Shown here: positions 1 to 56,213 of the stretch, piece by piece
How positions within the stretch are numbered: the stretch's first letter is position 1
How the letters are laid out: every line of letters starts with the position of its first letter
Origin: a virus
Strand: one strand, 5' to 3'
Length of the DNA: 56,213 nucleotides
Virus record (IMG/VR): IMGVR_UViG_3300044980_000094
Location: 1-56,213 of that record
Translations under genes and position numbers: made by a program
Notes under the pieces: model-generated
What the model saw: only the letters and a program-made list of their open reading frames with translations
The model's database searches: none
What the model was told of the DNA's origin: nothing

Positions 1-22
1 TCCCCCCAACCCACTACAATGT

Positions 23-148
23 CCACCCATCCGGAGCCCACCCCATGGCAATCACCCAAGAGCAGATCATCCACGTCATCCAGGCCGGCCTCGACATCCG
101 CCTCCGCCACAACGCCGACATGGCGGCAATCCGCGCCCAATTAGTCGC
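23..148. repeat. Left copy of the contig-end direct repeat
   Basis: Bases 23..148 are identical to 56088..56213 (offset 56065), so the contig ends overlap by 126 bases. This is what assembly of a circular or terminally redundant phage genome gives. Bases 1..22 resemble but do not match the sequence left of the right copy: the start reads CTACAATGT where the other end reads CCATAATGC plus an extra CCCA. The junction is therefore not fully clean, either from strain variation or from mis-assembly in the repetitive C-rich tract. Confidence 0.9.
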
Positions 149-587
149 CTTCGCCACCGGCGGCCTCCAGGCCCAAGACCTAATCGATACCCTATGGGCC
201 ACGACCCTCGACCCCGAGGCGACCATCGGCAAAGCCTGCGGGACGCTAGACTACTACCAGCACCATTATGCCCTAAGGGCGCGAAAGAACCTCGCCGAAC
301 GCCAACGCAAACGGCGGAGGCGACAGGCCGACCCAACAAGCAATCCAAGTAGCCCCCAGACGCCCGACTCCCAACCCGACAGCCCATTCCCATACCCATT
401 CACTCCCACCATACCGCCGCCTCCCCTAGCCCTTGCGCCAAGCCAACTCTCGGCCCTAGCCAGCGCCGGTCTCGGCCGCCAGCCCAGCCCCGAGGATTTC
501 GTCAACCCAATCGACGACATCAGCGACGAAGCGGCGGCAAAGGCCCTAGAGATTGCCCTAGCGGCCAAGGGCAGGCAGCAGGGTTAG
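45..587 (+). CDS. Hypothetical basic protein with proline-rich linker
   Basis: 180 aa, not recognised. Residues 1-80 look helical and folded. They are followed by a strongly basic stretch (RKNLAERQRKRRRR, about residues 80-93), a Pro/Ser-rich linker (about 95-130) and a short helical C-terminus. The basic patch could bind nucleic acid, which is inference. The start is set by GGAG at 33-36, eight bases before ATG. It is the first gene of the plus-strand arm, downstream of the large non-coding region, so it is probably expressed early. Its first 34 codons are repeated at the right contig end. Confidence 0.7.
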   Translation: MAITQEQIIHVIQAGLDIRLRHNADMAAIRAQLVAFATGGLQAQDLIDTLWATTLDPEATIGKACGTLDYYQHHYALRARKNLAERQRKRRRRQADPTSNPSSPQTPDSQPDSPFPYPFTPTIPPPPLALAPSQLSALASAGLGRQPSPEDFVNPIDDISDEAAAKALEIALAAKGRQQG

Positions 588-712
588 CGGCCAAGGCGCG
601 AGGGCCAAGGCGACATGATGCTGGTCACCTGCCCATGCCGAAAAGGCACGGGGCTATGACTAAATTGATGGTTGCAATCGGCGGCAACACCACAACTTAT
701 GCGATTAAGCCA

Positions 713-741
713 TTGACACGCCTTCGCGCCCATGCCATGGT
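713..741 (+). promoter_or_regulatory. Weak candidate promoter upstream of 757
   Basis: TTGACA at 713-718 is followed after 17 bases by CATGGT (736-741), which matches the -10 consensus at only three positions. It lies in the 169-base gap between the genes at 45 and 757. The perfect -35 box and the gap favour a promoter; the poor -10 box argues against one. Confidence 0.3.
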
Positions 742-756
742 GCCATTCCGATCACA

Positions 757-1035
757 ATGTGGCCTAATCCAATGACCAACCACAAGCCTGCCAGTCCGAC
801 CAAAATTCTTTTTTGCGAGACTTACGAGCGGCATTTGCGCCGCTTATGGGCTTGGACTCGGGATGCCAACAAACTAGCCGAGTTCATGCGCAGCGTTGAG
901 CAGACTCTAGACGGCGGCAATACCTGGAGTCGCAGCGGTGAAGCTTATGACGCCACACTGGCCGAATTGGGCCTCCCCAAAAAGACAAGTCTCAAAGCCC
1001 TGCAATCGATGCCAGTTGGGGAGCCTGCTCAATGA
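757..1035 (+). CDS. Hypothetical protein
   Basis: 92 aa, not recognised. It is mostly helical and charged (region ERHLRRLWAW.RDANKLAEFMRSVEQTLD), with no signal peptide or membrane segment. No Shine-Dalgarno precedes ATG 757; an in-frame ATG at 772 is an alternative start. The stop overlaps the next start as ATGA (1032-1035), so it is translationally coupled to the following gene. Confidence 0.6.
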   Translation: MWPNPMTNHKPASPTKILFCETYERHLRRLWAWTRDANKLAEFMRSVEQTLDGGNTWSRSGEAYDATLAELGLPKKTSLKALQSMPVGEPAQ

Positions 1036-1430
1036 CCAAATCCCTCAAACTCGCCCGCCCGCCCGGCCCCTTCCTGGTCCTAGTCCTCGACCCCGACGGC
1101 CGTCTGGCAATCCAAGGCGCCAACGGCAAGTCGATTCCGCTTCGCGACTTCAACCCGCGCCAGACCCTCGAGGCACGGCTTGCCAGCCAAGCCCAGACCG
1201 CCAAGACCATATCGGCCATAGCAGCCCAGGCTCCCCAGCCAAAGGCTCCAGCCCCCAAGCCAAAGCCCCTAGCCAAGACCGCGCCGCCACTGACCTCTTG
1301 GCGTAGCCTGGGCGGCGGGATACAGGTAAGGCAAATTCCCCCAGGGCTGTCCGGAAAGCAATTCGCGGCCCTGATGCCAGCGGCAATGCCGCTGCCCATG
1401 CCAGTTAACTCCTCCCAGATTGACTTCTAA
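1032..1430 (+). CDS. Hypothetical protein with C-terminal QIDF tail
   Basis: 132 aa. An N-terminal beta-rich segment (FLVLVLDPDGRLAIQG) is followed by an Ala/Pro/Lys-rich linker (about residues 65-90) and a C-terminal region ending in Gln-Ile-Asp-Phe. The terminal hydrophobic-Asp-Phe is shared with five other proteins of this genome (1999, 10632, 14256, 16492, 54672), which suggests a docking peptide for a common partner. The function is not recognised. Start by ATGA overlap with the upstream gene. Confidence 0.65.
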   Translation: MTKSLKLARPPGPFLVLVLDPDGRLAIQGANGKSIPLRDFNPRQTLEARLASQAQTAKTISAIAAQAPQPKAPAPKPKPLAKTAPPLTSWRSLGGGIQVRQIPPGLSGKQFAALMPAAMPLPMPVNSSQIDF

Positions 1431-1453
1431 CCAACTCCCCCGGAGCCCCTGTG

Positions 1454-1651
1454 ATGCCCAAGCCCCAATTCCCCCTCGCGCCCAAATTCCGCCTATCCCA
1501 GAACCTCGACGGGTCCGAGTCCTTCGAGTTCGAGGTCATCGACCCGAACGACGAGCCCATATGGGCGAGCCTAATCGGCCTAACAGGGCTCTGCCTTGGC
1601 GGGATATTCATCGGCTGCTTGGCGGCGTTTATGGTCATTTGGCTAGCCTAG
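1454..1651 (+). CDS. Small membrane protein
   Basis: 65 aa. The N-terminal half is polar and acidic (FEFEVIDPNDEP), and the C-terminal half is one hydrophobic span (LIGLTGLCLGGIFIGCLAAF), so a single-pass inner-membrane protein with its N-terminus in the cytoplasm is likely. GGAG at 1442-1445 sits eight bases before ATG 1454; a GTG at 1451 is an alternative. The function is not recognised. Confidence 0.6.
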   Translation: MPKPQFPLAPKFRLSQNLDGSESFEFEVIDPNDEPIWASLIGLTGLCLGGIFIGCLAAFMVIWLA

Positions 1652-1697
1652 CAGCCAGCCCATTCATGCTAGCCCATATGTCCTTCGGAGCCCAACA

Positions 1698-2012
1698 ATG
1701 CACATTTCCCAACTCCTAATCTCCATCGAGCAGGCCAACTGCGAACTAACGGTCATGAGATTCTCCGAGCCCTTCATGCGTCCGAACATATGGGATGTCG
1801 TGCTGCGCTACACGGACGGCAACGGCACCAAGATCGAAACGCACAAAAAAGGGGAGGTATTCGTGGAGGCCCTCGAGGCAGCCTGGGCTGCATTTTCGAT
1901 CTTGGCCAAAAATGGCCTCCCAGCTGGGGCACTATTGGCGCCAATCGAGCCATGCGGCCAATCCTGCCAGCCCAGCCTGCCGACCTTTGCCACCTGCTAT
2001 GACTCCCGGTGA
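1698..2012 (+). CDS. Hypothetical protein
   Basis: 104 aa, not recognised. It has the look of a small alpha/beta protein (IWDVVLRYTDGNG.KIETHKKGEVFVEALEAAW). There are two cysteines near the C-terminus. GGAG at 1687-1690 lies seven bases before ATG. The 3' end overlaps the next gene by 14 bases. Confidence 0.6.
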   Translation: MHISQLLISIEQANCELTVMRFSEPFMRPNIWDVVLRYTDGNGTKIETHKKGEVFVEALEAAWAAFSILAKNGLPAGALLAPIEPCGQSCQPSLPTFATCYDSR

Positions 2013-2229
2013 ACAGCAGGCCAAGAGCCTGATCTACAGTCCCAAGGGCTGCTGGCTGATCGCGACCGACTACGGAACCTGGGGCGCGTTCGACTATGCC
2101 CGGAAATGGCTGGGGGAATTAGACAGCCCCGAGGCGATTGTGAAAATGCTGGCCCAAGCCAAAGCTGCCAGCCCAGCGGCCAGCCCAGCGGCCAAGGCTG
2201 CCATATCTGCCGGCGAAATCGACTTCTAG
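1999..2229 (+). CDS. Small protein with C-terminal EIDF tail
   Basis: 76 aa. A compact N-terminal region (residues 1-45; LIYSPKGCWLIATDYGTWGAFDYARKWL in two adjoining parts) is followed by an Ala/Ser/Pro repeat linker encoded by near-tandem GCCAGCCCAGCG units, and ends Gly-Glu-Ile-Asp-Phe. The tail matches the hydrophobic-Asp-Phe ending of five other proteins here. The ATG at 1999 gives a 14-base overlap with the previous gene; the longer upstream reading frame would read far into that gene and is less likely. Confidence 0.6.
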   Translation: MTPGEQQAKSLIYSPKGCWLIATDYGTWGAFDYARKWLGELDSPEAIVKMLAQAKAASPAASPAAKAAISAGEIDF

Positions 2230-2257
2230 GACACTTCTAAACCAAAAGGATTACCCA

Positions 2258-2347
2258 ATGCTTGTCGTTGCGACTGTAATCGGAGCTTTGCTGCTGCTGG
2301 CCCTGCTTGCCGGCCCGAGGGGCCACAGGGGCCACAGAGGCCACTAA
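2258..2347 (+). CDS. 29-residue membrane peptide with Gly-His repeats
   Basis: A short gene with an AAAGGA Shine-Dalgarno seven bases before ATG. The product is one hydrophobic helix (residues 2-18, AT..IGALLLLALLAG) followed by a GHRGHRGH tail. The DNA of the tail is a tandem GGCCACAGG repeat. It is a likely single-pass membrane microprotein of unknown role. Confidence 0.5.
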   Translation: MLVVATVIGALLLLALLAGPRGHRGHRGH

Positions 2348-2381
2348 GGGGCCATTTGCAACTCCAGGAGTCTAACCCACA

Positions 2382-2648
2382 ATGCCCAATCATAGCCGAA
2401 TCTGCGTCAGCGACACGAATTTGTGGCTCGCTGAAACCGAGCTCAACATCCAAGTCGAATACTCCATAACCCCAGTCGTGCCAGCCGGACACGACCAGCC
2501 CGCAAGCGGGGGTGAGATCGAGATCCTAGACGTCCGGCCATTCACAGAGAAGCCGGGCGGTAAGCGCCAATGGCTAGAATGTCCACAATGGCTGACCGAA
2601 ATTCTGCTAAAGGCCATCGACGAGGAGGATTTGGATGGACACGACTGA
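2382..2648 (+). CDS. Hypothetical acidic protein
   Basis: 88 aa, acidic, with one Cys in the N-terminal half and one in the C-terminal half; not recognised. AGGAG about 11 bases upstream supports ATG 2382. It overlaps the next gene by 14 bases, in the tight packing typical of this arm. Confidence 0.6.
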   Translation: MPNHSRICVSDTNLWLAETELNIQVEYSITPVVPAGHDQPASGGEIEILDVRPFTEKPGGKRQWLECPQWLTEILLKAIDEEDLDGHD

Positions 2649-2922
2649 GCAAGTGGTCATGGACGATAGCCAAGCTGCGGTGGACCATGCCCATCCAGCC
2701 CATCCAGCCCATCCCGACATGGCGGCCCTGAATGCAGCCCTGACCCCGTCCCTGCCCCCATTCGCTTGGCCGCACATTGGCGCAGCGGTGGTCAATTGCG
2801 TTCTCCTAGCCATTAGGCAGAACGCCCGCCAAGAGTTCTCCGACCAGGACTTCGAGAGACTCATGCAGATGTTGGCCTTGGCCGAGGAGTCGGCCCGAGA
2901 AGCGCCATTGCTGTGGCCCTAG
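2635..2922 (+). CDS. Hypothetical protein with AHPAHPAHP repeat
   Basis: 95 aa. Acidic N-terminus, then a His-Pro repeat encoded by three tandem CCCATCCAG units (2690-2715), then a helical C-terminal half (IGAAVVNCVLLAI.QNARQEFSDQDFERLMQML). Start supported by GAGGAGG just upstream. The function is unknown; the repeat could expand or contract by slippage. Confidence 0.6.
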   Translation: MDTTEQVVMDDSQAAVDHAHPAHPAHPDMAALNAALTPSLPPFAWPHIGAAVVNCVLLAIRQNARQEFSDQDFERLMQMLALAEESAREAPLLWP

Positions 2923-2924
2923 GC

Positions 2925-3122
2925 ATGAATCTGCTAATCGGCCACGACCTCGGCCTCGCATGCCGCCAATGCGGCAAGGCCTTGGGTCGACTGCCAGCCC
3001 AAGCCCGGCATAAGCGATTCTGCAGTCGCGAATGCCGACTGCAATGGCACAATCTGCGAACACGCAAGGCCAGGACCATGCTAGCGCAGATGGAACAAGA
3101 GAGCAAGGAGCCCCAGTCGTGA
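2925..3122 (+). CDS. Small zinc-finger-like protein
   Basis: 65 aa with CxxC (C-R-Q-C) and, 18 residues on, CxxxC (C-S-R-E-C), so four cysteines able to bind zinc, followed by a basic helix (LQWHNLRTRKARTM). This arrangement suits a small nucleic-acid- or protein-binding zinc ribbon. A GTG at 2913 would add four residues. The stop overlaps the next start (TGATG). Confidence 0.6.
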   Translation: MNLLIGHDLGLACRQCGKALGRLPAQARHKRFCSRECRLQWHNLRTRKARTMLAQMEQESKEPQS

Positions 3123-3358
3123 TGCAATTCAAGACCAACATGAATAGAGTATTTCGTGCAAACACGGAGAATAGAAAACAAAGTTTCACGAAAATGCTCG
3201 CCGAGTTCGCCAGCACAATGGCCAGACAAGGCATAACTGTTTACGGCAGCGGTATCGGCGGGATTCATATGCAAATGGCCGGCCAGCATATGGTCTACAA
3301 GTCCATCCCCGAAGCAGCCGAGGCAGCAGAGAGATTCATTCTGGGAGAGGATCAATGA
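3122..3358 (+). CDS. Hypothetical protein
   Basis: 78 aa. Basic N-terminal half (KTNMNRVFRANTENRKQSF) and a helical C-terminus (IPEAAEAAERFIL). Not recognised. The start is chosen because ATG 3122 overlaps the upstream stop (TGATG) and because the stop overlaps the next start (ATGA). Confidence 0.55.
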   Translation: MQFKTNMNRVFRANTENRKQSFTKMLAEFASTMARQGITVYGSGIGGIHMQMAGQHMVYKSIPEAAEAAERFILGEDQ

Positions 3359-3807
3359 CGGAGCAGCAAATGCCAGGCGCAGCAGCGCGTGCTGCACGCA
3401 GCCGAGATTGCCTATTTGCCCCACTCGTCGGAAGCCGTTTTGTGCCGCCGGCAATGATTATTCTCAATCTTCTCCCCCAGAACTGCAAAGTCGAACTAGT
3501 GCCAGAGCAGAGCAATCCCTACGACTCCGGCGCCATTGTGGTGCAGGTCCGAACGGAACAGATACCAGCGGATGAGCTCAGGGCAATGACCGAAGACCTA
3601 CTAGGCCAAGGGTTTTCGCCCGAGGACCTGGCAGCCAAGCCCTCCTGGCCACTTGGCCACCTTGCCGCCAGTGGCGGCAAGCCCTTGGCCAAAATGCGCA
3701 ATACTCGGCCAGACTTGATCGGCACAGCCGAGCTTGCAAGCTTGGTGCCCTGCGAGGCCGAGTTGCGATTCGAAGGAGAATTTGTGCTGGTAGTGGTGGC
3801 CCAGTGA
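3355..3807 (+). CDS. HIRAN-domain protein
   Basis: 150 aa. Residues 45-64 (VELVPEQSNPYDSGAIVVQV) match the HIRAN core, whose hallmark is L-x-x-E-x-x-N-P-Y-D-x-x-A-I-x-V. HIRAN domains are found alone or fused to helicases and nucleases, and in eukaryotic HLTF the domain binds single-stranded 3' ends. Here it stands alone, so a role in sensing replication or repair ends is possible but is inference. An extra N-terminal Arg/Ala-rich segment precedes the domain; translation could also begin at the ATG for residue 34 (MIILNLL). ATGA overlap with the upstream gene. Confidence 0.65.
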   Translation: MTEQQMPGAAARAARSRDCLFAPLVGSRFVPPAMIILNLLPQNCKVELVPEQSNPYDSGAIVVQVRTEQIPADELRAMTEDLLGQGFSPEDLAAKPSWPLGHLAASGGKPLAKMRNTRPDLIGTAELASLVPCEAELRFEGEFVLVVVAQ

Positions 3808-3947
3808 CGATCATCGCATGGGCTATCATCGCCGCCGTCGTCATCGGCGTGGTCGGTGTCATCTGGATTCTCAAAGCCGCAGAAACGCGCGACATGGCGT
3901 TCCAACGCCGGGCCGAGGATGACGCGAAATATTGGGGCGAGCCATGA
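3804..3947 (+). CDS. 47-residue single-pass membrane protein
   Basis: It starts at a GTG that overlaps the upstream stop (GTGA). Residues 3-23 form one hydrophobic span (IIAWAIIAAVVIGVVGVIWIL), followed by a charged cytoplasmic tail. This is the first gene of the compositionally distinct 3.8-7.9 kb island. The function is unknown. Confidence 0.5.
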   Translation: MTIIAWAIIAAVVIGVVGVIWILKAAETRDMAFQRRAEDDAKYWGEP

Positions 3948-4183
3948 GCGAGCACGGCAGAACACAGGCAGAGCACGACGCCGCCGTGATGCAGATGCGC
4001 AGCGTTATCGAACGCGAGCAGCCTGAAACCGCCGCGCTGCGCTCCCAGCTCGCCAGCCGCGACGCCGAGATTGACGCGCTATGCCGGGTCATCAAGGCTT
4101 ACACGGGGGTCCTGATCAAGACCTGCGCGCTGGTGAACGCTCTCGAGGAGGAACTCGCCAGGTTAAGAAGTCCCGCATCGTGA
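3944..4183 (+). CDS. Coiled-coil protein
   Basis: 79 aa. Almost wholly helical with heptad-like spacing (VIEREQPETAALRSQLASRDAEIDAL) and a Leu-rich C-terminus, so an oligomerising coiled coil is likely. ATGA overlaps on both sides place it in an operon with the small membrane and exported proteins around it. The function is not recognised. Confidence 0.5.
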   Translation: MSEHGRTQAEHDAAVMQMRSVIEREQPETAALRSQLASRDAEIDALCRVIKAYTGVLIKTCALVNALEEELARLRSPAS

Positions 4184-4446
4184 GTCGCCCCGTCATCCTG
4201 ATCATCGGAGCCTTGCTCGGCATTGCGACGGCGGGCGCGGACGAATACCTGCAACGCAATAATGACCAGTCGTTACGGGATCGTCCGCTCCCGATTTGCG
4301 CTCTCTCTCTGTTCTCCGACGGAAAAACAGTGCTGATCGATTTCCGCAGTCCAGCGGTTACCTATAGCGGAGAGTTTCCAGTCGATGACGCAGCGCGGGT
4401 GCTTTTCGAAAGCGTTGAATTACTACGTGAGGAACAGTGCAAATGA
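4180..4446 (+). CDS. Small exported protein, paralogue 1
   Basis: 88 aa starting at GTG 4180 (GTGA overlap). The N-terminus (ILIIGALLGIATAGA) is a signal peptide or anchor. The C-terminal 50 residues align with the next gene: LSL..DGKT..I.F....V...G..PVDDAA..FFES (with LF for FF here)..LR...C. The pair arose by tandem duplication. A periplasmic location is likely; the role is unknown. Confidence 0.55.
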   Translation: MSRPVILIIGALLGIATAGADEYLQRNNDQSLRDRPLPICALSLFSDGKTVLIDFRSPAVTYSGEFPVDDAARVLFESVELLREEQCK

Positions 4447-4742
4447 TCTCCCGCATATTTATCCTTAGCCTCCTAGTCGTCGTCGCGCCGGCGGCACAGG
4501 CAGACGAACGCCTGCCATCTGGGCAGCCGTTCCAACTGTTGAACCCGCAGGATAACCAAGCAATCATAGGTATTTTGCAGCCAATGTGCACGCTCTCGCT
4601 AAACGCAGACGGAAAGACAGCATCGATCAATTTCTGCGGCACGAAAGTCACGTTCACCGGTGATTTGCCAGTCGATGACGCGGCGAAGATGTTTTTCGAA
4701 AGCGTGGGAGCCCTGCGCCAGCCGGGGTGCGGGAAGCCATGA
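4443..4742 (+). CDS. Small exported protein, paralogue 2
   Basis: 99 aa with a clear signal peptide (MISRIFILSLLVVVAPAAQA, cleavage after AQA). The mature part shares the DGKT and PVDDAA.. motifs and the final Cys with the preceding gene. Three cysteines in the mature part could form a disulphide in the periplasm. ATGA overlaps on both sides. Possibly a host-envelope modifier; no homologous function recognised. Confidence 0.6.
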   Translation: MISRIFILSLLVVVAPAAQADERLPSGQPFQLLNPQDNQAIIGILQPMCTLSLNADGKTASINFCGTKVTFTGDLPVDDAAKMFFESVGALRQPGCGKP

Positions 4743-4987
4743 CCAACTCTATCCTGAGCCTTGGCCCACTGCTTGGCGTCGCGACAGGGGCGGGCGCTAT
4801 GGGAGCGCTTTGTATCGGCGGAATCTTGTGCTTCTTCATTGGTTTCAGGTTGATCAGCAACGGACTTGATTGTGTCAGCAGTTTTGGCATTGCTCAGGTG
4901 TTCTTTGCGCTTCCAATGTTTATCTTGGGCGGGCTGCTGATTTTATATGGTTCTAACATCGCCCCTTCTTTGTTTTGGTGGATTTGA
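4739..4987 (+). CDS. Two-helix membrane protein
   Basis: 82 aa, strongly hydrophobic, with spans near residues 8-38 and 48-72. Its size and topology would fit a small holin- or exclusion-type protein, but it lies far from the lysis block at 42-46 kb and no motif decides. ATGA overlap with the upstream gene. Confidence 0.5.
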   Translation: MTNSILSLGPLLGVATGAGAMGALCIGGILCFFIGFRLISNGLDCVSSFGIAQVFFALPMFILGGLLILYGSNIAPSLFWWI

Positions 4988-5000
4988 CATGGGAACGTCC

Positions 5001-5300
5001 ATGACGCGCGCTGCCATCGTCGCCCTGCTCGCACTCAGCGCACCGGCTCAGGCATGCCATCGCTACACTGTCTGGCGGTATCACTTTGCACAGAATTGCG
5101 CGGCACAGGGGAAGCACGGATATGAACCAGTTCGGCATTTATTTAGGGCTGTTCGTCATGGGGTGCGGGACCGGCGCCTTAATAGTTCTGCTCGTATTTC
5201 GCAGGCGGATAGTCGGTCGATAGTCCAGCCCTTACCGCCAGATGCCCCAAGCCCCGAAGACATTGCGAAGTTGCGAGCAGCGCTGGAGGGAGTGAGATGA
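5001..5300 (+). CDS. Secreted hypothetical protein
   Basis: 99 aa. Signal peptide MTRAAIVALLALSAPAQA, then ACHRYTVWRYHFAQNC (two Cys), a basic middle and a Pro-rich C-terminus. An in-frame ATG at 4989 would add four residues. The middle third is overlapped in another frame by a possible membrane peptide (5122..5223). Not recognised; the extracytoplasmic location is inferred from the signal peptide only. Confidence 0.5.
   Translation: MTRAAIVALLALSAPAQACHRYTVWRYHFAQNCAAQGKHGYEPVRHLFRAVRHGVRDRRLNSSARISQADSRSIVQPLPPDAPSPEDIAKLRAALEGVR
5122..5223 (+). CDS. Possible embedded membrane peptide
   Basis: A 33-residue reading frame wholly inside 5001..5300 in a different frame. It begins with ATG and encodes GIYLGLFVMGCGTGALIVLL followed by VFRRR, a convincing transmembrane helix with positive-inside residues. 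No strong Shine-Dalgarno is seen. The membrane-like composition is unlikely to be accidental but is not proof of expression. Confidence 0.3.
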   Translation: MNQFGIYLGLFVMGCGTGALIVLLVFRRRIVGR

Positions 5301-5350
5301 GCGACGGGTCAGCGCCGTGTTGAAGTCAATCGGTTTGGAGGGCTAGGCCA

Positions 5351-5890
5351 ATGGCAAGCGCAGTTGAACTGGCTTATGGAATTTTGTGGCGGATTGTGAC
5401 TAGCGACAAGCAGATACATCTGGCGAGGAAATTACTTCTCGACGGCCTCGGCAAGGACGGCCAGCGGCGAGGGATAGAGGCGGCGATTGAGCAACTCGGA
5501 CTGGTCGGCCACGACGACGGCGCCTCTGTGTCCGACCCCTACACCCGCGCCGCCCGCGACGTGATCGCCGAGCGCCTGCGCCAGATTAGCGAGGAGGGCT
5601 TTACCCCAGAGTATGATGATCTATACAAGAATGGCAGTCTTGCCTTAGCTGCGGCCTGCTATGCGATCGCCTCAGATTGCGACGACAAAGAAAGAAAATC
5701 CCTCGATCCCTCCTGTGTCTTCTGGAGCACAACCGATGCAGCGTTTGTTTGGCAAAAAATGTGGCCTTTTCCTATCGGCTGGTGGAAGCCCAAGGATCGT
5801 CGTCGCGATCTCGTCCGCGCCGGCGCGCTGATCCTCGCCGAGATCGAGCGCCTTGATCGCGCAAGCGCAGGGAGTAATGAACATGGTTGA
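5351..5890 (+). CDS. Conserved-type phage protein (WPF..WWKP.DRRRDLVRAGAL motif)
   Basis: 179 aa. The C-terminal 110 residues match a type I have seen often in proteobacterial phages and prophages: D.I.ERLRQI..EG.TPE.DD.....GSLA.AA.CYA, then WPF....WWKP.DRRRDLV.AGALILAEIERLDR. No activity is assigned to it as far as I know. GGAGGG precedes ATG. Overlaps the next gene by eight bases. Confidence 0.65.
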   Translation: MASAVELAYGILWRIVTSDKQIHLARKLLLDGLGKDGQRRGIEAAIEQLGLVGHDDGASVSDPYTRAARDVIAERLRQISEEGFTPEYDDLYKNGSLALAAACYAIASDCDDKERKSLDPSCVFWSTTDAAFVWQKMWPFPIGWWKPKDRRRDLVRAGALILAEIERLDRASAGSNEHG

Positions 5891-6158
5891 GCATGTCCTC
5901 AAAACAACCATAACGGTATGGGACGCGATCGAGAGCGGCCAGAAGCGTTTCGAGGTTCGCCGAAATGATCGGTTCTTTCAGCAGGGCGATATTGTCGTGC
6001 TGAGGAAATGGGACGCCGAATATCACTGGTATGCCCCAAATGAAGGGCGCAAGTTTACAACTTGCGATCTGAGATTCAGGATCGGCTGGATGCTCCAAGG
6101 CGGTCAATTCGGGGTTGAACCCGGATACGTCGTGTTTCAACTGGAGCCGGCGCCATGA
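5883..6158 (+). CDS. DUF3850 (ASCH/PUA-like) protein
   Basis: 91 aa. It begins HVLKTT and carries G.K.FEVRRNDR.F..GDIVVLR.WD, the DUF3850 signature, ending with the beta strand GYVVFQL. DUF3850 is related to ASCH/PUA RNA-binding folds; its phage role is unknown. ATG 5883 is chosen because GGAG (5871-5874) lies eight bases upstream; ATG 5877 is too close. Confidence 0.75.
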   Translation: MVEHVLKTTITVWDAIESGQKRFEVRRNDRFFQQGDIVVLRKWDAEYHWYAPNEGRKFTTCDLRFRIGWMLQGGQFGVEPGYVVFQLEPAP

Positions 6159-6832
6159 CCCCCAACCCCACAAGCCCGACGACACTGGTGGATGAGTTCG
6201 AGCGTCTTTTGAAGCACTATGCTGATGGTTGCGTTCTCGCGATGTCGGAACACCGCCATATTATTTCAACCGACTTTGACGCGCGAAAGAAGGCTGTGAT
6301 TAATGCTTACCTCGCCGCGCTGCACCGCTCCCACGCCGCGAGCGGGGAATACGCGCGGGGGCTTCGTGATGCGGCCCAAGTGGCATTGGAGCCAAGAGGG
6401 CGCCCGACGCCGGGCGCCTGCTCTTGCGTCGAGCAGGAGGCAATCGCCGATGAATTGGACCGAGTCAGGGACGCGATCTTCGATGTGTTCTGCCCCAGCA
6501 TAAGATGGTCCCTAGAAGATGCGGAATTGTATTACTGGGCTGCAAAAGCTGCAATCGCTGTGATGAATCCCTTCCCCTCCCCCCGAATCGCCGCCCTCGA
6601 AGCGGAGAACGTGGAGTTGAGGACGCATCTTGTTCTCGACGCGCAAGCCCTAAAGCCATTCGCCGATGCGGTTTACAATGACAACGGTGACATGACCGTT
6701 GGGCCGGTGCTGGACAATTATGAAAGCTGCTGTCGGGCTTATAGCGCCGAGAAACGACTCCGCGCTTACTTCGCCAAACATCCGCTCGCCGAAGGGCAGT
6801 CGGCGACGGTGCGGGAGGATAGGGAATGCTGA
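6155..6832 (+). CDS. Hypothetical protein
   Basis: 225 aa, helical, with a C-S-C pair in the middle (residues 88-90) and a predicted helix IAALEAENVELR. Proteins of this layout, with short host-like modules joined together, are common in phages and have no known activity. ATGA overlap with the DUF3850 gene; the stop overlaps the Fic gene start by seven bases. Confidence 0.55.
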   Translation: MTPNPTSPTTLVDEFERLLKHYADGCVLAMSEHRHIISTDFDARKKAVINAYLAALHRSHAASGEYARGLRDAAQVALEPRGRPTPGACSCVEQEAIADELDRVRDAIFDVFCPSIRWSLEDAELYYWAAKAAIAVMNPFPSPRIAALEAENVELRTHLVLDAQALKPFADAVYNDNGDMTVGPVLDNYESCCRAYSAEKRLRAYFAKHPLAEGQSATVREDREC

Positions 6833-7269
6833 CCATCGCAGACTTTCAACGCGAGTCGAACCGCATCGAAGGCATTCCGCACGTTCGCAAGGGCGAGATT
6901 GAGGCGCTGGAAACCTTCCTACGATGTGATCCGGTGTGCGTCGCTGATCTCCAAGCCTACGTTAAGGTCGTCCAGCCGAACGCTGTCTTGCGGGCGACGC
7001 CGGACGTTCCGGGAGTTCGTGTCGGCCGTCACATTGCGCCGCCATCAGGGCCACAAATCGTCGCCGACCTGGAGCGGATTCTTGGCGCGGCAAACAGCGG
7101 GGCGCTGAGCGCCTACGCCGTGCATTGCCTCTACGAAACCCTGCACCCGTTCACCGACGGCAACGGGCGCTCTGGGCGGGCACTATGGCTCTGGATGCGC
7201 GGGGGCTACGCGCCGCTGGGCTTTCTGCATCAATGGTATTATGAGACGCTAGAGCGGCGTGCACAGTAG
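6826..7269 (+). CDS. Fic-domain protein with N-terminal inhibitory helix
   Basis: 147 aa. The Fic catalytic motif HPFTDGNGRSGR is complete at residues 107-118 (catalytic His107). Fic enzymes transfer AMP or other phosphate-bearing groups to Ser/Thr/Tyr of target proteins. Residues 11-16 (SNRIEG) match the inhibitory motif [S/T]xxxE[G/N], in which Glu blocks ATP gamma-phosphate binding, so the protein should be self-inhibited. At this length it is close to a minimal Fic core. No antitoxin partner gene is seen, as expected if inhibition is internal. The target is unknown. Confidence 0.8.
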   Translation: MLTIADFQRESNRIEGIPHVRKGEIEALETFLRCDPVCVADLQAYVKVVQPNAVLRATPDVPGVRVGRHIAPPSGPQIVADLERILGAANSGALSAYAVHCLYETLHPFTDGNGRSGRALWLWMRGGYAPLGFLHQWYYETLERRAQ

Positions 7270-7278
7270 GAGGCAATT

Positions 7279-7557
7279 GTGACGACTTCGGAAGAACTGG
7301 CTGATATTATGGTCGAGGAAGAAATTGCGCTTGGCGCGAGTAGACTGCTAAATCAGCCGGAGCTTATACAGGATATAATCCCTGGCGCAGAGGCAATGGA
7401 TGCCGATGGCTTGCGAACGGTTTGTTTTAAGAAGCTGGTCGCTGCCAGACTCAACGTGACACGAACTATTGTGGTTTTGCAACTGTTTCGTGCAATACAT
7501 GCTCCGGAATTTGCAGACATGTGGCATGCTTGGCGCGAGGGCAAAGGGGGGAAGTGA
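7279..7557 (+). CDS. Hypothetical protein
   Basis: 92 aa, helical and acidic at the N-terminus, not recognised. GTG 7279 is supported by GGAGG just upstream. It is followed after three bases by a membrane-protein gene. It belongs to the compositionally distinct island. Confidence 0.55.
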   Translation: MTTSEELADIMVEEEIALGASRLLNQPELIQDIIPGAEAMDADGLRTVCFKKLVAARLNVTRTIVVLQLFRAIHAPEFADMWHAWREGKGGK

Positions 7558-7560
7558 CTG

Positions 7561-7923
7561 ATGTCTGCTGCGGTCATAGTAATTCTTTGGTCGGCCTTTG
7601 TGGGACTTGTCATCCTTGTGTGCATAATGTGGGCTAAGATTCGCACTCTGCAAATGCGTGCCATTGAGATTGAGAACGCGGCCCTTGCCACATCCCAAAG
7701 CCAAGAGGACGATTCGGTAATCAAATTCTATTCAGACGGCGATATTTTCCCAAAAGCCAAGAAAGAGCATACGGGTTTTGTGCGCTTACATTTCTTCTAC
7801 AATGAAGAGCATAATAGGCTAATGAACGCAATCATGCAATACGGTCAGCAGTGTATCGACAGCGATGGCCGAGTTTTTTATACTCTCCGAAAGAAATACC
7901 TACCCACAAAGGACCAGCAATGA
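7561..7923 (+). CDS. Membrane-anchored hypothetical protein
   Basis: 120 aa. One N-terminal transmembrane helix (VIVILWSAFVGLVILVCIMW), then a cytoplasmic domain with FYSDGDIF and GFVRLHFFYN segments. Not recognised. The stop overlaps the helicase start (ATGA), which would couple its translation to the replication block. Confidence 0.55.
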   Translation: MSAAVIVILWSAFVGLVILVCIMWAKIRTLQMRAIEIENAALATSQSQEDDSVIKFYSDGDIFPKAKKEHTGFVRLHFFYNEEHNRLMNAIMQYGQQCIDSDGRVFYTLRKKYLPTKDQQ

Positions 7924-9482
7924 ATAGCCCATTTGTGCCAACCCCAGAGCAGCAGGCCATCGTAGATGCCGCGAGCAATCGCCATTCGTTAATGATCCAA
8001 GCCTATGCTGGTTGTGCCAAGACGACGACCCTAGCATTGGCAGGGGGGAAGATTAAAGTCCCAGGCCTGGCCCTAGCATTCAACAAATCCATCGCGCAGG
8101 AGTTGGAAAAAAGATTCGAGCCCAATTTCGCCGTGCGGACTATGAACGGGGCCGGATTTGCGGCTCTGCGAAGACAGTTCAGCAGGGTCACGAACTGGGA
8201 AATCGACAACAAGAAGAACGGCAAGATTGTGACAGCAATGGCGAAGGAGAGGAAGATAGCCCTGGCCAGCAGCGACTGGCAAGCAGTAGTGGCCTTGGTC
8301 GGCGCGGCGCAGAATGCTGGGTTAGTGCCTCGGAGACAGGGCCAGGGCCTAGTGGACGATGACTTCAGGGTCTGGGAAGACCTTGGGGATGGCCTAATGC
8401 TGCATCGGGACGACATGGGGCTATATGCTGAATTAGCCTCGACCGCCCTGGCGCGTAGTAATGAATTGACAACTCAGGGCAGGATTAGCTTTGACGACCA
8501 GATCTACTACCCGGTGGCCTTTGGGGCCGAGTTTACCCGCTATCCAGCAGTACTAGTCGATGAGGCCCAAGATCTCAATGGGCTCAATCACGAAATGATA
8601 AGGCGGAGCCTGAGACCAGATAGCAAGCTCGTGGTTTGCGGGGACCCTTTGCAGAGCATATATGCCTTTCGTGGCAGCGTTAACGAGTCGATGAAAAAAA
8701 TGCTGGGGCTGCGAAATGAATGGGAGCATCTGGCATTGAGGGTCACGTTCCGCTGCCCGAGGATAGTGGTGCGACGGCAGCAGACTCATGCGCCTGGGTT
8801 CACAGCAGCGGCGGGGTGCAGGGATGGCCTTTGGCAAAGACTAGGCAGGGCCGAGGACCAATTGAGCTGGAACCGGCAAGACATTCCCCAAATCGGCACC
8901 GTGGCTGTGCTTTGCCGCAATAATGCCCCATTGCTGGGGCTTGCGTTCAAACTCTTAGCCCAGAGAATCGGCGTCGTCATGCTGGGCCGAGACCTCGGTA
9001 AGGGCCTAGTGGGGCTCTGCAGAAAGATCGAACCAGTCGGAAGTACAAGTGCGGCCACATTCGCGGCAAAGCTCGATGCCTGGGCGGAGAAAGAGATCTC
9101 ATTAGCCGAGGCTAACGGGCTAGATGCTAATGTGGAATCCATATGGGACAGGGCGGGCTGTATCCGGACTGTGATTGGTAGCTGTGACCCAAGAACTGTC
9201 GATGACATATGTGCGCAACTGGAGGCCCTATTTGCTCGCGAGACTGGGCTAGTAACTCTGTCCTCGATCCACAAGGCTAAAGGCCGTGAGTGGGATTGTG
9301 TAATCCATCTCGACCCATGGCGACTGCCTAGCCGCCAAGCCAAGGATGCCGCCCTACTGGGCAATTTGCGGCCAATGCAGCAGGAGAGGAACTTACTGTA
9401 TGTCTGCGAGACTAGGACGAGGAATTGGCTCATTGAGGCAAATCTGGCAGACTTTGCAAGGGGCAAGGCCATGGTTGATTAG
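7920..9482 (+). CDS. UvrD/Rep-like superfamily 1 DNA helicase
   Basis: 520 aa. SF1A motifs appear in order: Q motif (PTPEQQAIV, 8-16), Walker A QAYAGCAKTTT (27-37), motif II VLVDEAQD (211-218), motif III GDPLQSIYAFRG (241-252), motif IV TFRCP (276-280), motif V SSIHKAKGREWD and motif VI NLLYVCETRTR near the C-terminus. Walker A has AKT in place of the usual GKT. The protein is shorter than UvrD (720 aa), lacking most of the accessory 1B/2B subdomains. It likely unwinds DNA at the phage fork or in recombination. It starts the replication block. Confidence 0.85.
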   Translation: MNSPFVPTPEQQAIVDAASNRHSLMIQAYAGCAKTTTLALAGGKIKVPGLALAFNKSIAQELEKRFEPNFAVRTMNGAGFAALRRQFSRVTNWEIDNKKNGKIVTAMAKERKIALASSDWQAVVALVGAAQNAGLVPRRQGQGLVDDDFRVWEDLGDGLMLHRDDMGLYAELASTALARSNELTTQGRISFDDQIYYPVAFGAEFTRYPAVLVDEAQDLNGLNHEMIRRSLRPDSKLVVCGDPLQSIYAFRGSVNESMKKMLGLRNEWEHLALRVTFRCPRIVVRRQQTHAPGFTAAAGCRDGLWQRLGRAEDQLSWNRQDIPQIGTVAVLCRNNAPLLGLAFKLLAQRIGVVMLGRDLGKGLVGLCRKIEPVGSTSAATFAAKLDAWAEKEISLAEANGLDANVESIWDRAGCIRTVIGSCDPRTVDDICAQLEALFARETGLVTLSSIHKAKGREWDCVIHLDPWRLPSRQAKDAALLGNLRPMQQERNLLYVCETRTRNWLIEANLADFARGKAMVD

Positions 9483-9509
9483 ACCAAGCGTGGCCTAGGC
9501 CCATTGGCC

Positions 9510-9538
9510 TTGACCACAATCTCCCGCCCGCCCATAAT
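9510..9538 (+). promoter_or_regulatory. Sigma70-like promoter before the replication operon
   Basis: TTGACC (9510-9515), a 17-base spacer and CATAAT (9533-9538): each box matches consensus at five of six positions. It sits in the 80-base gap between the helicase and the gene at 9563 and points at the replication/recombination genes. Host RNA polymerase is the probable user, since no phage polymerase is encoded. Confidence 0.6.
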
Positions 9539-9562
9539 CCCCCTTCACCCCGAGCCTCCGCG

Positions 9563-10063
9563 ATGCCCCGCACAATGCCCCTTACGATCTCATTCTACGA
9601 GTTCTCAATCTCAAAACCCTACCACGAGGGCTTTGCGATCTCGCAGGCCGAGGCGCAGATATTGAACACCGCAAAGCGAGACGCCCTGGCGGCCCAAGGG
9701 GCCAAAGAACTGGCCAAAATGCGCCCTCAGGGCGAGCAGGGGCTGTTGAGCAGCCAACAGCTTGAGGCCCTGACACTTTTGATTGCGGACCTGGACATGC
9801 AATTCGCATTCAAATTGCGTCCAAATCCGCGCCCGCGCAGTGGGACACTGAATCAGGAAATCCAACTCGTGGCTATGGAACGCGTCGAGGCCGAGGCGAG
9901 GAAATTAGGGCTTAAGCTCAGCTCGCAGCAGTTCGAGGCCGCAGTGCAGGAATGGCGCGCCGATGGGGCGATCATTGGCGAGGCTAGGAGGAGATTCGAG
10001 GAAAGGCTCAAAATCAACACCATGCCTTTGAGTGAACTCTTTGGAGAGCAGCCCGGTGGCTGA
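9563..10063 (+). CDS. Hypothetical replication-block protein
   Basis: 166 aa, helical, with a basic FKLRPNPRPRSGT segment in the middle and a Glu-rich helix (VAMERVEAEARKL). Not recognised. It lies just behind a promoter, with an in-frame ATG at 9575 as alternative start. Its stop overlaps the next gene by eight bases. Confidence 0.6.
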   Translation: MPRTMPLTISFYEFSISKPYHEGFAISQAEAQILNTAKRDALAAQGAKELAKMRPQGEQGLLSSQQLEALTLLIADLDMQFAFKLRPNPRPRSGTLNQEIQLVAMERVEAEARKLGLKLSSQQFEAAVQEWRADGAIIGEARRRFEERLKINTMPLSELFGEQPGG

Positions 10064-10373
10064 GGCTAGCCAACAGGGCATGGGTATGGCCCTGGTGGCC
10101 CTGGCGGCCCCAGAGGCCAACTCCTGGCCTCTGCTCACCGACGATGACTTCATGGGGCTGCTTTGGCAGGCCCTCGGGAGCCCCTATGGGCTGCTAGTCC
10201 AAGCCAGCAACCCCGATGCATTCCGCCAGCGCTGCTACGTCCTGCGACGCAACAGCCTAGACGAAAGGCTCAAGGACTTGACATTTCGCGGCAGCCCATT
10301 TACTAGCGGTAATCTTTGCATTGTCAAACAATCTGCCATGATGCCAAAGAGCGAGACCAAAAAGCATGTCTAA
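10056..10373 (+). CDS. Hypothetical protein
   Basis: 105 aa. The central part (LLTDDDFMGLLWQALGSPYGLLVQASNPDAFRQRCY, in adjoining pieces) looks like a small alpha/beta fold. Its place between other replication-block genes suggests a DNA role, but none is recognised. GTG 10056 is preferred because GGAG (10043-10046) lies nine bases before it; a GTG at 10032 is possible. Confidence 0.55.
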   Translation: MAEASQQGMGMALVALAAPEANSWPLLTDDDFMGLLWQALGSPYGLLVQASNPDAFRQRCYVLRRNSLDERLKDLTFRGSPFTSGNLCIVKQSAMMPKSETKKHV

Positions 10374-10635
10374 GCGAACCGAGAAGCCAACTGTCGCCAG
10401 GCATTTGAAACTCTATGAAGAGGACTGGCTGTTTCTGTGTGAGCATTATGGGCCAGATAGTCCGACCAAATACGGCCCAGGGGCTGTGGTAAGAGAATTG
10501 CTCCATGCGCGGATTAAGGCCATTAAGGCGACAATGACTCGGGCCGTTGAGCACTCACAGGTCGAGGACCAAGCCCAAGTGAGCGAGCAACTGATTGCCA
10601 AGATGGAAGCCCAGGCACGGGGGCAGCAGCCATGA
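10366..10635 (+). CDS. Hypothetical small protein, possible ribbon-helix-helix
   Basis: 89 aa. Residues 8-50 (V.RHLKLYEEDWLFL... then VVRELLHARIKAI) could form a beta strand plus two helices as in Arc-type DNA-binding proteins; this is weak. The C-terminal 35 residues are a Gln/Glu-rich helix. Overlaps its neighbours by eight and four bases. Confidence 0.5.
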   Translation: MSKRTEKPTVARHLKLYEEDWLFLCEHYGPDSPTKYGPGAVVRELLHARIKAIKATMTRAVEHSQVEDQAQVSEQLIAKMEAQARGQQP

Positions 10636-10904
10636 GCGACCTAAAGGGCCAAATTCCCCAGTCGAATGCACTTAGCGAGGCCACTCCAGAGTCACTAAGT
10701 GAACTATTTGCGACTAACCCAGAGCAACTCGATCCAAGGACCGAGGCTGGAGCAGTGAGACTAAAACGCATGGTCGAGGCCCTGAGGAAAATGTATGGGG
10801 CCTGGGCGCTGAGCGAGCAACAGGCCAAGCTGCCCAAGGCCAAGGCCAAGCCACCAGCTGCGAAACTCAGCGCCCCCGTCAGCAGTGAAGGGCTGGACTT
10901 CTAA
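10632..10904 (+). CDS. Small protein with C-terminal GLDF tail
   Basis: 90 aa. Helical core (ESLSELFATNPEQLDPRTEAGAVRLKRMVEALRKM in adjoining parts), then an Ala/Lys/Pro linker and the ending Gly-Leu-Asp-Phe. The tail is one of six hydrophobic-Asp-Phe endings in this genome. Its gene overlaps the nuclease gene by one base (TAATG), so the two are translated together. Possibly a recombination or replication adaptor. Confidence 0.6.
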   Translation: MSDLKGQIPQSNALSEATPESLSELFATNPEQLDPRTEAGAVRLKRMVEALRKMYGAWALSEQQAKLPKAKAKPPAAKLSAPVSSEGLDF

Positions 10905-11884
10905 TGCCCCAGCCAGCGAGCCAGCCCCAGGCTAACTGGGCCGATCCCCGATTCAGCCCAGTCCTGCTCAATTTACAGGTCAAAATCAATTCCTCCTCCC
11001 TCGGGCCGTTCAAAAAATGCCCCCGATATTATCAGTACACCATCATCGATCAGCTGCAAAGTCGCGCCAGCAGTGTCCACTTGACCTTCGGAACCCTAAT
11101 TCACGAGGCTATTGGAGCCTACGAGGCCAAGAGACTCGCTGGCGCCGATCACGAGTCGGCCCTGTTGCAGGTCGTCCACAGCGTGCTGTTGCGGACATGG
11201 AATGTCAAACTGGGTCGTGGCTGGCAGAGCGGCCACGCGGACAAAAACCGCGAGGGGCTGATTAGGACAATTGTGTGGTATCTGGACGCGCAGAGAGACT
11301 CGGCCTTACAGACCTTGCAGCTGCCTAGCGGCCCCGCGATCGAGTTGAGATTCGAGTTCGACTCTGGCTACACAGCCAGCACAGGAGAACGAATCACATT
11401 CTATGGGACCCTAGATCGGCTAGTCGAGATCAGCAACAGGCCCTATATCCTAGATACCAAAACGACTGGTTATAAAGTCGATACGGGATTTTTCAATCGG
11501 TTCAGCCCTGATAATCAGTTTAGCCTCTACATCCTCGCGGCCAAGGTCGCATTCGCGGTTCCGGCTGAGGGGCTAATCTGCGACGCCATCCAGGTCGGGG
11601 CGACCTTTTCGCGATTCCAGCGGGGTATAATCCCCCGAACGGATGAGCAGGTTAATGAATGGCTCCACGATGCCCACTGGTGGCTAGGGCAGATGGATTC
11701 CTGTGCCCAGAAAGGCCATTGGCCGATGAATGACAAGTCTTGTGGACTCTTTGGTGGCTGCGAGTTCAGGGAGATCTGCGGAACCGCGCCAAAGGCAAGG
11801 GGGCTCTGGCTGGGGCAGAGTTTCGAGACCAAAGAGGCCAGCGGGGCTGGCGGAGCTAACGAACCCAATGAATTTGTGATTTGA
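10904..11884 (+). CDS. PD-(D/E)XK exonuclease of RecB/Cas4 type with Fe-S cysteines
   Basis: 326 aa. Catalytic elements: His67 (TFGTLIHEA), Asp171 (GTLDRL) and Asp184-Thr-Lys186 (ILDTKTT), followed by Gln205. Cys39 (KKCPRYY) plus Cys280, Cys286 and Cys292 give the four-cysteine layout that holds a 4Fe-4S cluster in AddB- and Cas4-type nucleases. It probably resects DNA ends for the annealing or strand-exchange genes that follow. It is directly upstream of the RecA/Sak4-like gene, as often in phage recombination modules. Confidence 0.8.
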   Translation: MPQPASQPQANWADPRFSPVLLNLQVKINSSSLGPFKKCPRYYQYTIIDQLQSRASSVHLTFGTLIHEAIGAYEAKRLAGADHESALLQVVHSVLLRTWNVKLGRGWQSGHADKNREGLIRTIVWYLDAQRDSALQTLQLPSGPAIELRFEFDSGYTASTGERITFYGTLDRLVEISNRPYILDTKTTGYKVDTGFFNRFSPDNQFSLYILAAKVAFAVPAEGLICDAIQVGATFSRFQRGIIPRTDEQVNEWLHDAHWWLGQMDSCAQKGHWPMNDKSCGLFGGCEFREICGTAPKARGLWLGQSFETKEASGAGGANEPNEFVI

Positions 11885-11909
11885 GCCTTTACTCGAGGAG
11901 CCCAGCCCA

Positions 11910-12791
11910 ATGCCAACCTTTGAGACCTATTCGGAATCTCCCAGCCCAATCAAGATGATCTATATGGGCCACAGCGGAGCTGGCAAGACTGGCTCCTTAG
12001 CCAGCCTGGCCGCTACAGGATATAATGTCAGGATTCTTAATCTGGAGAAAGGAATCGAGATCCTAGCCGGATATGCCCGCGATCCTCGGAGTCCGTATCT
12101 GAAGGCCAACCCTGGGCATTGGAGCGCAGAGCAAGCCAAGGGCTTGGCCGGACGGATTTCCTACGTGACCATCGATGAGCCTGTGCATGTTATTAAGAGC
12201 CCCAAAGGGGCGGAACTGATTCCCAAGGGCGAAATGTGGGGCAAAGTTAGCGAGCAATTGAATGACTGGAAAGACGGCGCCAGCAGTTTGGGCAACATCG
12301 ACACCTGGACCGGCAATGACGTGTTAGTCATTGATTCATTGACCCGGCTCTCGCAGGCAGCGTTTAATTTCCAGCTCAAACTTGGCGGCAGGCTTAACGG
12401 CAGGCCAGAGCAGGCCGACTACGGGCTGGCTCAAAGGAGCCTATTAAGGCTCTTGGAATTATTCTATTCCGACAGTGTGAAGTGCAACATTGTTATTATC
12501 TGTCATATCAAATATATCGAAACCGAGGCAGGACCAACGCGGGGCTTCCCGGAGACAATCGGGAATGCCATTAGCCCTAAGGTCGGGCAGTATTTCAACC
12601 ATGCCCTGCTGGCCAAGTCCTCCGGCAGCGGTGAGGCGACTAAGAGAGTCATTTTGACCAATACCTCTGGGATGATCGAGCTGAAATCCGCAGCGCCATT
12701 GCAGGTCAAGGCGGAATATGACCTGAGCACGGGATTAGCTGATTATTTTAGAGATGTAAAGGGGGGCTATCCGAATCGTGCGAGGGAATAG
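11910..12791 (+). CDS. RecA/Sak4-like recombination ATPase
   Basis: 293 aa. Walker A GHSGAGKT at residues 20-27 and Walker B-type DVLVIDSLTR near residue 140 lie in a RecA-fold layout, with a later IVIICH segment in the sensor position. Proteins of this type (Sak4/AAA_24) promote single-strand annealing with help from a phage SSB. A nuclease gene lies just upstream and a candidate SSB gene downstream, which supports this. GGAG 16 bases upstream is far from ATG 11910, but no other start fits better. Confidence 0.75.
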   Translation: MPTFETYSESPSPIKMIYMGHSGAGKTGSLASLAATGYNVRILNLEKGIEILAGYARDPRSPYLKANPGHWSAEQAKGLAGRISYVTIDEPVHVIKSPKGAELIPKGEMWGKVSEQLNDWKDGASSLGNIDTWTGNDVLVIDSLTRLSQAAFNFQLKLGGRLNGRPEQADYGLAQRSLLRLLELFYSDSVKCNIVIICHIKYIETEAGPTRGFPETIGNAISPKVGQYFNHALLAKSSGSGEATKRVILTNTSGMIELKSAAPLQVKAEYDLSTGLADYFRDVKGGYPNRARE

Positions 12792-12817
12792 ACTTTTAAC
12801 CTAAGAGGAGCACCAAC

Positions 12818-13012
12818 ATGACCAAGAACATACAGCAGCTCAAGGCGATTGATCTAGGAGCACTCCAGAACACCTTAGCAACAGCCAAGCGGACTTTGGC
12901 CTCTGATGCCAAGACCTTGGCTAAGGCCCAAGATGCGTTTGATCGATCTCGGACAGCGTTCGCCTCCGCCCATGAGGCTCTCAAGTCAGCATCGCGGACG
13001 ATCTTGGATTGA
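12818..13012 (+). CDS. Small helical protein
   Basis: 64 aa, entirely helical and Ala/Lys-rich with heptad-like periodicity (TLATAKRTLASDAKTLAKAQ). GAGGAG precedes ATG. With the next gene it forms a pair of short coiled-coil proteins between the ATPase and SSB genes. The function is unknown. Confidence 0.6.
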   Translation: MTKNIQQLKAIDLGALQNTLATAKRTLASDAKTLAKAQDAFDRSRTAFASAHEALKSASRTILD

Positions 13013-13024
13013 GGAGTCCAGAAC

Positions 13025-13225
13025 ATGAAACGCCAATCGAAGGCCGAGGAGGCCCTGAGCAAACAGGTCAAATCAATCACGATTCAGCTCACCGATCATG
13101 ATCGCCAGATTGCCATGTTAACGGCCCAAAAGGCGACCCTATTTCGACTCAAGGACGAGATCGAAATTGAAATCGAGCGCCTCAAGCAGGAGCGGCTGCA
13201 TGCCAGCGAGACGAGGAAGCCATGA
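13025..13225 (+). CDS. Small coiled-coil protein
   Basis: 66 aa coiled coil rich in Lys/Glu (RLKDEIEIEIERLKQERL). GAGGAG precedes ATG; ATGA overlap with the membrane protein downstream. Small coiled-coil proteins in phage replication blocks may act as adaptors, but no family is recognised. Confidence 0.6.
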   Translation: MKRQSKAEEALSKQVKSITIQLTDHDRQIAMLTAQKATLFRLKDEIEIEIERLKQERLHASETRKP

Positions 13226-13392
13226 TCGAGGCCCTGATGGTAGTCGGTCTGCTACTCACCAGTTCGGTCGCGTATTTCTATTGGCGAGCGTGGCGCCGAG
13301 CCGAGCAGCAGCTCGCAGCTTACGAACATGAGCAAATGGGGATATTCGCTCTATCCGATGCTGGCCGATTATCACGACCTCCAGCATTATAA
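13222..13392 (+). CDS. Single-pass membrane protein
   Basis: 56 aa: hydrophobic N-terminal helix (LMVVGLLLTSSVAYFYW) followed by a basic cytoplasmic segment. ATGA overlap with the coiled-coil gene suggests a membrane tether made with it. A 22-codon frame starting at 13328 overlaps the end in another frame; its support is weak. Confidence 0.5.
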   Translation: MIEALMVVGLLLTSSVAYFYWRAWRRAEQQLAAYEHEQMGIFALSDAGRLSRPPAL

Positions 13393-13398
13393 TTGAGG

Positions 13399-13422
13399 AA
13401 TTGGGCACCCACAGGCCCAATT
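13399..13422 (+). other. Inverted repeat upstream of the SSB gene
   Basis: AATTGGGC and GCCCAATT form a perfect 8-bp stem around an 8-base loop. No T-run follows, so intrinsic termination is doubtful; an mRNA hairpin or an operator in the 146-base gap before the SSB gene is as likely. Confidence 0.4.
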
Positions 13423-13538
13423 GCGTAGTTGTGAGCCCGTTCGCGGGAGCGGCAGCATAGGTCAAGATCGGCCCTTGATGCTAATCCGCAATCGAACTCT
13501 CACTTTCCGCAACAGCCAAACCAGCACAGGAACGAAAA

Positions 13539-13976
13539 ATGGTCGATTTTTCAGCAATGCTACAGAAATCCCCCGAGGCCCTTCCGAAGCCGCCAGCCTT
13601 GCCTGTCGGCAACTATGGCGGGACGATTATTCGATACGAGTTCGGGGACAAGAACAAAAACAACACCCCATACTGTCGGGTGTTTGTCAAACTCCACACC
13701 TGGCCGGACGAAGTCCCCGAGGATGAGCGGGCCGGACGCGGCAGCCTCGGCCAATTGAGCCGAGACTACTATCTCCGTGATAAGGACGGCGGAGATGGGA
13801 TCCAGTGGATGCTGGCGGAATTGCTGCGCAGCTGTGGCCTCAGTGGCCGCCCGATGGAGGAACTGATCCCGGAACTCAACGGTAAAGAGGTCATTGCCGG
13901 GGTCAAGCAGTATATCAACGAGAAGACCTCTGAGATCGGCAACGACATCTCTAGGCTCACGGGTCAAGGAGGCTAG
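13539..13976 (+). CDS. Candidate single-stranded DNA-binding protein
   Basis: 145 aa. The sequence MVDFS..L....LPVGNYGGTIIRYEFGD.....PYCRVFVKL, followed later by RDYYLRD and a helical RSCGL segment, resembles phage SSB-like proteins that accompany UDG-type family A polymerases. No acidic DDIPF-type tail is present at its C-terminus. It lies downstream of the nuclease and ATPase, where an SSB would complete the recombination set. Recognition is from memory of the type, not from a search. Confidence 0.55.
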   Translation: MVDFSAMLQKSPEALPKPPALPVGNYGGTIIRYEFGDKNKNNTPYCRVFVKLHTWPDEVPEDERAGRGSLGQLSRDYYLRDKDGGDGIQWMLAELLRSCGLSGRPMEELIPELNGKEVIAGVKQYINEKTSEIGNDISRLTGQGG

Positions 13977-13984
13977 CCAGTAGC

Positions 13985-14016
13985 GGGCTCGTGGCCCAGC
14001 TACTAGCCACGAGCCC
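13985..14016 (+). terminator. Strong hairpin after the SSB gene
   Basis: GGGCTCGTGGC (13985-13995) and GCCACGAGCCC (14006-14016) pair perfectly over 11 bp with a 10-base loop, nine bases after the SSB stop. There is no T-run, so it may be a Rho-independent terminator of reduced strength or a 3' stabiliser that raises SSB mRNA relative to downstream genes. Confidence 0.5.
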
Positions 14017-14037
14017 ATTCCAGTAGAGGGAGCACCA

Positions 14038-14253
14038 GTGACCGATACGATTCATATCCACAGACTGCGTGTTGTCGCTGAGCATGCAGCCAGCAACAAG
14101 GCAGTCCTTGCCGTTAATCTCTGCGATCTTGTCCATTTGCTTGGCCTCTATGACGCCATGCTCGACAGTTTGCAGGATTTGCAAAGGATTTGCTCCAGCA
14201 CTTCCGAATTGGAAATCATCGATGATATTCTGGCCAAAATTGGAGCTTTGTAA
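14038..14253 (+). CDS. Hypothetical small protein
   Basis: 71 aa, helical (DLVHLLGLYDAMLDSLQDL), starting at GTG 14038 with GGGAG upstream. Not recognised. It sits two bases before the ParB-methyltransferase gene and is probably co-translated with it. Confidence 0.55.
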   Translation: MTDTIHIHRLRVVAEHAASNKAVLAVNLCDLVHLLGLYDAMLDSLQDLQRICSSTSELEIIDDILAKIGAL

Positions 14254-14255
14254 TA

Positions 14256-15767
14256 ATGCCAATCCAAAATACATATCAGCGCGTTCCTCTTGAACAAATC
14301 GCCATTGCGCGAGATGCGCGGCAGAGGCGAGACATTGCCCTGGACGCGAACTTTGTCGGTTCGATCAAGAGGCATGGTGTGCTGGTGCCGATAATTGTGG
14401 GGCCAAATAGCGAGGCAGCAATCAGCAGTAGCGCGGGCGTGGTCCTGCCGTGGCTGCTGATTGCTGGCGAGCGCAGGCTCGAGGCCTCGCGTCAATGTGG
14501 CTTTGCGGACATTCCTGTGCGATTCGCCTCGGAATTGACTCTAGTCGAGCGCCAGCTCTTCGAGCTCGAGGAAAACGTCAAGAGACGCGAACTGCGCTGG
14601 CAGGATGTTTGCCTCTCTGTGGCTAGGATCCATTCCCTACAGCGAGGGCTGGACCCCGACTGGCAGCGAGCCCAGACCGCCGAGTTTTGCGCCATTGATC
14701 CCAGCGCAGTCACGCATTATCTGACAATCTTCGAGGCTTGGGACGACCCGTCCGTCCAAGCCGCTGGGACATATCGGGAGGCATACAATCTGCTGCTGCG
14801 CCGAACCCAACGAGCACAAGGAGTGGCGTTGCAAGAATTGCTGGACTGGACCGAGCCCCAGCAACAGCCAGCCAGCAACAGCCAGCCAGTAGCGATGCCA
14901 GCAGCAATGGCCAGCAGCGAAGCCGCTTCGACAGAAGCACCAGTCGAGAGTGGATTACCAAGAACTGCGACCGGCCCTAGTCCCAGCCCTACTGCCACTG
15001 CTCCCAGCTCCCCGATTCTCTGCCTCGACGCCGTTGAGTGGATGAAGACATACAGTGGCCCCAAATTCAATCTTCTCCACTGCGACTTCCCTTATGGAAT
15101 CGGCCTGTTCAATTCCAACGGAATCCGCTCTGGTCCACAAAGGAGCCAAATGGGCCGAGATTCTTCCTCCAGCGAAGGTTACGAGGACGAGCCAGAGTAT
15201 TTCCAACTCCTTGTCGAAACCCTGGCAGCGAATCTTAATCGATTCTTTTCAATTCAGGGCCATATCATGTTCTGGTTCTCGAACAAATGGGAGATCGAGG
15301 CACGGGTGCGTGCCAAGTTTGCCGAGTTGGCCCCGAGCATTTCGTGGAGTCGATTTCCACTGATCTGGCTCAAATCTGATAACGCTGGAATAGCCGCGAG
15401 TCCGCAATATGAGCCGAGACATATTTACGAGACCTGCCTGCTGGGCTCGCAAGGCAAAAGGCCGATTGTGCGGATCGTCAGCGATGCATACAGCGCGCCA
15501 ACGGACAAGTCCATCCATGTGAGCGCCAAACCGGAGCCGATGCTAAGGCATTTCATGACGATGCTAGTTGACGAGTCCACCTCGCTGCTCGATCCAACCT
15601 GCGGCAGCGGAACGGCCCTTCGAGCAGCGGAATCCTTGGGCGCTTCTCGCATCTTGGGCTTGGAGAAAGACCCCCAGATGGCCGAACAGGCACGACGGGC
15701 ACTCGAACTTGAGCGCGCAAAGCGCCGGGCTGCGAAGACCCTCCGATCGGCCCCGCTGGATTTCTAG
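14256..15767 (+). CDS. ParB-like nuclease domain fused to a DNA methyltransferase
   Basis: 503 aa. Residues 5-160 are ParB-like, with the GERRLEAS box at 71-78. A Gln/Pro/Ala/Ser linker spans about 195-250. The C-terminal half is an amino-methyltransferase: motif IV as DFPY (277-280) and the SAM-binding motif I as LLDPTCGSG (444-452), in the order IV then I of the beta class. It should methylate adenine-N6 or cytosine-N4 in phage DNA, probably against host restriction. The tail ends Pro-Leu-Asp-Phe, one of six such endings here. ParB-methyltransferase fusions are known in phages. Confidence 0.85.
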   Translation: MPIQNTYQRVPLEQIAIARDARQRRDIALDANFVGSIKRHGVLVPIIVGPNSEAAISSSAGVVLPWLLIAGERRLEASRQCGFADIPVRFASELTLVERQLFELEENVKRRELRWQDVCLSVARIHSLQRGLDPDWQRAQTAEFCAIDPSAVTHYLTIFEAWDDPSVQAAGTYREAYNLLLRRTQRAQGVALQELLDWTEPQQQPASNSQPVAMPAAMASSEAASTEAPVESGLPRTATGPSPSPTATAPSSPILCLDAVEWMKTYSGPKFNLLHCDFPYGIGLFNSNGIRSGPQRSQMGRDSSSSEGYEDEPEYFQLLVETLAANLNRFFSIQGHIMFWFSNKWEIEARVRAKFAELAPSISWSRFPLIWLKSDNAGIAASPQYEPRHIYETCLLGSQGKRPIVRIVSDAYSAPTDKSIHVSAKPEPMLRHFMTMLVDESTSLLDPTCGSGTALRAAESLGASRILGLEKDPQMAEQARRALELERAKRRAAKTLRSAPLDF

Positions 15768-15769
15768 CC

Positions 15770-16495
15770 ATGCCAGCAGGCTCCATCGTAGCCCTATTCG
15801 ACATGACTGGATATTCGGTCCGCGATTGGGCACTCGTAGGCGAGACCTGTTATTGTCTCGATATGTATAACGACGGCAGACAGGAGCAATTCCCATCCGG
15901 TGGCTCAATTACATACCTATATTGGGAGGCCTTGGACCCAACGGCCCTAGGCCAGATCGCAGCCCTCAAACCCAAGTTCCTGTTCGCATTCCCGCCTTGC
16001 ACGGACTTGGCCGTGAGCGGTGCTGCACATTTTGAGTCCAAACGAGCAGAGAATCCGAGCTTCCAAGACGAGGCCCTCTATTTGGCTTTAATTGCGCCGA
16101 GCCTCGGCAAGCGTCTGGGGATTCCGTGGTTTGTGGAGAACCCAGTCGGGACGCTCTCCACCCTATGGGGCAAACCGGATCATATTTTTGAGCCTTGGGA
16201 GTTCGGAGGCTACCTGCCAGCCAGCGACACGCATCCAAAATGGCCAGAATACATCGAGGCCCGCGATGCGTATCCCAAGACGACCTGCATTTGGAGCGGA
16301 AATGGTCTCAAATGGCCCGAGCGCAGACCAGTAGAGCAGACCTGCATAGTGAGCAAGAATGGAAAGAAATGGAGTAAACAACAGGCCAATCTCGGGGGCA
16401 AGAGTTTGAGGACGAAACAGATCCGCTCAGCGACTCCGAGGGGATTCGCAAGGGCGATTTTCGAGGCCAACTATGCCAGCCAGCAGCCAAGATGA
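15770..16495 (+). CDS. Cytosine-C5 methyltransferase-like protein
   Basis: 241 aa. FPPCTDLAVSGA (74-85) carries the Pro-Cys catalytic motif of C5-cytosine methyltransferases (Cys77), and VENPVG (122-127) corresponds to the ENV motif. The SAM-binding N-terminus is short (VALFDMTGY). This short phage type is related to Dcm enzymes but lacks a clear target-recognition domain, so activity is uncertain; it may modify cytosine or a nucleotide. It lies between another methyltransferase and the polymerase genes. Confidence 0.7.
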   Translation: MPAGSIVALFDMTGYSVRDWALVGETCYCLDMYNDGRQEQFPSGGSITYLYWEALDPTALGQIAALKPKFLFAFPPCTDLAVSGAAHFESKRAENPSFQDEALYLALIAPSLGKRLGIPWFVENPVGTLSTLWGKPDHIFEPWEFGGYLPASDTHPKWPEYIEARDAYPKTTCIWSGNGLKWPERRPVEQTCIVSKNGKKWSKQQANLGGKSLRTKQIRSATPRGFARAIFEANYASQQPR

Positions 16496-16551
16496 CCGTG
16501 ACAGCCAGCAACCCAACCTTCGCCCTGCGCGGCCAAGCGATGGACTTCTGA
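16492..16551 (+). CDS. 19-residue peptide ending MDF, coupled to the polymerase gene
   Basis: The frame runs from an ATG overlapping the methyltransferase stop (ATGA, 16492-16495) to a TGA overlapping the polymerase start (TGATG, 16549-16553). The product ends Gln-Ala-Met-Asp-Phe, the same hydrophobic-Asp-Phe ending found on five longer proteins here. Exact overlaps on both sides and the shared ending argue that it is a real microprotein or at least a translational coupler for the polymerase. Nothing else is known. Confidence 0.5.
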   Translation: MTVTASNPTFALRGQAMDF

Positions 16552-17735
16552 TGACCCAGCCAACAAGTCAGCCAGCAGGCCAGCTGGCCGTCCATAGAGC
16601 CTTATCCCCATTTACCGCCCTGAGTGGCCCCTATGACGCCAAGATATTACTCGTCGGCGAAGCCTGGGGCGAAACTGAGGCCGAGTTCGGCCGTCCATTC
16701 GCCGGGGCTAGTGGGCGAGAACTATTCTCGATGTTGAGCGAAGCCACAGGGCATGAGCCAGCCTTGGCTTCTCATTGCCTTGCCGCGCATGGATATGAGT
16801 GGCTGAGGCGAAGAGAGCAGTGGCTGGCCGAGGCCAGCATCGCCATGACCAACGTGCTTGCCCTGAGGCCACAAGGCAACAATTTGGCCTCGCTCTGCAG
16901 GACTAAACCAGAACTCAAATCCCGGGGCCTTGTCCCCGACCGGCCCGAGATCATCCCAGGCAAATATCTGCACCCCAGATACCAGCCCGAACTGGATAGA
17001 CTCCAAGCCGAAATTGCTGCCATTAAGCCCAACATTGTGGTTGCACTGGGTAATACTGCCTGCTGGGCTTTAGCCAATCGAACCAATATCGGCAGCATTC
17101 GTGGAGCTATCAGCCCAAGCCTGTATGGCCCTAAACTTTTGCCGACCTATCATCCTGCGGCCATGATGCGCGTCTGGTCTTGGCGGCCGATCATAATCGC
17201 CGATCTAATCAAAGCCTGGCGTGAGTCAAAGTGGCCGGAAATCCGCCGCCCCGAGCGGGAGATACTAACTAGCCCCACGATTGAAGAGGTAGAGGCTTGG
17301 ACTGCTAGGACATTGGCGAAGCCGCCAAGGTTGCTGGCCAATGACATCGAAACCGCCCGAGGCTTTATCACAATGATGAGCTTCGCCGCAAGCCCCCAGG
17401 ACGGAATCGTCATTCCATTTGCAAGCCTGCAGGCCCCAAATGGCTGCTATTGGCCGACACAAGCCCAAGAGGAGCGGGCCTGGGCTTGCATATGCGCCCT
17501 GCTCAGTAGCCCAATTCCCAAACTCTACCAGAATGGCATGTATGATTTGCAATACGAGGCTTGGCGCATGCGTCTGCCGGTTCGCAATGTGGCTGAGGAC
17601 TCTATGCTGCTGCATCATAGTATCATGCCGGAAATGCTTAAGGGCTTAGGTTTTTTGGGCAGCATTTATAGCCAAGAACCGGCCTGGAAACTAATGCGGC
17701 TACACAAGGCCGACACGGATAAACGAGACGAGTAA
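16551..17735 (+). CDS. DNA polymerase A fragment 1: UDG-like plus partial 3'-5' exonuclease
   Basis: 394 aa. Residues 32-205 are a uracil-DNA-glycosylase-fold domain (GEAWGETEAEFGRPFAG, 36-52; HPA, 201-203), as in phage SPO1-type polymerases. Residues 255-394 begin a 3'-5' exonuclease: Exo I as DIE (265-267) and Exo II as N328..D332. The reading frame stops after KRDE, before Exo III. Exo III (YCGLD) and the polymerase domain lie in the separate gene at 18124, so the two products must assemble to make a working exonuclease. Confidence 0.85.
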   Translation: MTQPTSQPAGQLAVHRALSPFTALSGPYDAKILLVGEAWGETEAEFGRPFAGASGRELFSMLSEATGHEPALASHCLAAHGYEWLRRREQWLAEASIAMTNVLALRPQGNNLASLCRTKPELKSRGLVPDRPEIIPGKYLHPRYQPELDRLQAEIAAIKPNIVVALGNTACWALANRTNIGSIRGAISPSLYGPKLLPTYHPAAMMRVWSWRPIIIADLIKAWRESKWPEIRRPEREILTSPTIEEVEAWTARTLAKPPRLLANDIETARGFITMMSFAASPQDGIVIPFASLQAPNGCYWPTQAQEERAWACICALLSSPIPKLYQNGMYDLQYEAWRMRLPVRNVAEDSMLLHHSIMPEMLKGLGFLGSIYSQEPAWKLMRLHKADTDKRDE

Positions 17736-17761
17736 CTGCGAACGCACTATGGAGCTCCAAT

Positions 17762-18124
17762 ATGTTCTCATATCTTGCTAGTCCGTATTCACACGAGGCT
17801 AAATCTGTCCGCGAGGATCGATTCAGGGCTGTCGAATGTGCTTGGGTCTGGCTAATGCGCCAGCAAAAATGGACCTATTCTCCGATCGTCCATGCGCATG
17901 CAGCCGCAAAGCAATACGAGATGCCGACAGATTTTGCCTTTTGGCGCGCATACAACGAGGCCATGCTAGCCAGCAGCCATGGCCTGATTGTGCTGACCTT
18001 GCCCGGCTGGCAAGACTCCAAGGGTGTCACGGCAGAGATTGAATTTGCGCTCGCACGCAAATTGCCCATCGACTACCTTGCCGCGCAGGGCTGGGGCAAA
18101 TTCTCTTGGACCGGACAATTCTAA
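17762..18124 (+). CDS. DUF1937 (nucleoside deoxyribosyltransferase-like) protein
   Basis: 120 aa. It begins MFSYLASPYSH and shows the family pattern RF.AV..A...LM...W..SPI.H.H, F...YNEAML, L.LPGW..S.GV.AEI.FA. DUF1937 is related to nucleoside 2-deoxyribosyltransferases and is common in phages; it may act on nucleotide pools or be a sensor of nucleotides. GGAG seven bases before ATG gives it its own ribosome site. It sits precisely between the two polymerase halves and overlaps the second by one base (TAATG). Confidence 0.8.
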   Translation: MFSYLASPYSHEAKSVREDRFRAVECAWVWLMRQQKWTYSPIVHAHAAAKQYEMPTDFAFWRAYNEAMLASSHGLIVLTLPGWQDSKGVTAEIEFALARKLPIDYLAAQGWGKFSWTGQF

Positions 18125-19668
18125 TGCCCATTGTCAAAACTCATGAGCTAACAACCCATACCCCGCTGGCCCAATTCGACTCCGACCAAATCTACTGCGG
18201 ACTCGACTCTTGTCTTACATTAGAAATCTTCGAGTCCATCCAGACAATCTATGGCGCTAGCGGAGTCCCTCAGGACTGGCGGGGCATTTATTCCTTCGAG
18301 CGTGCCTTGCAGGCGCCATACTATGACCTCATGACTCGGGGCTTTCGCGTCGATGGCTGGGCGAGGCAGGAAGCCATCCAGTCCCTGCGAGAACGTATCT
18401 GCACTATCCAACAGGTGCTGGACCAGCTATCCACAGCGACGCAGGGCAGCCCGGTTAATCCACGTAGCCAGAAGCAGTTGCAGTATCTGTTCTACACCGT
18501 ATTGGCGCTGCCGGAATTGTGGATCAGCATCAAGGGCGAACGCAAGCTCTCAATGGGCCGGGAAGTGCTGGAAAAACTCCACGAGCGATATTTATATTCC
18601 AGGCCATTTGTGAACTGCATCCTGACCATTCGCGATCTCGCGAAGCAATTGGAGGTATTCGAGTCCAAAATTGACTCAGATGGCCGATTCAGAGCGAGCT
18701 ATAACATCGCCGGGACTGAAACTGGTCGGCCATCGTCGAGCGAAAATGCATTCGGCACTGGCCGCAATGCCCAGAATATCGCACCCAATTTGCGTCACGT
18801 CTTTGTGGCGGACCCGGAGCATGTTCTAGTTGTTGTTGACCTCGAGCAGGTGGAGGCCCGTGATGTCGGATTCTTTTGTGGGTGCCTTTTCGGTGAGTGG
18901 GGATTTCTTGACGCCTGCGAATCTGGCGACCTTCACACGAATAATGCTAAGAGAATTTGGCCCGAGCTTGGCTGGACCGGAGATCGAAAGGCTGATAAAA
19001 AAATTGCAGAACAGAACTTCTACAGGGATTTCAGCTACCGAGACATGGCAAAACGAGGAAGCCATTTGTCGAATTACATGGGGACGGCCTGGACCGCTGC
19101 TAGGTCGCTCAAGTTGCCACTTGCGATTATGGAGGATTTCCAGGCTCGCTACTGTCGAGGCGACCCCAAGCGTGGGATCGAGCCCGCGTATCCGTGCATT
19201 CCCCGCTGGTGGCGCTGGGTCGCAGAGCAACTCCAGACTACTCGCCAGCTCGTGACCCCGTTTGGCCGCCGCAGACACTTTTTCGGACGCCCCGGTGACG
19301 ATACCACACTGCGAGAGGCCATTGCGTTTCTGCCCCAGAGCACGACGGCGGATCGGATGAATCTTGGCCTATGGCGGGTCTGGCGTCACGAGCCCCGAGC
19401 CCAATTACTGGCTCAAACCTATGACTCGATTACTTTTCAGGTCAGCCAAGATGACAATATCGAGGACTGTATTGGGAATGTATTGCACCTGCTCGGGGTG
19501 GAACTGTTTGGGCCAGCGCCGGATTATCGCCACTACGTCGTGCCTGGGGAGGCCAAATGGGGCTGGAACTGGGGGCCACAGAGCGAGCACAATCCCGATG
19601 GGCTGAGGAAATGGTCTCCGAGCCAACTCCTGCCGGCTCGAGCTAACGGCATGCAGAGAATGGTCTAG
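18124..19668 (+). CDS. DNA polymerase A fragment 2: Exo III motif plus polymerase domain
   Basis: 514 aa. Exo III is YCGLD (Tyr24, Asp28), followed by LTLEI. The polymerase domain has GTETGRPSSSENAFG and QNIAP, motif A VVVDLEQVEARD, motif B SHLSNYMGTAW with upstream KRG, and motif C as YDS where most relatives have HDE or HDS. The metal-binding aspartates of motifs A and C are present, so polymerase activity is expected. It needs the upstream fragment for proofreading. The start overlaps the DUF1937 stop. Confidence 0.85.
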   Translation: MPIVKTHELTTHTPLAQFDSDQIYCGLDSCLTLEIFESIQTIYGASGVPQDWRGIYSFERALQAPYYDLMTRGFRVDGWARQEAIQSLRERICTIQQVLDQLSTATQGSPVNPRSQKQLQYLFYTVLALPELWISIKGERKLSMGREVLEKLHERYLYSRPFVNCILTIRDLAKQLEVFESKIDSDGRFRASYNIAGTETGRPSSSENAFGTGRNAQNIAPNLRHVFVADPEHVLVVVDLEQVEARDVGFFCGCLFGEWGFLDACESGDLHTNNAKRIWPELGWTGDRKADKKIAEQNFYRDFSYRDMAKRGSHLSNYMGTAWTAARSLKLPLAIMEDFQARYCRGDPKRGIEPAYPCIPRWWRWVAEQLQTTRQLVTPFGRRRHFFGRPGDDTTLREAIAFLPQSTTADRMNLGLWRVWRHEPRAQLLAQTYDSITFQVSQDDNIEDCIGNVLHLLGVELFGPAPDYRHYVVPGEAKWGWNWGPQSEHNPDGLRKWSPSQLLPARANGMQRMV

Positions 19669-19730
19669 GCCATTGGCCTAAGCCCTGTCCTATCCTCATG
19701 TATTCCTCCGAAATCTTAGTTGGAGCCAAT

Positions 19731-20972
19731 GTGGAGCCCCCACAGCCAGTCCGTTCCTCAACCCCGCTGCCAGAAGATTTCATATCTGATTTCTTCTCCT
19801 ACACAGCAGACGTGCGTTCGCCCGAGCTGTTCCGCACCTGGACGGCCATTACGATCGTCGGGGCAGCCCTCGAGCGCAGGGTCTGGGTCCGCACAGGCCC
19901 ATACGCGACGTTTCCGAATATGTTTACTCTGCTCGTGGCCCCACCCGGCACAGGCAAGAAAGTTATCGAAAAAGCCTCGGAGCTACTGGGCGAAACCCTT
20001 CGGCCGGACACGAAAATCAAGGCTTTCCATGTGGCCCCGCAGTCTATCACCAAAGCTGCCCTCATTGACACTCTCAAGGACTCCAAGCAGACCACCCTTA
20101 CTCGGCAGGGCAAGACTTTCGTCTACCATGCCCTGTTTATTGGCGCCGAGGAGTTCTCGGTCCTATTGCCCAGCCACGACCCGGAGTATGAAGGAGTCCT
20201 AAACTCGCTCTGGAACAACAGCGCACTGTTTCATGAACGTCGCCGACATGGAGATCGAAAGGAAACCCTAATCGAGTTCCCGATTCTCAACATGCTCGCA
20301 GGAGTCCAGCCGAGTTTCTTGAGCCAATTGCCGCCGGAGACTTGGGCCTCGGGGCTAAGCCGCAGATTCATTATGATCTACAGCGCCGAGCAGCGCATTC
20401 GCGATCCATTCCTAGTCACAGTGGATGAGGAAGAATTGAAAGAAAAAATGCTAGCCAAGTTACGCAAGATGTCTGACCTGCAGGGTCAGATCACCTGGAG
20501 CCCAGAGGCACAAAGCACATTCACGGCCTGGGTCATGGGCGGCAGTCCGCCGAGGCCGATACATTCCAAACTCACAGCCTATGTATCGAATCGGGAAATG
20601 AATGTGATGAAACTGGCCGGAATCAGTGCAGTCAGCCGAGGCCAGATGCAAATCGCGGCCGTTGACCTGGCTCGGGCCATGGAATGGCTACTCAACGCCG
20701 AAACCATAATGCCGGACATATTCCGGGCCATGATCTCCAAGAGCGACCAAGACATCATCGATGAACTGTATTTGGCCGTTAGCTCGCTATGGAAAATCTC
20801 CAACGGCAAGCCTGTCGACGGGGCCTTTGTCTGGCATTTTGTCTCCAGCCGAACCACAAGCGACAAGGTGGAGAAGATTATCAATCTGGCGGACAAAATG
20901 CAAGCTGTGGTGAGAATCGCGGGGACGGAGAATTTCAAACCCATGCCCAGGTGGCAGATTAAGATGGAGTAA
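19731..20972 (+). CDS. DUF3987-type P-loop ATPase, possible primase/helicase-associated
   Basis: 413 aa from GTG 19731 (GGAG five bases before); ATG 19698 would add 11 residues without a ribosome site. Walker A is APPGTGKK (70-77) and an acidic IGAEEFSVLL segment fits Walker B. Similar proteins (DUF3987) occur in phage and mobile-element primase/helicase contexts. A C-terminal region (IIDELYLAVSSLWK onwards) looks like a winged helix. With no separate replicative helicase or primase recognised, this is the best candidate for the fork helicase, by inference. Confidence 0.65.
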   Translation: MEPPQPVRSSTPLPEDFISDFFSYTADVRSPELFRTWTAITIVGAALERRVWVRTGPYATFPNMFTLLVAPPGTGKKVIEKASELLGETLRPDTKIKAFHVAPQSITKAALIDTLKDSKQTTLTRQGKTFVYHALFIGAEEFSVLLPSHDPEYEGVLNSLWNNSALFHERRRHGDRKETLIEFPILNMLAGVQPSFLSQLPPETWASGLSRRFIMIYSAEQRIRDPFLVTVDEEELKEKMLAKLRKMSDLQGQITWSPEAQSTFTAWVMGGSPPRPIHSKLTAYVSNREMNVMKLAGISAVSRGQMQIAAVDLARAMEWLLNAETIMPDIFRAMISKSDQDIIDELYLAVSSLWKISNGKPVDGAFVWHFVSSRTTSDKVEKIINLADKMQAVVRIAGTENFKPMPRWQIKME

Positions 20973-21114
20973 ATCTGATGCTAATTGAAGTCAGAAAAAG
21001 CCCCACAGGCGGCAATGCTGACGATATATCCTGCCATGATTCCACCGGGCACAAACTACGCAACGATGCAACGATTGCCGAAGAAGGGCGACCAAATAAG
21101 AATGGAGTAAGCAA

Positions 21115-21252
21115 ATGCAAATGCAGTGGTATCCAACGAAAAGCAATTGGTATAAGATCAGCTGTTCGCGGCAATATAGTACGCAGGCCGTGGTCGTTTA
21201 TACGTTGTCGATCTTTGGCCTGCAGCTTAGGTGGTATGGGGGAAGGCGTTGA
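21115..21252 (+). CDS. 45-residue aromatic-rich small protein
   Basis: GGAG seven bases before ATG (21104-21107). The product is rich in Trp/Tyr and basic residues (QWYPTKSNWYKISCSRQYST, ending LRWYGGRR). It is preferred over a 128-codon frame at 20978..21364 that lacks a ribosome site. Two tiny frames follow with stop-start overlaps (21252..21302 and 21299..21364), and one of 31 codons precedes (21015..21110); these three are too weak to call. The function is unknown. Confidence 0.5.
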   Translation: MQMQWYPTKSNWYKISCSRQYSTQAVVVYTLSIFGLQLRWYGGRR

Positions 21253-21392
21253 TGGCGAAGCCGTGCAATGTCTTCGAATGTATGGGGTGTTATGTCCCAT
21301 GACGGACCTAATCGGTCCTTTCCTTGCCACTAAGAACGTGGCCCCGCCACGCTACCACACTTGATTTTGCCAATCGTGTCCAAGGAGCTCCC

Positions 21393-21653
21393 ATGCAGCA
21401 CAAAGCCGATCCCTCTGCACTATCCAGCATCTTCTCCATCCCCAGCCTTTACGTCGATGGCTGCTTAGTCATCGGCAACGGAACGCCAATTTTGCGCCTT
21501 GTCTTCTGGGAGCAATTTGTTAATCCCAACGGGACCGAGATGCGGCCCAGAGTCGCCATCTCGATGCTAGATACCAACGCACGAGCCCTGATAAATGCCC
21601 TAGAGACATTCCTCAACGACACAGCAAGCAGTCAGCCCATTAGGAGACAATGA
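21393..21653 (+). CDS. Hypothetical protein, DUF3467-like by eye
   Basis: 86 aa. AAGGAG five bases before ATG. Layout: a strand region (PILRLVFWEQF) then PRVAISMLDTNARALINALETFL, which recalls DUF3467 proteins (short beta proteins that end with a helix after a T-x-x-A-x-x-L pattern). The match is weak. Overlaps the next gene by four bases. Confidence 0.55.
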   Translation: MQHKADPSALSSIFSIPSLYVDGCLVIGNGTPILRLVFWEQFVNPNGTEMRPRVAISMLDTNARALINALETFLNDTASSQPIRRQ

Positions 21654-21835
21654 TGATTAACAGCACAGAGCAGATTTTCAACTCCAACCCGGACTATGAT
21701 CCACTGGCCAAGCTCCAGGCCCAGCAGCATATAACCGAGGACCAAGCCATGGTCACGGCCCTATTAATGCTGGGGCTGCTTGTAGGCCTGGGCCTGCTGT
21801 TGGCGGCTAGTCTACTTAGATGGATTTTCCGCTAA
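21650..21835 (+). CDS. Small membrane protein
   Basis: 61 aa. Polar N-terminus, then one strong hydrophobic helix (MVTALLMLGLLVGLGLLLAA) with basic residues after it. ATGATG at the start: 21650 overlaps the upstream stop, 21653 is the second choice. The role is unknown. Confidence 0.55.
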   Translation: MMINSTEQIFNSNPDYDPLAKLQAQQHITEDQAMVTALLMLGLLVGLGLLLAASLLRWIFR

Positions 21836-21863
21836 AGGATTGGTCCCAGAGGCAATCCCACCA

Positions 21864-21965
21864 ATGAGAGCATTGCGCCAATTGTCGGGGTTTGCGACTG
21901 TTCGGCCAATCGATCGCAGCAATGGCCGAGGGCCAGCGGGCCGGCCCGAGCAACTAAGGGATTAG
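21864..21965 (+). CDS. Possible 33-residue basic peptide
   Basis: A short frame with a weak AGAGG upstream. The product is Arg/Gly/Pro-rich, without a recognisable fold. It is listed because the 134 bases between 21836 and 21969 otherwise hold nothing clear. Confidence 0.2.
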   Translation: MRALRQLSGFATVRPIDRSNGRGPAGRPEQLRD

Positions 21966-21969
21966 CAAA

Positions 21970-22095
21970 ATGGAAACTCAATTTGTAATCGCAAGTCAGA
22001 ACGAGCGGACCTTGGCAATCTTCGGGCTCGTGCTTGTAATAATTGCCGGATGTCTGCTATTTGGAGCAATCATAAATAAAATCTGCGGTCACTGA
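21970..22095 (+). CDS. 41-residue single-pass membrane protein
   Basis: Residues 15-37 form a transmembrane helix (LAIFGLVLVIIAGCLLFGAI) ending with a short basic tail. AAGGGAT lies upstream. It is the last plus-strand gene; its final seven bases overlap the 3' end of the converging minus-strand gene, leaving no room for a separate terminator. Confidence 0.5.
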   Translation: METQFVIASQNERTLAIFGLVLVIIAGCLLFGAIINKICGH

Positions 22096-23822
22096 CCACC
22101 CAACAGCGGATTGCTAGTTTGTCCCGCAATGGCGGCACCGAGCGGATATTTGAGCATCTGTGGATTTTTTGCGGCCGCGACGCCTCCATGCCATAACAAT
22201 GGTGCCCCCATTCCAGCAAGGCTAACTAGATCAGGCGGCACAGTGCCGAGTATAGTATTGGCTAGATTGCCCAAATGCTCACCAGCCCACCCACCGGCTA
22301 ATGCTTGAATGCCATGAGAGCCCAGTGTTTTGCCCACGGGTTTAACCGCAGCAGCATCAAGAGCAGCTCGATCAGCAGCATCAGGAACCAGCGCAGCCTT
22401 GGACTCATCGCTGAGCTTAGGCCATTTCTCCGGATGAGCAGACAGGAACCCCGCTGCGAGTTCGTTGGCAGCATCTGGGGTCTCGGCCCGCAGCCGACTA
22501 ATATGCGTCGAGTCCTTGGTCATGCCGTTCCAGAGCGAGCTAGCAGCATTCCCCGGCAATATAGTCTCGTTGGCCGGATTAACATCGCTGGCGATTTTGC
22601 CCATTGTCTGCTCGCCGATTTGGTAGAGCTTATTGGCTCCGGAGTTAAAATTAGCCCATTCGTCTCCCGCGCCAGCAGCATTGGCGGAGGAGCCTAGATC
22701 TTCAGTAAGAGACTTGTATAGTCCCTTAATCATGGTCGGGTCTGCGCCCTGAATCAGCTTAGGATTGGCGACGAGGTCGCCCAGCTGGCCTCGGAGGGCT
22801 CGGGCATCCTGCCAGTCGAGGGCAACTCCGGTCCCTGTCGGCGCCATTTTGGCCAGCGTGGACTGAAGTTGCTCTGGTAGCTTGGACGACAGCAGGGCGG
22901 ATAGCGGCTGTGCCTGGCCACTCTTGGTGGCCATGTCTTTTACGGTCTGGCCAAAGTTGGCCAGATTAACCGGGGTCTGCGGGCCGACTTTGGCATCGAG
23001 CGGAGCGGCAAGAGCACTTAGCTTGGTTGGCAGCTCGGTCGAGCGCCAATTGCGAACTGCATCCTGCGCAGCTTCGCCCGCCTGTTCGGCGTTCTCAGAA
23101 CTCCCCAGCTTGGCAGCCACATAGCTAAACGGATTGCCGCCGAAGGCATGGATGAGCCCAGCCACTCCGAGGCCTCCAACAGCTCCAGCGATGGCAGGAG
23201 CTATTTGATTCCCCGGCAGGGCCTCGTGGGTAAGTTCCCCCACCTCGCCGCCAGCGAGCCCAGTCGCAGCGGCTTTGGCTAGCCCGGCAGGGCCAGCACC
23301 GAGCCCAAACGGCAGCATCGAGCCAACTCCACGGGCACCAGCCGCGAGCAGGTTTTCGTCCTGCCCAGTCGGGACTAGATCGGGCCTATTCGTCAGCCCA
23401 GCCTTGTTGGTAACAGCCAAAATATCATTGCTACGAGGCGCATTGGGGATGTCTGACACCAATGGGGCATTGGGATTTGCGCCGCCGGGGAGTGCACTCC
23501 GCATCCAGTCGCCAGATAGTCCGTAATTAACCGCCGAGGCGCCATGAGTCAGCCAATCTGGCAGATATTTGGCCCCGAGCGCATTCCCGACTGAGGCTAG
23601 ATCGCCAATGGCGCCAGCGCCCTGCGCAACGCCTTTAAGGCCCTCGCTGGCAGTCAGGTTGACTTCACGCTGCAAGCCAGCAGGCTGTGTGACAGGAGCC
23701 GTAGCAGCAACTGGCTCCGCAGCTGGGCTGCCACCAAGACTTTTGAGCGCCTTCGAGACATCTGAATCCGACATCGAGTCGGGGAACTGAATGACTCTCC
23801 CGTTTGGCATCTGGACGATCAT
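22089..23822 (-). CDS. Ejection/internal virion protein
   Basis: 577 aa. The N-terminus IVQMPNGRVIQFPDSMSDSDV is a pattern I associate with phage internal virion or DNA-injection proteins; its remainder is Ala/Gly-rich and helical with hydrophobic stretches. Last gene of a run of four such proteins (26689 down to 22089), the position and number of the P22 ejection proteins gp7/gp20/gp16. AGGA precedes ATG. A specific enzymatic domain is not seen. Confidence 0.6.
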   Translation of the reverse strand: MIVQMPNGRVIQFPDSMSDSDVSKALKSLGGSPAAEPVAATAPVTQPAGLQREVNLTASEGLKGVAQGAGAIGDLASVGNALGAKYLPDWLTHGASAVNYGLSGDWMRSALPGGANPNAPLVSDIPNAPRSNDILAVTNKAGLTNRPDLVPTGQDENLLAAGARGVGSMLPFGLGAGPAGLAKAAATGLAGGEVGELTHEALPGNQIAPAIAGAVGGLGVAGLIHAFGGNPFSYVAAKLGSSENAEQAGEAAQDAVRNWRSTELPTKLSALAAPLDAKVGPQTPVNLANFGQTVKDMATKSGQAQPLSALLSSKLPEQLQSTLAKMAPTGTGVALDWQDARALRGQLGDLVANPKLIQGADPTMIKGLYKSLTEDLGSSANAAGAGDEWANFNSGANKLYQIGEQTMGKIASDVNPANETILPGNAASSLWNGMTKDSTHISRLRAETPDAANELAAGFLSAHPEKWPKLSDESKAALVPDAADRAALDAAAVKPVGKTLGSHGIQALAGGWAGEHLGNLANTILGTVPPDLVSLAGMGAPLLWHGGVAAAKNPQMLKYPLGAAIAGQTSNPLLGGQ

Positions 23823-23852
23823 GCGCGCAGTCCTAGCAGTTAGAGATCAACA

Positions 23853-25235
23853 TTATTGCCCAACTGGCACAAGGCCCTTTTCAGGATCCCAGCGATGAGT
23901 AACTCCCGGTGCAGTCCCAGCCTGCGGAACCCCCTTGACTCCTTCGCCAGAAATCTCCGTTGTGGGACTCCAGTTCTTCATGAAATCCGAATGGCTCCAT
24001 TGACTCGGCCATCGAGTCATGTCGCCACCCTTAGCCTTATATTGGTCGATGGCGTCTTGCTCATGCAGGTCTTTATCGTAAAAGTTATTCCACAAATTGA
24101 AGACCTTAACCATGGCCCTCGGATCGGTGGTCAGATTGGGATTCTTCTGCAAATAGGCCACAAACTCCTGCGCATTCATACGGCTGCCGCCGACGCCAGT
24201 GAGCTGTTGCTTGAGCTGGGACATAGAGGTCCCGAGGGAAATCTTGTCGATCTCTTGGCTAGCAGCCTGAGAACCATTAGCCCATTTATCCACCGTGTCG
24301 TTGTTGACGCCCACAGCCTGAAGCAGCGAGCCCAATCGGCTATATGTATCGGCGCCGCCGCCCATCTGAGCACTATGCGCCGCGTCGATGATCGCTCGCA
24401 TATTTTTGCTCAAATCCTGGCCGCTCAAAACCCGATCATCGAGGTTCTTTTCGTAGTCGGCCACATCAGCAATACGGTGCTCAGCGTAGCCTTTTTGGCC
24501 GACGCTGAGACCCTGTGGGCCAGAGGCAGTTGTCGAGTCAGCAGGACCACCTTGAATGCCGCCCAGCGTAACCGGAGCAGGAGCACCACCGGGTCCGACC
24601 GGCTGATATTCTGTAGTGGGTTTCATCACCCCAGCGGCACCATACATAGTCTCAGCCGGGATGCCAGAACCTGCCCCCAGCGCAATGATGTTCTTTTGCA
24701 ATTGGGCACTCGCAGCAGCCTTGGCCTCCGGGGGAGCGTCCGGGTCAGTTGGGACCCCAGCAGTCAATGCGGGCAAGATATACTGCAGGGCCTGGCCCGC
24801 ACGAGCTTGGGCTTGCGGACTGAGCAGTTTCAGTCTCCCTTGAATATTCGGCAGCAACTGGCTCACGTCTCCAGCACTTGAGGCCGCGCTGCCGCCCAAC
24901 ACCGCATCGAGGCCATCTTTGGCACCATGCTGGGCCTCGTTCTCGTATTGCTGTCTTGCCAGCATGGCTTGGCGCCAATTGGCTACAGCCTCACCTCCCC
25001 AAGCGGCCGCAGTCGGGTCTTTGCTCACAGCATCAAGGCCAGATTCCAAATCAGGACTACTGGCAATGATCTGGCCAGCCCGTTGGGTGCCTGCAAACTT
25101 CTGCTGCATCATTGAGGTCTGGGTTTGCAGCATACGCATTTGCATGATTTGGCTCATGGCGCCGAGCGGATTGCCACCAAAGAGGCCAGAATTATTGGGC
25201 TGGGCAACGTTGAGATCAAGATCAGGTCCGGGCAT
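23853..25235 (-). CDS. Ejection/internal virion protein
   Basis: 460 aa, Gln/Ala/Gly-rich and helical, with an N-terminal Met/Gln-rich segment (MSQIMQMRMLQTQTSMMQQ) and a more folded C-terminal 150 residues (VFNLWNNFYDKD...). Composition and position fit a protein packaged in the head and ejected with DNA. It starts with a TGATG overlap with the upstream gene, and GGAG nine bases before ATG. Confidence 0.55.
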   Translation of the reverse strand: MPGPDLDLNVAQPNNSGLFGGNPLGAMSQIMQMRMLQTQTSMMQQKFAGTQRAGQIIASSPDLESGLDAVSKDPTAAAWGGEAVANWRQAMLARQQYENEAQHGAKDGLDAVLGGSAASSAGDVSQLLPNIQGRLKLLSPQAQARAGQALQYILPALTAGVPTDPDAPPEAKAAASAQLQKNIIALGAGSGIPAETMYGAAGVMKPTTEYQPVGPGGAPAPVTLGGIQGGPADSTTASGPQGLSVGQKGYAEHRIADVADYEKNLDDRVLSGQDLSKNMRAIIDAAHSAQMGGGADTYSRLGSLLQAVGVNNDTVDKWANGSQAASQEIDKISLGTSMSQLKQQLTGVGGSRMNAQEFVAYLQKNPNLTTDPRAMVKVFNLWNNFYDKDLHEQDAIDQYKAKGGDMTRWPSQWSHSDFMKNWSPTTEISGEGVKGVPQAGTAPGVTHRWDPEKGLVPVGQ

Positions 25236-25888
25236 CAGTTGATACTCCTAGATGGACTAGAGGCAGACATGAGCGGATTGGGAGAGGCAGTTGGACTGGC
25301 GCCAACTGGGCCACCAGCTAGACCGCTCCCCTGCCCCTTTGCCCTCATGTCGTCAATCCGATCAGCCAGCAGCATGTGCATCCCAGCCACTCCCATATGA
25401 TGAGCCGCAAGGGCCTGCATTGGGATCAACTGCTGTTCCTGTTGCTTGAGCATTTGATCTTTTTCCATAAGCCACGAGGCCAAAGCTTGGCCCCCTTGGG
25501 GCATAGCGGATTGGCCGCCTTGGGGATTCCCCGCGATCAGGGCCATAATCTGCTTCGGGTCTCCGCCCTCGGCAATGATTTTTCCCGCGCCTTTGAGCAC
25601 GTCTTCAATCGTGGCCGAGTCGCCAAGCTTGGTGAGCGCATCGAGTTCGCTTCGGGCAATTCCAAGCATCTCGGCGGCGTTGGACACCTGATCAAAATGA
25701 GCCTTAGCAGCATCAGCGTGCTGTTGGGTCGGACTGGCAGGAGCGGGGGGATTAGCCCCAGCTGGACTTGCGGGTTTGGGGGCTTGTTCCAAATCCCCCG
25801 CGTCCGGCCCGTTGCCCATCTGGGCGTCGTCGGAATCGCCAGCGCCAATGCCAGGCGGCCGCGGATTAGGTCCAAGCAGCGGGTTCAT
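25235..25888 (-). CDS. Ejection-module structural protein
   Basis: 217 aa. Pro/Gly/Ala-rich ends with a helical centre (AKAHFDQVSNAAEMLGIARSE and a Gln-rich helix with LKQQEQQL). Not recognised as a named family; assigned by position among ejection-type proteins and low-complexity composition. AAAGGA precedes ATG. Confidence 0.5.
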   Translation of the reverse strand: MNPLLGPNPRPPGIGAGDSDDAQMGNGPDAGDLEQAPKPASPAGANPPAPASPTQQHADAAKAHFDQVSNAAEMLGIARSELDALTKLGDSATIEDVLKGAGKIIAEGGDPKQIMALIAGNPQGGQSAMPQGGQALASWLMEKDQMLKQQEQQLIPMQALAAHHMGVAGMHMLLADRIDDMRAKGQGSGLAGGPVGASPTASPNPLMSASSPSRSIN

Positions 25889-25903
25889 GCGGGAAGTCCT
25901 TTG

Positions 25904-26689
25904 TTAGCCAGCAATGTTAATGTCACCACTGCCAGGAATGCTCGGCCCAAAAAATCCAGAGCTATTGAGTGCCAGCATGAGCGCAGTATTAGTCCCGGCA
26001 CTACTAACTCCGCCGATGGCCCCAGTGAGCGAGTTAGCGGCCCCAATTGTCCCGGCCGCGCCAGCGGCAGCGCCCCCGATCAGAGCATTGCCTTGGTTGG
26101 CCGCCGAGGTCAGCCCCTGCTGCCCTGTCGTGGCCGCGGCATTCTCGCCTAGTTGGTTCTGACTCATAAGCATATTGTATGCCTGCAAATTGCCTTGATA
26201 GTAGTTCTGGGCCTGCTGAGCCCATGTCTGACTAGCAAGGCCCTGAGCATATTGGGCCTCGCCTTTGATCCCAGGGCCACTGCCTGCGGGGCGATTGCCA
26301 ATCTGGCCGGTGCCATAGCCACTCGGCGCGATCGAGTTCTGGATCCCAAACTCACCCTGTTGTAGGGCGAATTGATACCCAGGAGTCTTCACGAGTTGAT
26401 TCATCGTGGGCTTGAATGGTGCAGCGAGCGGAGATGTGAGGACATTCCCACTCGACGCACCCGTGAGCCTCTGCAAGGTCAGGTTCGCATCTTGGCCGCT
26501 GAAATTATACGGGGCCAGACTGGCCTCAGTTTGGGCAAATTCTGCGGCCTGGAGCTGCTGGGCACTAGTTGCGGCCTGCTCCTGCTCACTAGCGGCCTGT
26601 TCGCTCGCACCAGCGCCTATGGCCCCCGAGGCCACAGACCCGACGGCGCCTAATGCGCCAGCGCCTAAAACCGCTGCACCAATTCCCAT
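25904..26689 (-). CDS. DNA-transfer (P22 gp7-like) protein
   Basis: 261 aa. It has the layout of phage DNA-transfer proteins: an Ala/Gly hydrophobic N-terminus (AVLGAGALGAVGSVASGA), a Gln-rich helix, then LAPYNFSGQDANLTLQRLTG and TPGYQFALQQGEFGIQNS, and a hydrophobic Gly/Ala C-terminus. Such proteins leave the head at infection and help DNA cross the envelope. AGGAG seven bases before ATG. Confidence 0.65.
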   Translation of the reverse strand: MGIGAAVLGAGALGAVGSVASGAIGAGASEQAASEQEQAATSAQQLQAAEFAQTEASLAPYNFSGQDANLTLQRLTGASSGNVLTSPLAAPFKPTMNQLVKTPGYQFALQQGEFGIQNSIAPSGYGTGQIGNRPAGSGPGIKGEAQYAQGLASQTWAQQAQNYYQGNLQAYNMLMSQNQLGENAAATTGQQGLTSAANQGNALIGGAAAGAAGTIGAANSLTGAIGGVSSAGTNTALMLALNSSGFFGPSIPGSGDINIAG

Positions 26690-26690
26690 G

Positions 26691-27758
26691 TTAGGTCTCC
26701 TGGAGATTTAGTTTGAGCAACTCCCCATCAGGCATTGCCCCAAGCCTACGAGCCAGGACTCCAAGTCGTGGTCCGTCAGCCCGAATGCCGGCTCGGAAGA
26801 ACAATTCGTGGACTCCACGAGAACGCAGCAGTTCAGCCGCTGCCCGTTGCAAGCGGAGGCCCAGTCCAGGCCAATCCGGAGAAGCATAAAAAGCCGTATG
26901 GATGGCAGTGGATATACGCTCAGATTCCAGCGACGGTGCGATTATGGTGAGCAGATAGCCAAACATCCGACCATTAGACCTAGCAGTCAAGACCTGTAAG
27001 GCACCAGTGGCCTCCAAGGCACGGTGCAGTGGGATGTTTTTCTCCAAATAGGAATCTGGGAGTTCGCCGATCCGAGCCGAGTGTGCAGCAAATAATCTAG
27101 TTCCGTCAAGGAGGAATTGGTCAAGAGATTCGGTTTCGATGGTGAGATCGCAAGCTTGTCGCTGCGCTCGTGCCATTAGCATTCCTAAGGAGACCTGCTT
27201 AGCATTGAGACATAGCAATTCCAGCTGCTTACGAAATGCCTCCATATATCGCATAAGGGCCGAAACTGAGCATTGGAGATTCTGCAGGGCCAATAGCCGA
27301 TACCAATCAGGATCGTGCTGGTATGGCAAACAGTGAGTAAATAGCCGAGCGCATCCAGCCTCGGAGGCTAGGTCGGCATAGTTGATCAGCAGTGCATTCG
27401 GAACCCGCCTAGCAATTTGCACTAACTTGGAGTCCAGCCGCAGTAATTGGCCGCGCAGAGTTGGGCTGGGCATTACTCCAACTCGTTCCAAACTGTCCAT
27501 GACCTCTTCAACTGGCCTACGCACAATCGCAACTCGAACATCGGGTCGATATTGGACCAGCAATCGCCACCACGCCGCTGTCCCGGTTTCGCAGCTTCCA
27601 GTATAGTCCTGCTTCAGCCAGCATTTTGCATCATTTAGGCTCCGAAAATGTCTCGAGACGTCATGGGAACAATTCCAGTCCCCATAGGATAGGAAATTCG
27701 AGAGCCAATACGAGCGACTTCGGGGCAACGAAAATACAACGAACGGGCTTTGGGTCAT
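26691..27758 (-). CDS. Sulfotransferase-like domain fused to a GNAT acetyltransferase-like domain
   Basis: 355 aa. Residues 6-20 (FVVFSLPRSRSYWLS) are a sulfotransferase-type PAPS-binding loop (LPRSRxxWLS), and VAIVRRPVEEVMDSL fits the second, 3'-phosphate-binding strand-helix. Residues from about 250 (GRMFGYLLTIIAPSLES, then GLGLRLQRAAAELLRSRGV) resemble a GNAT fold. ATG 27758 overlaps the upstream stop (ATGA). It is embedded in the neck and ejection gene run, so it may be packaged or act on virion or host-surface components; this is inference. Confidence 0.65.
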   Translation of the reverse strand: MTQSPFVVFSLPRSRSYWLSNFLSYGDWNCSHDVSRHFRSLNDAKCWLKQDYTGSCETGTAAWWRLLVQYRPDVRVAIVRRPVEEVMDSLERVGVMPSPTLRGQLLRLDSKLVQIARRVPNALLINYADLASEAGCARLFTHCLPYQHDPDWYRLLALQNLQCSVSALMRYMEAFRKQLELLCLNAKQVSLGMLMARAQRQACDLTIETESLDQFLLDGTRLFAAHSARIGELPDSYLEKNIPLHRALEATGALQVLTARSNGRMFGYLLTIIAPSLESERISTAIHTAFYASPDWPGLGLRLQRAAAELLRSRGVHELFFRAGIRADGPRLGVLARRLGAMPDGELLKLNLQET

Positions 27759-28234
27759 GCGCTTGGCAGCCAAACTACACTCGCGGGTGGGCTATTGAAC
27801 ACCAACTGGACCTCGTCCCCGGCCATCAGCGGCACACAGCCGCCGGTGGCGCCTACGGCGAAGGACTGGCCGTTGCGGGTGATGCTCATAGTGCCAGAAT
27901 TGGCGACAAAAGTCCCAGCACTGCCAGCGGTGAAAGTGAACGGGCTAACAGTTGGGGTCAGTAGGGCCGGACTTTGGCCCTGGCTGCTGGCTGTCAGAAC
28001 AGTCCCGAGCAAAACCTGCCCCGAGCCTTGGACCAAAAACGCCACCAGCGAGTCCAAAGTGCCTTGGACAAAAATAACCGCACTGGAAATGGGAATCGAC
28101 GCGCCCCCGGTGCGGTTCCATAGGTTGACCAAAAATCTAAACCAAGGCAGTGTAATATGGCCGCTAAGGCCATCGACCAGCGGCGCTGTCGGCAGCGGCA
28201 TAATGGGCTGGTTGTTGTTCGGCTGCGCTGGCAT
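27755..28234 (-). CDS. Structural (tail-associated) protein
   Basis: 159 aa. The N-terminal region (LSGHITLPWFRFLVNLWNRTGG) is of a kind seen in short proteins beside phage tail hubs; the C-terminal half is beta-rich (TMSITRNGQSFAVG...VPLMAGDEVQL). ATG 28234 is chosen because the hub gene stops two bases upstream of it. The exact role in the virion is unknown. Confidence 0.55.
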   Translation of the reverse strand: MPAQPNNNQPIMPLPTAPLVDGLSGHITLPWFRFLVNLWNRTGGASIPISSAVIFVQGTLDSLVAFLVQGSGQVLLGTVLTASSQGQSPALLTPTVSPFTFTAGSAGTFVANSGTMSITRNGQSFAVGATGGCVPLMAGDEVQLVFNSPPASVVWLPSA

Positions 28235-28235
28235 G

Positions 28236-29750
28236 TTAGTTATTTCCAACCTCGGCGTCGATCCAGCCACCATTCAACGCCGCCTGCCCGGCAAAGGAAT
28301 AATTGAGTTCCAGCACTGGGAACCGGCCCAGATTCATAGGCGCAAACTTTGGCTGAGTAGAATACTCGCCGATTTCGCCCGTTGACTGCATTTGGTAATT
28401 GCCGAATGTTTTGCCGTGATCGAGTGAGACCCGGAGCCCAACCTGTGGCGGCAGACCGTTAGTGTCTACCGGCCCGTTTCCGCACTCGATGTCAGCGACG
28501 AACTTAGTCAGGCGCAGATTGCGGCCGTCGCTGAGCACCGGCTGGCCCTGGGACATGCCGGATTGGATCTTGGGAAATGTCCTCGTGTAGTTGATCGGCC
28601 CTGAAACGCCATTGATAACATCATCGGTGAAATGGTCGGGATCGAGCGCATACAGCTGGCCATTCTGCCAGTCACCGACCAGAATTTCCCCATTGACATA
28701 CATCCTACACTGGGCACGTTCTCGGTGCAGAGCCCCACTAGGATCTGTCCATCCCCTTTGATGCCAGCCATTCATGGGGTCATTGATACTCAAATCATAG
28801 ACCCAAGTCTGGTCTCCGGACTGAAACGTGATAACATAAAAAGCATGGCCCTCTTGGGTATATGTGTATGCTATCGCGTCGGACAAATCCGCCCCTTTGC
28901 GCTTCATCTGGTTAATGGCATAACTTAGCGCATAATTGCTGATAATATCAGTCACATAGCCCCGTTGGCGGACGATAAAGTTCTGACCCTGAAGGGTCTG
29001 ACTCAGCCAGACCACGTTGGTGTCAAATGCTGCGACGGAGTTTATCGCCAGACATCCATGCTCGATATACGCCCCTGGCAACAGCGCAAATGGAAAGTTC
29101 TGGTTCCCGGCGTCATACCAAAGTTCGGACTTATATTTGCCAATCAGCAGAATATTGCGCATATTGACCCAAAGGGTCTGCAGGTTGTCTGGATACCCGA
29201 CCTTGGCGGCAAAGAACAGGTTGTTGAATTGCAGATTGCCCGAAATGCTCGACCCGAACAGGTTAGAGTTCAGAAACGGCCAGAGCACAAATGTGTCCAG
29301 GATGTCTACTCGCTTGGCGCCAGTAAATGTCCCAGTTGGGTCGATGAGTATAGTAAAGGCCCCGGAGGCTAGGGAAACCCTATAGCTCGTTGGAGTTCCA
29401 TCGACAAGCCACAGGTCAATGCCGTTGTCGATCATGCTCACTGCGCCTGTGGAAGTGCCCAACTGGCCGATGGCAGTCCATGTCGCATTGCTGCTTTGGC
29501 TGCCCTGATAGAGCATATTCCCTGCGACGTAAAAACCAACGCCATTGGAGGCACAATAGGCGCCACGGGCAGGAACTGCACTCGCAGGGGTCCATTTGAG
29601 TCGCAGCCCTGGCCGCTGATAATGCGTCATGACTTTGGGCAGCGGCCCGTCGGATCGGTTGCTTTCAGGGAATAGATTCACGCACTTCTGCGCATTCGCG
29701 ATCGGACTCCGAGCACTATAGGCACCACCAACGAGTTCCATCCGGCTCAT
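28236..29750 (-). CDS. P22 gp10-like tail hub protein (packaged DNA stabilisation)
   Basis: 504 aa; P22 gp10 is about 470 aa. The N-terminus MELVGGAYSARSPIANAQ followed by KCVNLFPE is typical of this family, and the rest is beta-rich with many aromatic Gly/Asp turns. gp10 plugs the portal after packaging together with gp4. The start at ATG 29750 places the family motif at the N-terminus; a longer frame would overlap the upstream gene. Confidence 0.75.
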   Translation of the reverse strand: MSRMELVGGAYSARSPIANAQKCVNLFPESNRSDGPLPKVMTHYQRPGLRLKWTPASAVPARGAYCASNGVGFYVAGNMLYQGSQSSNATWTAIGQLGTSTGAVSMIDNGIDLWLVDGTPTSYRVSLASGAFTILIDPTGTFTGAKRVDILDTFVLWPFLNSNLFGSSISGNLQFNNLFFAAKVGYPDNLQTLWVNMRNILLIGKYKSELWYDAGNQNFPFALLPGAYIEHGCLAINSVAAFDTNVVWLSQTLQGQNFIVRQRGYVTDIISNYALSYAINQMKRKGADLSDAIAYTYTQEGHAFYVITFQSGDQTWVYDLSINDPMNGWHQRGWTDPSGALHRERAQCRMYVNGEILVGDWQNGQLYALDPDHFTDDVINGVSGPINYTRTFPKIQSGMSQGQPVLSDGRNLRLTKFVADIECGNGPVDTNGLPPQVGLRVSLDHGKTFGNYQMQSTGEIGEYSTQPKFAPMNLGRFPVLELNYSFAGQAALNGGWIDAEVGNN

Positions 29751-29764
29751 AGCATTTGCCCAAT

Positions 29765-30217
29765 TCAGCCTGGAGCAGTCTGCTTCCAAATCCCATTCGT
29801 GTAGCAAAGAAAAAAGCAAGTATTCTGCGTCGCTAGAGCGACAGAGCCACTGGCCGCAGTCCCTGGCGTGACGGAATTGAAGGGCACAATCTGGTCGCCA
29901 GCACTAGCGACATTGTTGGGATTGGTTTGGGCTGGGAATATATTAGCCGAGTTCGTGCCGAGGTTAGTCACATCGACCTCGAGGCCCGCGATGGCCTGCG
30001 GAAGCACACAGGAGTCCCCAGTCGTGGCGACGGTCTTGATGGCATTGAGGCCAGGGGCCAGCGCAGTCGCCCCGGGTCCGCCGCCACCGGCAAGGGCCAC
30101 GAGGCCACTCTGCGAGCCAAGAGTGAGCTTGGCCAATTGCAGTAGCTCACCACCATCGATGAGCCTCGGACCAGGGAGGAACGACGCAAAGAGCGAGAAT
30201 AGAGATTGGATTGCCAT
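29765..30217 (-). CDS. Structural protein, possible decoration or tail protein
   Basis: 150 aa. Beta-rich C-terminal region with GDSCVLPQAIAGLEVDVTNLG and GDQIVPFNSVTPGTAASGSV, a pattern found in small virion proteins near neck genes. No firm family. GGAG precedes ATG. Lies between the two tail-accessory gene groups. Confidence 0.55.
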   Translation of the reverse strand: MAIQSLFSLFASFLPGPRLIDGGELLQLAKLTLGSQSGLVALAGGGGPGATALAPGLNAIKTVATTGDSCVLPQAIAGLEVDVTNLGTNSANIFPAQTNPNNVASAGDQIVPFNSVTPGTAASGSVALATQNTCFFLCYTNGIWKQTAPG

Positions 30218-30373
30218 TCAAAGTCTCCTAGTGTTGGAATTTTTGTATTTGACAGCTTGGTTGAGAGGAGTAATAATTGCCGGCAAGTTGCGCTCTATAT
30301 CCTCCACAAGCCAGCTATCAATACAGAAGTGAATCTCATGAACCGGCTCCCCGCGTCTTTCAATGTCCCCCAC
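30218..30373 (-). CDS. Small protein, likely 3' part of a frameshifted gene
   Basis: 51 aa from GTG 30373: GDIERRGEPVHEIHFC..., ending KNSNTRRL. The sequence is clearly protein-like but has no ribosome site. The preceding 21-codon frame (30360..30425) overlaps it. Deleting one G from the run of five G (30366-30370) would join the two into one 71-residue protein. Either a mutation, an assembly error or a programmed shift splits it. Confidence 0.5.
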   Translation of the reverse strand: MGDIERRGEPVHEIHFCIDSWLVEDIERNLPAIITPLNQAVKYKNSNTRRL

Positions 30374-30425
30374 GGCCCGCGACGAATTTCGTCCAGATTG
30401 GTAAGTCAGTCACCAGTTCGGCCAT
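30360..30425 (-). CDS. Short 5' part of the frameshifted gene
   Basis: 21 aa (MAELVTDLPIWTKFVAGRGG and a final H). The ATG lies one base after the stop of the tail accessory gene, so translation could be coupled. The stop comes just after the GGGGG run where the frame would have to change to continue into 30218..30373. Confidence 0.45.
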   Translation of the reverse strand: MAELVTDLPIWTKFVAGRGGH

Positions 30426-30426
30426 T

Positions 30427-31239
30427 TTAGTAGTTCTCGTCCGAGTAGATATTATACAGCCCCCCACGCGACAGACCCGGCGGCAATTCCATCAGTGGAA
30501 TATTGGTATTGCCCTTGCGAAGAGTCAGCAGTGTCGATTTGGCCATCTGCGGCAGCATGTCGCCCGGAAATGTGCCAAGGCCGTATTTGGGCCTGAGCCG
30601 CAGGCCCAAATTTGCCACAATAGCAGCGTAATACTCGAATGGCAGATTAATCACACTGGCCAGAGAGGCAAAAGAACTCGGCAGTTGCTCTCGAACCGTA
30701 ATGCCTACGCTGTAAATGGCCTGACTCGGCACCGGCCACGGATACAGCAGCCCCAGCGGCCATGCCGGGTCATAAAACGCCAAGAGCGAGAACGACTGTA
30801 GAGTCTTATATGCAATGCGGTTATAATCCGCAAGTGTCGGCAGAATACGCAGAGGGTAATCAATCGGCCCGACATTTGGTCCCCCGCCAAGTATTTGCTG
30901 TCGAAAGAATGCCGACTCGATCCGATTAGGCCGACTCGTGAGTCCCACTTGGCCGATACTAATGTCCGGGGCCAGTATTGGCCCATTCGGAGGAATTTTC
31001 CCCGTCGGGCCAATGCTGTAGCTGACCTGTCCCGTCGCAGGGCCACTGAGATAAGTGACCAGATGATAGATCAAATAACTCTCGCGTTCCCACTCCTGCA
31101 GCATCCACTGGCCACGAATTGACGCATCACTGATGTCCTCAGCCCCAGGACTCTGGCCAGTACCAATGGCGCCAGAGTCCTTAAGAGCCTGTTTGCACAG
31201 GTCTCCCCAGGTGGTTTGCAGGGGCTGTAGAGCAGACAT
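30427..31239 (-). CDS. P22 gp4-like tail accessory factor
   Basis: 270 aa, longer than P22 gp4 (166 aa). Helical start (WGDLCKQALKDSG then DISDASIRGQWMLQEWERE) and the later NRIAYKTLQS and FPGDMLPQMAKSTLLTLR segments are typical of gp4-type proteins, which form the first ring below the portal. Its gene lies downstream of coat and upstream of the hub, as in P22. Confidence 0.7.
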   Translation of the reverse strand: MSALQPLQTTWGDLCKQALKDSGAIGTGQSPGAEDISDASIRGQWMLQEWERESYLIYHLVTYLSGPATGQVSYSIGPTGKIPPNGPILAPDISIGQVGLTSRPNRIESAFFRQQILGGGPNVGPIDYPLRILPTLADYNRIAYKTLQSFSLLAFYDPAWPLGLLYPWPVPSQAIYSVGITVREQLPSSFASLASVINLPFEYYAAIVANLGLRLRPKYGLGTFPGDMLPQMAKSTLLTLRKGNTNIPLMELPPGLSRGGLYNIYSDENY

Positions 31240-31242
31240 GGG

Positions 31243-31779
31243 CTATAGCCCAGCTCGACGAGTCTGGAGCCCAAGCCCTTTAACGACCTCCTGGGCCTTT
31301 TCGATCGCCTCCGCACTAGCGCCAGTGGCTTGGATCGCAGCCATTTCAGCATTCTGTCTCTGTGATTCTGCCAACTGCTGCTGCAGGACGGCCATCTTGT
31401 CTTCGAGGATTTCAACCTGAGTCGAACTTGCCATGGGAGGCGGAGTTTTGCCGGCAGCCGCAATGGCCTTGGCAGGATGATCGTGCCAGCCAGCAGTTCT
31501 TAGGCGTTTCTCATCTGCGGGGTTATCGGCCTGCTCCCAGATCAATTCCTTCTGCTCTCCGCTCTTGACGGGGCCAAAAGAGGTCATCTCCATTTGCGCC
31601 GCAACGATGACCCGTTCGGCTCCTTGGGGATGATACAAGAGCTTGGGATATTCTGCCTTAACATAGATCGAATTGCGGGTCTGCATATCGATCGAGTCAA
31701 CATTGGCCGGGTTGGCTAGGAAGACTCCCTTATCCTCCATGACATCATAGATCGTATGGCGGCGCTTGACTTGAGGCAT
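31243..31779 (-). CDS. Hypothetical head-neck protein
   Basis: 178 aa. The N-terminal 90 residues look folded (IYDVMEDKGVFLANPANVDS, YPKLLYHPQG.ERVIVAA); the C-terminal part is a coiled coil (VEILEDKMAVLQQQLAESQRQ). Such proteins occur beside coat genes in this phage type; the role is not known to me. GGAG eight bases before ATG. Confidence 0.6.
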   Translation of the reverse strand: MPQVKRRHTIYDVMEDKGVFLANPANVDSIDMQTRNSIYVKAEYPKLLYHPQGAERVIVAAQMEMTSFGPVKSGEQKELIWEQADNPADEKRLRTAGWHDHPAKAIAAAGKTPPPMASSTQVEILEDKMAVLQQQLAESQRQNAEMAAIQATGASAEAIEKAQEVVKGLGLQTRRAGL

Positions 31780-31791
31780 TGAGGAGGCTCC

Positions 31792-32319
31792 TTACTGGCT
31801 ACTGCTGGACTGGACTAGATCGCCCTCAGGGCTGCGAGTCAGACGATTAGCGTCAAACTCGACAATGGGTGGGGCAGCCTGATCTGTTACCAGAGTAACC
31901 CATTCTGGCCGGGGCAGCCGATCCGGCACCATTGGCGTATCCCGCCAGCCAGGGCCGAGCTTACTCGCCTCCTCGGACGAGTCCACGACCGTAGCCCCGA
32001 GCCCGTCGTGATACATCATCTTGGGCCACTCGCTGATAGCTGCCATAACCGCTAGCGTCGGCATGAAATTGTGCCCAAGCCGACTCAATGCGGCAAATGC
32101 TACCTCGAGTCCATCCAAGGCCGCATGTGCCTCGTGCCAGCGCTGTGTGTATGGCTGATGCTGTGAGAGAACAATTTCGCGCAGGGCAGCCATGGGCTGA
32201 GCTTTTGCAGCAGTGGCAGTGGCCAGGGCCTGAGCCTTATTAGCCTCAGCCCTAGCCTCTGCTGTCTCACGAGTCTGCGCCAACTGCTCGTCCAGTGTCA
32301 AATTCTCATCCGAGTCCAT
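31792..32319 (-). CDS. Hypothetical head-neck protein
   Basis: 175 aa. Helical N-terminus, then FMPTLAVMAAISEWPKMMYH and DTPMVPDRLPRPEWVTLVTD. Similar in style to its neighbour, with a YH.G / YHPQG segment in both. Not recognised. ATG 32319 has AAGGA upstream; a longer frame starting at 32376 would run into the coat gene. Confidence 0.6.
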   Translation of the reverse strand: MDSDENLTLDEQLAQTRETAEARAEANKAQALATATAAKAQPMAALREIVLSQHQPYTQRWHEAHAALDGLEVAFAALSRLGHNFMPTLAVMAAISEWPKMMYHDGLGATVVDSSEEASKLGPGWRDTPMVPDRLPRPEWVTLVTDQAAPPIVEFDANRLTRSPEGDLVQSSSSQ

Positions 32320-32345
32320 TTGGTTTCCTTTCACAATGCAATGCC

Positions 32346-33569
32346 TCACAGCTGGTCCGCTACCACGCAAGCCCATTCTGGCCTAACCCAGAGATAGCCA
32401 TATAGAATATCCAGTCGAGTTGCCATCTGGTCCGTCGCAATAATGTATTGCGTAACCATGCGCATTGAGCAGCCATCGAATTCCTCCCTCGCCCCCTCGT
32501 GGATACCCATCGGGATTTCCATATCTGCGATAGCCATCGTGACTGCCTCAGGCGCATAGGCGAAGTTCTTCCTATACACACTGCCCGCCGCGAGCCCGTT
32601 GGTCGGATTAACCGCAGCGCCATTGGCGGGACTTGCTGTCACGGTCTGGTACTGCACCGGCTGTCCGCCCTGCGGCGGCACAATGGCGGGGTAAATCGGA
32701 ATACTCGTCGCATTCGCGGCCACATTGGCTGTGACTGCGAACTGTTCCAGCTCTCCCGTCGATTGCTTGGTGATTCGGTTGACCTTGAACACCCCAGCGA
32801 TGGTGATAATATCGCCTTGAATAAGGCTTCCTGCAAGGGCATTGACGGCCAGATTGAGCCCAGTCTGGTTCGCCCCAGCGACAGTTGCGCTGCCCTGGGC
32901 CAAAGTGCCATTCGTGTGGACAATAGCAGTCTGGTCGGACATCCAGAGAAACTGCAAAGCGTCATACATCTTTCCAGTTACGAATTGGCGCGAGATCTCA
33001 GCATTCGGGTTGAGCAGACCACTTAGGCTCGCAACAACTCGAGCCTGTGTCCTTGGCCCATTGACAATCTTGCGATTGGCAATCGGAGCCGAGTTGAGAT
33101 CCAAACTCGCCCCAGCATTGAGATACGTCCCTGCAACAGGACTGAGTATGTTGCCATTCGCGTCCTGATTGGCTACGAAGTTGCAGATACCGCCCTCGGC
33201 CCCAGACATGATATTGATAGCCACGGCTCCGGCCAGGCTATTGACCATCGGCGCCAGCACGCGGCGAGAGTAATCATCGAGGCTCATAGTCCGATCGACA
33301 GTCGTGAATGACACATCGACATGCTGCTGAGTAGCCAGTGTGAGCGTTGTGGACTGTTCGATAGTGTCTTGGACACTCAGCGCTGGCCCAGTCACGACCG
33401 TATAGTCGTTGGGCAGACGGATTCTGATCGCCGTGCCAGCCTTGGCCCCGCCGACTGCAAATGAATCATCATACTGCATATCGACATTCTGCATGAATGC
33501 GTTCGAGTTCTTCCACAATCTGACAGCTTCCCGCGTGATCAGATTGAGGGTAAGGATAGAATTAGCCAT
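32346..33569 (-). CDS. P22-like major capsid (coat) protein
   Basis: 407 aa; P22 coat is 430 aa. It begins ANSILTLNLITREAVRLWKN, has the segment TTLTLATQQHVDVSFTTVDR and ends in a region with WVRPEWACVVADQL, all typical of P22-like coat proteins with the HK97 fold. Start ATG 33569 with GGAG six bases upstream. The gene directly upstream encodes the scaffold. Confidence 0.8.
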   Translation of the reverse strand: MANSILTLNLITREAVRLWKNSNAFMQNVDMQYDDSFAVGGAKAGTAIRIRLPNDYTVVTGPALSVQDTIEQSTTLTLATQQHVDVSFTTVDRTMSLDDYSRRVLAPMVNSLAGAVAINIMSGAEGGICNFVANQDANGNILSPVAGTYLNAGASLDLNSAPIANRKIVNGPRTQARVVASLSGLLNPNAEISRQFVTGKMYDALQFLWMSDQTAIVHTNGTLAQGSATVAGANQTGLNLAVNALAGSLIQGDIITIAGVFKVNRITKQSTGELEQFAVTANVAANATSIPIYPAIVPPQGGQPVQYQTVTASPANGAAVNPTNGLAAGSVYRKNFAYAPEAVTMAIADMEIPMGIHEGAREEFDGCSMRMVTQYIIATDQMATRLDILYGYLWVRPEWACVVADQL

Positions 33570-33713
33570 TTGAATCTCCATTTGCGGGCCAGCTGCCCAG
33601 CGATGCCGAAATAATTCAAGCTGGACTAGGCTTGGAGATTACGTCCGACCAGGGCTTAGCCGCCCAGAGAAACAGAGCATTTGCGACCCGCTCAGAAGGT
33701 CCACTAATGGATC

Positions 33714-34529
33714 TCAGCCCCGCCTACGAGGTCGTTCCTTTTCCCAAGCCTCATCGACCTGCTGCTGGCGCCGCTCCATCCAGGTCCTAGTGGCCAATTT
33801 GCTGGCCCGATCTGGGTCTCTCGGATCGATAGCCTCGTGCTGGACGCCTCTAAGTGCCGGAATGGGCTTGGGGGCAGAACTCAAGGGCTTGGCCTCGTTG
33901 AGCCTCGAGGCGAGTTTGGCCAGTTCAATGCCTTGGCGGACTGGGCTAAGATCCATCAGCCTCGCGGCTTCGCTTGGATCTTGCGCCAGTTCGTAGAGGA
34001 TTTTCTCGCTCGCCCCAGTTTCCAGCGTAGCGGCGACGAGGGCCGAGTATTTGACTGGTTCCTCTTTTCCGCAGTCTTCCCAGAGCTGGGTGATCTTGGG
34101 CTGGAAGTCCTCGTAGAGGGCTTTGCCGCGCTGAACTGCTGCAAGGCAGTCAGCATCGAACTGGAGCTTTGCACTGCGTGCTGCAGCGGCCTCATCGACG
34201 GCTCGGCGAAACTCTGGTGTTTCGGTAGCCTGGGGAGTTGGGCCAGTCTTAGCGGCCAAAGTCTCCTCGAGTTGCTTGCGTTGTCCGGTCAGTTTGCCAA
34301 TGCGTGACTTCAAATGCGCATTCTCGCGCTCGATGCGCTCTGCGCTTGCGAGTCTGGCGGCAATTTCTTCTGGGCTCAGGGCCTTAGCAGCAGGCGCAGC
34401 CTCGGGGCCTGGTGCTGGCCCAGGCCCCGACTCACTCCCCGCGGGCTTTACATCGGCTTCGCCGGGGTTGAGCGCCTTTGGGCTCGGGGCTTCCTCACCA
34501 ACGCCACGTGTATCGACTGTGTCAGGCAT
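33714..34529 (-). CDS. Scaffolding protein
   Basis: 271 aa. Acidic, Pro/Ala-rich N-terminus, then coiled coil (AERIERENAHLKSRIGKLTG), an acidic helical middle and a very basic C-terminus (ending EKERPRRRG). The order portal, scaffold, coat and the helical make-up fit a P22 gp8-type scaffold whose basic end binds coat. No protease is seen, as in P22, where scaffold leaves intact. Confidence 0.7.
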   Translation of the reverse strand: MPDTVDTRGVGEEAPSPKALNPGEADVKPAGSESGPGPAPGPEAAPAAKALSPEEIAARLASAERIERENAHLKSRIGKLTGQRKQLEETLAAKTGPTPQATETPEFRRAVDEAAAARSAKLQFDADCLAAVQRGKALYEDFQPKITQLWEDCGKEEPVKYSALVAATLETGASEKILYELAQDPSEAARLMDLSPVRQGIELAKLASRLNEAKPLSSAPKPIPALRGVQHEAIDPRDPDRASKLATRTWMERRQQQVDEAWEKERPRRRG

Positions 34530-34857
34530 TTAACTCTCTCCCTCGGCCAAGTTTTAGCGATCCGTCCAATATCAATGCCTCATGAATGCGCTGCTTAAAA
34601 GCGTCATCGTAGGGCAGCGAAAGCATCCCCGCAAGCGTGGCCCGCGCGCTTTGGACCATCGAGCCATAGTATTTGGCCACAAACGCATCTTCGAGCTGCT
34701 TCGCATTCGCCCCCGGATGCCTGCGCCGCCATTCACTGTAAGCCTCCGGGAACTTAGTCATCGTGATGTCATAGAGGTCGTGAGCCAGCTCTTGCGCTAG
34801 TTCTCTCACCATTGGATGGACATGCGCCTTGCGGCGGACAGTGCGGGGGCTAATCAA
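34522..34857 (-). CDS. Hypothetical protein between portal and scaffold genes
   Basis: 111 aa from TTG 34857, which has GGAG six bases upstream; a GTG at 34875 without a ribosome site would add six residues. Helical and basic (VRELAQELAHDLYD, EWRRRHPGANAKQLEDAFV). Overlaps its neighbours by eight bases on each side. The role is unknown. Confidence 0.55.
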   Translation of the reverse strand: MISPRTVRRKAHVHPMVRELAQELAHDLYDITMTKFPEAYSEWRRRHPGANAKQLEDAFVAKYYGSMVQSARATLAGMLSLPYDDAFKQRIHEALILDGSLKLGRGRELNA

Positions 34858-35752
34858 GTGTGGCTCCTGGCGCACGCATTCTAGGCTCAGTCGCGTAGGG
34901 GTTATAGTCGATCGGAGTAAATTTGTGCTGCGGAAACATACTCAGCAGCATTGCTAGTTTGAACGCATTCGGATTGGCAGCAGTGCCAGGCATGGCAGCA
35001 ATCGACGCAGGAGCCGAGCTCCCATCTGGGCCATAGGCCATGCTTGGCACAGCACTGGCTGGCCCTATATTAGCCGCAACCGGATGTTGGGCCACAAACG
35101 GCTGCGCGACACTGCCAGGTGTCGATTGGCCGCTCTCGCTCGTCTCAGTCCCCTGATGCATGGGTTGGCCCGAGTTTGGGCTCCAATCTGCGTCCTGGAA
35201 ATGTGGCGGATCGCCAAAGTTAGCCCCAGGATACAAGCCATACTTTGGCGCATTTGCAATTAGCCATTGCTGGCCCTGTGGTGTGTTTGCGGCAAGATCG
35301 ATAGCTCGACCGTAATTGTGATAACTCTGTCCGGGCTTTGCCGCGATGCCGCCAGAGCCATCTTGTGGATATGGTATTGGTTGTCCAGCCTGTTTGGCTT
35401 GATAGTTCGCATATAGCCTGGACTGCAGATCCACGTCCCTATAGCCGCTCAGTAGGGTCGTGTCTACTCCAGCAGCCTTCGCCGCCTGTTGAAAAGCCTG
35501 CGCTTTGGAGGAGAACTGCGGATCAAGATTGGCAGTATTGGCATTTTTGGCAACATTGCTGAAGCCGTCGCGATTGGTTCCAATACCAGCAGGCGGCGTC
35601 GGGTTCCGTGCGTAACTCAACAGTCCCCGGTCAACGATGGGATTGCTCTGCGAACTGGCAGCAACGGGCGCCCCAGTGGCTCCGAGAGCATTAGGACTCG
35701 GAGGCATTGCGGCCCCACTACCAGCTGGGACTGTTGGCAATAGCAGATTCAT
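34850..35752 (-). CDS. Peptidase M15-like (VanY/D-Ala carboxypeptidase type) virion-associated protein
   Basis: 300 aa. The core is M15: SGYRDVDLQSRLYA (102-115), SxHxxGxAxD as SYHNYGRAID (143-152; His145, Asp152), and PHF with His184, which gives the zinc ligands. Family members cut peptidoglycan peptides. Low-complexity Pro/Ala flanks (1-60 and 200-300) suggest it is a virion part instead of a free endolysin; it lies among head genes, next to the portal. Role in cell-wall passage at entry is inference. Confidence 0.7.
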   Translation of the reverse strand: MNLLLPTVPAGSGAAMPPSPNALGATGAPVAASSQSNPIVDRGLLSYARNPTPPAGIGTNRDGFSNVAKNANTANLDPQFSSKAQAFQQAAKAAGVDTTLLSGYRDVDLQSRLYANYQAKQAGQPIPYPQDGSGGIAAKPGQSYHNYGRAIDLAANTPQGQQWLIANAPKYGLYPGANFGDPPHFQDADWSPNSGQPMHQGTETSESGQSTPGSVAQPFVAQHPVAANIGPASAVPSMAYGPDGSSAPASIAAMPGTAANPNAFKLAMLLSMFPQHKFTPIDYNPYATEPRMRAPGATLD

Positions 35753-35784
35753 CTAATGGCCCATTCCTGACATGTTTGGCTCCA

Positions 35785-38064
35785 TTATCCCAGCCCATTA
35801 CCGATAATGCTGCTGCGCTGATGCTCTTGCGCCAGTGGCGCAATGTGCAGATATTTGCCCTTCCTAGTCGGATCGGCAATATACCATTCATCATCTGGGG
35901 CCTTTTGTGCCCCAGGCACTGGCGAAGGCTCTGCTGGCGGATTTCCGGTAGCAGCGAGATAACTACTGCTCTGATCCGCAGCGACTTCATCGATGCTGGA
36001 CTTGAGGGTTTCTTTTACCAGTTGCTCGATCATTGCCCGCAGCCCCTCCGGGTCCGCTGGCAGCAACTTGGCCTCGGCCGCAATTCGCTTTGTAACTGCA
36101 TCGTAGGATTCAATGTCTCGCAACTGCTCTTTGCCGACCAATTTGAGCCTGTCCTTGGCCTTTTCGTCCAACAGCTTGACCATTGCACTCTGCATGGCCG
36201 TTAGTTGCTGCTGCAGGGCCTGCTCGCCCTGAGTTGGGCCAGTCCCCAGTGCCTGCGGTGGAACCATTCGGCGAAGCCTGAGGGCGGCCTCACTTGCTGA
36301 CTCAAAGTCCATGTCTTTCATCAGCAGGTCACCAATGAGCCCAGTCAACCCCGGAGCCTGGGTTAGAATCAGCGTAAGCGCATCTCGGGCTTGGTCTCGG
36401 CGAGAGCCATATGCGGGACCAACAGTACTGGCAATGTCATACTGCCCCAGCAGAGGATTGAAGACCCGCTTCACGACCTCATTCTGGTGGCCTATTTCCT
36501 GCAAATATGCCTGCTTGAGAGTAGGATCGATCTCCAGCGCATAGTCAGTGCCATCGTTAGCCAGAATCTGCATCACTCGCTTTGTGTCATAAATCTTGGG
36601 CACGAGATCGATGATCTGCATTCCAGTGAAGATCAGGGCCTCTTCGTAGTGGTCCTGAAAATGGAAAGTCGCAGTGTCGCCCTGGTTCTGCCTAGCACTA
36701 ATGGCAGCGCCGGTGCGCTCGTTGCCCTGCTGGCCCATCGAGTTCTCATGCTGGCCGGAGACAGACTCCAACTGGGCCTTGGCTGTTTCCATGCCAGTTT
36801 GATAGGCCGGGGAGAAGTTCGGCGGATCAATCCTCTGCGGAGGCGGAATCGGCACATCAGGATTGTCGGGATCCTGGTGGTTATACACCAGCAATGCTGG
36901 GTTCTTGACATTCGCAGTTTTCCAGCTCTCGATATACTCCTCAATTGCCTTAACTGGCGCCATCCATGGAACCTTCGTCTGCAAGGCAACGAACTCGACC
37001 TGACCCGAGGCGTTGAAATTGAACATCCTCTGTGCGTCTTTCATCCATCGAGTATGTCCTTTACAATCATAGCGCCCATCGAGGGTCATTTCCTCGCCGA
37101 CACAGCGGATAAGGGGAATATATTTCCCCGGCCAGATGGTCTCATCCACCACTTGGCTTCCCACAATGAGTCGCCATTCTACGACCTCATCGACCACGTC
37201 CCGAATGCGTGTCTGCGGATGATCGACGATCTTTTTGCGAGAGTCCTTGTCCAGGACCAGTTTATGAAACTGACTCCTGCGCAGATTGTATCTCTCACCC
37301 ATTCGAGTAAACGATATTGCTTTGTCGGGTTTCTTGATCTTGCGAAAATACTCGCATACCCGCACGAGTCCCTTACTGACCCAGTCGCTGTTAACAGTCC
37401 CCAGCCCCAGTGGCATTCCAACCATCTGATCTCGATACTCGGGATATGCTTCGTAGAGATCATCCTCCGGCACATCATCGAACACAAAGGCCCATTTGGA
37501 ATCGGAGCCATTCCTCTGCTGAATGTTCGGGTCCATGAACACACTCAGCGGGTCATTGACTGGGTGGATGAAAATCTCCTGGTCCCAACTATCGGGGCCA
37601 ACATAATCTGTGGCCAGTCTCCACCAGCCCTTACCTGGGCCGACCATAAAGCCCCGAGCAATATCGTAAGCGATCTGGGCCTGACTCTGATGTTCAATAT
37701 GGCGCATGATATCCTGATAGACATCAGCAGACTCTTTCGTCGCCCCATTGCCCAAGGCGACGAACTTGACCGACTGTTTGTTTTTCTTCATTGTATTGGA
37801 GATGATCTTATTATGCTGCTGCACAATATTCATCGTCAGGCACGGGCGGCGCTGACCATCTCGGGCATTTTTGATCTCATTCGGCCACTGATAGTTGTTC
37901 TCCGAATCTCCCTGCTCGAATAGCAAATCTGCAATATATCTCTGGCGCGCAATAGATTCATATTCATTGACTCGATCGAATCGCTTGCGGGCCTCGGAGA
38001 TGATATCGTCATCGCCCAGCGCAGCAGCGACGGTATCGATTCCTGAATCGAAAATGTCGCTCAT
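35785..38064 (-). CDS. P22-like portal protein
   Basis: 759 aa; P22 gp1 is 725 aa. The N-terminal third shows ADLLFEQGDSENNYQWPNEI, RPCLTMNIVQQHNKIISNTM and DIARGFMVGPGKGWWRLATD, all typical of P22-type portals; the C-terminal part is helical, as in the portal barrel. The dodecameric ring would hold the terminase and the gp4/gp10-type proteins encoded downstream. Confidence 0.85.
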   Translation of the reverse strand: MSDIFDSGIDTVAAALGDDDIISEARKRFDRVNEYESIARQRYIADLLFEQGDSENNYQWPNEIKNARDGQRRPCLTMNIVQQHNKIISNTMKKNKQSVKFVALGNGATKESADVYQDIMRHIEHQSQAQIAYDIARGFMVGPGKGWWRLATDYVGPDSWDQEIFIHPVNDPLSVFMDPNIQQRNGSDSKWAFVFDDVPEDDLYEAYPEYRDQMVGMPLGLGTVNSDWVSKGLVRVCEYFRKIKKPDKAISFTRMGERYNLRRSQFHKLVLDKDSRKKIVDHPQTRIRDVVDEVVEWRLIVGSQVVDETIWPGKYIPLIRCVGEEMTLDGRYDCKGHTRWMKDAQRMFNFNASGQVEFVALQTKVPWMAPVKAIEEYIESWKTANVKNPALLVYNHQDPDNPDVPIPPPQRIDPPNFSPAYQTGMETAKAQLESVSGQHENSMGQQGNERTGAAISARQNQGDTATFHFQDHYEEALIFTGMQIIDLVPKIYDTKRVMQILANDGTDYALEIDPTLKQAYLQEIGHQNEVVKRVFNPLLGQYDIASTVGPAYGSRRDQARDALTLILTQAPGLTGLIGDLLMKDMDFESASEAALRLRRMVPPQALGTGPTQGEQALQQQLTAMQSAMVKLLDEKAKDRLKLVGKEQLRDIESYDAVTKRIAAEAKLLPADPEGLRAMIEQLVKETLKSSIDEVAADQSSSYLAATGNPPAEPSPVPGAQKAPDDEWYIADPTRKGKYLHIAPLAQEHQRSSIIGNGLG

Positions 38065-38086
38065 CTATGCGGCCAGTCCAGTTGGG

Positions 38087-39373
38087 TCATGCCATCCATC
38101 CCAGCCCCGGCCGTTCACCCATTCCCAGCGACAGCCTGAGCTTCGCAATCATATCACTCTTGGGCCTTGTTGGGTCTTTGGCGCTGACTGCAAAATATCT
38201 CCAAGCATCTGCGCCATCTGAAGCCCAGTCATGCAGTGGCTCGTTGCTGAGATGCCCATCGATGACCCTGTATCGATAATGCCGCAGGGCATTGAGTCCA
38301 TCCTCGCAGCCGTCAGCGTCCCAGTAGCAGTTCGACATCACAATCCGCGCGGCATTAATGCCATCGGTAATGCGCTGATTAGCCACAATACTCGTGCGGT
38401 AGCCAGTCTGGCGCAAAATTTCCTCAATCGTCAATTTCATCCCCAGCCTCTTGGCCTTCGCATCATGCGGCAAGTGCATGACGCCGTAGACATAGGCGCG
38501 TTTCTGGCATTCCTTAAGGAAATGAGTCAAATCCTGGCCTGTGGCTTCATAGTAGGCCAGAATCCGCCATTGCATCGAGACCCGCTGGACGAACCAGATA
38601 GCAGTATTATCCGCTCGCCCCAAGTCCCAATACGTATCCACCGGCAGGCTGCGATCATACGGGACTGTGCAGATACGGCCCTCCAGCGTCGCCCTTCGCA
38701 GTTCCTTTGCATACACGGCCCCCTCGAGTTGCTGGACTGTGTGGCCTTCCCAGATATTAAGATAATGATCGAAGTCCCGCTCTTTGTCCGATTCCATTTC
38801 CTTCCGCAAAACGCCCGGGAACCACGGATTGTCCCGCCAGGTCATTTTGACAATCGCCGACTCGTTCCTATCAGCCTCTTTGACAAATCGGACATATGTG
38901 TAATCGGTCTCCAGCTCCGGATTGAAGGTAATCCAAATCTCGCTCTGCTCTTTACGAATTGTCGGAATGAGCACACTCCACGAGTTCCGTGTGACCTTAT
39001 TGGCCTCTTCGACCCAGCAGTAATCAATACCCTCGTAGGACTTGATCTTGTTGACGTTATTGCGAATGCCATCGAACGAGAACGTAGTGCCGTTGGAGCC
39101 ATAAATCTTGGCCTTTTCGATAGTATAGAATCCGCTGAGGCCCAAATCGGCAATCTGGTCACTCAGCACCTTGTGAACCGATTCCTCGATAGAGTTCTGT
39201 AGCTCCCGAACGCAAAGAACCCTAACGGGCTTGACTTGCCCCAGCAGCAGCAGGGCTCTAGCGCAGCCCCAAGAGCGCCCTGCGCCACGGCCCCCGTACA
39301 GGACCTTATAGCGTTTAGGCTGGAATAGACATTCCAGCGGCTTGGGGAATTGGGCTTTTACAGGCTCGAGCAT
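38087..39373 (-). CDS. Terminase large subunit (Terminase_3 type)
   Basis: 428 aa. Walker A YGGRGAGRS (26-34), Walker B YCWVEEA (118-124), coupling segment TFNPELE and nuclease region with DTYWDLGRADNTAIWF and later DGADAWRY. It packages DNA into the procapsid through the portal encoded just downstream. No ribosome site precedes ATG 39373, but a large hairpin (39391-39425) does, which may regulate translation or end upstream transcription. Confidence 0.85.
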   Translation of the reverse strand: MLEPVKAQFPKPLECLFQPKRYKVLYGGRGAGRSWGCARALLLLGQVKPVRVLCVRELQNSIEESVHKVLSDQIADLGLSGFYTIEKAKIYGSNGTTFSFDGIRNNVNKIKSYEGIDYCWVEEANKVTRNSWSVLIPTIRKEQSEIWITFNPELETDYTYVRFVKEADRNESAIVKMTWRDNPWFPGVLRKEMESDKERDFDHYLNIWEGHTVQQLEGAVYAKELRRATLEGRICTVPYDRSLPVDTYWDLGRADNTAIWFVQRVSMQWRILAYYEATGQDLTHFLKECQKRAYVYGVMHLPHDAKAKRLGMKLTIEEILRQTGYRTSIVANQRITDGINAARIVMSNCYWDADGCEDGLNALRHYRYRVIDGHLSNEPLHDWASDGADAWRYFAVSAKDPTRPKSDMIAKLRLSLGMGERPGLGWMA

Positions 39374-39390
39374 GGGGCACGGGCAAATTT

Positions 39391-39425
39391 TGGGGCCACA
39401 CTTGATCGTGCCAAGTGTGGCCCCA
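39391..39425 (-). other. 14-bp hairpin before the terminase gene (GGCCACACTTG family)
   Basis: TGGGGCCACACTTG and CAAGTGTGGCCCCA pair perfectly around GCACGAT (minus strand). On the minus strand the stem is followed by AAATTT, so it may be a terminator for the fibre gene that ends at 39432. Two closely related hairpins lie at 55517 and 55684, with loops GGCGGAT and GCAGGAT. Confidence 0.65.
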
Positions 39426-39431
39426 TTCCAT

Positions 39432-40775
39432 TCACAGCTCTGCCGACCAAATCAGCTGCCCCGACCCATTCGCACTAGTCAGCACACAGGTCTGGCCCGC
39501 CGTCAGTCCTGAGGCTACAGTGGCCGTCATACTGGCACCGTTGATCGTGTTGGCCCCCAGCACTGCAAGAAAGCCCGTCGCCAGTGCTGTTGCAGTAGCC
39601 ACATGCGTTATCGTGAACGTGGCGGTGGTCAGCGGATTTGGCGACGAGCTATACGTCGGCGCAATACGCATTGTGACTGGGAATGGGAAATACAGCTGAC
39701 AAGTCGTGGTCGTTGCACCATTGCCGGCAGCACTCTGCTGGGTTCCACTCGTCGCAGACTCATTGATGGTATAATAATATCGCTGCTGATAGAGGGTTTC
39801 CTCGTTGATGGTCCTGCGATTGAAGGCACTGAGCGGAGCTTGGCTGGAATTGTAGCCCAGAGTCGCATTCACATACGAAGCCGCGGCGTTACTGCGCTTG
39901 AGTTGAATCCCCTCAAAGGCAATGTAGTCATTAGCCCCGGCTGTGCCGACTGGCGTATAGCATAGCACGGCGGCGACTTCGGTCGCAGTGGCCGGAATGG
40001 AGGCAAATGCCCCATAGCGCCCTGCAGTAGAGACTCCGCCCAGATTGACCACCGCCGCAGTAGCGTTAGTCTGGCCAGTCCATCCACTGCTACCGCCGCC
40101 TCCGGCGTTGAGGCCAAAAGCCAGCTTCTGTATGCCCTCATCGGCCCCAGTGCCATACACGATATAGGCCGTCATGTTGGCCCCGGCGGCGCTGAAATTA
40201 GCCCCCGTATAGGCATTGAAGTCCAGCTCAGCCGTCTGGCCAGCAAACGCATACGAGTTGAGACTCTCAACCTCTTGCGCCATGCACATCTGGACAACGC
40301 CAGTCTGCGCCGCCGTTCGCTGCATGACGAAGGCGTATTTGTAGCCAAGACTGAGATCAGTCGTCGCCGAGTCCCGACTCACGGTCATTGCCGTGCCAGT
40401 GCCAGACCAGTAAGCCCAGCGATCCGGCCCATAGGCAAAAGTCGTAGTGACACTAGGGCCAGTGGTGCCTCGCTGGAACAGATTCGTCGTCGCATCGCCA
40501 CCGATGAGGAAATTGCCCCCACTCGGCAGCCCAGCGCCAAACACCGCCAACTGGCTAGTCGTGATGGCCTCTGAGGCCGGATTCTGGCCCCCAGTCAGAT
40601 TCGTATCAGCCGGGATGGTCTCATTGCCAGTTAGCGGAATCGTCGAGGGATACTGTGTCCCCCCAGCCGGCGGAACCCCATTCGTGAACACACCTGCGGC
40701 GAAGACAGCAGCGCTGCCGCCCAGCACAATCGCCGCAGCCAGTGCCGGGCGAGCAACTTTAAGCCAAAATGCCAT
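39432..40775 (-). CDS. Fibre/adhesin-like protein with signal peptide
   Basis: 447 aa. The N-terminus (LKVARPALAAAIVLGGSAAVFA, in adjoining parts) is a Sec-type signal peptide. The mature part is Gly/Ser/Thr/Ala-rich and beta-prone (LPSGGNFLIGGDATTNLFQRG, GPDRWAYWSG), with a carbohydrate-binding-module feel, and a C-terminal region with a hydrophobic Thr/Ala pattern. ATG 40775 has GGAG seven bases upstream. It may be a receptor-binding or host-released surface protein. Confidence 0.6.
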   Translation of the reverse strand: MAFWLKVARPALAAAIVLGGSAAVFAAGVFTNGVPPAGGTQYPSTIPLTGNETIPADTNLTGGQNPASEAITTSQLAVFGAGLPSGGNFLIGGDATTNLFQRGTTGPSVTTTFAYGPDRWAYWSGTGTAMTVSRDSATTDLSLGYKYAFVMQRTAAQTGVVQMCMAQEVESLNSYAFAGQTAELDFNAYTGANFSAAGANMTAYIVYGTGADEGIQKLAFGLNAGGGGSSGWTGQTNATAAVVNLGGVSTAGRYGAFASIPATATEVAAVLCYTPVGTAGANDYIAFEGIQLKRSNAAASYVNATLGYNSSQAPLSAFNRRTINEETLYQQRYYYTINESATSGTQQSAAGNGATTTTCQLYFPFPVTMRIAPTYSSSPNPLTTATFTITHVATATALATGFLAVLGANTINGASMTATVASGLTAGQTCVLTSANGSGQLIWSAEL

Positions 40776-40792
40776 TTCCATTCTCCATTGCC

Positions 40793-41017
40793 TCAGCGCC
40801 GGCACTTGCCAGTCTGTCCATTGTTGAGTTTCATCACAGCACTGCGGAGACACTCAATCCCCGCGTTGGGATTCCGCATCGGCGGCAAGTAGCCCTCGCT
40901 ACGAGTACAAGCCGCGCCTGCGTTTGGGTTAGCCCCAGCGACAGCGGACAGGCCATTACATGCATCATGTCCTGTCCCCATGGCTACAAGTGCCTCGGTG
41001 TCGTTGAGCCTAGCCAT
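40793..41017 (-). CDS. Hypothetical small protein
   Basis: 74 aa with four cysteines (C-N-G, A-C-T, E-C-L, K-C-R), possibly disulphide- or metal-bound. GGGAGG upstream of ATG is the strongest ribosome site in this block. Not recognised. Confidence 0.55.
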   Translation of the reverse strand: MARLNDTEALVAMGTGHDACNGLSAVAGANPNAGAACTRSEGYLPPMRNPNAGIECLRSAVMKLNNGQTGKCRR

Positions 41018-41022
41018 TTGCC

Positions 41023-41343
41023 TTACCTCCCATATCCGCCAGATTTCATCCCATGCAGCGGCTCATGTCGAACATGATGATCCGTCCCATGGTGTGGACC
41101 ATGATCGCTGTAGTGGATCGGATGCTGGTCATGCAGTTCCTTGACCGCATGGCTCAATTTGGTATTCCCTGGGCCAATGGGCGAGTTCGCCGCCTCGGCC
41201 TTGGAGCCGCCCTTCATTACACTCATGTCTGCCTTGGTCTCATTCCCGACCTCACTGCCACCCTTGGCGCCAGCGGGCTTGGAGCTCACAATGCGCTTTG
41301 GCTCCATGCCTGCAGCCTTGTTCATCATAGATTCCTTTGACAT
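41023..41343 (-). CDS. Hypothetical protein with His-rich C-terminus
   Basis: 106 aa, Gly/Lys-rich, low complexity, ending with a His-rich stretch (HYSDHGPHHGTDHHVRHEPLH) that could bind metal. GGAG seven bases before ATG. Small basic proteins like this near the head genes are sometimes virion parts; this is inference. Confidence 0.55.
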   Translation of the reverse strand: MSKESMMNKAAGMEPKRIVSSKPAGAKGGSEVGNETKADMSVMKGGSKAEAANSPIGPGNTKLSHAVKELHDQHPIHYSDHGPHHGTDHHVRHEPLHGMKSGGYGR

Positions 41344-41372
41344 TTCAGTTCTCCATTCTGGGCCACTGCCCG

Positions 41373-41579
41373 TTAGCGTCCGTAGCCTAGTCGATTATTA
41401 GCCTTGGCGTCGATTTTCGACTCCTGGCTCTTGCTCATACGGCCAGCGTTGACTGCCTGGCTTGCCCGAGCCTTGGCATTCGCGGCATGACTGCGGTCCG
41501 GGATTGGATAACTCCGATCCGGGCCGGCAAACTCGCTCTGGGGAAGAGTATTTCGGTCATGGGGGCTTAGTCTGGTCAT
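41373..41579 (-). CDS. Small protein with YPIPD motif
   Basis: 68 aa. DRNTLPQSEFAGPDRSYPIP and DRSHAANAKARASQAVN form a pattern (FA.P...YPI.D..HA.NA.AR) common in short phage head-associated proteins and in the C-terminus of some prohead proteases. AAGGAGG before ATG. The exact role is unknown. Confidence 0.65.
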   Translation of the reverse strand: MTRLSPHDRNTLPQSEFAGPDRSYPIPDRSHAANAKARASQAVNAGRMSKSQESKIDAKANNRLGYGR

Positions 41580-41595
41580 TGAATGCCTCCTTAGG

Positions 41596-42105
41596 CTAAA
41601 AGCCCATGTGCGCCGGCGCAAGCCCAACATTGGGGCGGCCTTCGGTCCTTGGCAATCGGGGCCTTATCCCAAGGCAATGCCACGTCGGCCGCCAAGCCGC
41701 ATTCTGCGCCTCCCCCAGGCTCCCGCAGACCCTATCCGCAAGCGGGGTAAGGACTTTGCAGACCTGAATCCCCCACACTGGCTGCCCCAATGCCCTCTGC
41801 ACTACAGGCAGATACAAGAGCTCGAGCTCCTCAAACGCCTGCACTGTCCACGTGTATTTGATCTCCAGCACCCCCAGCCGTTGCCCTGGCACGAGTCCAT
41901 CAACCTGGCAGCAGCCCCAGCCGTTGGCGTCCTCGAACTCGAACCAGATGCCCATCCGACTGCCAGATGGCAGCTCAGCGGCCACTGCTCGCTCGTAGCG
42001 AATACCTTGGGCCTTCTGGCCTCTAGGTCGCCCAAGCGGAATATGCTTTGGCCTAGCGGCCAGCTCTCGTGCCCATTTGATGCCGACAATCTGTCTCTTG
42101 GCCAT
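41596..42105 (-). CDS. PD-(D/E)XK nuclease-like protein
   Basis: 169 aa. CCQVDGL (Asp69) followed by GVLEIKYTW (Glu81, Lys83) gives the D-(X)n-ExK catalytic core, preceded by helix QGIRYERAVAAEL, with downstream GIQVCKVL. The fold is that of small restriction-endonuclease-like phage nucleases. It lies near the terminase and could process packaged DNA or degrade host DNA. Start ATG 42105, one base after the upstream stop. Confidence 0.6.
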   Translation of the reverse strand: MAKRQIVGIKWARELAARPKHIPLGRPRGQKAQGIRYERAVAAELPSGSRMGIWFEFEDANGWGCCQVDGLVPGQRLGVLEIKYTWTVQAFEELELLYLPVVQRALGQPVWGIQVCKVLTPLADRVCGSLGEAQNAAWRPTWHCLGIRPRLPRTEGRPNVGLAPAHMGF

Positions 42106-42106
42106 G

Positions 42107-42895
42107 TTAATTGCCCTTAGGAGCAAGAGGAACCAGCGGGGCTGCTGGAGCAATGGCTGATTGGGCCTGGCGCATTTCTCTAATCTGCTCCTGGATTTCC
42201 TTAATCACATCCGAGCCGGGAAAAATCGACTCCAGCGTCTTCGTGAGATCATTGAGCCGGCTACTAATGGCGCTTACACGCTCCTCGCCGTTGGCGAATA
42301 GCGAGGCAATCTCAGGACGCTTGATCAGATTCCCATCAACAGAGTTGACGTGTCCCTCGATCCGGTCGAGGTCTCGCCGAGCATATTCATCTCGTAGTTT
42401 GTCTCGCTCATCGATCCTCTGGCGGTATTGCTCCTCCGCATCCTTCGTCCACATCGCGGCTGAAATGGTCGCGATGTCCTTTTCGTCCCGATCGAACCGC
42501 GTTAAGTCGTTGGCGTGCTGCGCGACAGCCGCAAGAATCGGCTGCATAAGCGTGTTGATGTCTTTAATCTCGGATTTTCGGTCGCGCGCCTCGCTCTCTA
42601 CGGCCTTCTCGATTCGCGACATGTTGGAGTCGAGGTCGGTCTTGACATAGGTGGCAATTCCCAGGAGCACCACGATCGCGCCGGTCGCGACGCCGCCAAA
42701 TTTCAACCAATCCGTCGGCTTGGCCGCCTGGCGATCGATCTTAGCGCCCAGCTCCCTGATCTGCTGGCCGATGTTTTCGGCGAGGGTGCCTAGGGCGCGA
42801 TCCAGATTAGTAACGCGCTGATCCAGCGCGCCGAGGTCGATATGAGCACGCTCCCAGCCACGCGCAGAGGGGCTTTTGGTTTCCCCGTCCACCAT
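42107..42895 (-). CDS. Coiled-coil protein with one transmembrane helix
   Basis: 262 aa. Coiled coil (residues 20-58), one transmembrane helix (LKFGGVATGAIVVLLGIATYV, about 64-84), then a long charged coiled coil (MSRIEKAVESEARDRKSEI..) and an Ala/Pro C-terminus. Similar membrane coiled-coil proteins lie beside phage lysis genes; a spanin-like or holin-regulator role is possible but unproven. Confidence 0.6.
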   Translation of the reverse strand: MVDGETKSPSARGWERAHIDLGALDQRVTNLDRALGTLAENIGQQIRELGAKIDRQAAKPTDWLKFGGVATGAIVVLLGIATYVKTDLDSNMSRIEKAVESEARDRKSEIKDINTLMQPILAAVAQHANDLTRFDRDEKDIATISAAMWTKDAEEQYRQRIDERDKLRDEYARRDLDRIEGHVNSVDGNLIKRPEIASLFANGEERVSAISSRLNDLTKTLESIFPGSDVIKEIQEQIREMRQAQSAIAPAAPLVPLAPKGN

Positions 42896-42898
42896 GGC

Positions 42899-43705
42899 TT
42901 AGGCAATCGCCTGCAAGTCGGCACTGAGCTGCGTCAGGTCGAACCCGTTGGGGGCCTTACCGCTCGCCTTGGAAAGCGCATCCGGCCCCAGTACAGTGTA
43001 GAGTTCGCCCTGTGGCCCCGGCCGGCAGTACTTATCGATGGCCGCCCAAGTGATCGTGCCGATCATTCCCCAGGAATCGATCTGAACGCCCTGGGCATTA
43101 TATCCCACCCCGACGAAGCAATGGCCGTAGTCCGGGTTGGCCTCCCCCGCTATATCCCAGACGAATCCACTCTGCCCAGGCATCGGATTGACCCAAGCAT
43201 CCGGGAGTTCGACGCCGAAATACAGATTCTCGAACAGCCACATGGCTTGCATCTGCTCGATCTTATTCCCAGGATCGACCGCCATGTAGCCAGCGATTTT
43301 GTGCTGGCCCGGAGTGAGGCCGTTATCCTTCCAGTAGTTCAGCACCGTGACTTCGTCGCCGCCCTGATCAGTCGCGGGGTCACCCGGCACATAGCCGGTC
43401 GTCGCCGAGTAGAACGCAATGACCTGCTCTTCCGTAAACGGCACAGGACTAGCGCCGGCATTCGCTAGCAGCAGCCCCCCGGTATGAAAGGCTCCGGCTG
43501 CCGTGCAGTCGCCGAGGGTGTCGTTGCCGAGAATCCGCGCGAGCCAATCTGCGGCCGCCGCAGCGTATGTCACCTCAGACGGGGGCTTCGGCAGGCTCGC
43601 CAGCAGATAGTTGCCCAGCGACAATCTGGGGCCTCTTGCGCGGGGGCGTAGACGTCCGAGCTTGAACGTGCGGGGGATCGGCAGGCTTGAGGGTGCATCG
43701 GTCAT
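42899..43705 (-). CDS. Papain-like cysteine protease fold protein
   Basis: 268 aa. NDTLGDCTAAGAFH (Cys67 in a CA-clan position), YGHCFVGVGYN (His195) and IDSWG (Asp210 where papain has Asn) form a papain-like catalytic set; the usual oxyanion Gln is not obvious. GGAG eight bases before ATG 43705. It sits with the lysis genes and may cut peptidoglycan cross-links or a protein; activity is unproven. Confidence 0.55.
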   Translation of the reverse strand: MTDAPSSLPIPRTFKLGRLRPRARGPRLSLGNYLLASLPKPPSEVTYAAAAADWLARILGNDTLGDCTAAGAFHTGGLLLANAGASPVPFTEEQVIAFYSATTGYVPGDPATDQGGDEVTVLNYWKDNGLTPGQHKIAGYMAVDPGNKIEQMQAMWLFENLYFGVELPDAWVNPMPGQSGFVWDIAGEANPDYGHCFVGVGYNAQGVQIDSWGMIGTITWAAIDKYCRPGPQGELYTVLGPDALSKASGKAPNGFDLTQLSADLQAIA

Positions 43706-43716
43706 CAGGTGGTCTC

Positions 43717-44076
43717 CTACGTATCGGCGGGGGCAGTGATCGGTGGCAGTCCACACGCGTTGATAAACGCCTGCGCGGCGTTGAAATCAGCCTGGCTGAT
43801 ATGATGGACCGTGGTCTCGTTGGCGATTATCGTGGCCGTCCAACTGCTGGCGGCTGGCGTCAAATATATTTCGACCTTGACGGAAAACAGCAGCCAGTCA
43901 TCTTCCGCCACAAGTGCGAGCCTGTTGGCGCTTGCCGTGCAATTTTCGAGAGTGACACTACGAATCGCTCCGTCCTCATTGATCTCGCATGCGATCGTCG
44001 TAGCGTCGGTCTGGGTGAGAGTGATCAGCGCGCCGTCGTCTGGGGCGCTGATCTGGACTGAGGGCCAGCTAGCCAT
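43717..44076 (-). CDS. Hypothetical protein
   Basis: 119 aa, beta-rich (DGALITLTQTDATTIACEI, LFSVKVEIYLTPAASSW), with helical C-terminus. Not recognised. The start at 44076 overlaps the upstream gene by eight bases; a longer frame would run through it. Confidence 0.5.
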   Translation of the reverse strand: MASWPSVQISAPDDGALITLTQTDATTIACEINEDGAIRSVTLENCTASANRLALVAEDDWLLFSVKVEIYLTPAASSWTATIIANETTVHHISQADFNAAQAFINACGLPPITAPADT

Positions 44077-44242
44077 TGCTCGGCACCGTGGCTGTGGGGC
44101 CGTTTTTAGCCGCCAATTTCTGCGCGCCGATAATAGCCAGCGATATGAGTGTGCTGTAGTCAGCGTCAGATATTGTGGCTTTGTCCTGAGTCCATATGCG
44201 CTGCATGAACTCACAGATGGTCTCCGAGGTTACGTCAGTCAT
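44069..44242 (-). CDS. Hypothetical small protein
   Basis: 57 aa, helical (ETICEFMQRIW..., TLISLAIIGAQKLAAK). Overlaps both neighbours by eight bases, which fixes ATG 44242. Not recognised. Confidence 0.5.
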   Translation of the reverse strand: MTDVTSETICEFMQRIWTQDKATISDADYSTLISLAIIGAQKLAAKNGPTATVPSNG

Positions 44243-44579
44243 GTTTTGTCCAGCCGTTTTGTCTCGACACAAGTATCCAGTGGATTGTATTTTCAATCGC
44301 CTTGTGAATGGCGTATTCAATACCCACAGCTTCACTTTTTTGGATACCGGCAAGACTAAGCGACGCCGGCAATTCAACTCGCACTTCCAAGACGTTTTGT
44401 GATATTCTAGTCGTAAACATAGCACCCTTGGTTTTGCATTCCTGCGCTCCGTAACGAGCCTGCTCGCCGAAAGTCAGCGAATAGAAATCCTCATCGTTCA
44501 TTGGGCGGCCCGCGAGTGCCTCATTCCAGTCGGCTTTCGCCGCCTCGAATCCTATTGGATGTCCTTGAGCGCTGGCCAT
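44235..44579 (-). CDS. Hypothetical protein
   Basis: 114 aa. Helical N-terminal third (FEAAKADWNEAL), then a beta-rich segment with TTRISQNVLEVRVELP and a helix (EYAIHKAIENTIHWI). No ribosome site is clear; ATG 44579 is the only plausible start. Not recognised. Confidence 0.5.
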   Translation of the reverse strand: MASAQGHPIGFEAAKADWNEALAGRPMNDEDFYSLTFGEQARYGAQECKTKGAMFTTRISQNVLEVRVELPASLSLAGIQKSEAVGIEYAIHKAIENTIHWILVSRQNGWTKHD

Positions 44580-44625
44580 GACTACACCGTCCGCAAGTTA
44601 CGCCTAGCCATCTTTGCTGGCCGCC

Positions 44626-45000
44626 TCAGAGAAAACTCACCACCACCGTCTTGCCATTCGGCAACGTCACTTTCGTCGCCGGCGGCGTCCAGACCTTGAA
44701 GGCCCGGCCGTTCGGGGCCTTCGTGAAGCGGAACTTCGCGCTCGCTGGCGCCGGCCCGATCGCGTTACAGATGGCCTGCGACAGCGCCGCAAGATCCGCG
44801 AGGCCCGCGCTGGCCGTCGGCAGGTCGGCGGCGGTGATCATCGCCCCGACGCTGAGCGTGCTCGGCACAACCTGACAGAGTTCCTCGCAATCCTGCTGGA
44901 TCGTGGCGATGTCAGCGGTGACCTGCGCGGGGGTGAGCGCGCAGGAGGAGAGCGCAAGCCCAGCGGCTGCAGTGATGGCGAGAGCGGCATTTTTCAGCAT
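44626..45000 (-). CDS. Lipoprotein (lysis block)
   Basis: 124 aa. N-terminal signal LKNAALAITAAAGLALSSCA with lipobox LSSC (Cys20), so lipid-anchored. The mature part contains a helix (VTADIATIQQDCEELC) and a beta C-terminus (KVTLPNGKTVVVSF). As the only lipoprotein in the lysis block it is the best candidate for an outer-membrane spanin partner; this is inference. AGGA precedes ATG. Confidence 0.6.
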   Translation of the reverse strand: MLKNAALAITAAAGLALSSCALTPAQVTADIATIQQDCEELCQVVPSTLSVGAMITAADLPTASAGLADLAALSQAICNAIGPAPASAKFRFTKAPNGRAFKVWTPPATKVTLPNGKTVVVSFL

Positions 45001-45017
45001 GATGAAGGTTCCTTTCC

Positions 45018-45113
45018 TTAGTGCTTCGTTTCAAGATACAGACAGATAAGCCCAACGACCCCATAAGCAGCGATCAACAATCCGATCGCGACAATGATCA
45101 GGTCATTGAACAC
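45018..45113 (-). CDS. 31-residue membrane peptide
   Basis: GTG 45113 with GAGG six bases upstream. One hydrophobic helix (LIIVAIGLLIAAYGVVGLIC), short polar ends. It lies between endolysin-holin and lipoprotein genes, so a lysis-accessory or inner-membrane spanin role is possible. Confidence 0.5.
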   Translation of the reverse strand: MFNDLIIVAIGLLIAAYGVVGLICLYLETKH

Positions 45114-45121
45114 GTGCTGCC

Positions 45122-45871
45122 TCACGGGACATGATCGGCGACCGCCGCCGAGGCGACCGACTTGGTCGCCGTGATAAGCGCCTGCGGCGCATTGGGGGGC
45201 AGGTCGGCAACCTTCTGGGCGGCAACGACAACCGGGGGCCTGGGCGGCGCGAGTGGCCCAGGCGCGGAACTGCTATCCGCATGCAATATGATATTCAGCA
45301 CCCCGGCCAGTAGCCCGGCAATGGCGACCATCTGTGTCGCCTGCTCCCCGCTCACGACGCCGCTCAACGAGAGCGCGCCGGTGCCGATCGCCGCGAGGAT
45401 CAGATAGGCGATGTTGAGCCACATCGAGACTTTTGGGGCAATGGACATTTTGAACCTCGCTTTTGGCGCCAGACCATTTTCCTGCAACATGATGCCTTCA
45501 GTGACCAGGTCCAGAGTCGTCGGGCTGGCCAGGTTGATGGCCGTATACGGCCCAATGCCGACCTGCTTTGCAATCGTCTCGGCATAGACGATCGGGTTAT
45601 TCCCCGGCTGGCCGGCCGGAGCCCATGTCGAGGCGATCTTGAACGGGGTATTGAGCCCCTGTTCGTCATATGATTTCAGGTTCAACTGGAGCGCATCAAT
45701 TCCATCCGCCGGCGTCGCGAAGATCGCAAAGCCCTTCGCATTCGCACCGCGATACCCCGGCAGGCTCTGCGTCCACTTGTCCGAGACCAGGTTGCCAGGA
45801 TTATTGCTGATAACGCCGAGAGACGCCCTATTGAGCTTGGCGAAGAAATTCAGAACTGCTTGACTGGCCAT
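45122..45871 (-). CDS. Endolysin-like domain fused to a holin-like membrane domain
   Basis: 249 aa. Residues 1-135 show the pattern of phage cell-wall hydrolase-type proteins (NNPGNLVSDKW, GFAIFATPADGIDALQLNL, STWAPAGQPGNNP.VYAETIAKQVG). Residues 148-200 hold two hydrophobic segments (VSMWLNIAYLILAAIGTGAL and MVAIAGLLAGVLNIIL), like separate holins. An in-frame ATG (codon 142, 45448) has GAGG six bases upstream, so the holin part may also be made alone. The C-terminus is Ala/Pro-rich. Confidence 0.65.
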   Translation of the reverse strand: MASQAVLNFFAKLNRASLGVISNNPGNLVSDKWTQSLPGYRGANAKGFAIFATPADGIDALQLNLKSYDEQGLNTPFKIASTWAPAGQPGNNPIVYAETIAKQVGIGPYTAINLASPTTLDLVTEGIMLQENGLAPKARFKMSIAPKVSMWLNIAYLILAAIGTGALSLSGVVSGEQATQMVAIAGLLAGVLNIILHADSSSAPGPLAPPRPPVVVAAQKVADLPPNAPQALITATKSVASAAVADHVP

Positions 45872-45877
45872 GTCGGA

Positions 45878-45994
45878 TCACTCCATGACTAAGTATGTAG
45901 TCCGGCCGGCTTCGGCCTCCCCCGCCCTAGCACTGTTCATCGCCGCCAACAGCCCTATCCAGATCACTCCGACAGCCCACAGGACATTTCTCAC
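45878..45994 (-). CDS. 38-residue membrane or exported peptide
   Basis: GTG 45994 overlaps the upstream stop (GTGA). The product has a hydrophobic segment (NVLWAVGVIWIGLLAAMNSA) with AxA-like ends, then Glu/Gly residues. It may be a signal peptide or a small membrane protein of the lysis block. The next ATG (45871) uses the GGAG near its end. Confidence 0.45.
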   Translation of the reverse strand: MRNVLWAVGVIWIGLLAAMNSARAGEAEAGRTTYLVME

Positions 45995-46248
45995 TTCGAC
46001 TCCTTGGCTACCTTTGCCTCAGCCGCCGCCAGATCGGCCTTCAACTTGGCGTCAGCGGCTTTCAGGGCCTCCATTTCCTTGTTGGCCGCCTGGAGTTGCG
46101 CGCTGAATACCGCCGCCTGATCGAGCGCGTTGTTGCGCTGCGCCTGGAGCGCCGAGATGATGTTGGCTTGAACGTCTGGGCCAGGGGCGCCCTGCTGGGC
46201 AAAAGCAGCGGTCGAGATCAAGGCGGAAAGAATGATAATCGTCTTCAT
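45991..46248 (-). CDS. Periplasmic coiled-coil protein
   Basis: 85 aa. Signal peptide KTIIILSALISTAAFAQQ (cleavage after AFA) followed by a long coiled coil (AAVFSAQLQAANKEMEALKA...). A periplasmic coiled coil next to lysis genes resembles the spanin type, but the membrane anchor is a cleavable signal here. GAGGA precedes ATG 46248. Confidence 0.55.
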   Translation of the reverse strand: MKTIIILSALISTAAFAQQGAPGPDVQANIISALQAQRNNALDQAAVFSAQLQAANKEMEALKAADAKLKADLAAAEAKVAKESK

Positions 46249-46255
46249 TTGGTCC

Positions 46256-47491
46256 TCAGTTCTGGCTGGTCTGCGCCGTCGCGGCGACGTCGAGTGTAAC
46301 ACATGTCCCTGACGAGACCGCAAACGCCACATAGTCGCCGGCTGTGATCGCGGGATTGCTAACTGTCCCATCGACCACCGTCGCCGCCGCGGTCACGGTC
46401 ACGGTCCCGATCGTCGTCGGGGTCGCGCAGGTCGTGCTGGTGCCGCATTCGAACATCGTGATCGTGGGATTGCCGGTGCATGAGAATTGCTGCGCCGAGC
46501 CCTCGATATTATTGACCGTCGAGGCCTTGGAGAACTTGTGAAACCCGGCCTTGGCGTTGATGACGGACGTCATCAGGCCGGGCTGGAAACTGACGTGGTC
46601 GGTGGCGTTGCTGGTCAGCGCGCCGCTGGTGACCATCAGGCCGGTGCTGACCGACGTGATGCCCCCGCCAACCGTGCAGGTGCTGCCCAAGGTGCAGGTC
46701 TGCCCGTTGACCGTCGTCGCGGGATTGGCGAGGTCGGCGTTGGTGACAAGGCCCGTTGCGGTGAACGAACCGGTCGCAGTCGGGCTCGCAATCGTCGGCG
46801 AGGTCGCGAGCACATAGCCGCCACCCGTCCCGGTCGGCGCGGTCCCGTTGTTGTAAACCCCCTGCGCGGCGACGTTGATCGTGCCTTGGCCCTTCGTCGC
46901 GAGCGTGCCAAGCCCGACACCGTTCTGGAATGTGGCCTCGTTCTCCGACGTGATCGAAGCTGGGGGCGTGGCGAATATCTTGACCTCCGTCTCGAGGTCG
47001 GAACCGTCAACCCACGTTCCGGTCACGACGCCGCGAATGTCGGCCACGTCGTGCTTGACCACGGTTCCGTCGTAGCCACCCCAGCCAAAATACCCAATCT
47101 CGTTGCCTGATACGAGAGTGGTTGGCGAAGCATAAGTCCCGTCGGTGCGGAAATCCTCAAAGGAGTTCGTCGCACTGCTGGACACGCCATAAGTTGACCC
47201 GACCGAACCATCGGCCGCCTGCACTGTCCAGTTCGTGGACGCGAACAGAGCCGCTGTGCTGAGGTTGATGCTCTGCGACAGCGTCCACGAATTATTGTGC
47301 GCGTGATTGATCGACGCCACGACAGCGCCAGTCGTCGGGGAGATCGTGAGGGTTCCGTCGCTGTTCGCGACCGAATTGACATTCGCAGACACATCAATAG
47401 GTGGAGCATTTCCGACAGTCTGCGCCTTCACTGCCCCCACAGCCAGCAGCCCCAGCCAAGCTCCAATCAGCAGTCTATTCCTGAGCCGCAT
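46256..47491 (-). CDS. Fibre-like protein with signal peptide
   Basis: 411 aa. Signal peptide RLRNRLLIGAWLGLLAVGAV with KA-Q cleavage, then a Gly/Ser/Thr-rich beta region (SPTATGSFTATGLV, TLGSTCTVGGGITSVST) typical of phage fibre shafts. Start ATG 47491; ATG 47500 is three codons upstream. Overlaps the upstream gene by 17 bases. It is in the foreign-looking part of the late arm. Confidence 0.6.
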   Translation of the reverse strand: MRLRNRLLIGAWLGLLAVGAVKAQTVGNAPPIDVSANVNSVANSDGTLTISPTTGAVVASINHAHNNSWTLSQSINLSTAALFASTNWTVQAADGSVGSTYGVSSSATNSFEDFRTDGTYASPTTLVSGNEIGYFGWGGYDGTVVKHDVADIRGVVTGTWVDGSDLETEVKIFATPPASITSENEATFQNGVGLGTLATKGQGTINVAAQGVYNNGTAPTGTGGGYVLATSPTIASPTATGSFTATGLVTNADLANPATTVNGQTCTLGSTCTVGGGITSVSTGLMVTSGALTSNATDHVSFQPGLMTSVINAKAGFHKFSKASTVNNIEGSAQQFSCTGNPTITMFECGTSTTCATPTTIGTVTVTAAATVVDGTVSNPAITAGDYVAFAVSSGTCVTLDVAATAQTSQN

Positions 47492-47891
47492 AGAACGCAT
47501 CCCCTGCTGTTCCGTAGATATTGATCTGGCCCTGCAAGGCCACTCCGCTCGTGGCACAGTAGTACTGCTGACCCGCAGCCAACTGCACTGCGTTGGCGAT
47601 ATTAGCCAATGCCAGACTCGTGCCCTCGCTCACATACATAGTATGGGTGCCGTAGTTGATAATCGTGCAGCCGACCCGACTGGGTCCCCCCTGCGGACTC
47701 GGCCCAGTCGCAGCCCATATCTGCTGCCAGACATTACTCGAGGCAATAGTTGACGAACTTGGGGCGCCAGAGGTCGTCCTCGGCGCCGGCAGCGTGACAA
47801 CGGGCTGCTGGGCAAAAGCGGCCACAGGCGGCAACAGTCCAGCCAATAGCCCCAGCCCGATCCCCAGCCCCAATCGGATAGATTTTCTCAT
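47475..47891 (-). CDS. Small fibre-associated protein with signal peptide
   Basis: 138 aa. Signal peptide SIRLGLGIGLGLLAGLLPPV with AFA-QQ cleavage, then a beta domain (GCTIINYGTHTMYVSEG, QQYYCATSGVALQGQINIYG) with two Cys that could pair. GGAG nine bases before ATG 47891. Similar short C-terminal beta domains accompany phage fibres. Confidence 0.55.
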   Translation of the reverse strand: MRKSIRLGLGIGLGLLAGLLPPVAAFAQQPVVTLPAPRTTSGAPSSSTIASSNVWQQIWAATGPSPQGGPSRVGCTIINYGTHTMYVSEGTSLALANIANAVQLAAGQQYYCATSGVALQGQINIYGTAGDAFYAAQE

Positions 47892-47937
47892 ATTCCCAAT
47901 CTCCAATCCTAGCCCCCCTAGCCCGTGGCCCCTAACC

Positions 47938-50079
47938 TCAGGGCAGTGGCTGCACTGCCAATGTCACATTGCCCGTCGCAGCTGAGCCTTCTCCCGCTGT
48001 GACACGGAAATATAAATTCGCAAAGCCCGCTGCGGTAAAAGTCTGCGAGTTTACACCCACTGCCAATGCCATCAACTCCGCATTACCCGCAGTTCCGTCC
48101 GCAGCCGTGCTTACTGTCACACTAGCCGGAGTGACGACTGTCGTCCCCGTTGCCCCTGGGCCGGTAAAGACCCCCGCCGATGCGCTGGTCAATGACCCAC
48201 TGGCGCCAGAAATCCTCACCGTATCGACTAGGAATCGCGTAAAGCCAGTCGGCAGCACAATCGGAAATACCGTATCGCCGACGCTGTTGAAATTTACTCC
48301 TCCAGAGACATACGAAATCGTCGGCAGCCCCAGCATTGCCTGCACGTTTGGCACAGTCAGCGCCGCCGGCACGGCCCCAGAGCCACTATTGTTCCCTACG
48401 ATAGTCTTGAAGCTGATCGAGGCGAGGTTGCCGACGCCGAGCGCCGAGCCGGCGACCTGGTAGCCCGTCGCGGCGTCGACCACGCCCGCTGCGGGCGTGC
48501 TCTCGCCGACGCCGAGCGCCGAGAGGCCGCCAATGCCGGAACTCGACCATGTCGAGGAATCTGCAAACGTCAGCGTTTCCGCGAAGCTGCATCCCGTGAC
48601 GACGTAGCCGGTGCGGGAGCACGACATCCAAGTGTTAGATGCGTTGTAGGCGTCGTTTACCGCTCTGAAAAAAATACTGCCAACACTATCTTCCGTGACG
48701 TCCCAATTGTGGGCGTTAGAGCCTTGCGACCCATTAGCGCGCCATTGCAGCGACGGGAGAGCGCCAACAATTTGCACGATCGGATTGAGAAGAATCGCCT
48801 GATTATTAAACGTCGCGTTTGTATAGGACAGAGGAACCACGTCGGCGCTGAAATTGCCCTGTGTGTTCGTGCCAAACACGACCCCGCTGAGGAGGACATT
48901 GTTGTCGCTTACAGTGCCGTTAATGCCGTAACCGCCATTCACAAAGACCGCATCACCAAATGTCGTCCCGGAAATGCTCGCGACAAGCGACGTGCTGTCG
49001 TTCCGGATGCCGTCTCCGGTAGAGGCGCTTCCGAGCCCGCAATTGAGAAACGAGCCGCCAGTCATCACCATATGCCAGGCGACGCCGCTCTGGAAATAAA
49101 GGCATTGCTTGGCTGCGCTGGCGAACCACGTCCCTTGAAAATACAGCCGAGAATTTGTCGATCCCGCGTCGGTTACATTAAAGCCTATGCCAGAGCCGCC
49201 CGTTGTTTCGTCTACGTCGGTCGTCGAACCAAAGAAAAGCTGCACGTTTGCAACAGCGGTGACGCTCTGGTCTACCTGAACATTTATCCCATTCTCCAGA
49301 ATATCCGTCGAATCAACATTCAAGCCGCCGACATTGCCCGCGATGTCCAGCCCGATCGTGGCGCCAAGAATCGACCCTTGCGCCTGAAAATCATCTGTGA
49401 ATTGCTGCCCGGCGTCGCCATTGATGATTTCGGCTTTGTTTGAGGCAAGAAAACTGTAGCCTCGCAGATGAAGCGTGTTGCCTCCGTTAAAGTGAATGCC
49501 ATTATAGAAATTCGTATTGCCGCCCGAGCCGCCGATTGCGCCACCAACTGAGATGTTTGAAATATCCGTCTGGCAGGTGTCCGCGAGTTGCAGGCCGTCG
49601 CCGCCCGTCATCACGGTGCTCGATCGGATGTTCAGGCCGCGAATTGTCCAGCCATAAACTGAGCAGTAGCTATCCGCGCTATCGTTCGCGACGCCGATGA
49701 TCAGCAGGTTGCCGGTCGTGGTTGATCCGGCATAGGTCAGCCGGCTATCCTGCCCATTGCCGATCAGCGAAACATAATTGACCTTCGGAAAGGTGATTGG
49801 GCTCTTGAAGATGCAATTCCCTGACGGAACATATACCGCCGATCCCGCCGTCAGCGACGCCGCCCAGTTCGTCAGCGCGGTCGTATCATCCGTCGTGCCG
49901 TCGCATTTGGCACCGAACTGCTGCGGAATCACTGGCACACTAGGAAGGAACTCCAGCGACCCACCCGAACTGGGCGAGTAAACATACCCAGTGCCCTGCT
50001 GAGCAAGCCCCGCCGACGCCAGCCCGAGTGCCAGCCCAATCCCCGCCAATATCGCCCGGACCCCTTGCCTCTTGCTCAT
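47938..50079 (-). CDS. Tailspike-like protein with pectate-lyase fold and signal peptide
   Basis: 713 aa. Signal peptide (1-26; ILAGIGLALGLASAGLAQQ). Residues 52-110 show the pectate-lyase_3 start: VIPQQFGAKCDGTTDDTTAL, then VYVPSGNCIF and LIGNGQDS. Many later Asn/Gly/Ser repeats fit a right-handed beta helix that may cut host polysaccharide. The C-terminal part is a Ser/Ala/Gly beta region that may trimerise. Sequence style changes in the middle (about 48.4-49.9 kb), so the spike may be a mosaic. Confidence 0.7.
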   Translation of the reverse strand: MSKRQGVRAILAGIGLALGLASAGLAQQGTGYVYSPSSGGSLEFLPSVPVIPQQFGAKCDGTTDDTTALTNWAASLTAGSAVYVPSGNCIFKSPITFPKVNYVSLIGNGQDSRLTYAGSTTTGNLLIIGVANDSADSYCSVYGWTIRGLNIRSSTVMTGGDGLQLADTCQTDISNISVGGAIGGSGGNTNFYNGIHFNGGNTLHLRGYSFLASNKAEIINGDAGQQFTDDFQAQGSILGATIGLDIAGNVGGLNVDSTDILENGINVQVDQSVTAVANVQLFFGSTTDVDETTGGSGIGFNVTDAGSTNSRLYFQGTWFASAAKQCLYFQSGVAWHMVMTGGSFLNCGLGSASTGDGIRNDSTSLVASISGTTFGDAVFVNGGYGINGTVSDNNVLLSGVVFGTNTQGNFSADVVPLSYTNATFNNQAILLNPIVQIVGALPSLQWRANGSQGSNAHNWDVTEDSVGSIFFRAVNDAYNASNTWMSCSRTGYVVTGCSFAETLTFADSSTWSSSGIGGLSALGVGESTPAAGVVDAATGYQVAGSALGVGNLASISFKTIVGNNSGSGAVPAALTVPNVQAMLGLPTISYVSGGVNFNSVGDTVFPIVLPTGFTRFLVDTVRISGASGSLTSASAGVFTGPGATGTTVVTPASVTVSTAADGTAGNAELMALAVGVNSQTFTAAGFANLYFRVTAGEGSAATGNVTLAVQPLP

Positions 50080-50882
50080 GCCACCACCACGAAGCCGTTA
50101 TTATTCCACAGCTGCCCGCTGCCGGCGCCCGGATTCACCTTCGGCAGCAGATTCCCATTCAATACCGCCGACCCAGACTGTATCTGCACCGCCACAATGG
50201 CGCCAAAGCACGAGTCGTTGCCGCTCGTGCAAATTGCCCAGGTGGACAAAAAGACCTGAGTCATCTGTGTCAGTTCCAGCACAATCATGCCCGTCGCGAA
50301 CAGAAACGGCGCTGGCCCCGTCACGACGCCGTTGTTCGGGTCCTGGCCTGTGTCCACGAACCCCAGCGGATTCCCGAACGGAATCGTCGCACTCGTGGTG
50401 CTGATCCAGCCCCGGACCCTCTGCGGCCCAATCGACGCCGCGTTGCCGACGTTGCCGCTCACAGCCCATGTCCCCGGCGGCAATTCGATCGAGGTGATGT
50501 CAGTCGGAGTTGCAGTCGGCAGCGGAACGGGACTTGACTCTGGCACGACAGAGGAGACAATGGCAGGGCTGCTGGCCGCAGCCGTCTGGCCATCACCGAC
50601 CTGAGTAATCTGGTCCCAGATTACATCCCCGAACTGGTCCTGGACAATCTGCCTATACTGGCCGTCGAGAGCCCAAATGGAGCATTGGCCGCTGGCGTTG
50701 AGCCCGATCGGATTGGCGTTCGGCACTAGCTGTTGGGCGTCTTGCCAGGTCACTGCCGGAGTGGTCGTGTTGGGTACATAGATATATACTAGGCCCCCCG
50801 CAAGCGGCACCCCATTGGCGTCAACGAATGTCTGCATGCCCGGAGGCATTTTGCCATATCCGGCAGGGGCTGTCACAGCCAC
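50076..50882 (-). CDS. Tail-fibre/spike anchor protein
   Basis: 268 aa. Residues 15-95 (TFVDANGVPLAGGLVYIYVP, then NPIGLNASGQ and YRQIVQDQFGDVIWDQIT) resemble the P22 tailspike head-binding domain, which docks on the tail hub. The C-terminal 140 residues are a separate beta domain. It lacks a signal peptide, unlike adjacent fibre genes, so it is probably a true virion part; overlaps the tailspike start by ATGA. GTG start. Confidence 0.6.
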   Translation of the reverse strand: MAVTAPAGYGKMPPGMQTFVDANGVPLAGGLVYIYVPNTTTPAVTWQDAQQLVPNANPIGLNASGQCSIWALDGQYRQIVQDQFGDVIWDQITQVGDGQTAAASSPAIVSSVVPESSPVPLPTATPTDITSIELPPGTWAVSGNVGNAASIGPQRVRGWISTTSATIPFGNPLGFVDTGQDPNNGVVTGPAPFLFATGMIVLELTQMTQVFLSTWAICTSGNDSCFGAIVAVQIQSGSAVLNGNLLPKVNPGAGSGQLWNNNGFVVVA

Positions 50883-50913
50883 GGCCCCCAGCCCATGCCC
50901 ATGCCTGCCTCTG

Positions 50914-52446
50914 CTAGTCCGCCCGTGTGCAAATTACATCTCCGGCCGTTGCATTTCCGCCAGTATTGACATTCTCGGTCCCCAGGAATAGATTCGTACT
51001 ACTGGCGACTGAGAATCTCTTCGTCCCCGTAAACATCTTCTGGATACTGCCTGCCGTGAAGGCTGCGGACAGGAACTGATCCCCGCTCGTGACATTACCT
51101 GGCTCGGTATTGGACTGCAGCCCGACCCAAGCCTCGAGGAAACTAAACGAAACCCCTGCATTCGGGAATGTCGTCACGATGCCCCAGCAGAGCCAATCCC
51201 CTGCCCCAATAGTCGCATAGGCCACATCCTGGGGGCTTGCCGTGGACATATTGGCCCCCGAGTGGCCGGTCTGCGTCCCGCTGCCGTTACTCGCGGCCGA
51301 TATTGGACTACTGCCCGCAGTCGCGGACACAGTAATAGTCGCGCCACTTTGCCCGACCACGTAGTAATTCGCCCCCGCAGTGAAACCACTCGGCAGCCCC
51401 CCAGTAGTGGTGAAATACACAACCGTGCCGACTGGCGGTGTGTTGGTTCCCCACTGGATATTGGCCGAGCCATTCGCAAAGGTCACTATGCCACCTGCGC
51501 CAGCATAGGTAGTCTGGCAGATTTCGCCAATCTGACCGGCCCCACAGCCCGGCGGAGTGCCACTGATATTGGGGGCCACCTGGCTGCTGGAGTAGTCCCC
51601 GCTGCTAGCCACTACTGTGCCTGTGCGCCCGGAGAAAGAGTTTACAAATGCGCCGCCGTCCTTGAGGACTGTCCCGGACGTATTCGCAAAAACCGCCACG
51701 TCATTGGCGGTTGAACTCCCTGGCCCACTGACATTGCCGCCTCCGCTGGGCGTTGCCCAGACTCCGTCTCCACGCCAGTATGTCGAGCTGCTTGCTGACG
51801 TGCCGCTGGCCAAATTAGCCACCGGCAGATTGCCCGTGACGCCCCCGGTGCCAGCAGCGGCGAGATTGACTGCGGCCTGGCCTGGGCAGCCTGCGGCAGC
51901 AGTTGTGCTCAGTAGCCCGGCGCTAGAGCCACAGAGTGCCCCCTGGGTTGCTAGCCCCGAGAACGTAACGGTCCCGCTAGCCCCGAGGGTCGTAAATGCG
52001 CCCGAGCTGCGCGAACTGGCCCCGATAGGGCTAGAGTTGATATTCGAACTGCTGATGCTTGCGCCGCTGATTACGCTCGTCTGGGTCGTGGCAGGGTTGA
52101 GCAGGATCCATGAGGTCCCAGTCGAGGTCAGCATGGCCACGTAGCCGGGCTGGGCGATGTCGTTTGGCGCCAGCGCGAGCGAGCCGGATTTGACCACCGG
52201 CAGGGCCTGCGAGCCCAATGCCTGCAAGGTCACATTTGGGCTAGTATTAGCGCTGAGGGCCGTCAGCAGCAGCAGATTGGTCGTATTGCCGCAAGGCAGG
52301 GCCGGGACTGTGATCGCGTTGGGCGTGCCGCCAGCGGCTGCGTTTGCGATACACTGGACGTTTGGTTGGCTGCGGGCAGGCCCTGAGAGGCCCCAGGCCA
52401 GAGCAGTCGCGGCTAGCAGCCCAATGAGGCGGGGCTTCGAGATCAT
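50914..52446 (-). CDS. Fibre-like protein with signal peptide
   Basis: 510 aa. Signal peptide [20 protein letters not shown] with ARS-Q cleavage, then long Ser/Ala/Gly/Thr beta stretches ([41 protein letters not shown]) and the short [13 protein letters not shown] tail-fibre repeat. ATGA overlap with the small-terminase-like gene upstream. The role in host binding is inferred from the repeats. Confidence 0.65.
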
Positions 52447-53108
52447 ACTTTGGGGCCTGGGGCGAATGGGCTGGCACTCACTGGGCTGCTCGCTGCTAGC
52501 TCGCCCTCGATGACATTGCCCGCCTCTGGCGTCGAGGCCTTGACGAACGAAATCTGAACATTGACCGGCGCAGTCCCACTGGGGCCGCCTGGGCCACTGC
52601 TTGTTGGCTCCACCAATAGCAGCTTAATCGCCTCCATTAATTCTCGGTGGGAGAATTTTTGGCTGCCGGGATTTGCCCCCTCCTCGTGGAGGCGCCTTTG
52701 CAGCAGCAGTAGAGTGTCCAGGCCCAGATCCCTCATGCGGGTCCGGACATCGACCATGATCTCGTCCTTGACGCCACTGTAATGCTCGACTAGGGCCGCA
52801 AAGGTCGGATCGGACTGGATCGAGGAGATATATCCCGGCGAGTAGCCGGTGATGAGGCTAATCCTCACTGGGGCCTCGCCGATGGCGATAAGCCGGGCCA
52901 GTTGGTGATGGCTAAAGCGCAGGTCTTTGAGGGTCGGTTTGGGGCTCAGGGCTGGCGCCTGGGGCATGGCCAGGCGGACGATGTCGCCCTCGTCGAGGTC
53001 TCGGACATACGTGGCGCTGAGGACTAGGGGGCTCGGGCCGGAGCTCTGGCCCGGCCCTGGGCTCGGCACTGGCTCCTCGAGAGGCTGCTCTGCGGCGAAA
53101 GAGTCCAT
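52443..53108 (-). CDS. Helix-turn-helix protein, candidate terminase small subunit
   Basis: 221 aa. The centre ([20 protein letters not shown] then [19 protein letters not shown]) is an HTH of the type found in phage small terminases, followed by a helical part ([16 protein letters not shown]..). N- and C-terminal ends are Pro/Ser-rich. It lies far from the large terminase in this genome, but the HTH plus the conserved TGYSPGYIS-type turn suit DNA recognition at packaging initiation. ATG 53108 has AAGG upstream; the longer frame is low complexity. Confidence 0.6.
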
Positions 53109-53550
53109 TTGGGGCCTTGGCTGGCGGGATGGCGGCGACACTGAGAACGGGCTGGGAGGAGTCTGGTCGCCGCTCGGGTGTCGCCGCCGGGCGCAGCACG
53201 GAGCCACACACTACGCCGCCGATAGGATGGCGCAGAATGGGCGGCAGGGCAAGAAGAATGGGCATGGGCGAAGGGGAATGGCGGCAAGCATGGGCGGCGG
53301 ACACGGCGTGGGCGGAGCTGAGCTTGATAGGAAGGGCCGCGTGGAATGGCCGACTGTCTCTGGCCACCTAGCAAGGCCACGGTGTTTTTGCATCTCATAT
53401 CGATATGTCTTTAGGCCCTTCCCTGTGGGCTCTCCGCTCGGCCAGTCCCCCGGCCATGTCCACGCCGGGCCAGGAGCATTGTGGCCAATGCGGACTGGCC
53501 TAAGACCCGCACGAGGCGGGCCTGATGGGGAACGTGATGTTTGGCGCGCG
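53109..53550. other. Non-coding leader upstream of the late arm
   Basis: 442 bases between 53108 and 53551 without a credible gene; the reading frames here are Arg/Pro-rich shadows of G+C repeats. It contains a 12-bp palindrome CATATCGATATG (53396-53407), the only AT-rich spot. It may carry the late promoter, but no TTGACA-type box was found on the minus strand. Confidence 0.5.
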
Positions 53551-53706
53551 CTAGCTCGTGGTCGACGCAATCAACGCAAAGCACCAAGCTAGACTAGCGT
53601 TGCACCCTAGTTCACGCCAAGTGGCATCGAACACAACCCATACCCCGTGCGGGTCCTGGCGGACGATTCCGAGCGCGTTGCCATTCAATGTTATTCGGTA
53701 TTCCAT
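53551..53706 (-). CDS. Small early protein
   Basis: 51 aa. It begins MEYRITLNGNALGIV and has WVVFDATWRELG, a compact beta-helix look. GAGGAG six bases before ATG, and its own promoter (53735-53763) 29 bases upstream of the ATG. One of four minus-strand units with the same promoter type, so it is likely expressed early. The function is unknown. Confidence 0.65.
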   Translation of the reverse strand: MEYRITLNGNALGIVRQDPHGVWVVFDATWRELGCNASLAWCFALIASTTS

Positions 53707-53734
53707 TTTGGGCTCCTCTTTGATCGATGATCCG

Positions 53735-53763
53735 ACCCTAGCTCACGCTTCGGCCCGTGTCAA
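53735..53763 (-). promoter_or_regulatory. Sigma70-like promoter A
   Basis: On the minus strand: TTGACA (53763-53758), 17-base spacer, TAGGGT (53740-53735). About 45 bases around it, from the -10 to GTCGATTTATG upstream, are nearly identical to promoter B and similar to promoter C, so all three probably answer to the same factor. Confidence 0.75.
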
Positions 53764-53967
53764 CATAAATCGACATGACTTGGCATGCCAAATGAGCATG
53801 ACGCCGATCTAATCCTCGCATGACATTAGATGGCCAGCGCGGGCCAAGGGCGGACATGAAGCCATTGGGCTATGCCTGGCCCGCCGATCTAATGTTGGCA
53901 TTTTGTTCTAATTCACGAGCTGCAGAGGGTTGCATCGCGCAACTCAAGCGTGCATGGCTGGCCAACG

Positions 53968-53991
53968 AAAAGGGGCGCATTGCTGCGCCCC
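53968..53991 (-). terminator. Rho-independent terminator
   Basis: On the minus strand GGGGCGCA and TGCGCCCC form an 8-bp GC stem with a 4-base loop, followed by TTTT (53971-53968). It lies 29 bases after the stop of 54020..54232 and before promoter A, so each small gene is its own transcription unit. Confidence 0.75.
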
Positions 53992-54019
53992 GATCCGATC
54001 CGTTGCTAGCTTGGGCGCG

Positions 54020-54232
54020 CTAGTCAATCATAATCGAGTCGATCAATTCAATCAACTCGCTAAATGCTTGCGCGCGTCCGGTTTGTATCTTGCCCTGTTG
54101 CACCGTGGCTGCGCGTAGTTGCAACGATATAGACTCGTCGCGCTTGCCCCATGCCCATTTGCGAATGTCGTCTTTAAATTGTTCAGCGGCTTGCAATGGG
54201 GTTAAATTGCCGAGTCGGAATGTGATCTGCAT
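54020..54232 (-). CDS. Small early protein
   Basis: 70 aa. A mixed alpha/beta start (QITFRLGNLTPLQAAEQF) followed by a helical C-terminus (AQAFSELIELIDSIM). GAGGAG eight bases before ATG. Flanked by its own promoter (54262-54290) and terminator (53968-53991). Function unknown; short genes in such units are often early host-takeover genes, by inference. Confidence 0.65.
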   Translation of the reverse strand: MQITFRLGNLTPLQAAEQFKDDIRKWAWGKRDESISLQLRAATVQQGKIQTGRAQAFSELIELIDSIMID

Positions 54233-54261
54233 GACCTGGGCTCCTCTTTGTTGACAATCCG

Positions 54262-54290
54262 ACCCTAGCTCACGCTTCGGCCCGTGTCAA
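54262..54290 (-). promoter_or_regulatory. Sigma70-like promoter B
   Basis: On the minus strand: TTGACA (54290-54285), 17-base spacer, TAGGGT (54267-54262). Spacer and upstream GTCGATTTATG are identical to promoter A. Confidence 0.75.
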
Positions 54291-54307
54291 CATAAATCGA
54301 CCCAGCA

Positions 54308-54565
54308 TCACGAATAGTCTGGTTGCGAGCTTTCGGGCGCGAGGATCAGGTCTGATGGCGGACAATTGCATTCGGCAATCCGCTGATATTGGCCATCAAT
54401 CATAACCGTGTCACGATACGGCCAATTACTGCCGTCATTTGCCAATTCGCCATTGAAGAATATGTTGCGCGCACCGTTATACCCGCGCCCCTCCGTGTAA
54501 GCGATGCTCTTACAGTTCCAACGGAGATTTGAATGATGCTTACACGTAAGATGAATGTGATTCAT
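54308..54565 (-). CDS. Small early protein with Cys/His cluster
   Basis: 85 aa. N-terminal HIHLTCKHHSNLRWNCKS and C-terminal CNCPPSD hold five His and four Cys that could bind zinc; the middle has an aromatic/Asn-rich stretch. GAGGAG eight bases before ATG, promoter C upstream. Function unknown. Confidence 0.65.
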   Translation of the reverse strand: MNHIHLTCKHHSNLRWNCKSIAYTEGRGYNGARNIFFNGELANDGSNWPYRDTVMIDGQYQRIAECNCPPSDLILAPESSQPDYS

Positions 54566-54595
54566 GACCTGAGCTCCTCTTTAATTGCCAATCCA

Positions 54596-54624
54596 ATACT
54601 ATCTCAAGCCTCGGGCCATGTCAA
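54596..54624 (-). promoter_or_regulatory. Sigma70-like promoter C
   Basis: On the minus strand: TTGACA (54624-54619), 17-base spacer, TAGTAT (54601-54596), the best -10 box of the group. It overlaps a perfect 12-bp inverted repeat (54611-54644) around the -35, which could be an operator. Confidence 0.75.
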
Positions 54625-54644
54625 CACAAATCGACATGGCCCGA
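54611..54644. promoter_or_regulatory. Operator-like 12-bp inverted repeat over promoter C
   Basis: TCGGGCCATGTC and GACATGGCCCGA flank the 10 bases AACACAAATC; the arms are perfect. The inner GTC...GAC with AACAyAAATC is conserved at promoters A and B, where the outer arms are decayed. A dimeric repressor bound here would block the -35 element. No repressor gene is recognised. Confidence 0.5.
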
Positions 54645-54671
54645 AGGAATTATTTGGAGTCGACGTTGGGA

Positions 54672-55337
54672 TCAGAAATCCACCCCACCCGCCTTGGCAG
54701 CCTGCTCGGCCAACTTCTGGCTTTCTCGCGCCTTACGGTCAAGGGTGGCCTGGGCCGACTTGCGGAGCTCGGCGTCGAACTTGGTCATATAGCCCTCGAT
54801 GAACGAACTCCACGTGCGGGTCGTGCCATTGTCGAGGGTGAAGACATAGTCCGGCTTCGGAAAAGCCGTGCCGTTCTTGCCCCAGGCACCGGTAACGCCA
54901 CTCGCGACCAGCCGCGCCTTGACCTTGTTCCGAGCCTCGAGGGCCATTTCGGCCTCGAGCGGGCTAAGCCTCGGCCCACGCTCGCCGCCATCGCCCAACG
55001 TGCCGGCGAAGATTTCGGCCAAAAACTCGGCCCGGACGGCTTCGCACTTGGCGGCGAACTCAGGGCTCTTCGAGAACTTGTTCTCCCGAAGCCGGGTTCG
55101 GATCGCGTCCTCGGCGGCCTTGCGGGCCTCTTTGACCGGCACTGGGTCCATGGCGTTGATGGCCTCCCGGACGACGTCGCTCGTGACGGCGCTCGAGGTC
55201 TCACTGCCGTGGATATGGGTAGCGCCACGATTGATGAGGGCCACGATCGAGGCCAAGGGGGTGTCGGCGATCTTGAACGCGTTGCCGCCCCAATTCCACG
55301 TGGCCGAGGCGATATTGGTATTGTCGGTATCGGACAT
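54672..55337 (-). CDS. Hypothetical early protein with C-terminal VDF tail
   Basis: 221 aa. The N-terminus (IASATWNWGGNAFKI and LASIVALINRGATHIHG) is of a type I have seen in phage proteins of unknown role. The middle is helical and charged; a beta segment (DYVFTLDNGTTRTWS) precedes a Lys-rich helix and the end Gly-Gly-Val-Asp-Phe. The ending matches five other proteins here. First gene of the minus arm, with its own promoter (55382-55410) and GGAG eight bases before ATG. Confidence 0.65.
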   Translation of the reverse strand: MSDTDNTNIASATWNWGGNAFKIADTPLASIVALINRGATHIHGSETSSAVTSDVVREAINAMDPVPVKEARKAAEDAIRTRLRENKFSKSPEFAAKCEAVRAEFLAEIFAGTLGDGGERGPRLSPLEAEMALEARNKVKARLVASGVTGAWGKNGTAFPKPDYVFTLDNGTTRTWSSFIEGYMTKFDAELRKSAQATLDRKARESQKLAEQAAKAGGVDF

Positions 55338-55381
55338 GATGTTTACTCCGTTTGCCCCCGGCCCATTGCCGGGATGGAGAG

Positions 55382-55410
55382 ACCCTAACCGACCTCGGCG
55401 GCAAAGTCAA
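55382..55410 (-). promoter_or_regulatory. Sigma70-like promoter D
   Basis: On the minus strand: TTGACT (55410-55405), 17-base spacer, TAGGGT (55387-55382). Same spacing and -10 box as promoters A and B. It drives the gene at 55337 with a 45-base leader. Confidence 0.75.
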
Positions 55411-55516
55411 CGGGAAAATGCAAAGAGATGGGATTATTTTGTCATGGGCGACCAATGGACGACTCGCCATCCACTGGTCGCCGACAATGGTCGATTGGCT
55501 GCACGGGATGCGCCAA

Positions 55517-55551
55517 CAAGGCCACACTTGGGCGGATCAAGTGTGGCCTTG
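55517..55551 (+). other. GGCCACACTTG-family hairpin
   Basis: CAAGGCCACACTTG and CAAGTGTGGCCTTG pair over 14 bp around GGCGGAT. Same family as 39391-39425 and 55684-55714. No T-run follows, so a protein-binding site or packaging/replication signal is as likely as a terminator. Confidence 0.6.
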
Positions 55552-55683
55552 GGCCGCCGACCATGGCCCTCGGCTCTTGCGCCCCGCTTCGGGCGGCGCA
55601 TTCCCCATCCCATTCCCCGTCCCATAACGGACCCGCTTTTCCACCCACCCTTGTCCTCCCCCAATTCCCTGACCACGCTCCCT

Positions 55684-55714
55684 AGGCCACGCTTGGCAGG
55701 ATCAAGCATGGCCT
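55684..55714 (+). other. GGCCACACTTG-family hairpin, diverged
   Basis: AGGCCACGCTTG and CAAGCATGGCCT pair with one mismatch around GCAGGAT. The conserved loop end GGAT and the CTTG/CAAG closing match the other two members, so the loop as well as the stem seems to matter. Confidence 0.55.
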
Positions 55715-55717
55715 CGT

Positions 55718-55758
55718 GTGGTCTCTATCAATTTCCTTGCAATCGTGGTCTCTATCAA
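55718..55758 (+). repeat. Direct repeat GTGGTCTCTATCAA x2
   Basis: Two identical 14-base copies at 55718-55731 and 55745-55758, 27 bases apart start to start (about 2.6 helical turns). Situated between a hairpin and the AT-rich palindrome; could be iteron-like protein sites. Confidence 0.6.
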
Positions 55759-55784
55759 GCCGAGCCCCGCCAAATTCACCCCCC

Positions 55785-55825
55785 TCTTCCTATTCTACAT
55801 ATATATATTGTATAGAATAGGAAGA
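55785..55825. other. AT-rich palindrome in the intergenic region
   Basis: TCTTCCTATTCTA (55785-55797) and TAGAATAGGAAGA (55813-55825) are perfect 13-bp arms around an AT-only-like centre (CATATATATATTGTA). It stands out in a GC-rich genome. An origin-type unwinding site, a divergent operator or a recombination site is possible. Confidence 0.65.
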
Positions 55826-56087
55826 AAGCCCCAGCGCCAAGCGGCCAGCCCAGCGGCCAAGGAACTAGCTGGGCGGCCATGCGCAAATCGTGACCACACG
55901 GGGTGTGGCTCGGGTATTGGGAGAGGACAGGTATGGGTGGAAAAGCGGCCCCCTTATGGGCCGGGCCATGCGGTAGGGAATGCGCCGCCCCAAGCCCCAT
56001 CCCATTCCCCATCCCAATCGGCCACCCTTGCGCCATTCCCGCCAACCCACCCTTGCACCATTCCCCATTCCCCGCCATAATGCCCAC

Positions 56088-56213
56088 CCACCCATCCGGA
56101 GCCCACCCCATGGCAATCACCCAAGAGCAGATCATCCACGTCATCCAGGCCGGCCTCGACATCCGCCTCCGCCACAACGCCGACATGGCGGCAATCCGCG
56201 CCCAATTAGTCGC
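56088..56213. repeat. Right copy of the contig-end direct repeat
   Basis: Identical to 23..148. It includes the ribosome site and first codons of the first plus-strand gene, which supports circular closure at this gene. Confidence 0.9.
56110..56213 (+). CDS. Partial second copy of the first gene (contig overlap)
   Basis: First 34 codons of the gene at 45..587, cut by the contig end. It is an effect of the overlap, not a second gene. Confidence 0.85.
   Translation, partial: MAITQEQIIHVIQAGLDIRLRHNADMAAIRAQLV

Follow-up and report, generated by a model that had tools for sequence, protein, structure and literature searches.

A short C-terminal tip shared by unrelated phage proteins and its probable role in docking

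Five proteins of one phage end in hydrophobic-Asp-Phe

Why should one phage carry the same few residues at the end of unrelated proteins? The question arises from IMG/VR record IMGVR_UViG_3300044980_000094, analyzed here from position 1 to 56,213 (56,213 nucleotides; the whole stretch is referred to as the window). The original prediction, made from the sequence alone, listed six proteins with such an ending. With genes called by a simple in-house caller, QIDF, EIDF, GLDF, PLDF, and GVDF were all recovered, while AMDF did not stand as the end of an ordinary gene.

1032 to 1430, + strand: tail carrier 1, ending VNSSQIDF; a distant member of family 40 (profile match, 89% probability)
1999 to 2229, + strand: tail carrier 2, 76 aa in a frame open from 1795, ending AAISAGEIDF; an orphan for which a search for relatives found none
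10632 to 10904, + strand: tail carrier 3, family 2, with a conserved head, an A/P/K linker, and the tip EGLDF; directly upstream of a Cas4-like exonuclease
14256 to 15767, + strand: tail carrier 4, a ParB-N and N6/N4 DNA methyltransferase fusion (Pfam and PHROG matches), ending SAPLDF
54672 to 55337, - strand: tail carrier 5, family 29, ending AKAGGVDF
16492 to 16551, + strand: possible sixth tip, a 19-codon frame ending AMDF (MTVTASNPTFALRGQAMDF)

The AMDF frame overlaps both of its neighbors: its ATG shares bases with the stop of the preceding gene (15770-16495), which encodes a Dcm-like methyltransferase, and its stop shares bases with what may be the start codon of the gene that follows (ATGA ... 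TGATG). Because the frame is a direct -1-frame continuation of that methyltransferase, the AMDF end may be a frameshifted methyltransferase tail, a leader peptide, or chance.

As predicted, the window tails are rich in Ala/Pro/Ser/Lys, and the carriers are unrelated: profile comparison of the heads connected none of the tail families tested, and matched only carrier 1 to family 40 and family 29 to the neighboring family 5. The synonymous codons of the window tips differ and all three stop codons occur; thus, selection acts on the protein.

Fewer than 0.1 such endings had been expected by chance, which our estimate bears out: 0.028 (about 0.03) [ILMV]DF endings are expected in the 84 window genes, compared with 5 observed (P[≥5] = 1.3e-10, using the C-terminal composition of relatives). 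With the empirical rate among the other genes of relatives, which is inflated by further carriers, P is 2.4e-6. Counting [ILMV]DF-stop sites in all six frames gave 7, against 0.53 in Markov simulations. Endings that are similar by chance and selected after looking would be a concern, since neither the motif nor its classes had been fixed in advance: the former followed inspection, and the latter followed a look at the first relatives. However, DF is the top ending in the window after any [ILMV] (look-elsewhere P ≤ 0.0005), the look-elsewhere enrichment recurs in many relatives beyond shuffled expectation, and the agreement described below was also seen in phages examined later. We therefore give chance practically no credence.

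The tip is wider than xDF in related phages

Neither a search with the single protein 54672-55337 nor a megablast with the first 25 kb returned any relatives; these were found through alignments of PolA, the exonuclease, and the helicase. In 35 related uncultured phages (2180 genes), LGL is the commonest C-terminal tripeptide, and [ILMV][GD][LF] ends occur in 3.5% of called genes versus 0.32% of other ORFs. The consensus tip across the group is [LA]-[ED]-D-[LIM]-[GD]-[LIF]-COOH, with Asp/Glu conserved at position -4 and common at -5, and Asp common at -2. As a general motif, xDF gives way to a tip that is mostly DLGL, xDF being the flavor of one lineage. The acidic run reported as lacking is indeed absent from the window tails, but the wider family tip is acidic, with E/D-D before the last three residues.

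About eight nonhomologous families, together with orphans, carry the tip. Families 2, 34, 40, 29, 60, and 89 bear it widely and the remaining families sporadically, and many carriers sit in the early/replication region. Family 2 and other carriers had no useful Pfam, PHROG, or PDB match, a comparison of carriers with PADLOC gave nothing except generic methyltransferase matches, and a family 2 member had no match in a cultured phage collection.

Conservation of the tails over variable linkers, which had been proposed as a check, was found in family 2, the best-sampled carrier family: head and tip are kept while the linker is free, with an entropy of 1.6 to 1.7 bits in the last four columns versus approximately 3 in the linker. 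This family adjoins the exonuclease in 26 of 33 genomes. Family 40 ends in DLGI, EELGL, DLDL, EIDL, or ELNF, with one near-terminal MDFDEDFF, and family 29 in LDL, LGL, VDL, DLGL, and others. The relative of carrier 5 in phage G003 (37% identity) ends ADIDF. Relatives that keep the protein and lack the tail, named beforehand as evidence against a shared tag, were seen for some carriers only. An example is the ParB-methyltransferase, whose tip is present in few relatives (SLGL in G008, ELGL in G033 and L035) and has thus been gained and lost. In the family 29 proteins of G011, G016, and G034 the tip is not exactly terminal; thus, the free carboxylate is not essential everywhere.

Longer analogous ends were observed on several proteins of the distant relatives Caulobacter phage Kuura, MW202489, and Microcystis phage Mel-JY34. 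These include NIDDLFSE, SIDDLLSTL, and ALLAGLE, which we treat as suggestive only.

Tip letters agree within a phage

In all 47 of 47 cross-family pairs, two tips from the same phage agreed in ending in F or in L/I/M/V (P < 0.001), and similarity of the last six residues within a phage was 18.1, against 11.1 in permutations (P = 0.0002). Tips of one phage also resemble each other more than they resemble those of its closest relative as judged by PolA (Wilcoxon P = 1.9e-6), in a test that controls only partly for the inflation of within-phage agreement by shared descent. Phages outside the agreement test repeat their own endings: EF occurs twice each in L067 and L188, ELGL three times in L180, and LLV twice in L085. 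At position -2, D and G are mixed in G014, G026, and G008. Because tip letters differ between phages and agree within them, the pattern points to a docking code for one common partner.

Within-phage agreement, and the remote relationship of families 29 and 5, would also follow if the genes shared descent, either by recent copying of DNA segments among them or by paralogy, with no common function. This explanation is very improbable. Tips differ in synonymous and stop codons, heads of the tail families are unrelated, tips persist while linkers randomize, and the last 36 bases gave no sign of nucleotide homology running from tip to linker between unrelated carriers.

A C-terminal degron, in which tip and disordered linker would mark short-lived early proteins for ClpXP or another host protease, is somewhat less far-fetched, although still unlikely. 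Degrons are likewise disordered and C-terminal with hydrophobic ends, the early/replication region holds many carriers, and hosts may differ and so produce flavors. Ends of the ssrA type are, however, nonpolar LAA without acidic residues, and they are not matched by tips in which acidic residues are conserved beside hydrophobic ones. Since host proteases vary little, phage-specific flavors are not expected from a degron.

The docking tag of the original prediction is, by comparison, well supported: the tip is conserved independently of the linker, the G003 protein retains IDF, and other unrelated proteins carry the tip in relatives. We consider it probable that the endings are C-terminal docking tips for one shared replication/recombination hub; binding, and a single hub that is a phage-encoded core protein, are what we infer.

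Comparison with known C-terminal tips

The SSB C-terminal tip (SSB-Ct, DDDIPF) recruits DNA metabolism proteins and resembles the tips described here in its variable linker, acidic residues, and hydrophobic-small-hydrophobic end. SSB-Ct ends in Ile/Leu-Pro-Phe after the acidic residues, whereas here these are followed by [LIM]-[GD]-[LIF], mostly LGL or LDF. SSB-Ct is also one tip on one protein, SSB itself, with many partners, whereas here many proteins carry the tip and the SSB-like protein does not. Bacterial clamp-binding motifs (QLxLF) are similarly short, hydrophobic, often C-terminal, and common to unrelated proteins of one hub.

Given these likenesses, the docking target could be a host protein and not a phage hub; the host sliding clamp and SSB partners are examples. 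Phage proteins often hijack host replisomes, and different hosts could explain the agreement within a phage. Nevertheless, the tips lack the Gln-Leu-x-Leu-Phe signature and its conserved Gln and are spaced differently, and host pockets that receive SSB-Ct or clamp motifs are strongly conserved. Furthermore, classical DDEIPF-like ends occur on a few other proteins alongside xGL or xDL tips in G004, G014, G024, and G026; because both coexist in one phage, they look like separate codes. We judge host docking improbable, if the most plausible of the alternatives.

Tips for a phage-encoded hub have closer parallels. T7 gp2.5 ends DEDGDF and gp4 ends SNDTDF (read from NC_001604), so that both phages have unrelated proteins with x-Asp-Phe at the C-terminus (two in T7, five in the window). 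Of these, gp4 touches the family A polymerase through its tail (PMC8472574) and, according to the title of a reference in PMC9917605, the C-terminal Phe of gp2.5 matters for polymerase function. In T7, a long acidic run is part of each tail and the carriers are core enzymes. The tips described here are short, are borne largely by small accessory proteins, and are missing from the core enzymes. In HK620, a DUF669 SSB needs its NDYPPF tip to recruit Sak4 (PMC5928155). A DUF669 protein and Sak4 again share one module in our phage, but the DUF669 protein stops at its last strand and the tips are on other proteins. In gene calls from HK620, T7, and PaP2, used as controls, no comparable hydrophobic-x-hydrophobic ending recurred, and we found no published description of a shared phage-specific C-terminal tip code.

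Candidate hubs

18124 to 19668, + strand: family A DNA polymerase domain (PF00476); candidate hub by analogy with T7
11910 to 12791, + strand: Sak4-like recombinase (PHROG match); candidate hub by analogy with HK620
19731 to 20972, + strand: DUF3987 primase/helicase-like protein (PF13148 and PHROG DNA primase); candidate hub by weak covariation
13539 to 13976, + strand: DUF669 protein, OB-fold and SSB-like, lacking a C-terminal tip

A C-terminal tip was looked for across the DUF669 family and found in no member. PF05037 is matched by 5 of 31 members, and the window protein (AlphaFold2 mean pLDDT, 93) has PrgE as its best PDB match (E = 4e-5). Neither a classical SSB (PF00436) nor a bacterial sliding clamp was found in the 19 genomes searched, the latter in contrast to clamp-motif systems; a search for a T4-type clamp was uninformative, as its control gave no match.

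Hub candidates were sought as alignment columns that separate F-tip phages from the others, relative to matched random triples, in approximately 15 families. The split polymerase had been suggested as a possible common partner but is not favored over other proteins: no PolA column tracks F-type tips, in a comparison of low power. Sak4, the UDG protein, and the helicase likewise gave zero columns. The DUF3987 protein alone exceeded the random triples (5 versus 0.39 columns, P = 0.013, with only two independent F lineages having this gene), an excess that is not significant after correction because about 15 families were tested. Four columns remained upon realignment (K97, I254, N291, and L386), which are also present in L067 and L004, although these two are close relatives of G028 and G001. 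Phage L033 has the tip DLGF yet lacks these four columns. The covariation is thus a weak indication that the DUF3987 primase/helicase could be the hub.

A model for tip-mediated docking

Under the docking model, accessory early and DNA metabolism proteins would each consist of a head joined by an Ala/Pro/Lys/Ser linker, probably disordered, to a short terminal motif ([ED]-D-[LIM]-[GD]-[LIF]-COOH for the group as a whole and [ILV]-D-F for the window phage). By binding one shared hub in the phage replication/recombination machinery, the tips would keep the accessory proteins attached to it, as the SSB tip and the T7 gp2.5 and gp4 tails do. The hub pocket may drift between phage lineages, with all tips in a phage following. 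A bolder version, which we advance tentatively and think rather doubtful, is a genome-specific postcode: unrelated small proteins, many of them orphans, would gain and lose tips matching a single hub with a drifting pocket, possibly DUF3987, and the tip function would have moved from SSB to accessory proteins.

Small early proteins of unknown function make up a large share of phage genomes and are not annotatable by homology. A phage-specific tip unites about eight such families and many orphans in one functional set, such that three to six residues would predict which orphan proteins work together. The tip also offers a bait for finding the hub directly by peptide pull-down. If the model is correct, these phages possess a docking code that evolves in concert across nonhomologous proteins.

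Five genes of the window share a C-terminal tip

Approximately 90 viral loci were recovered through PolA and exonuclease alignments, and the gene set comprised the window and 35 relatives, mostly whole or nearly whole metagenomic contigs (2180 called genes; gene calls are our own). The window spans 56,213 bases from an uncultured virus, and its replication module encodes a helicase, a Cas4-like exonuclease, Sak4, DUF669, a ParB-methyltransferase, a UDG/exo protein, a family A polymerase, and a DUF3987 primase/helicase. The polymerase is split, with its polymerase domain on a separate gene (18124-19668); upstream, 16473-17735 combines a uracil-DNA-glycosylase domain with a stretch matching a DNA polymerase PHROG. 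Elsewhere, the C-terminal ends of two adjacent small genes (4180-4446 and 4443-4742), PVDDAARVLFESVELLRE and PVDDAAKMFFESVGALRQ, suggest that the pair are tandem paralogues.

The original prediction listed six gene endings of the hydrophobic-Asp-Phe type, five of which terminate genes whose coding statistics are good:

1032-1430, plus strand, ending QIDF
1999-2229 (open frame from 1795), plus strand, ending EIDF
10632-10904, plus strand, ending GLDF (protein family 2)
14256-15767, plus strand, ending PLDF (ParB-methyltransferase)
54672-55337, minus strand, ending GVDF

The sixth, AMDF at 16551, is less certain: it closes a 19-codon frame whose start overlaps the stop of an upstream Dcm-like methyltransferase and which terminates on the possible start of the next gene. 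This frame is the -1 continuation of the methyltransferase, whose homologues align as far as residue 234 of 241; the region (16440-16570) possibly reflects a programmed frameshift, a leader peptide, or an assembly indel.

As predicted, chance is an unlikely origin of the repeated endings. Given the residue frequencies at the C-termini of relatives, 0.028 [ILMV]DF endings are expected in 84 window genes (P(>=5) = 1.3e-10); the empirical rate in other genes gives P = 2.4e-6 for the five, and P <= 0.0005 results when all possible endings after [ILMV] in the window are considered and the best is taken. The six frames of the window hold 7 [ILMV]DF-stop sites versus 0.53 in Markov simulation.

The tip extends across families and genomes

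Among the 2180 genes, LGL is the top C-terminal tripeptide and DLGL the top tetrapeptide. In family 2 (homologues of 10632-10904), a conserved head (SLxELFSRDP...) and a conserved tip are joined by an Ala/Pro/Lys linker that is not conserved; the last four residues have a per-column entropy of 1.6 to 1.7 bits versus ∼3 bits in the linker, the pattern anticipated for conserved tails on variable linkers. The family 2 consensus is [LA]-[ED]-D-L-[GD]-[LIF], so the window LDF represents one variant of a more widespread tip. The tip also closes 11/11 members of family 34 and occurs in families 40, 29, 60, and 89, with sporadic carriers including the ParB-methyltransferase, family 20, and many orphans. 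By motif classes fixed only after the first relatives had been inspected, [ILMV][GD][LF] ends 76/2180 called genes versus 38/11,963 other ORFs. Residues beyond the motif in a few phages indicate that a free carboxylate is not universal, and G and D are mixed at position -2 within some genomes.

Profile comparison supported the claim that carriers are mutually unrelated, as their heads showed no links except that 1032-1430 joins family 40 and family 29 is remotely related to family 5. The latter pair (window 54672-55337 and 9575-10063) are remote homologues at 94% probability; LEELL-like acidic-hydrophobic tails close many family 5 members.

Some tip-bearing genomes also have ends of another, classical type (DDEIPF, DEIPF, DDEMPF, and NEIPF). 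These SSB-like ends close unrelated proteins, in relatives where xGL or xDL tips occur as well, and the class looks separate from those tips:

L125:17075-17422 (genome G014), SSB-like end
L042:301-726 (genome G024), SSB-like end
G026:40645-41862, SSB-like end
G004:23080-23430, SSB-like end
G007:5678-5980, SSB-like end

Distant phages (Caulobacter phage Kuura, MW202489) bear longer analogous ends, SIDDLLSTL, NIDDLFSE, and ALLAGLE, on several proteins:

L176:39440-40105 and L176:33048-33374, longer analogous ends
L177:18809-19357 and L177:20875-21405, longer analogous ends

Tips agree within a phage

Tips of the window and of relative G001 end in F (one of the G001 tips being ELNF), those of G028 in DF or EF, and those of G019 in DL. 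The endings are DIGL in G034, G036, and G037, DLGI in G005, mostly EELGL in G006, and TIEDLGL in G024, and two families in G011 have longer ends, VMDFEEDFF and VMDFDEDFF. When tips were shuffled among genomes within each family, last-six similarity was 11.1, versus 18.1 observed (P = 0.0002), and terminal F versus L/I/M/V agreed in 47/47 cross-family pairs. Because shared descent alone could yield such agreement, we compared tips of different families in the same phage with those in the nearest PolA relative. The same-phage tips were more alike (17.9 versus 13.4; 51 wins, 19 losses; P = 1.9e-6, with pairs not fully independent).

Phages outside this test also agreed: L067 (DVEF and EIEF), L188 (DMEF and EIEF), L180 (ELGL on three proteins), and L085 (ELLV and DLLV). 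In G003, a contig belonging to the G001 phage type, the relative of 54672-55337 (37% identity) ends DIDF. Synonymous and stop codons differ among the tips of one phage, so that copied DNA and a nucleotide signal both fail to account for them. A small gene in related phages with DIGL tips ends in HLEF (G034:44434-44619, G036:53345-53533, and G037:21563-21748) and may lie outside the tip system.

Known systems and a candidate docking hub

The layout of the tips parallels that of the SSB tip. The 19 genomes searched yielded neither a classical SSB nor a bacterial sliding clamp. A high-confidence structure prediction gives the DUF669 protein an OB fold, with PrgE of plasmid pCF10 as the closest PDB match; the protein stops at its last strand, and its family lacks such a tip. 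HK620 and T7 each provide a direct and close precedent. In HK620 the DUF669 SSB beside sak4 has a tip of its own and depends on this C-terminal hexapeptide, NDYPPF, to recruit Sak4 to ssDNA (PMC5928155), whereas here tips are on accessory proteins. In T7, as in the window phage, unrelated proteins of one phage end in Asp-Phe (gp2.5, GDF; gp4, TDF), and the gp4 tail makes contact with the family A polymerase (PMC8472574). Our search of openly available literature found no description of such a tip system, although one may exist elsewhere.

Judged from sequence, the tips are most likely docking peptides for a common receptor, because a short conserved end follows a free linker on unrelated proteins and matches within each genome. 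The HK620 parallel makes Sak4 a candidate hub, and the T7 parallel makes PolA another. The DUF3987 protein is weakly suggested by an excess of residues specific to phages with F-ending tips (5 against an expectation of 0.39 from matched triples; P = 0.013, uncorrected for the ∼15 families compared, from two independent lineages only). Locus L033 has a DLGF ending but lacks the DUF3987 primase signature. K97, I254, N291, and L386 of this protein (window 19731-20972) are common to the two F-tip lineages with the gene and rare elsewhere; the two DUF3987 backgrounds are ∼35% identical. Since the carriers are accessory proteins and most of the invariably present core enzymes have no tip, a core enzyme of the phage would be the natural hub, the one receptor on which unrelated carriers may dock by their tips.

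What the first reader, a model, noticed from the sequence alone, without database searches (positions are those of the whole stretch)
16551..19668. Family A DNA polymerase split inside its proofreading domain by a DUF1937 gene
The upstream gene holds the UDG-like domain and Exo I and Exo II (DIE, N...D), and stops after KRDE. Exo III (YCGLD) and the polymerase domain start the gene at 18124. Between them sits a full DUF1937 gene with its own ribosome site and a one-base overlap with the second half. The insertion is too short beyond the gene (under 40 bases) for a self-splicing intron core, and no intein motifs are seen. A working exonuclease would require the two products to assemble, and the inserted nucleotide-related gene may have moved in as a cassette.
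Basis: partly seen in the sequence, partly recalled or inferred. Interest (0 to 1): 0.8.

Follow-up and report, generated by a model that had tools for sequence, protein, structure and literature searches.

The report
Two-gene phage polymerase with cargo slot
In a large group of bacterial viruses the DNA-copying enzyme is made as two separate proteins, cut inside its error-correcting site, and the gap between the two genes acts as a parking place for many different small genes, of which the one in this window is only one example.

Summary
A UDG + 3'-5' exonuclease + family A polymerase is split between Exo II and Exo III. The halves tile the Klenow fragment (N half: chain residues 15-123; C half: from 171) and PHROG phrog_17 (552-785; 809-1231), with nothing lost. 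A complete DUF1937 gene lies between them.

The split is neither private nor caused by DUF1937. All closest IMG/VR relatives holding both halves, plus the cultured Caulobacter phage Kuura (112 distinct sequences in all), have it at the same loop. They form one clade (100/100); an intact-gene sister clade is also 100/100. The gap runs from nothing (stop and start touch) to 2.8 kb and holds about 160 ORF clusters; deoxyribosyltransferase-like genes are the commonest recognised kind.

Exo I and II residues are invariant in 108/108 N halves and Exo III in 113/113 C halves, so the two chains most likely assemble into one proofreading enzyme (inferred). One member of the intact clade is split again at the same loop by an HNH endonuclease ORF, a plausible snapshot of the origin.

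Split phage polymerases are known. New here, as far as I could search, are the cut inside the proofreading site, its clade-wide fixation and the cargo slot.

The parts
16473..17735 (+). N half: UDG domain plus Exo I and Exo II (start may be 16551)
   Evidence: PF03167 E 1.9e-19; phrog_17 552-785; Klenow chain 15-123
16626..17183 (+). UDG domain
   Evidence: PF03167, residues 52-237; type-4 UDG solved structures
17343..17351 (+). Exo I, D-I-E
   Evidence: D and E invariant in 108/108 N halves
17532..17546 (+). Exo II, N...D
   Evidence: N and D invariant in 108/108 N halves
17685..17732 (+). W-K and conserved end of the N half (..DTDKRDE)
   Evidence: W and K 108/108; tail mostly K-x-acid-acid
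17736..18123 (+). cargo slot between the two halves (388 bases)
   Evidence: gap 0 to 2.8 kb in relatives, varied genes
17762..18124 (+). DUF1937 gene, nucleoside 2-deoxyribosyltransferase-like
   Evidence: PF09152 E 9.7e-15; phrog_355 E 2.7e-11; solved relative 1t1j E 3.8e-8
18124..19668 (+). C half: Exo III plus family A polymerase domain
   Evidence: PF00476 E 3.7e-21; phrog_17 809-1231; Klenow chain from 171
18124..18192 (+). conserved new start of the C half (MPIVKTHEL..)
   Evidence: pattern M-x-x-I-x-T-x-x-L in the clade
18193..18207 (+). Exo III, YCGLD
   Evidence: Y and D invariant in 113/113 C halves
18379..19455 (+). polymerase domain
   Evidence: PF00476 match, residues 86-444

Best explanation
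The gene for an ancestral UDG-exonuclease-polymerase was broken once, in a loop of the exonuclease domain between Exo II and Exo III, at the base of a large group of phages. The two products, encoded in one run of genes, most likely dock into one enzyme whose proofreading site is shared: Exo I and II residues from the first chain, Exo III Tyr and Asp from the second (inferred). The split has stayed fixed, the new chain ends have become conserved, and the gap between the two genes has become a slot in which small genes come and go; DUF1937 is this phage's current occupant. The break probably began with an HNH-type endonuclease gene landing in the loop, as seen in a relative (inferred).
For: Halves tile phrog_17 and Klenow without loss. 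Same break in 112 distinct sequences, gap about 0 to 2.8 kb; no-insert cases L098 (TAGcATG), L178 (TGATG), L076 (2 bases). Split clade and intact clade each 100/100; fewest changes split/intact = 2. Catalytic D, E, N, D in 108/108 N halves and Y, D in 113/113 C halves, at median pairwise identity about 46-47%. Conserved new tails. Kuura, with the same split, forms plaques, and a BamHI digest verified its assembly (PMC9959647). In the intact relative L193 (mean pLDDT 92.7) the break maps to a loop of lower confidence (blocks 341-360: 85, 72) just before the Exo III helix 361-388. L195, inside the intact clade, has an HNH ORF (phrog_3377 E 8.8e-28) at the same loop. Cargo changes at least 13 times (DUF7768) and 7 times (DUF1937) while split/intact changes 2 times.
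Against: No assembly, activity or complex structure has been shown; the complex could not be predicted (monomers only; a single-chain reading of L098 was not accepted). The HNH origin rests on one relative and is not a reconstruction of the original event. Cargo ORFs were called mechanically. Invariant catalytic residues show selection, not that the two chains meet.
Confidence: 0.8

Rival explanations
1. The halves are rejoined by splicing: an intron removes the slot from the RNA, or split inteins join the proteins.
For: Introns and inteins are common in phage polymerase genes; intein-like insertions do occur in the polymerase domain of L007, L112, L125 and L138.
Against: No Rfam match at the break. 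In L098 and L178 there is no intervening sequence to splice, only a stop and a new start. The N half stops 13-20 residues after W-K in nearly all members, with no intein sequence.
Confidence: 0.04
2. Proofreading has been lost or uncoupled: the C half is a polymerase without exonuclease, and the N half acts on its own, mainly as a uracil glycosylase.
For: No complex has been shown; the UDG domain is a free-standing activity in other organisms.
Against: All Exo I, II and III residues are invariant in both halves over more than 100 sequences, including Exo III, which would be useless on the C half alone.
Confidence: 0.1
3. The DUF1937 gene itself moved into an intact polymerase gene in a recent ancestor of this phage and split it.
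For: It is the only gene in this window's gap; Mel-JY34 carries a DUF1937-like gene next to its intact polymerase.
Against: The split is clade-wide, with other genes or nothing in the gap; DUF1937 is scattered, at least 7 changes for 9 loci.
Confidence: 0.03
4. The separation is an assembly or sequencing artefact.
For: Reads were not available.
Against: 112 distinct sequences, several with different inserts, and the cultured phage Kuura with a digest-verified assembly.
Confidence: 0.01

Closest known systems
Split family A DNA polymerase of OM43 phages MEP401/MEP402 and most group I relatives (PMC10580990)
   Same: Family A polymerase encoded by two ORFs with a small gene between; widespread in a phage group; inserted ORFs not recognisable as known gene products
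   Different: There the break is inside the polymerase domain (first ORF holds PF01612 and the N-terminal part of PF00476); here it is inside the exonuclease active site, with a UDG domain in front, and the cargo is highly varied
Split gene 43 (43A/43B) of T4-like Aeromonas phages 25 and 44RR (PMC2988022)
   Same: Phage replicative polymerase in two chains; 43A and 43B of phage 25 copurify and have polymerase activity; a seg endonuclease (phage 25) or an untranslated insert (44RR) between
   Different: Family B polymerase; no varied gene slot reported
Genes-in-pieces NrdA of phage Aeh1, split by mobE (PMC2988022)
   Same: Homing endonuclease insertion splits an essential enzyme; two chains give a functional enzyme
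   Different: Ribonucleotide reductase; the endonuclease is still in place
Intact UDG-exonuclease-polymerase of Microcystis phage Mel-JY34, ctMlz233 and jumbo phage PaBG (PMC7412058)
   Same: Same domain order
   Different: One continuous gene
Fractured genes with split inteins (Dassa et al. 2009, cited in PMC10448857; content from own knowledge)
   Same: Phage-related genes broken with a gene between
   Different: Those halves carry split inteins that rejoin the protein; none seen here

Membership tests
Family A DNA polymerase with 3'-5' exonuclease (PHROG phrog_17) | polymerase domain with motif residues | tested here: met
   PF00476 E 3.7e-21; motif A Asp 108/108, motif B Arg 107/107 and Lys 106/106 of rows with a letter there
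Family A DNA polymerase with 3'-5' exonuclease (PHROG phrog_17) | Exo I, II and III catalytic residues | tested here: met
   Invariant across both halves
Family A DNA polymerase with 3'-5' exonuclease (PHROG phrog_17) | single continuous chain | tested here: not met
   Stop at 17735, new start at 18124; so it is filed as a split relative, not as an ordinary member
UDG superfamily, type 4-like | UDG domain with GEA and HP motifs | tested here: met
   PF03167 E 1.9e-19; G of GEA 103/108, H of HP 102/108
Genes-in-pieces enzyme (split chains that assemble) | two ORFs together equal one ancestral gene | tested here: met
Genes-in-pieces enzyme (split chains that assemble) | chains assemble and are active | not testable with these tools
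   inferred from residue conservation only
Genes-in-pieces enzyme (split chains that assemble) | homing endonuclease at the break | tested here: inconclusive
   not in the window; HNH cluster in 6 of 112 slots and an HNH ORF in the independent re-split L195
Self-splicing group I/II intron | intron core at the junction | tested here: not met
   no Rfam match in the window region at E<=1 or in nine relatives at gathering score
Split intein | intein halves on the facing ends | tested here: not met
   N half ends 13-20 residues past W-K in nearly all members; C half starts about 20-30 residues before Exo III; no room for intein halves
DUF1937 / nucleoside 2-deoxyribosyltransferase-like | family match | tested here: met
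DUF1937 / nucleoside 2-deoxyribosyltransferase-like | enzymatic activity | not tested
   no assay; a D-S-K-G-x-x-x-E stretch is present, its significance is from own knowledge only

The most novel reading that the evidence does not exclude
The break is an adaptive two-subunit design: the conserved new tails form a docking interface that allows proofreading to be switched on or off by loading the UDG-exonuclease chain, and slot proteins of the deoxyribosyltransferase type act with, or bind to, the assembled polymerase to clean its nucleotide supply.
Probability: 0.1. Interest if true: 0.85.

Novelty: new variant of a known kind. Interest (0 to 1): 0.62.

Why it matters
If the halves assemble, this is a replicative polymerase whose proofreading active site has been shared between two proteins across a large phage group, a natural test of how an essential enzyme survives being cut. 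It makes the path from endonuclease insertion, to stable split, to reuse of the gap as a gene slot directly testable, because intact, newly re-split, empty and loaded states all exist in related phages. It also warns annotators: in Kuura the exonuclease half is listed only as a hypothetical protein, so proofreading would be scored as missing.

Tried and rejected
Intron: Rfam on the window region (E<=1) and on relatives gave nothing at the break; two tRNAs in the L138 slot were the only hits. Split intein: no intein-like ends at the break. The ~1 kb insertion in the L007 polymerase domain, first taken for an intron, is an in-frame intein-like insertion, as in L112, L125 and L138. The N-half single-sequence scan of viral contigs found nothing; the profile scan did. 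Folding a fused L098 chain through a four-letter codon was not accepted by the tool; an intact relative was folded instead. Literature on DUF1937: none found. DUF1937 as cause of the split: rejected by the tree. Assembly artefact: rejected.

Full report
What is there. The window is a 56 kb virus contig. On the + strand lie, in order: an ORF at 16473-17735 with a UDG domain and Exo I and II; a DUF1937 gene at 17762-18124; and an ORF from 18124 to 19668 with Exo III and a family A polymerase domain. The first and last together equal one protein: PHROG family phrog_17 is matched at 552-785 and 809-1231, and the Klenow fragment at chain residues 15-123 and from 171. An alignment with intact relatives shows no missing residues; the N half runs about 14 residues past a W-K pair, the C half begins about 20 residues before Exo III.

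Relatives. A search with the C half alone gave six contigs at 61-79% identity; the break is seen at the same place in all of them, though L003 holds only the end of the N half. Among loci that hold both halves, every near relative is split at the same loop: 154 loci scored as split, 112 distinct sequences after removing duplicates and ctLwi270, which is split elsewhere. Intact genes appear only in distant phages such as Mel-JY34 and ctMlz233 and their kin L181-L193. The gap runs from about nothing (L098 TAGcATG, L178 TGATG, L076 2 bases) to about 2.8 kb (L101).

Tree. A careful tree of 49 C-half or equivalent sequences, with the linker left out, puts all split sequences in one clade and all intact ones, with L195 nested among them, in another, each at 100/100. 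A larger quick tree of 124 rows agrees in outline. The fewest changes are 2 for split versus intact, but 13 for DUF7768, 7 for DUF1937, 6 for HNH and 5 for the MazG-like cluster. So the split is old and stable and the cargo is young and changing. The no-insert members L098 and L178 are nested, so cargo has probably been lost there (inference; the counts cannot tell gain from loss).

Independent re-split. L195 belongs to the intact clade, yet its gene is interrupted between W-K and Exo III by a 145-residue ORF that matches HNH endonuclease families (phrog_3377 E 8.8e-28). This is the same loop, hit a second time, and shows one way the break can start. Whether the ancestral event was the same is inference.

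Why the halves should work together. Exo I D and E and Exo II N and D are invariant in 108 of 108 N halves; Exo III Y and D in 113 of 113 C halves, although median pairwise identity is 46-47%. Both ends next to the break have their own conserved patterns: the N half ends in W-K plus usually 13-16 residues, most often K-x-acid-acid, and the C half starts M-x-x-I-x-T-x-x-L. In the AlphaFold model of the intact relative L193 (mean pLDDT 92.7) the break maps to the least confident loop of the exonuclease domain, just before the Exo III helix; the model matches Klenow-type structures. The window's C half alone is modelled with mean pLDDT 92.1. Caulobacter phage Kuura has the split with two other genes in the gap, forms plaques, and its assembly was checked by BamHI digest (PMC9959647).

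The slot. In 92 of 95 loci the N-to-C gap exceeds 150 bases, against 23 of 95 for the next gap, C half to DUF3987. Mechanical ORF calling finds 240 ORFs of at least 40 residues in 162 clusters; some will be spurious. Of 149 scanned, 26 match phrog_355 (nucleoside 2-deoxyribosyltransferase), 18 DUF7768, 9 DUF1937, 6 HNH_3; rarer cases include MazG, HAD/PNKP and Tad3; L138 has two tRNAs. DUF1937-type hits number 11 in slots (80.7 kb) and 2 in flanks (811 kb), DUF7768-type 23 and 0. The queries came from slot genes and the loci are related, so the enrichment is suggestive, not a clean test. A role in cleaning the nucleotide pool, beside the UDG domain, is inference.

Comparison with what is known. 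Split phage polymerases are not new: MEP401-type phages have a family A polymerase in two ORFs with a small ORF between, broken in the polymerase domain (PMC10580990), and T4-like phages 25 and 44RR have a split gene 43; the products of phage 25 copurify with activity (PMC2988022). Intact UDG-exonuclease-polymerases are described in PaBG (PMC7412058). I found no description of a break inside the exonuclease site or of the cargo slot, but only open-access papers could be searched.

Verdict. Observation confirmed. Interpretation partly right: two products must assemble, but DUF1937 is a passenger in an old slot, not the cause. A new variant of a known kind, interest 0.62. Shown: split, clade, conservation, cargo turnover. 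Inferred: assembly, docking tails, HNH origin, nucleotide-pool role.

Noticed in passing
L007:6610-7641; L112 about 8750-9573; L125 about 9382-10254; L138 about 9631-10524: In-frame insertions with intein-like ends (Cys at the start, H-N or G-N before Thr or Ser at the end) at three sites in the polymerase domain of split relatives.
   Followed up: partly
L014:2878-3138: ctLwi270 polymerase is split at another place, after Exo III, with an NrdR-type zinc-ribbon ORF between (PF22811 E 1.8e-14); compare the partial DnaJ zinc domain reported inside HMO-2011-type polymerases (PMC9038755).
   Followed up: partly
L011:5731-6285: Vibrio phage VS-ABTNL-3 polymerase is split inside the polymerase domain (near window C residue 220) with a 184-residue ORF of unknown function (phrog_8380) between.
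   Followed up: partly
L138:7878-8037: Two tRNA genes lie inside the slot between the polymerase halves.
   Followed up: no
window 19063-19065: The motif B position equal to Klenow 762 is His in all 106 split relatives with a letter there; the motif C His is Tyr in 18 of the sequences, the window included.
   Followed up: no
L009:2359-2754: In Mel-JY34, whose polymerase is intact, a DUF1937-like gene lies just upstream of the polymerase instead of inside it.
   Followed up: partly
slot ORFs of alignment A3: One slot ORF matches Tad3, a Thoeris inhibitor (PF25185 E 2e-37), so counter-defence genes also pass through the slot.
   Followed up: no
window 14256-15767 and 15770-16495: Single ORF with a ParB N-terminal-like domain and a DNA methyltransferase domain upstream of the polymerase; the next gene is a methyltransferase (phrog_757) of a type that sits inside the slot in L170.
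   Followed up: no
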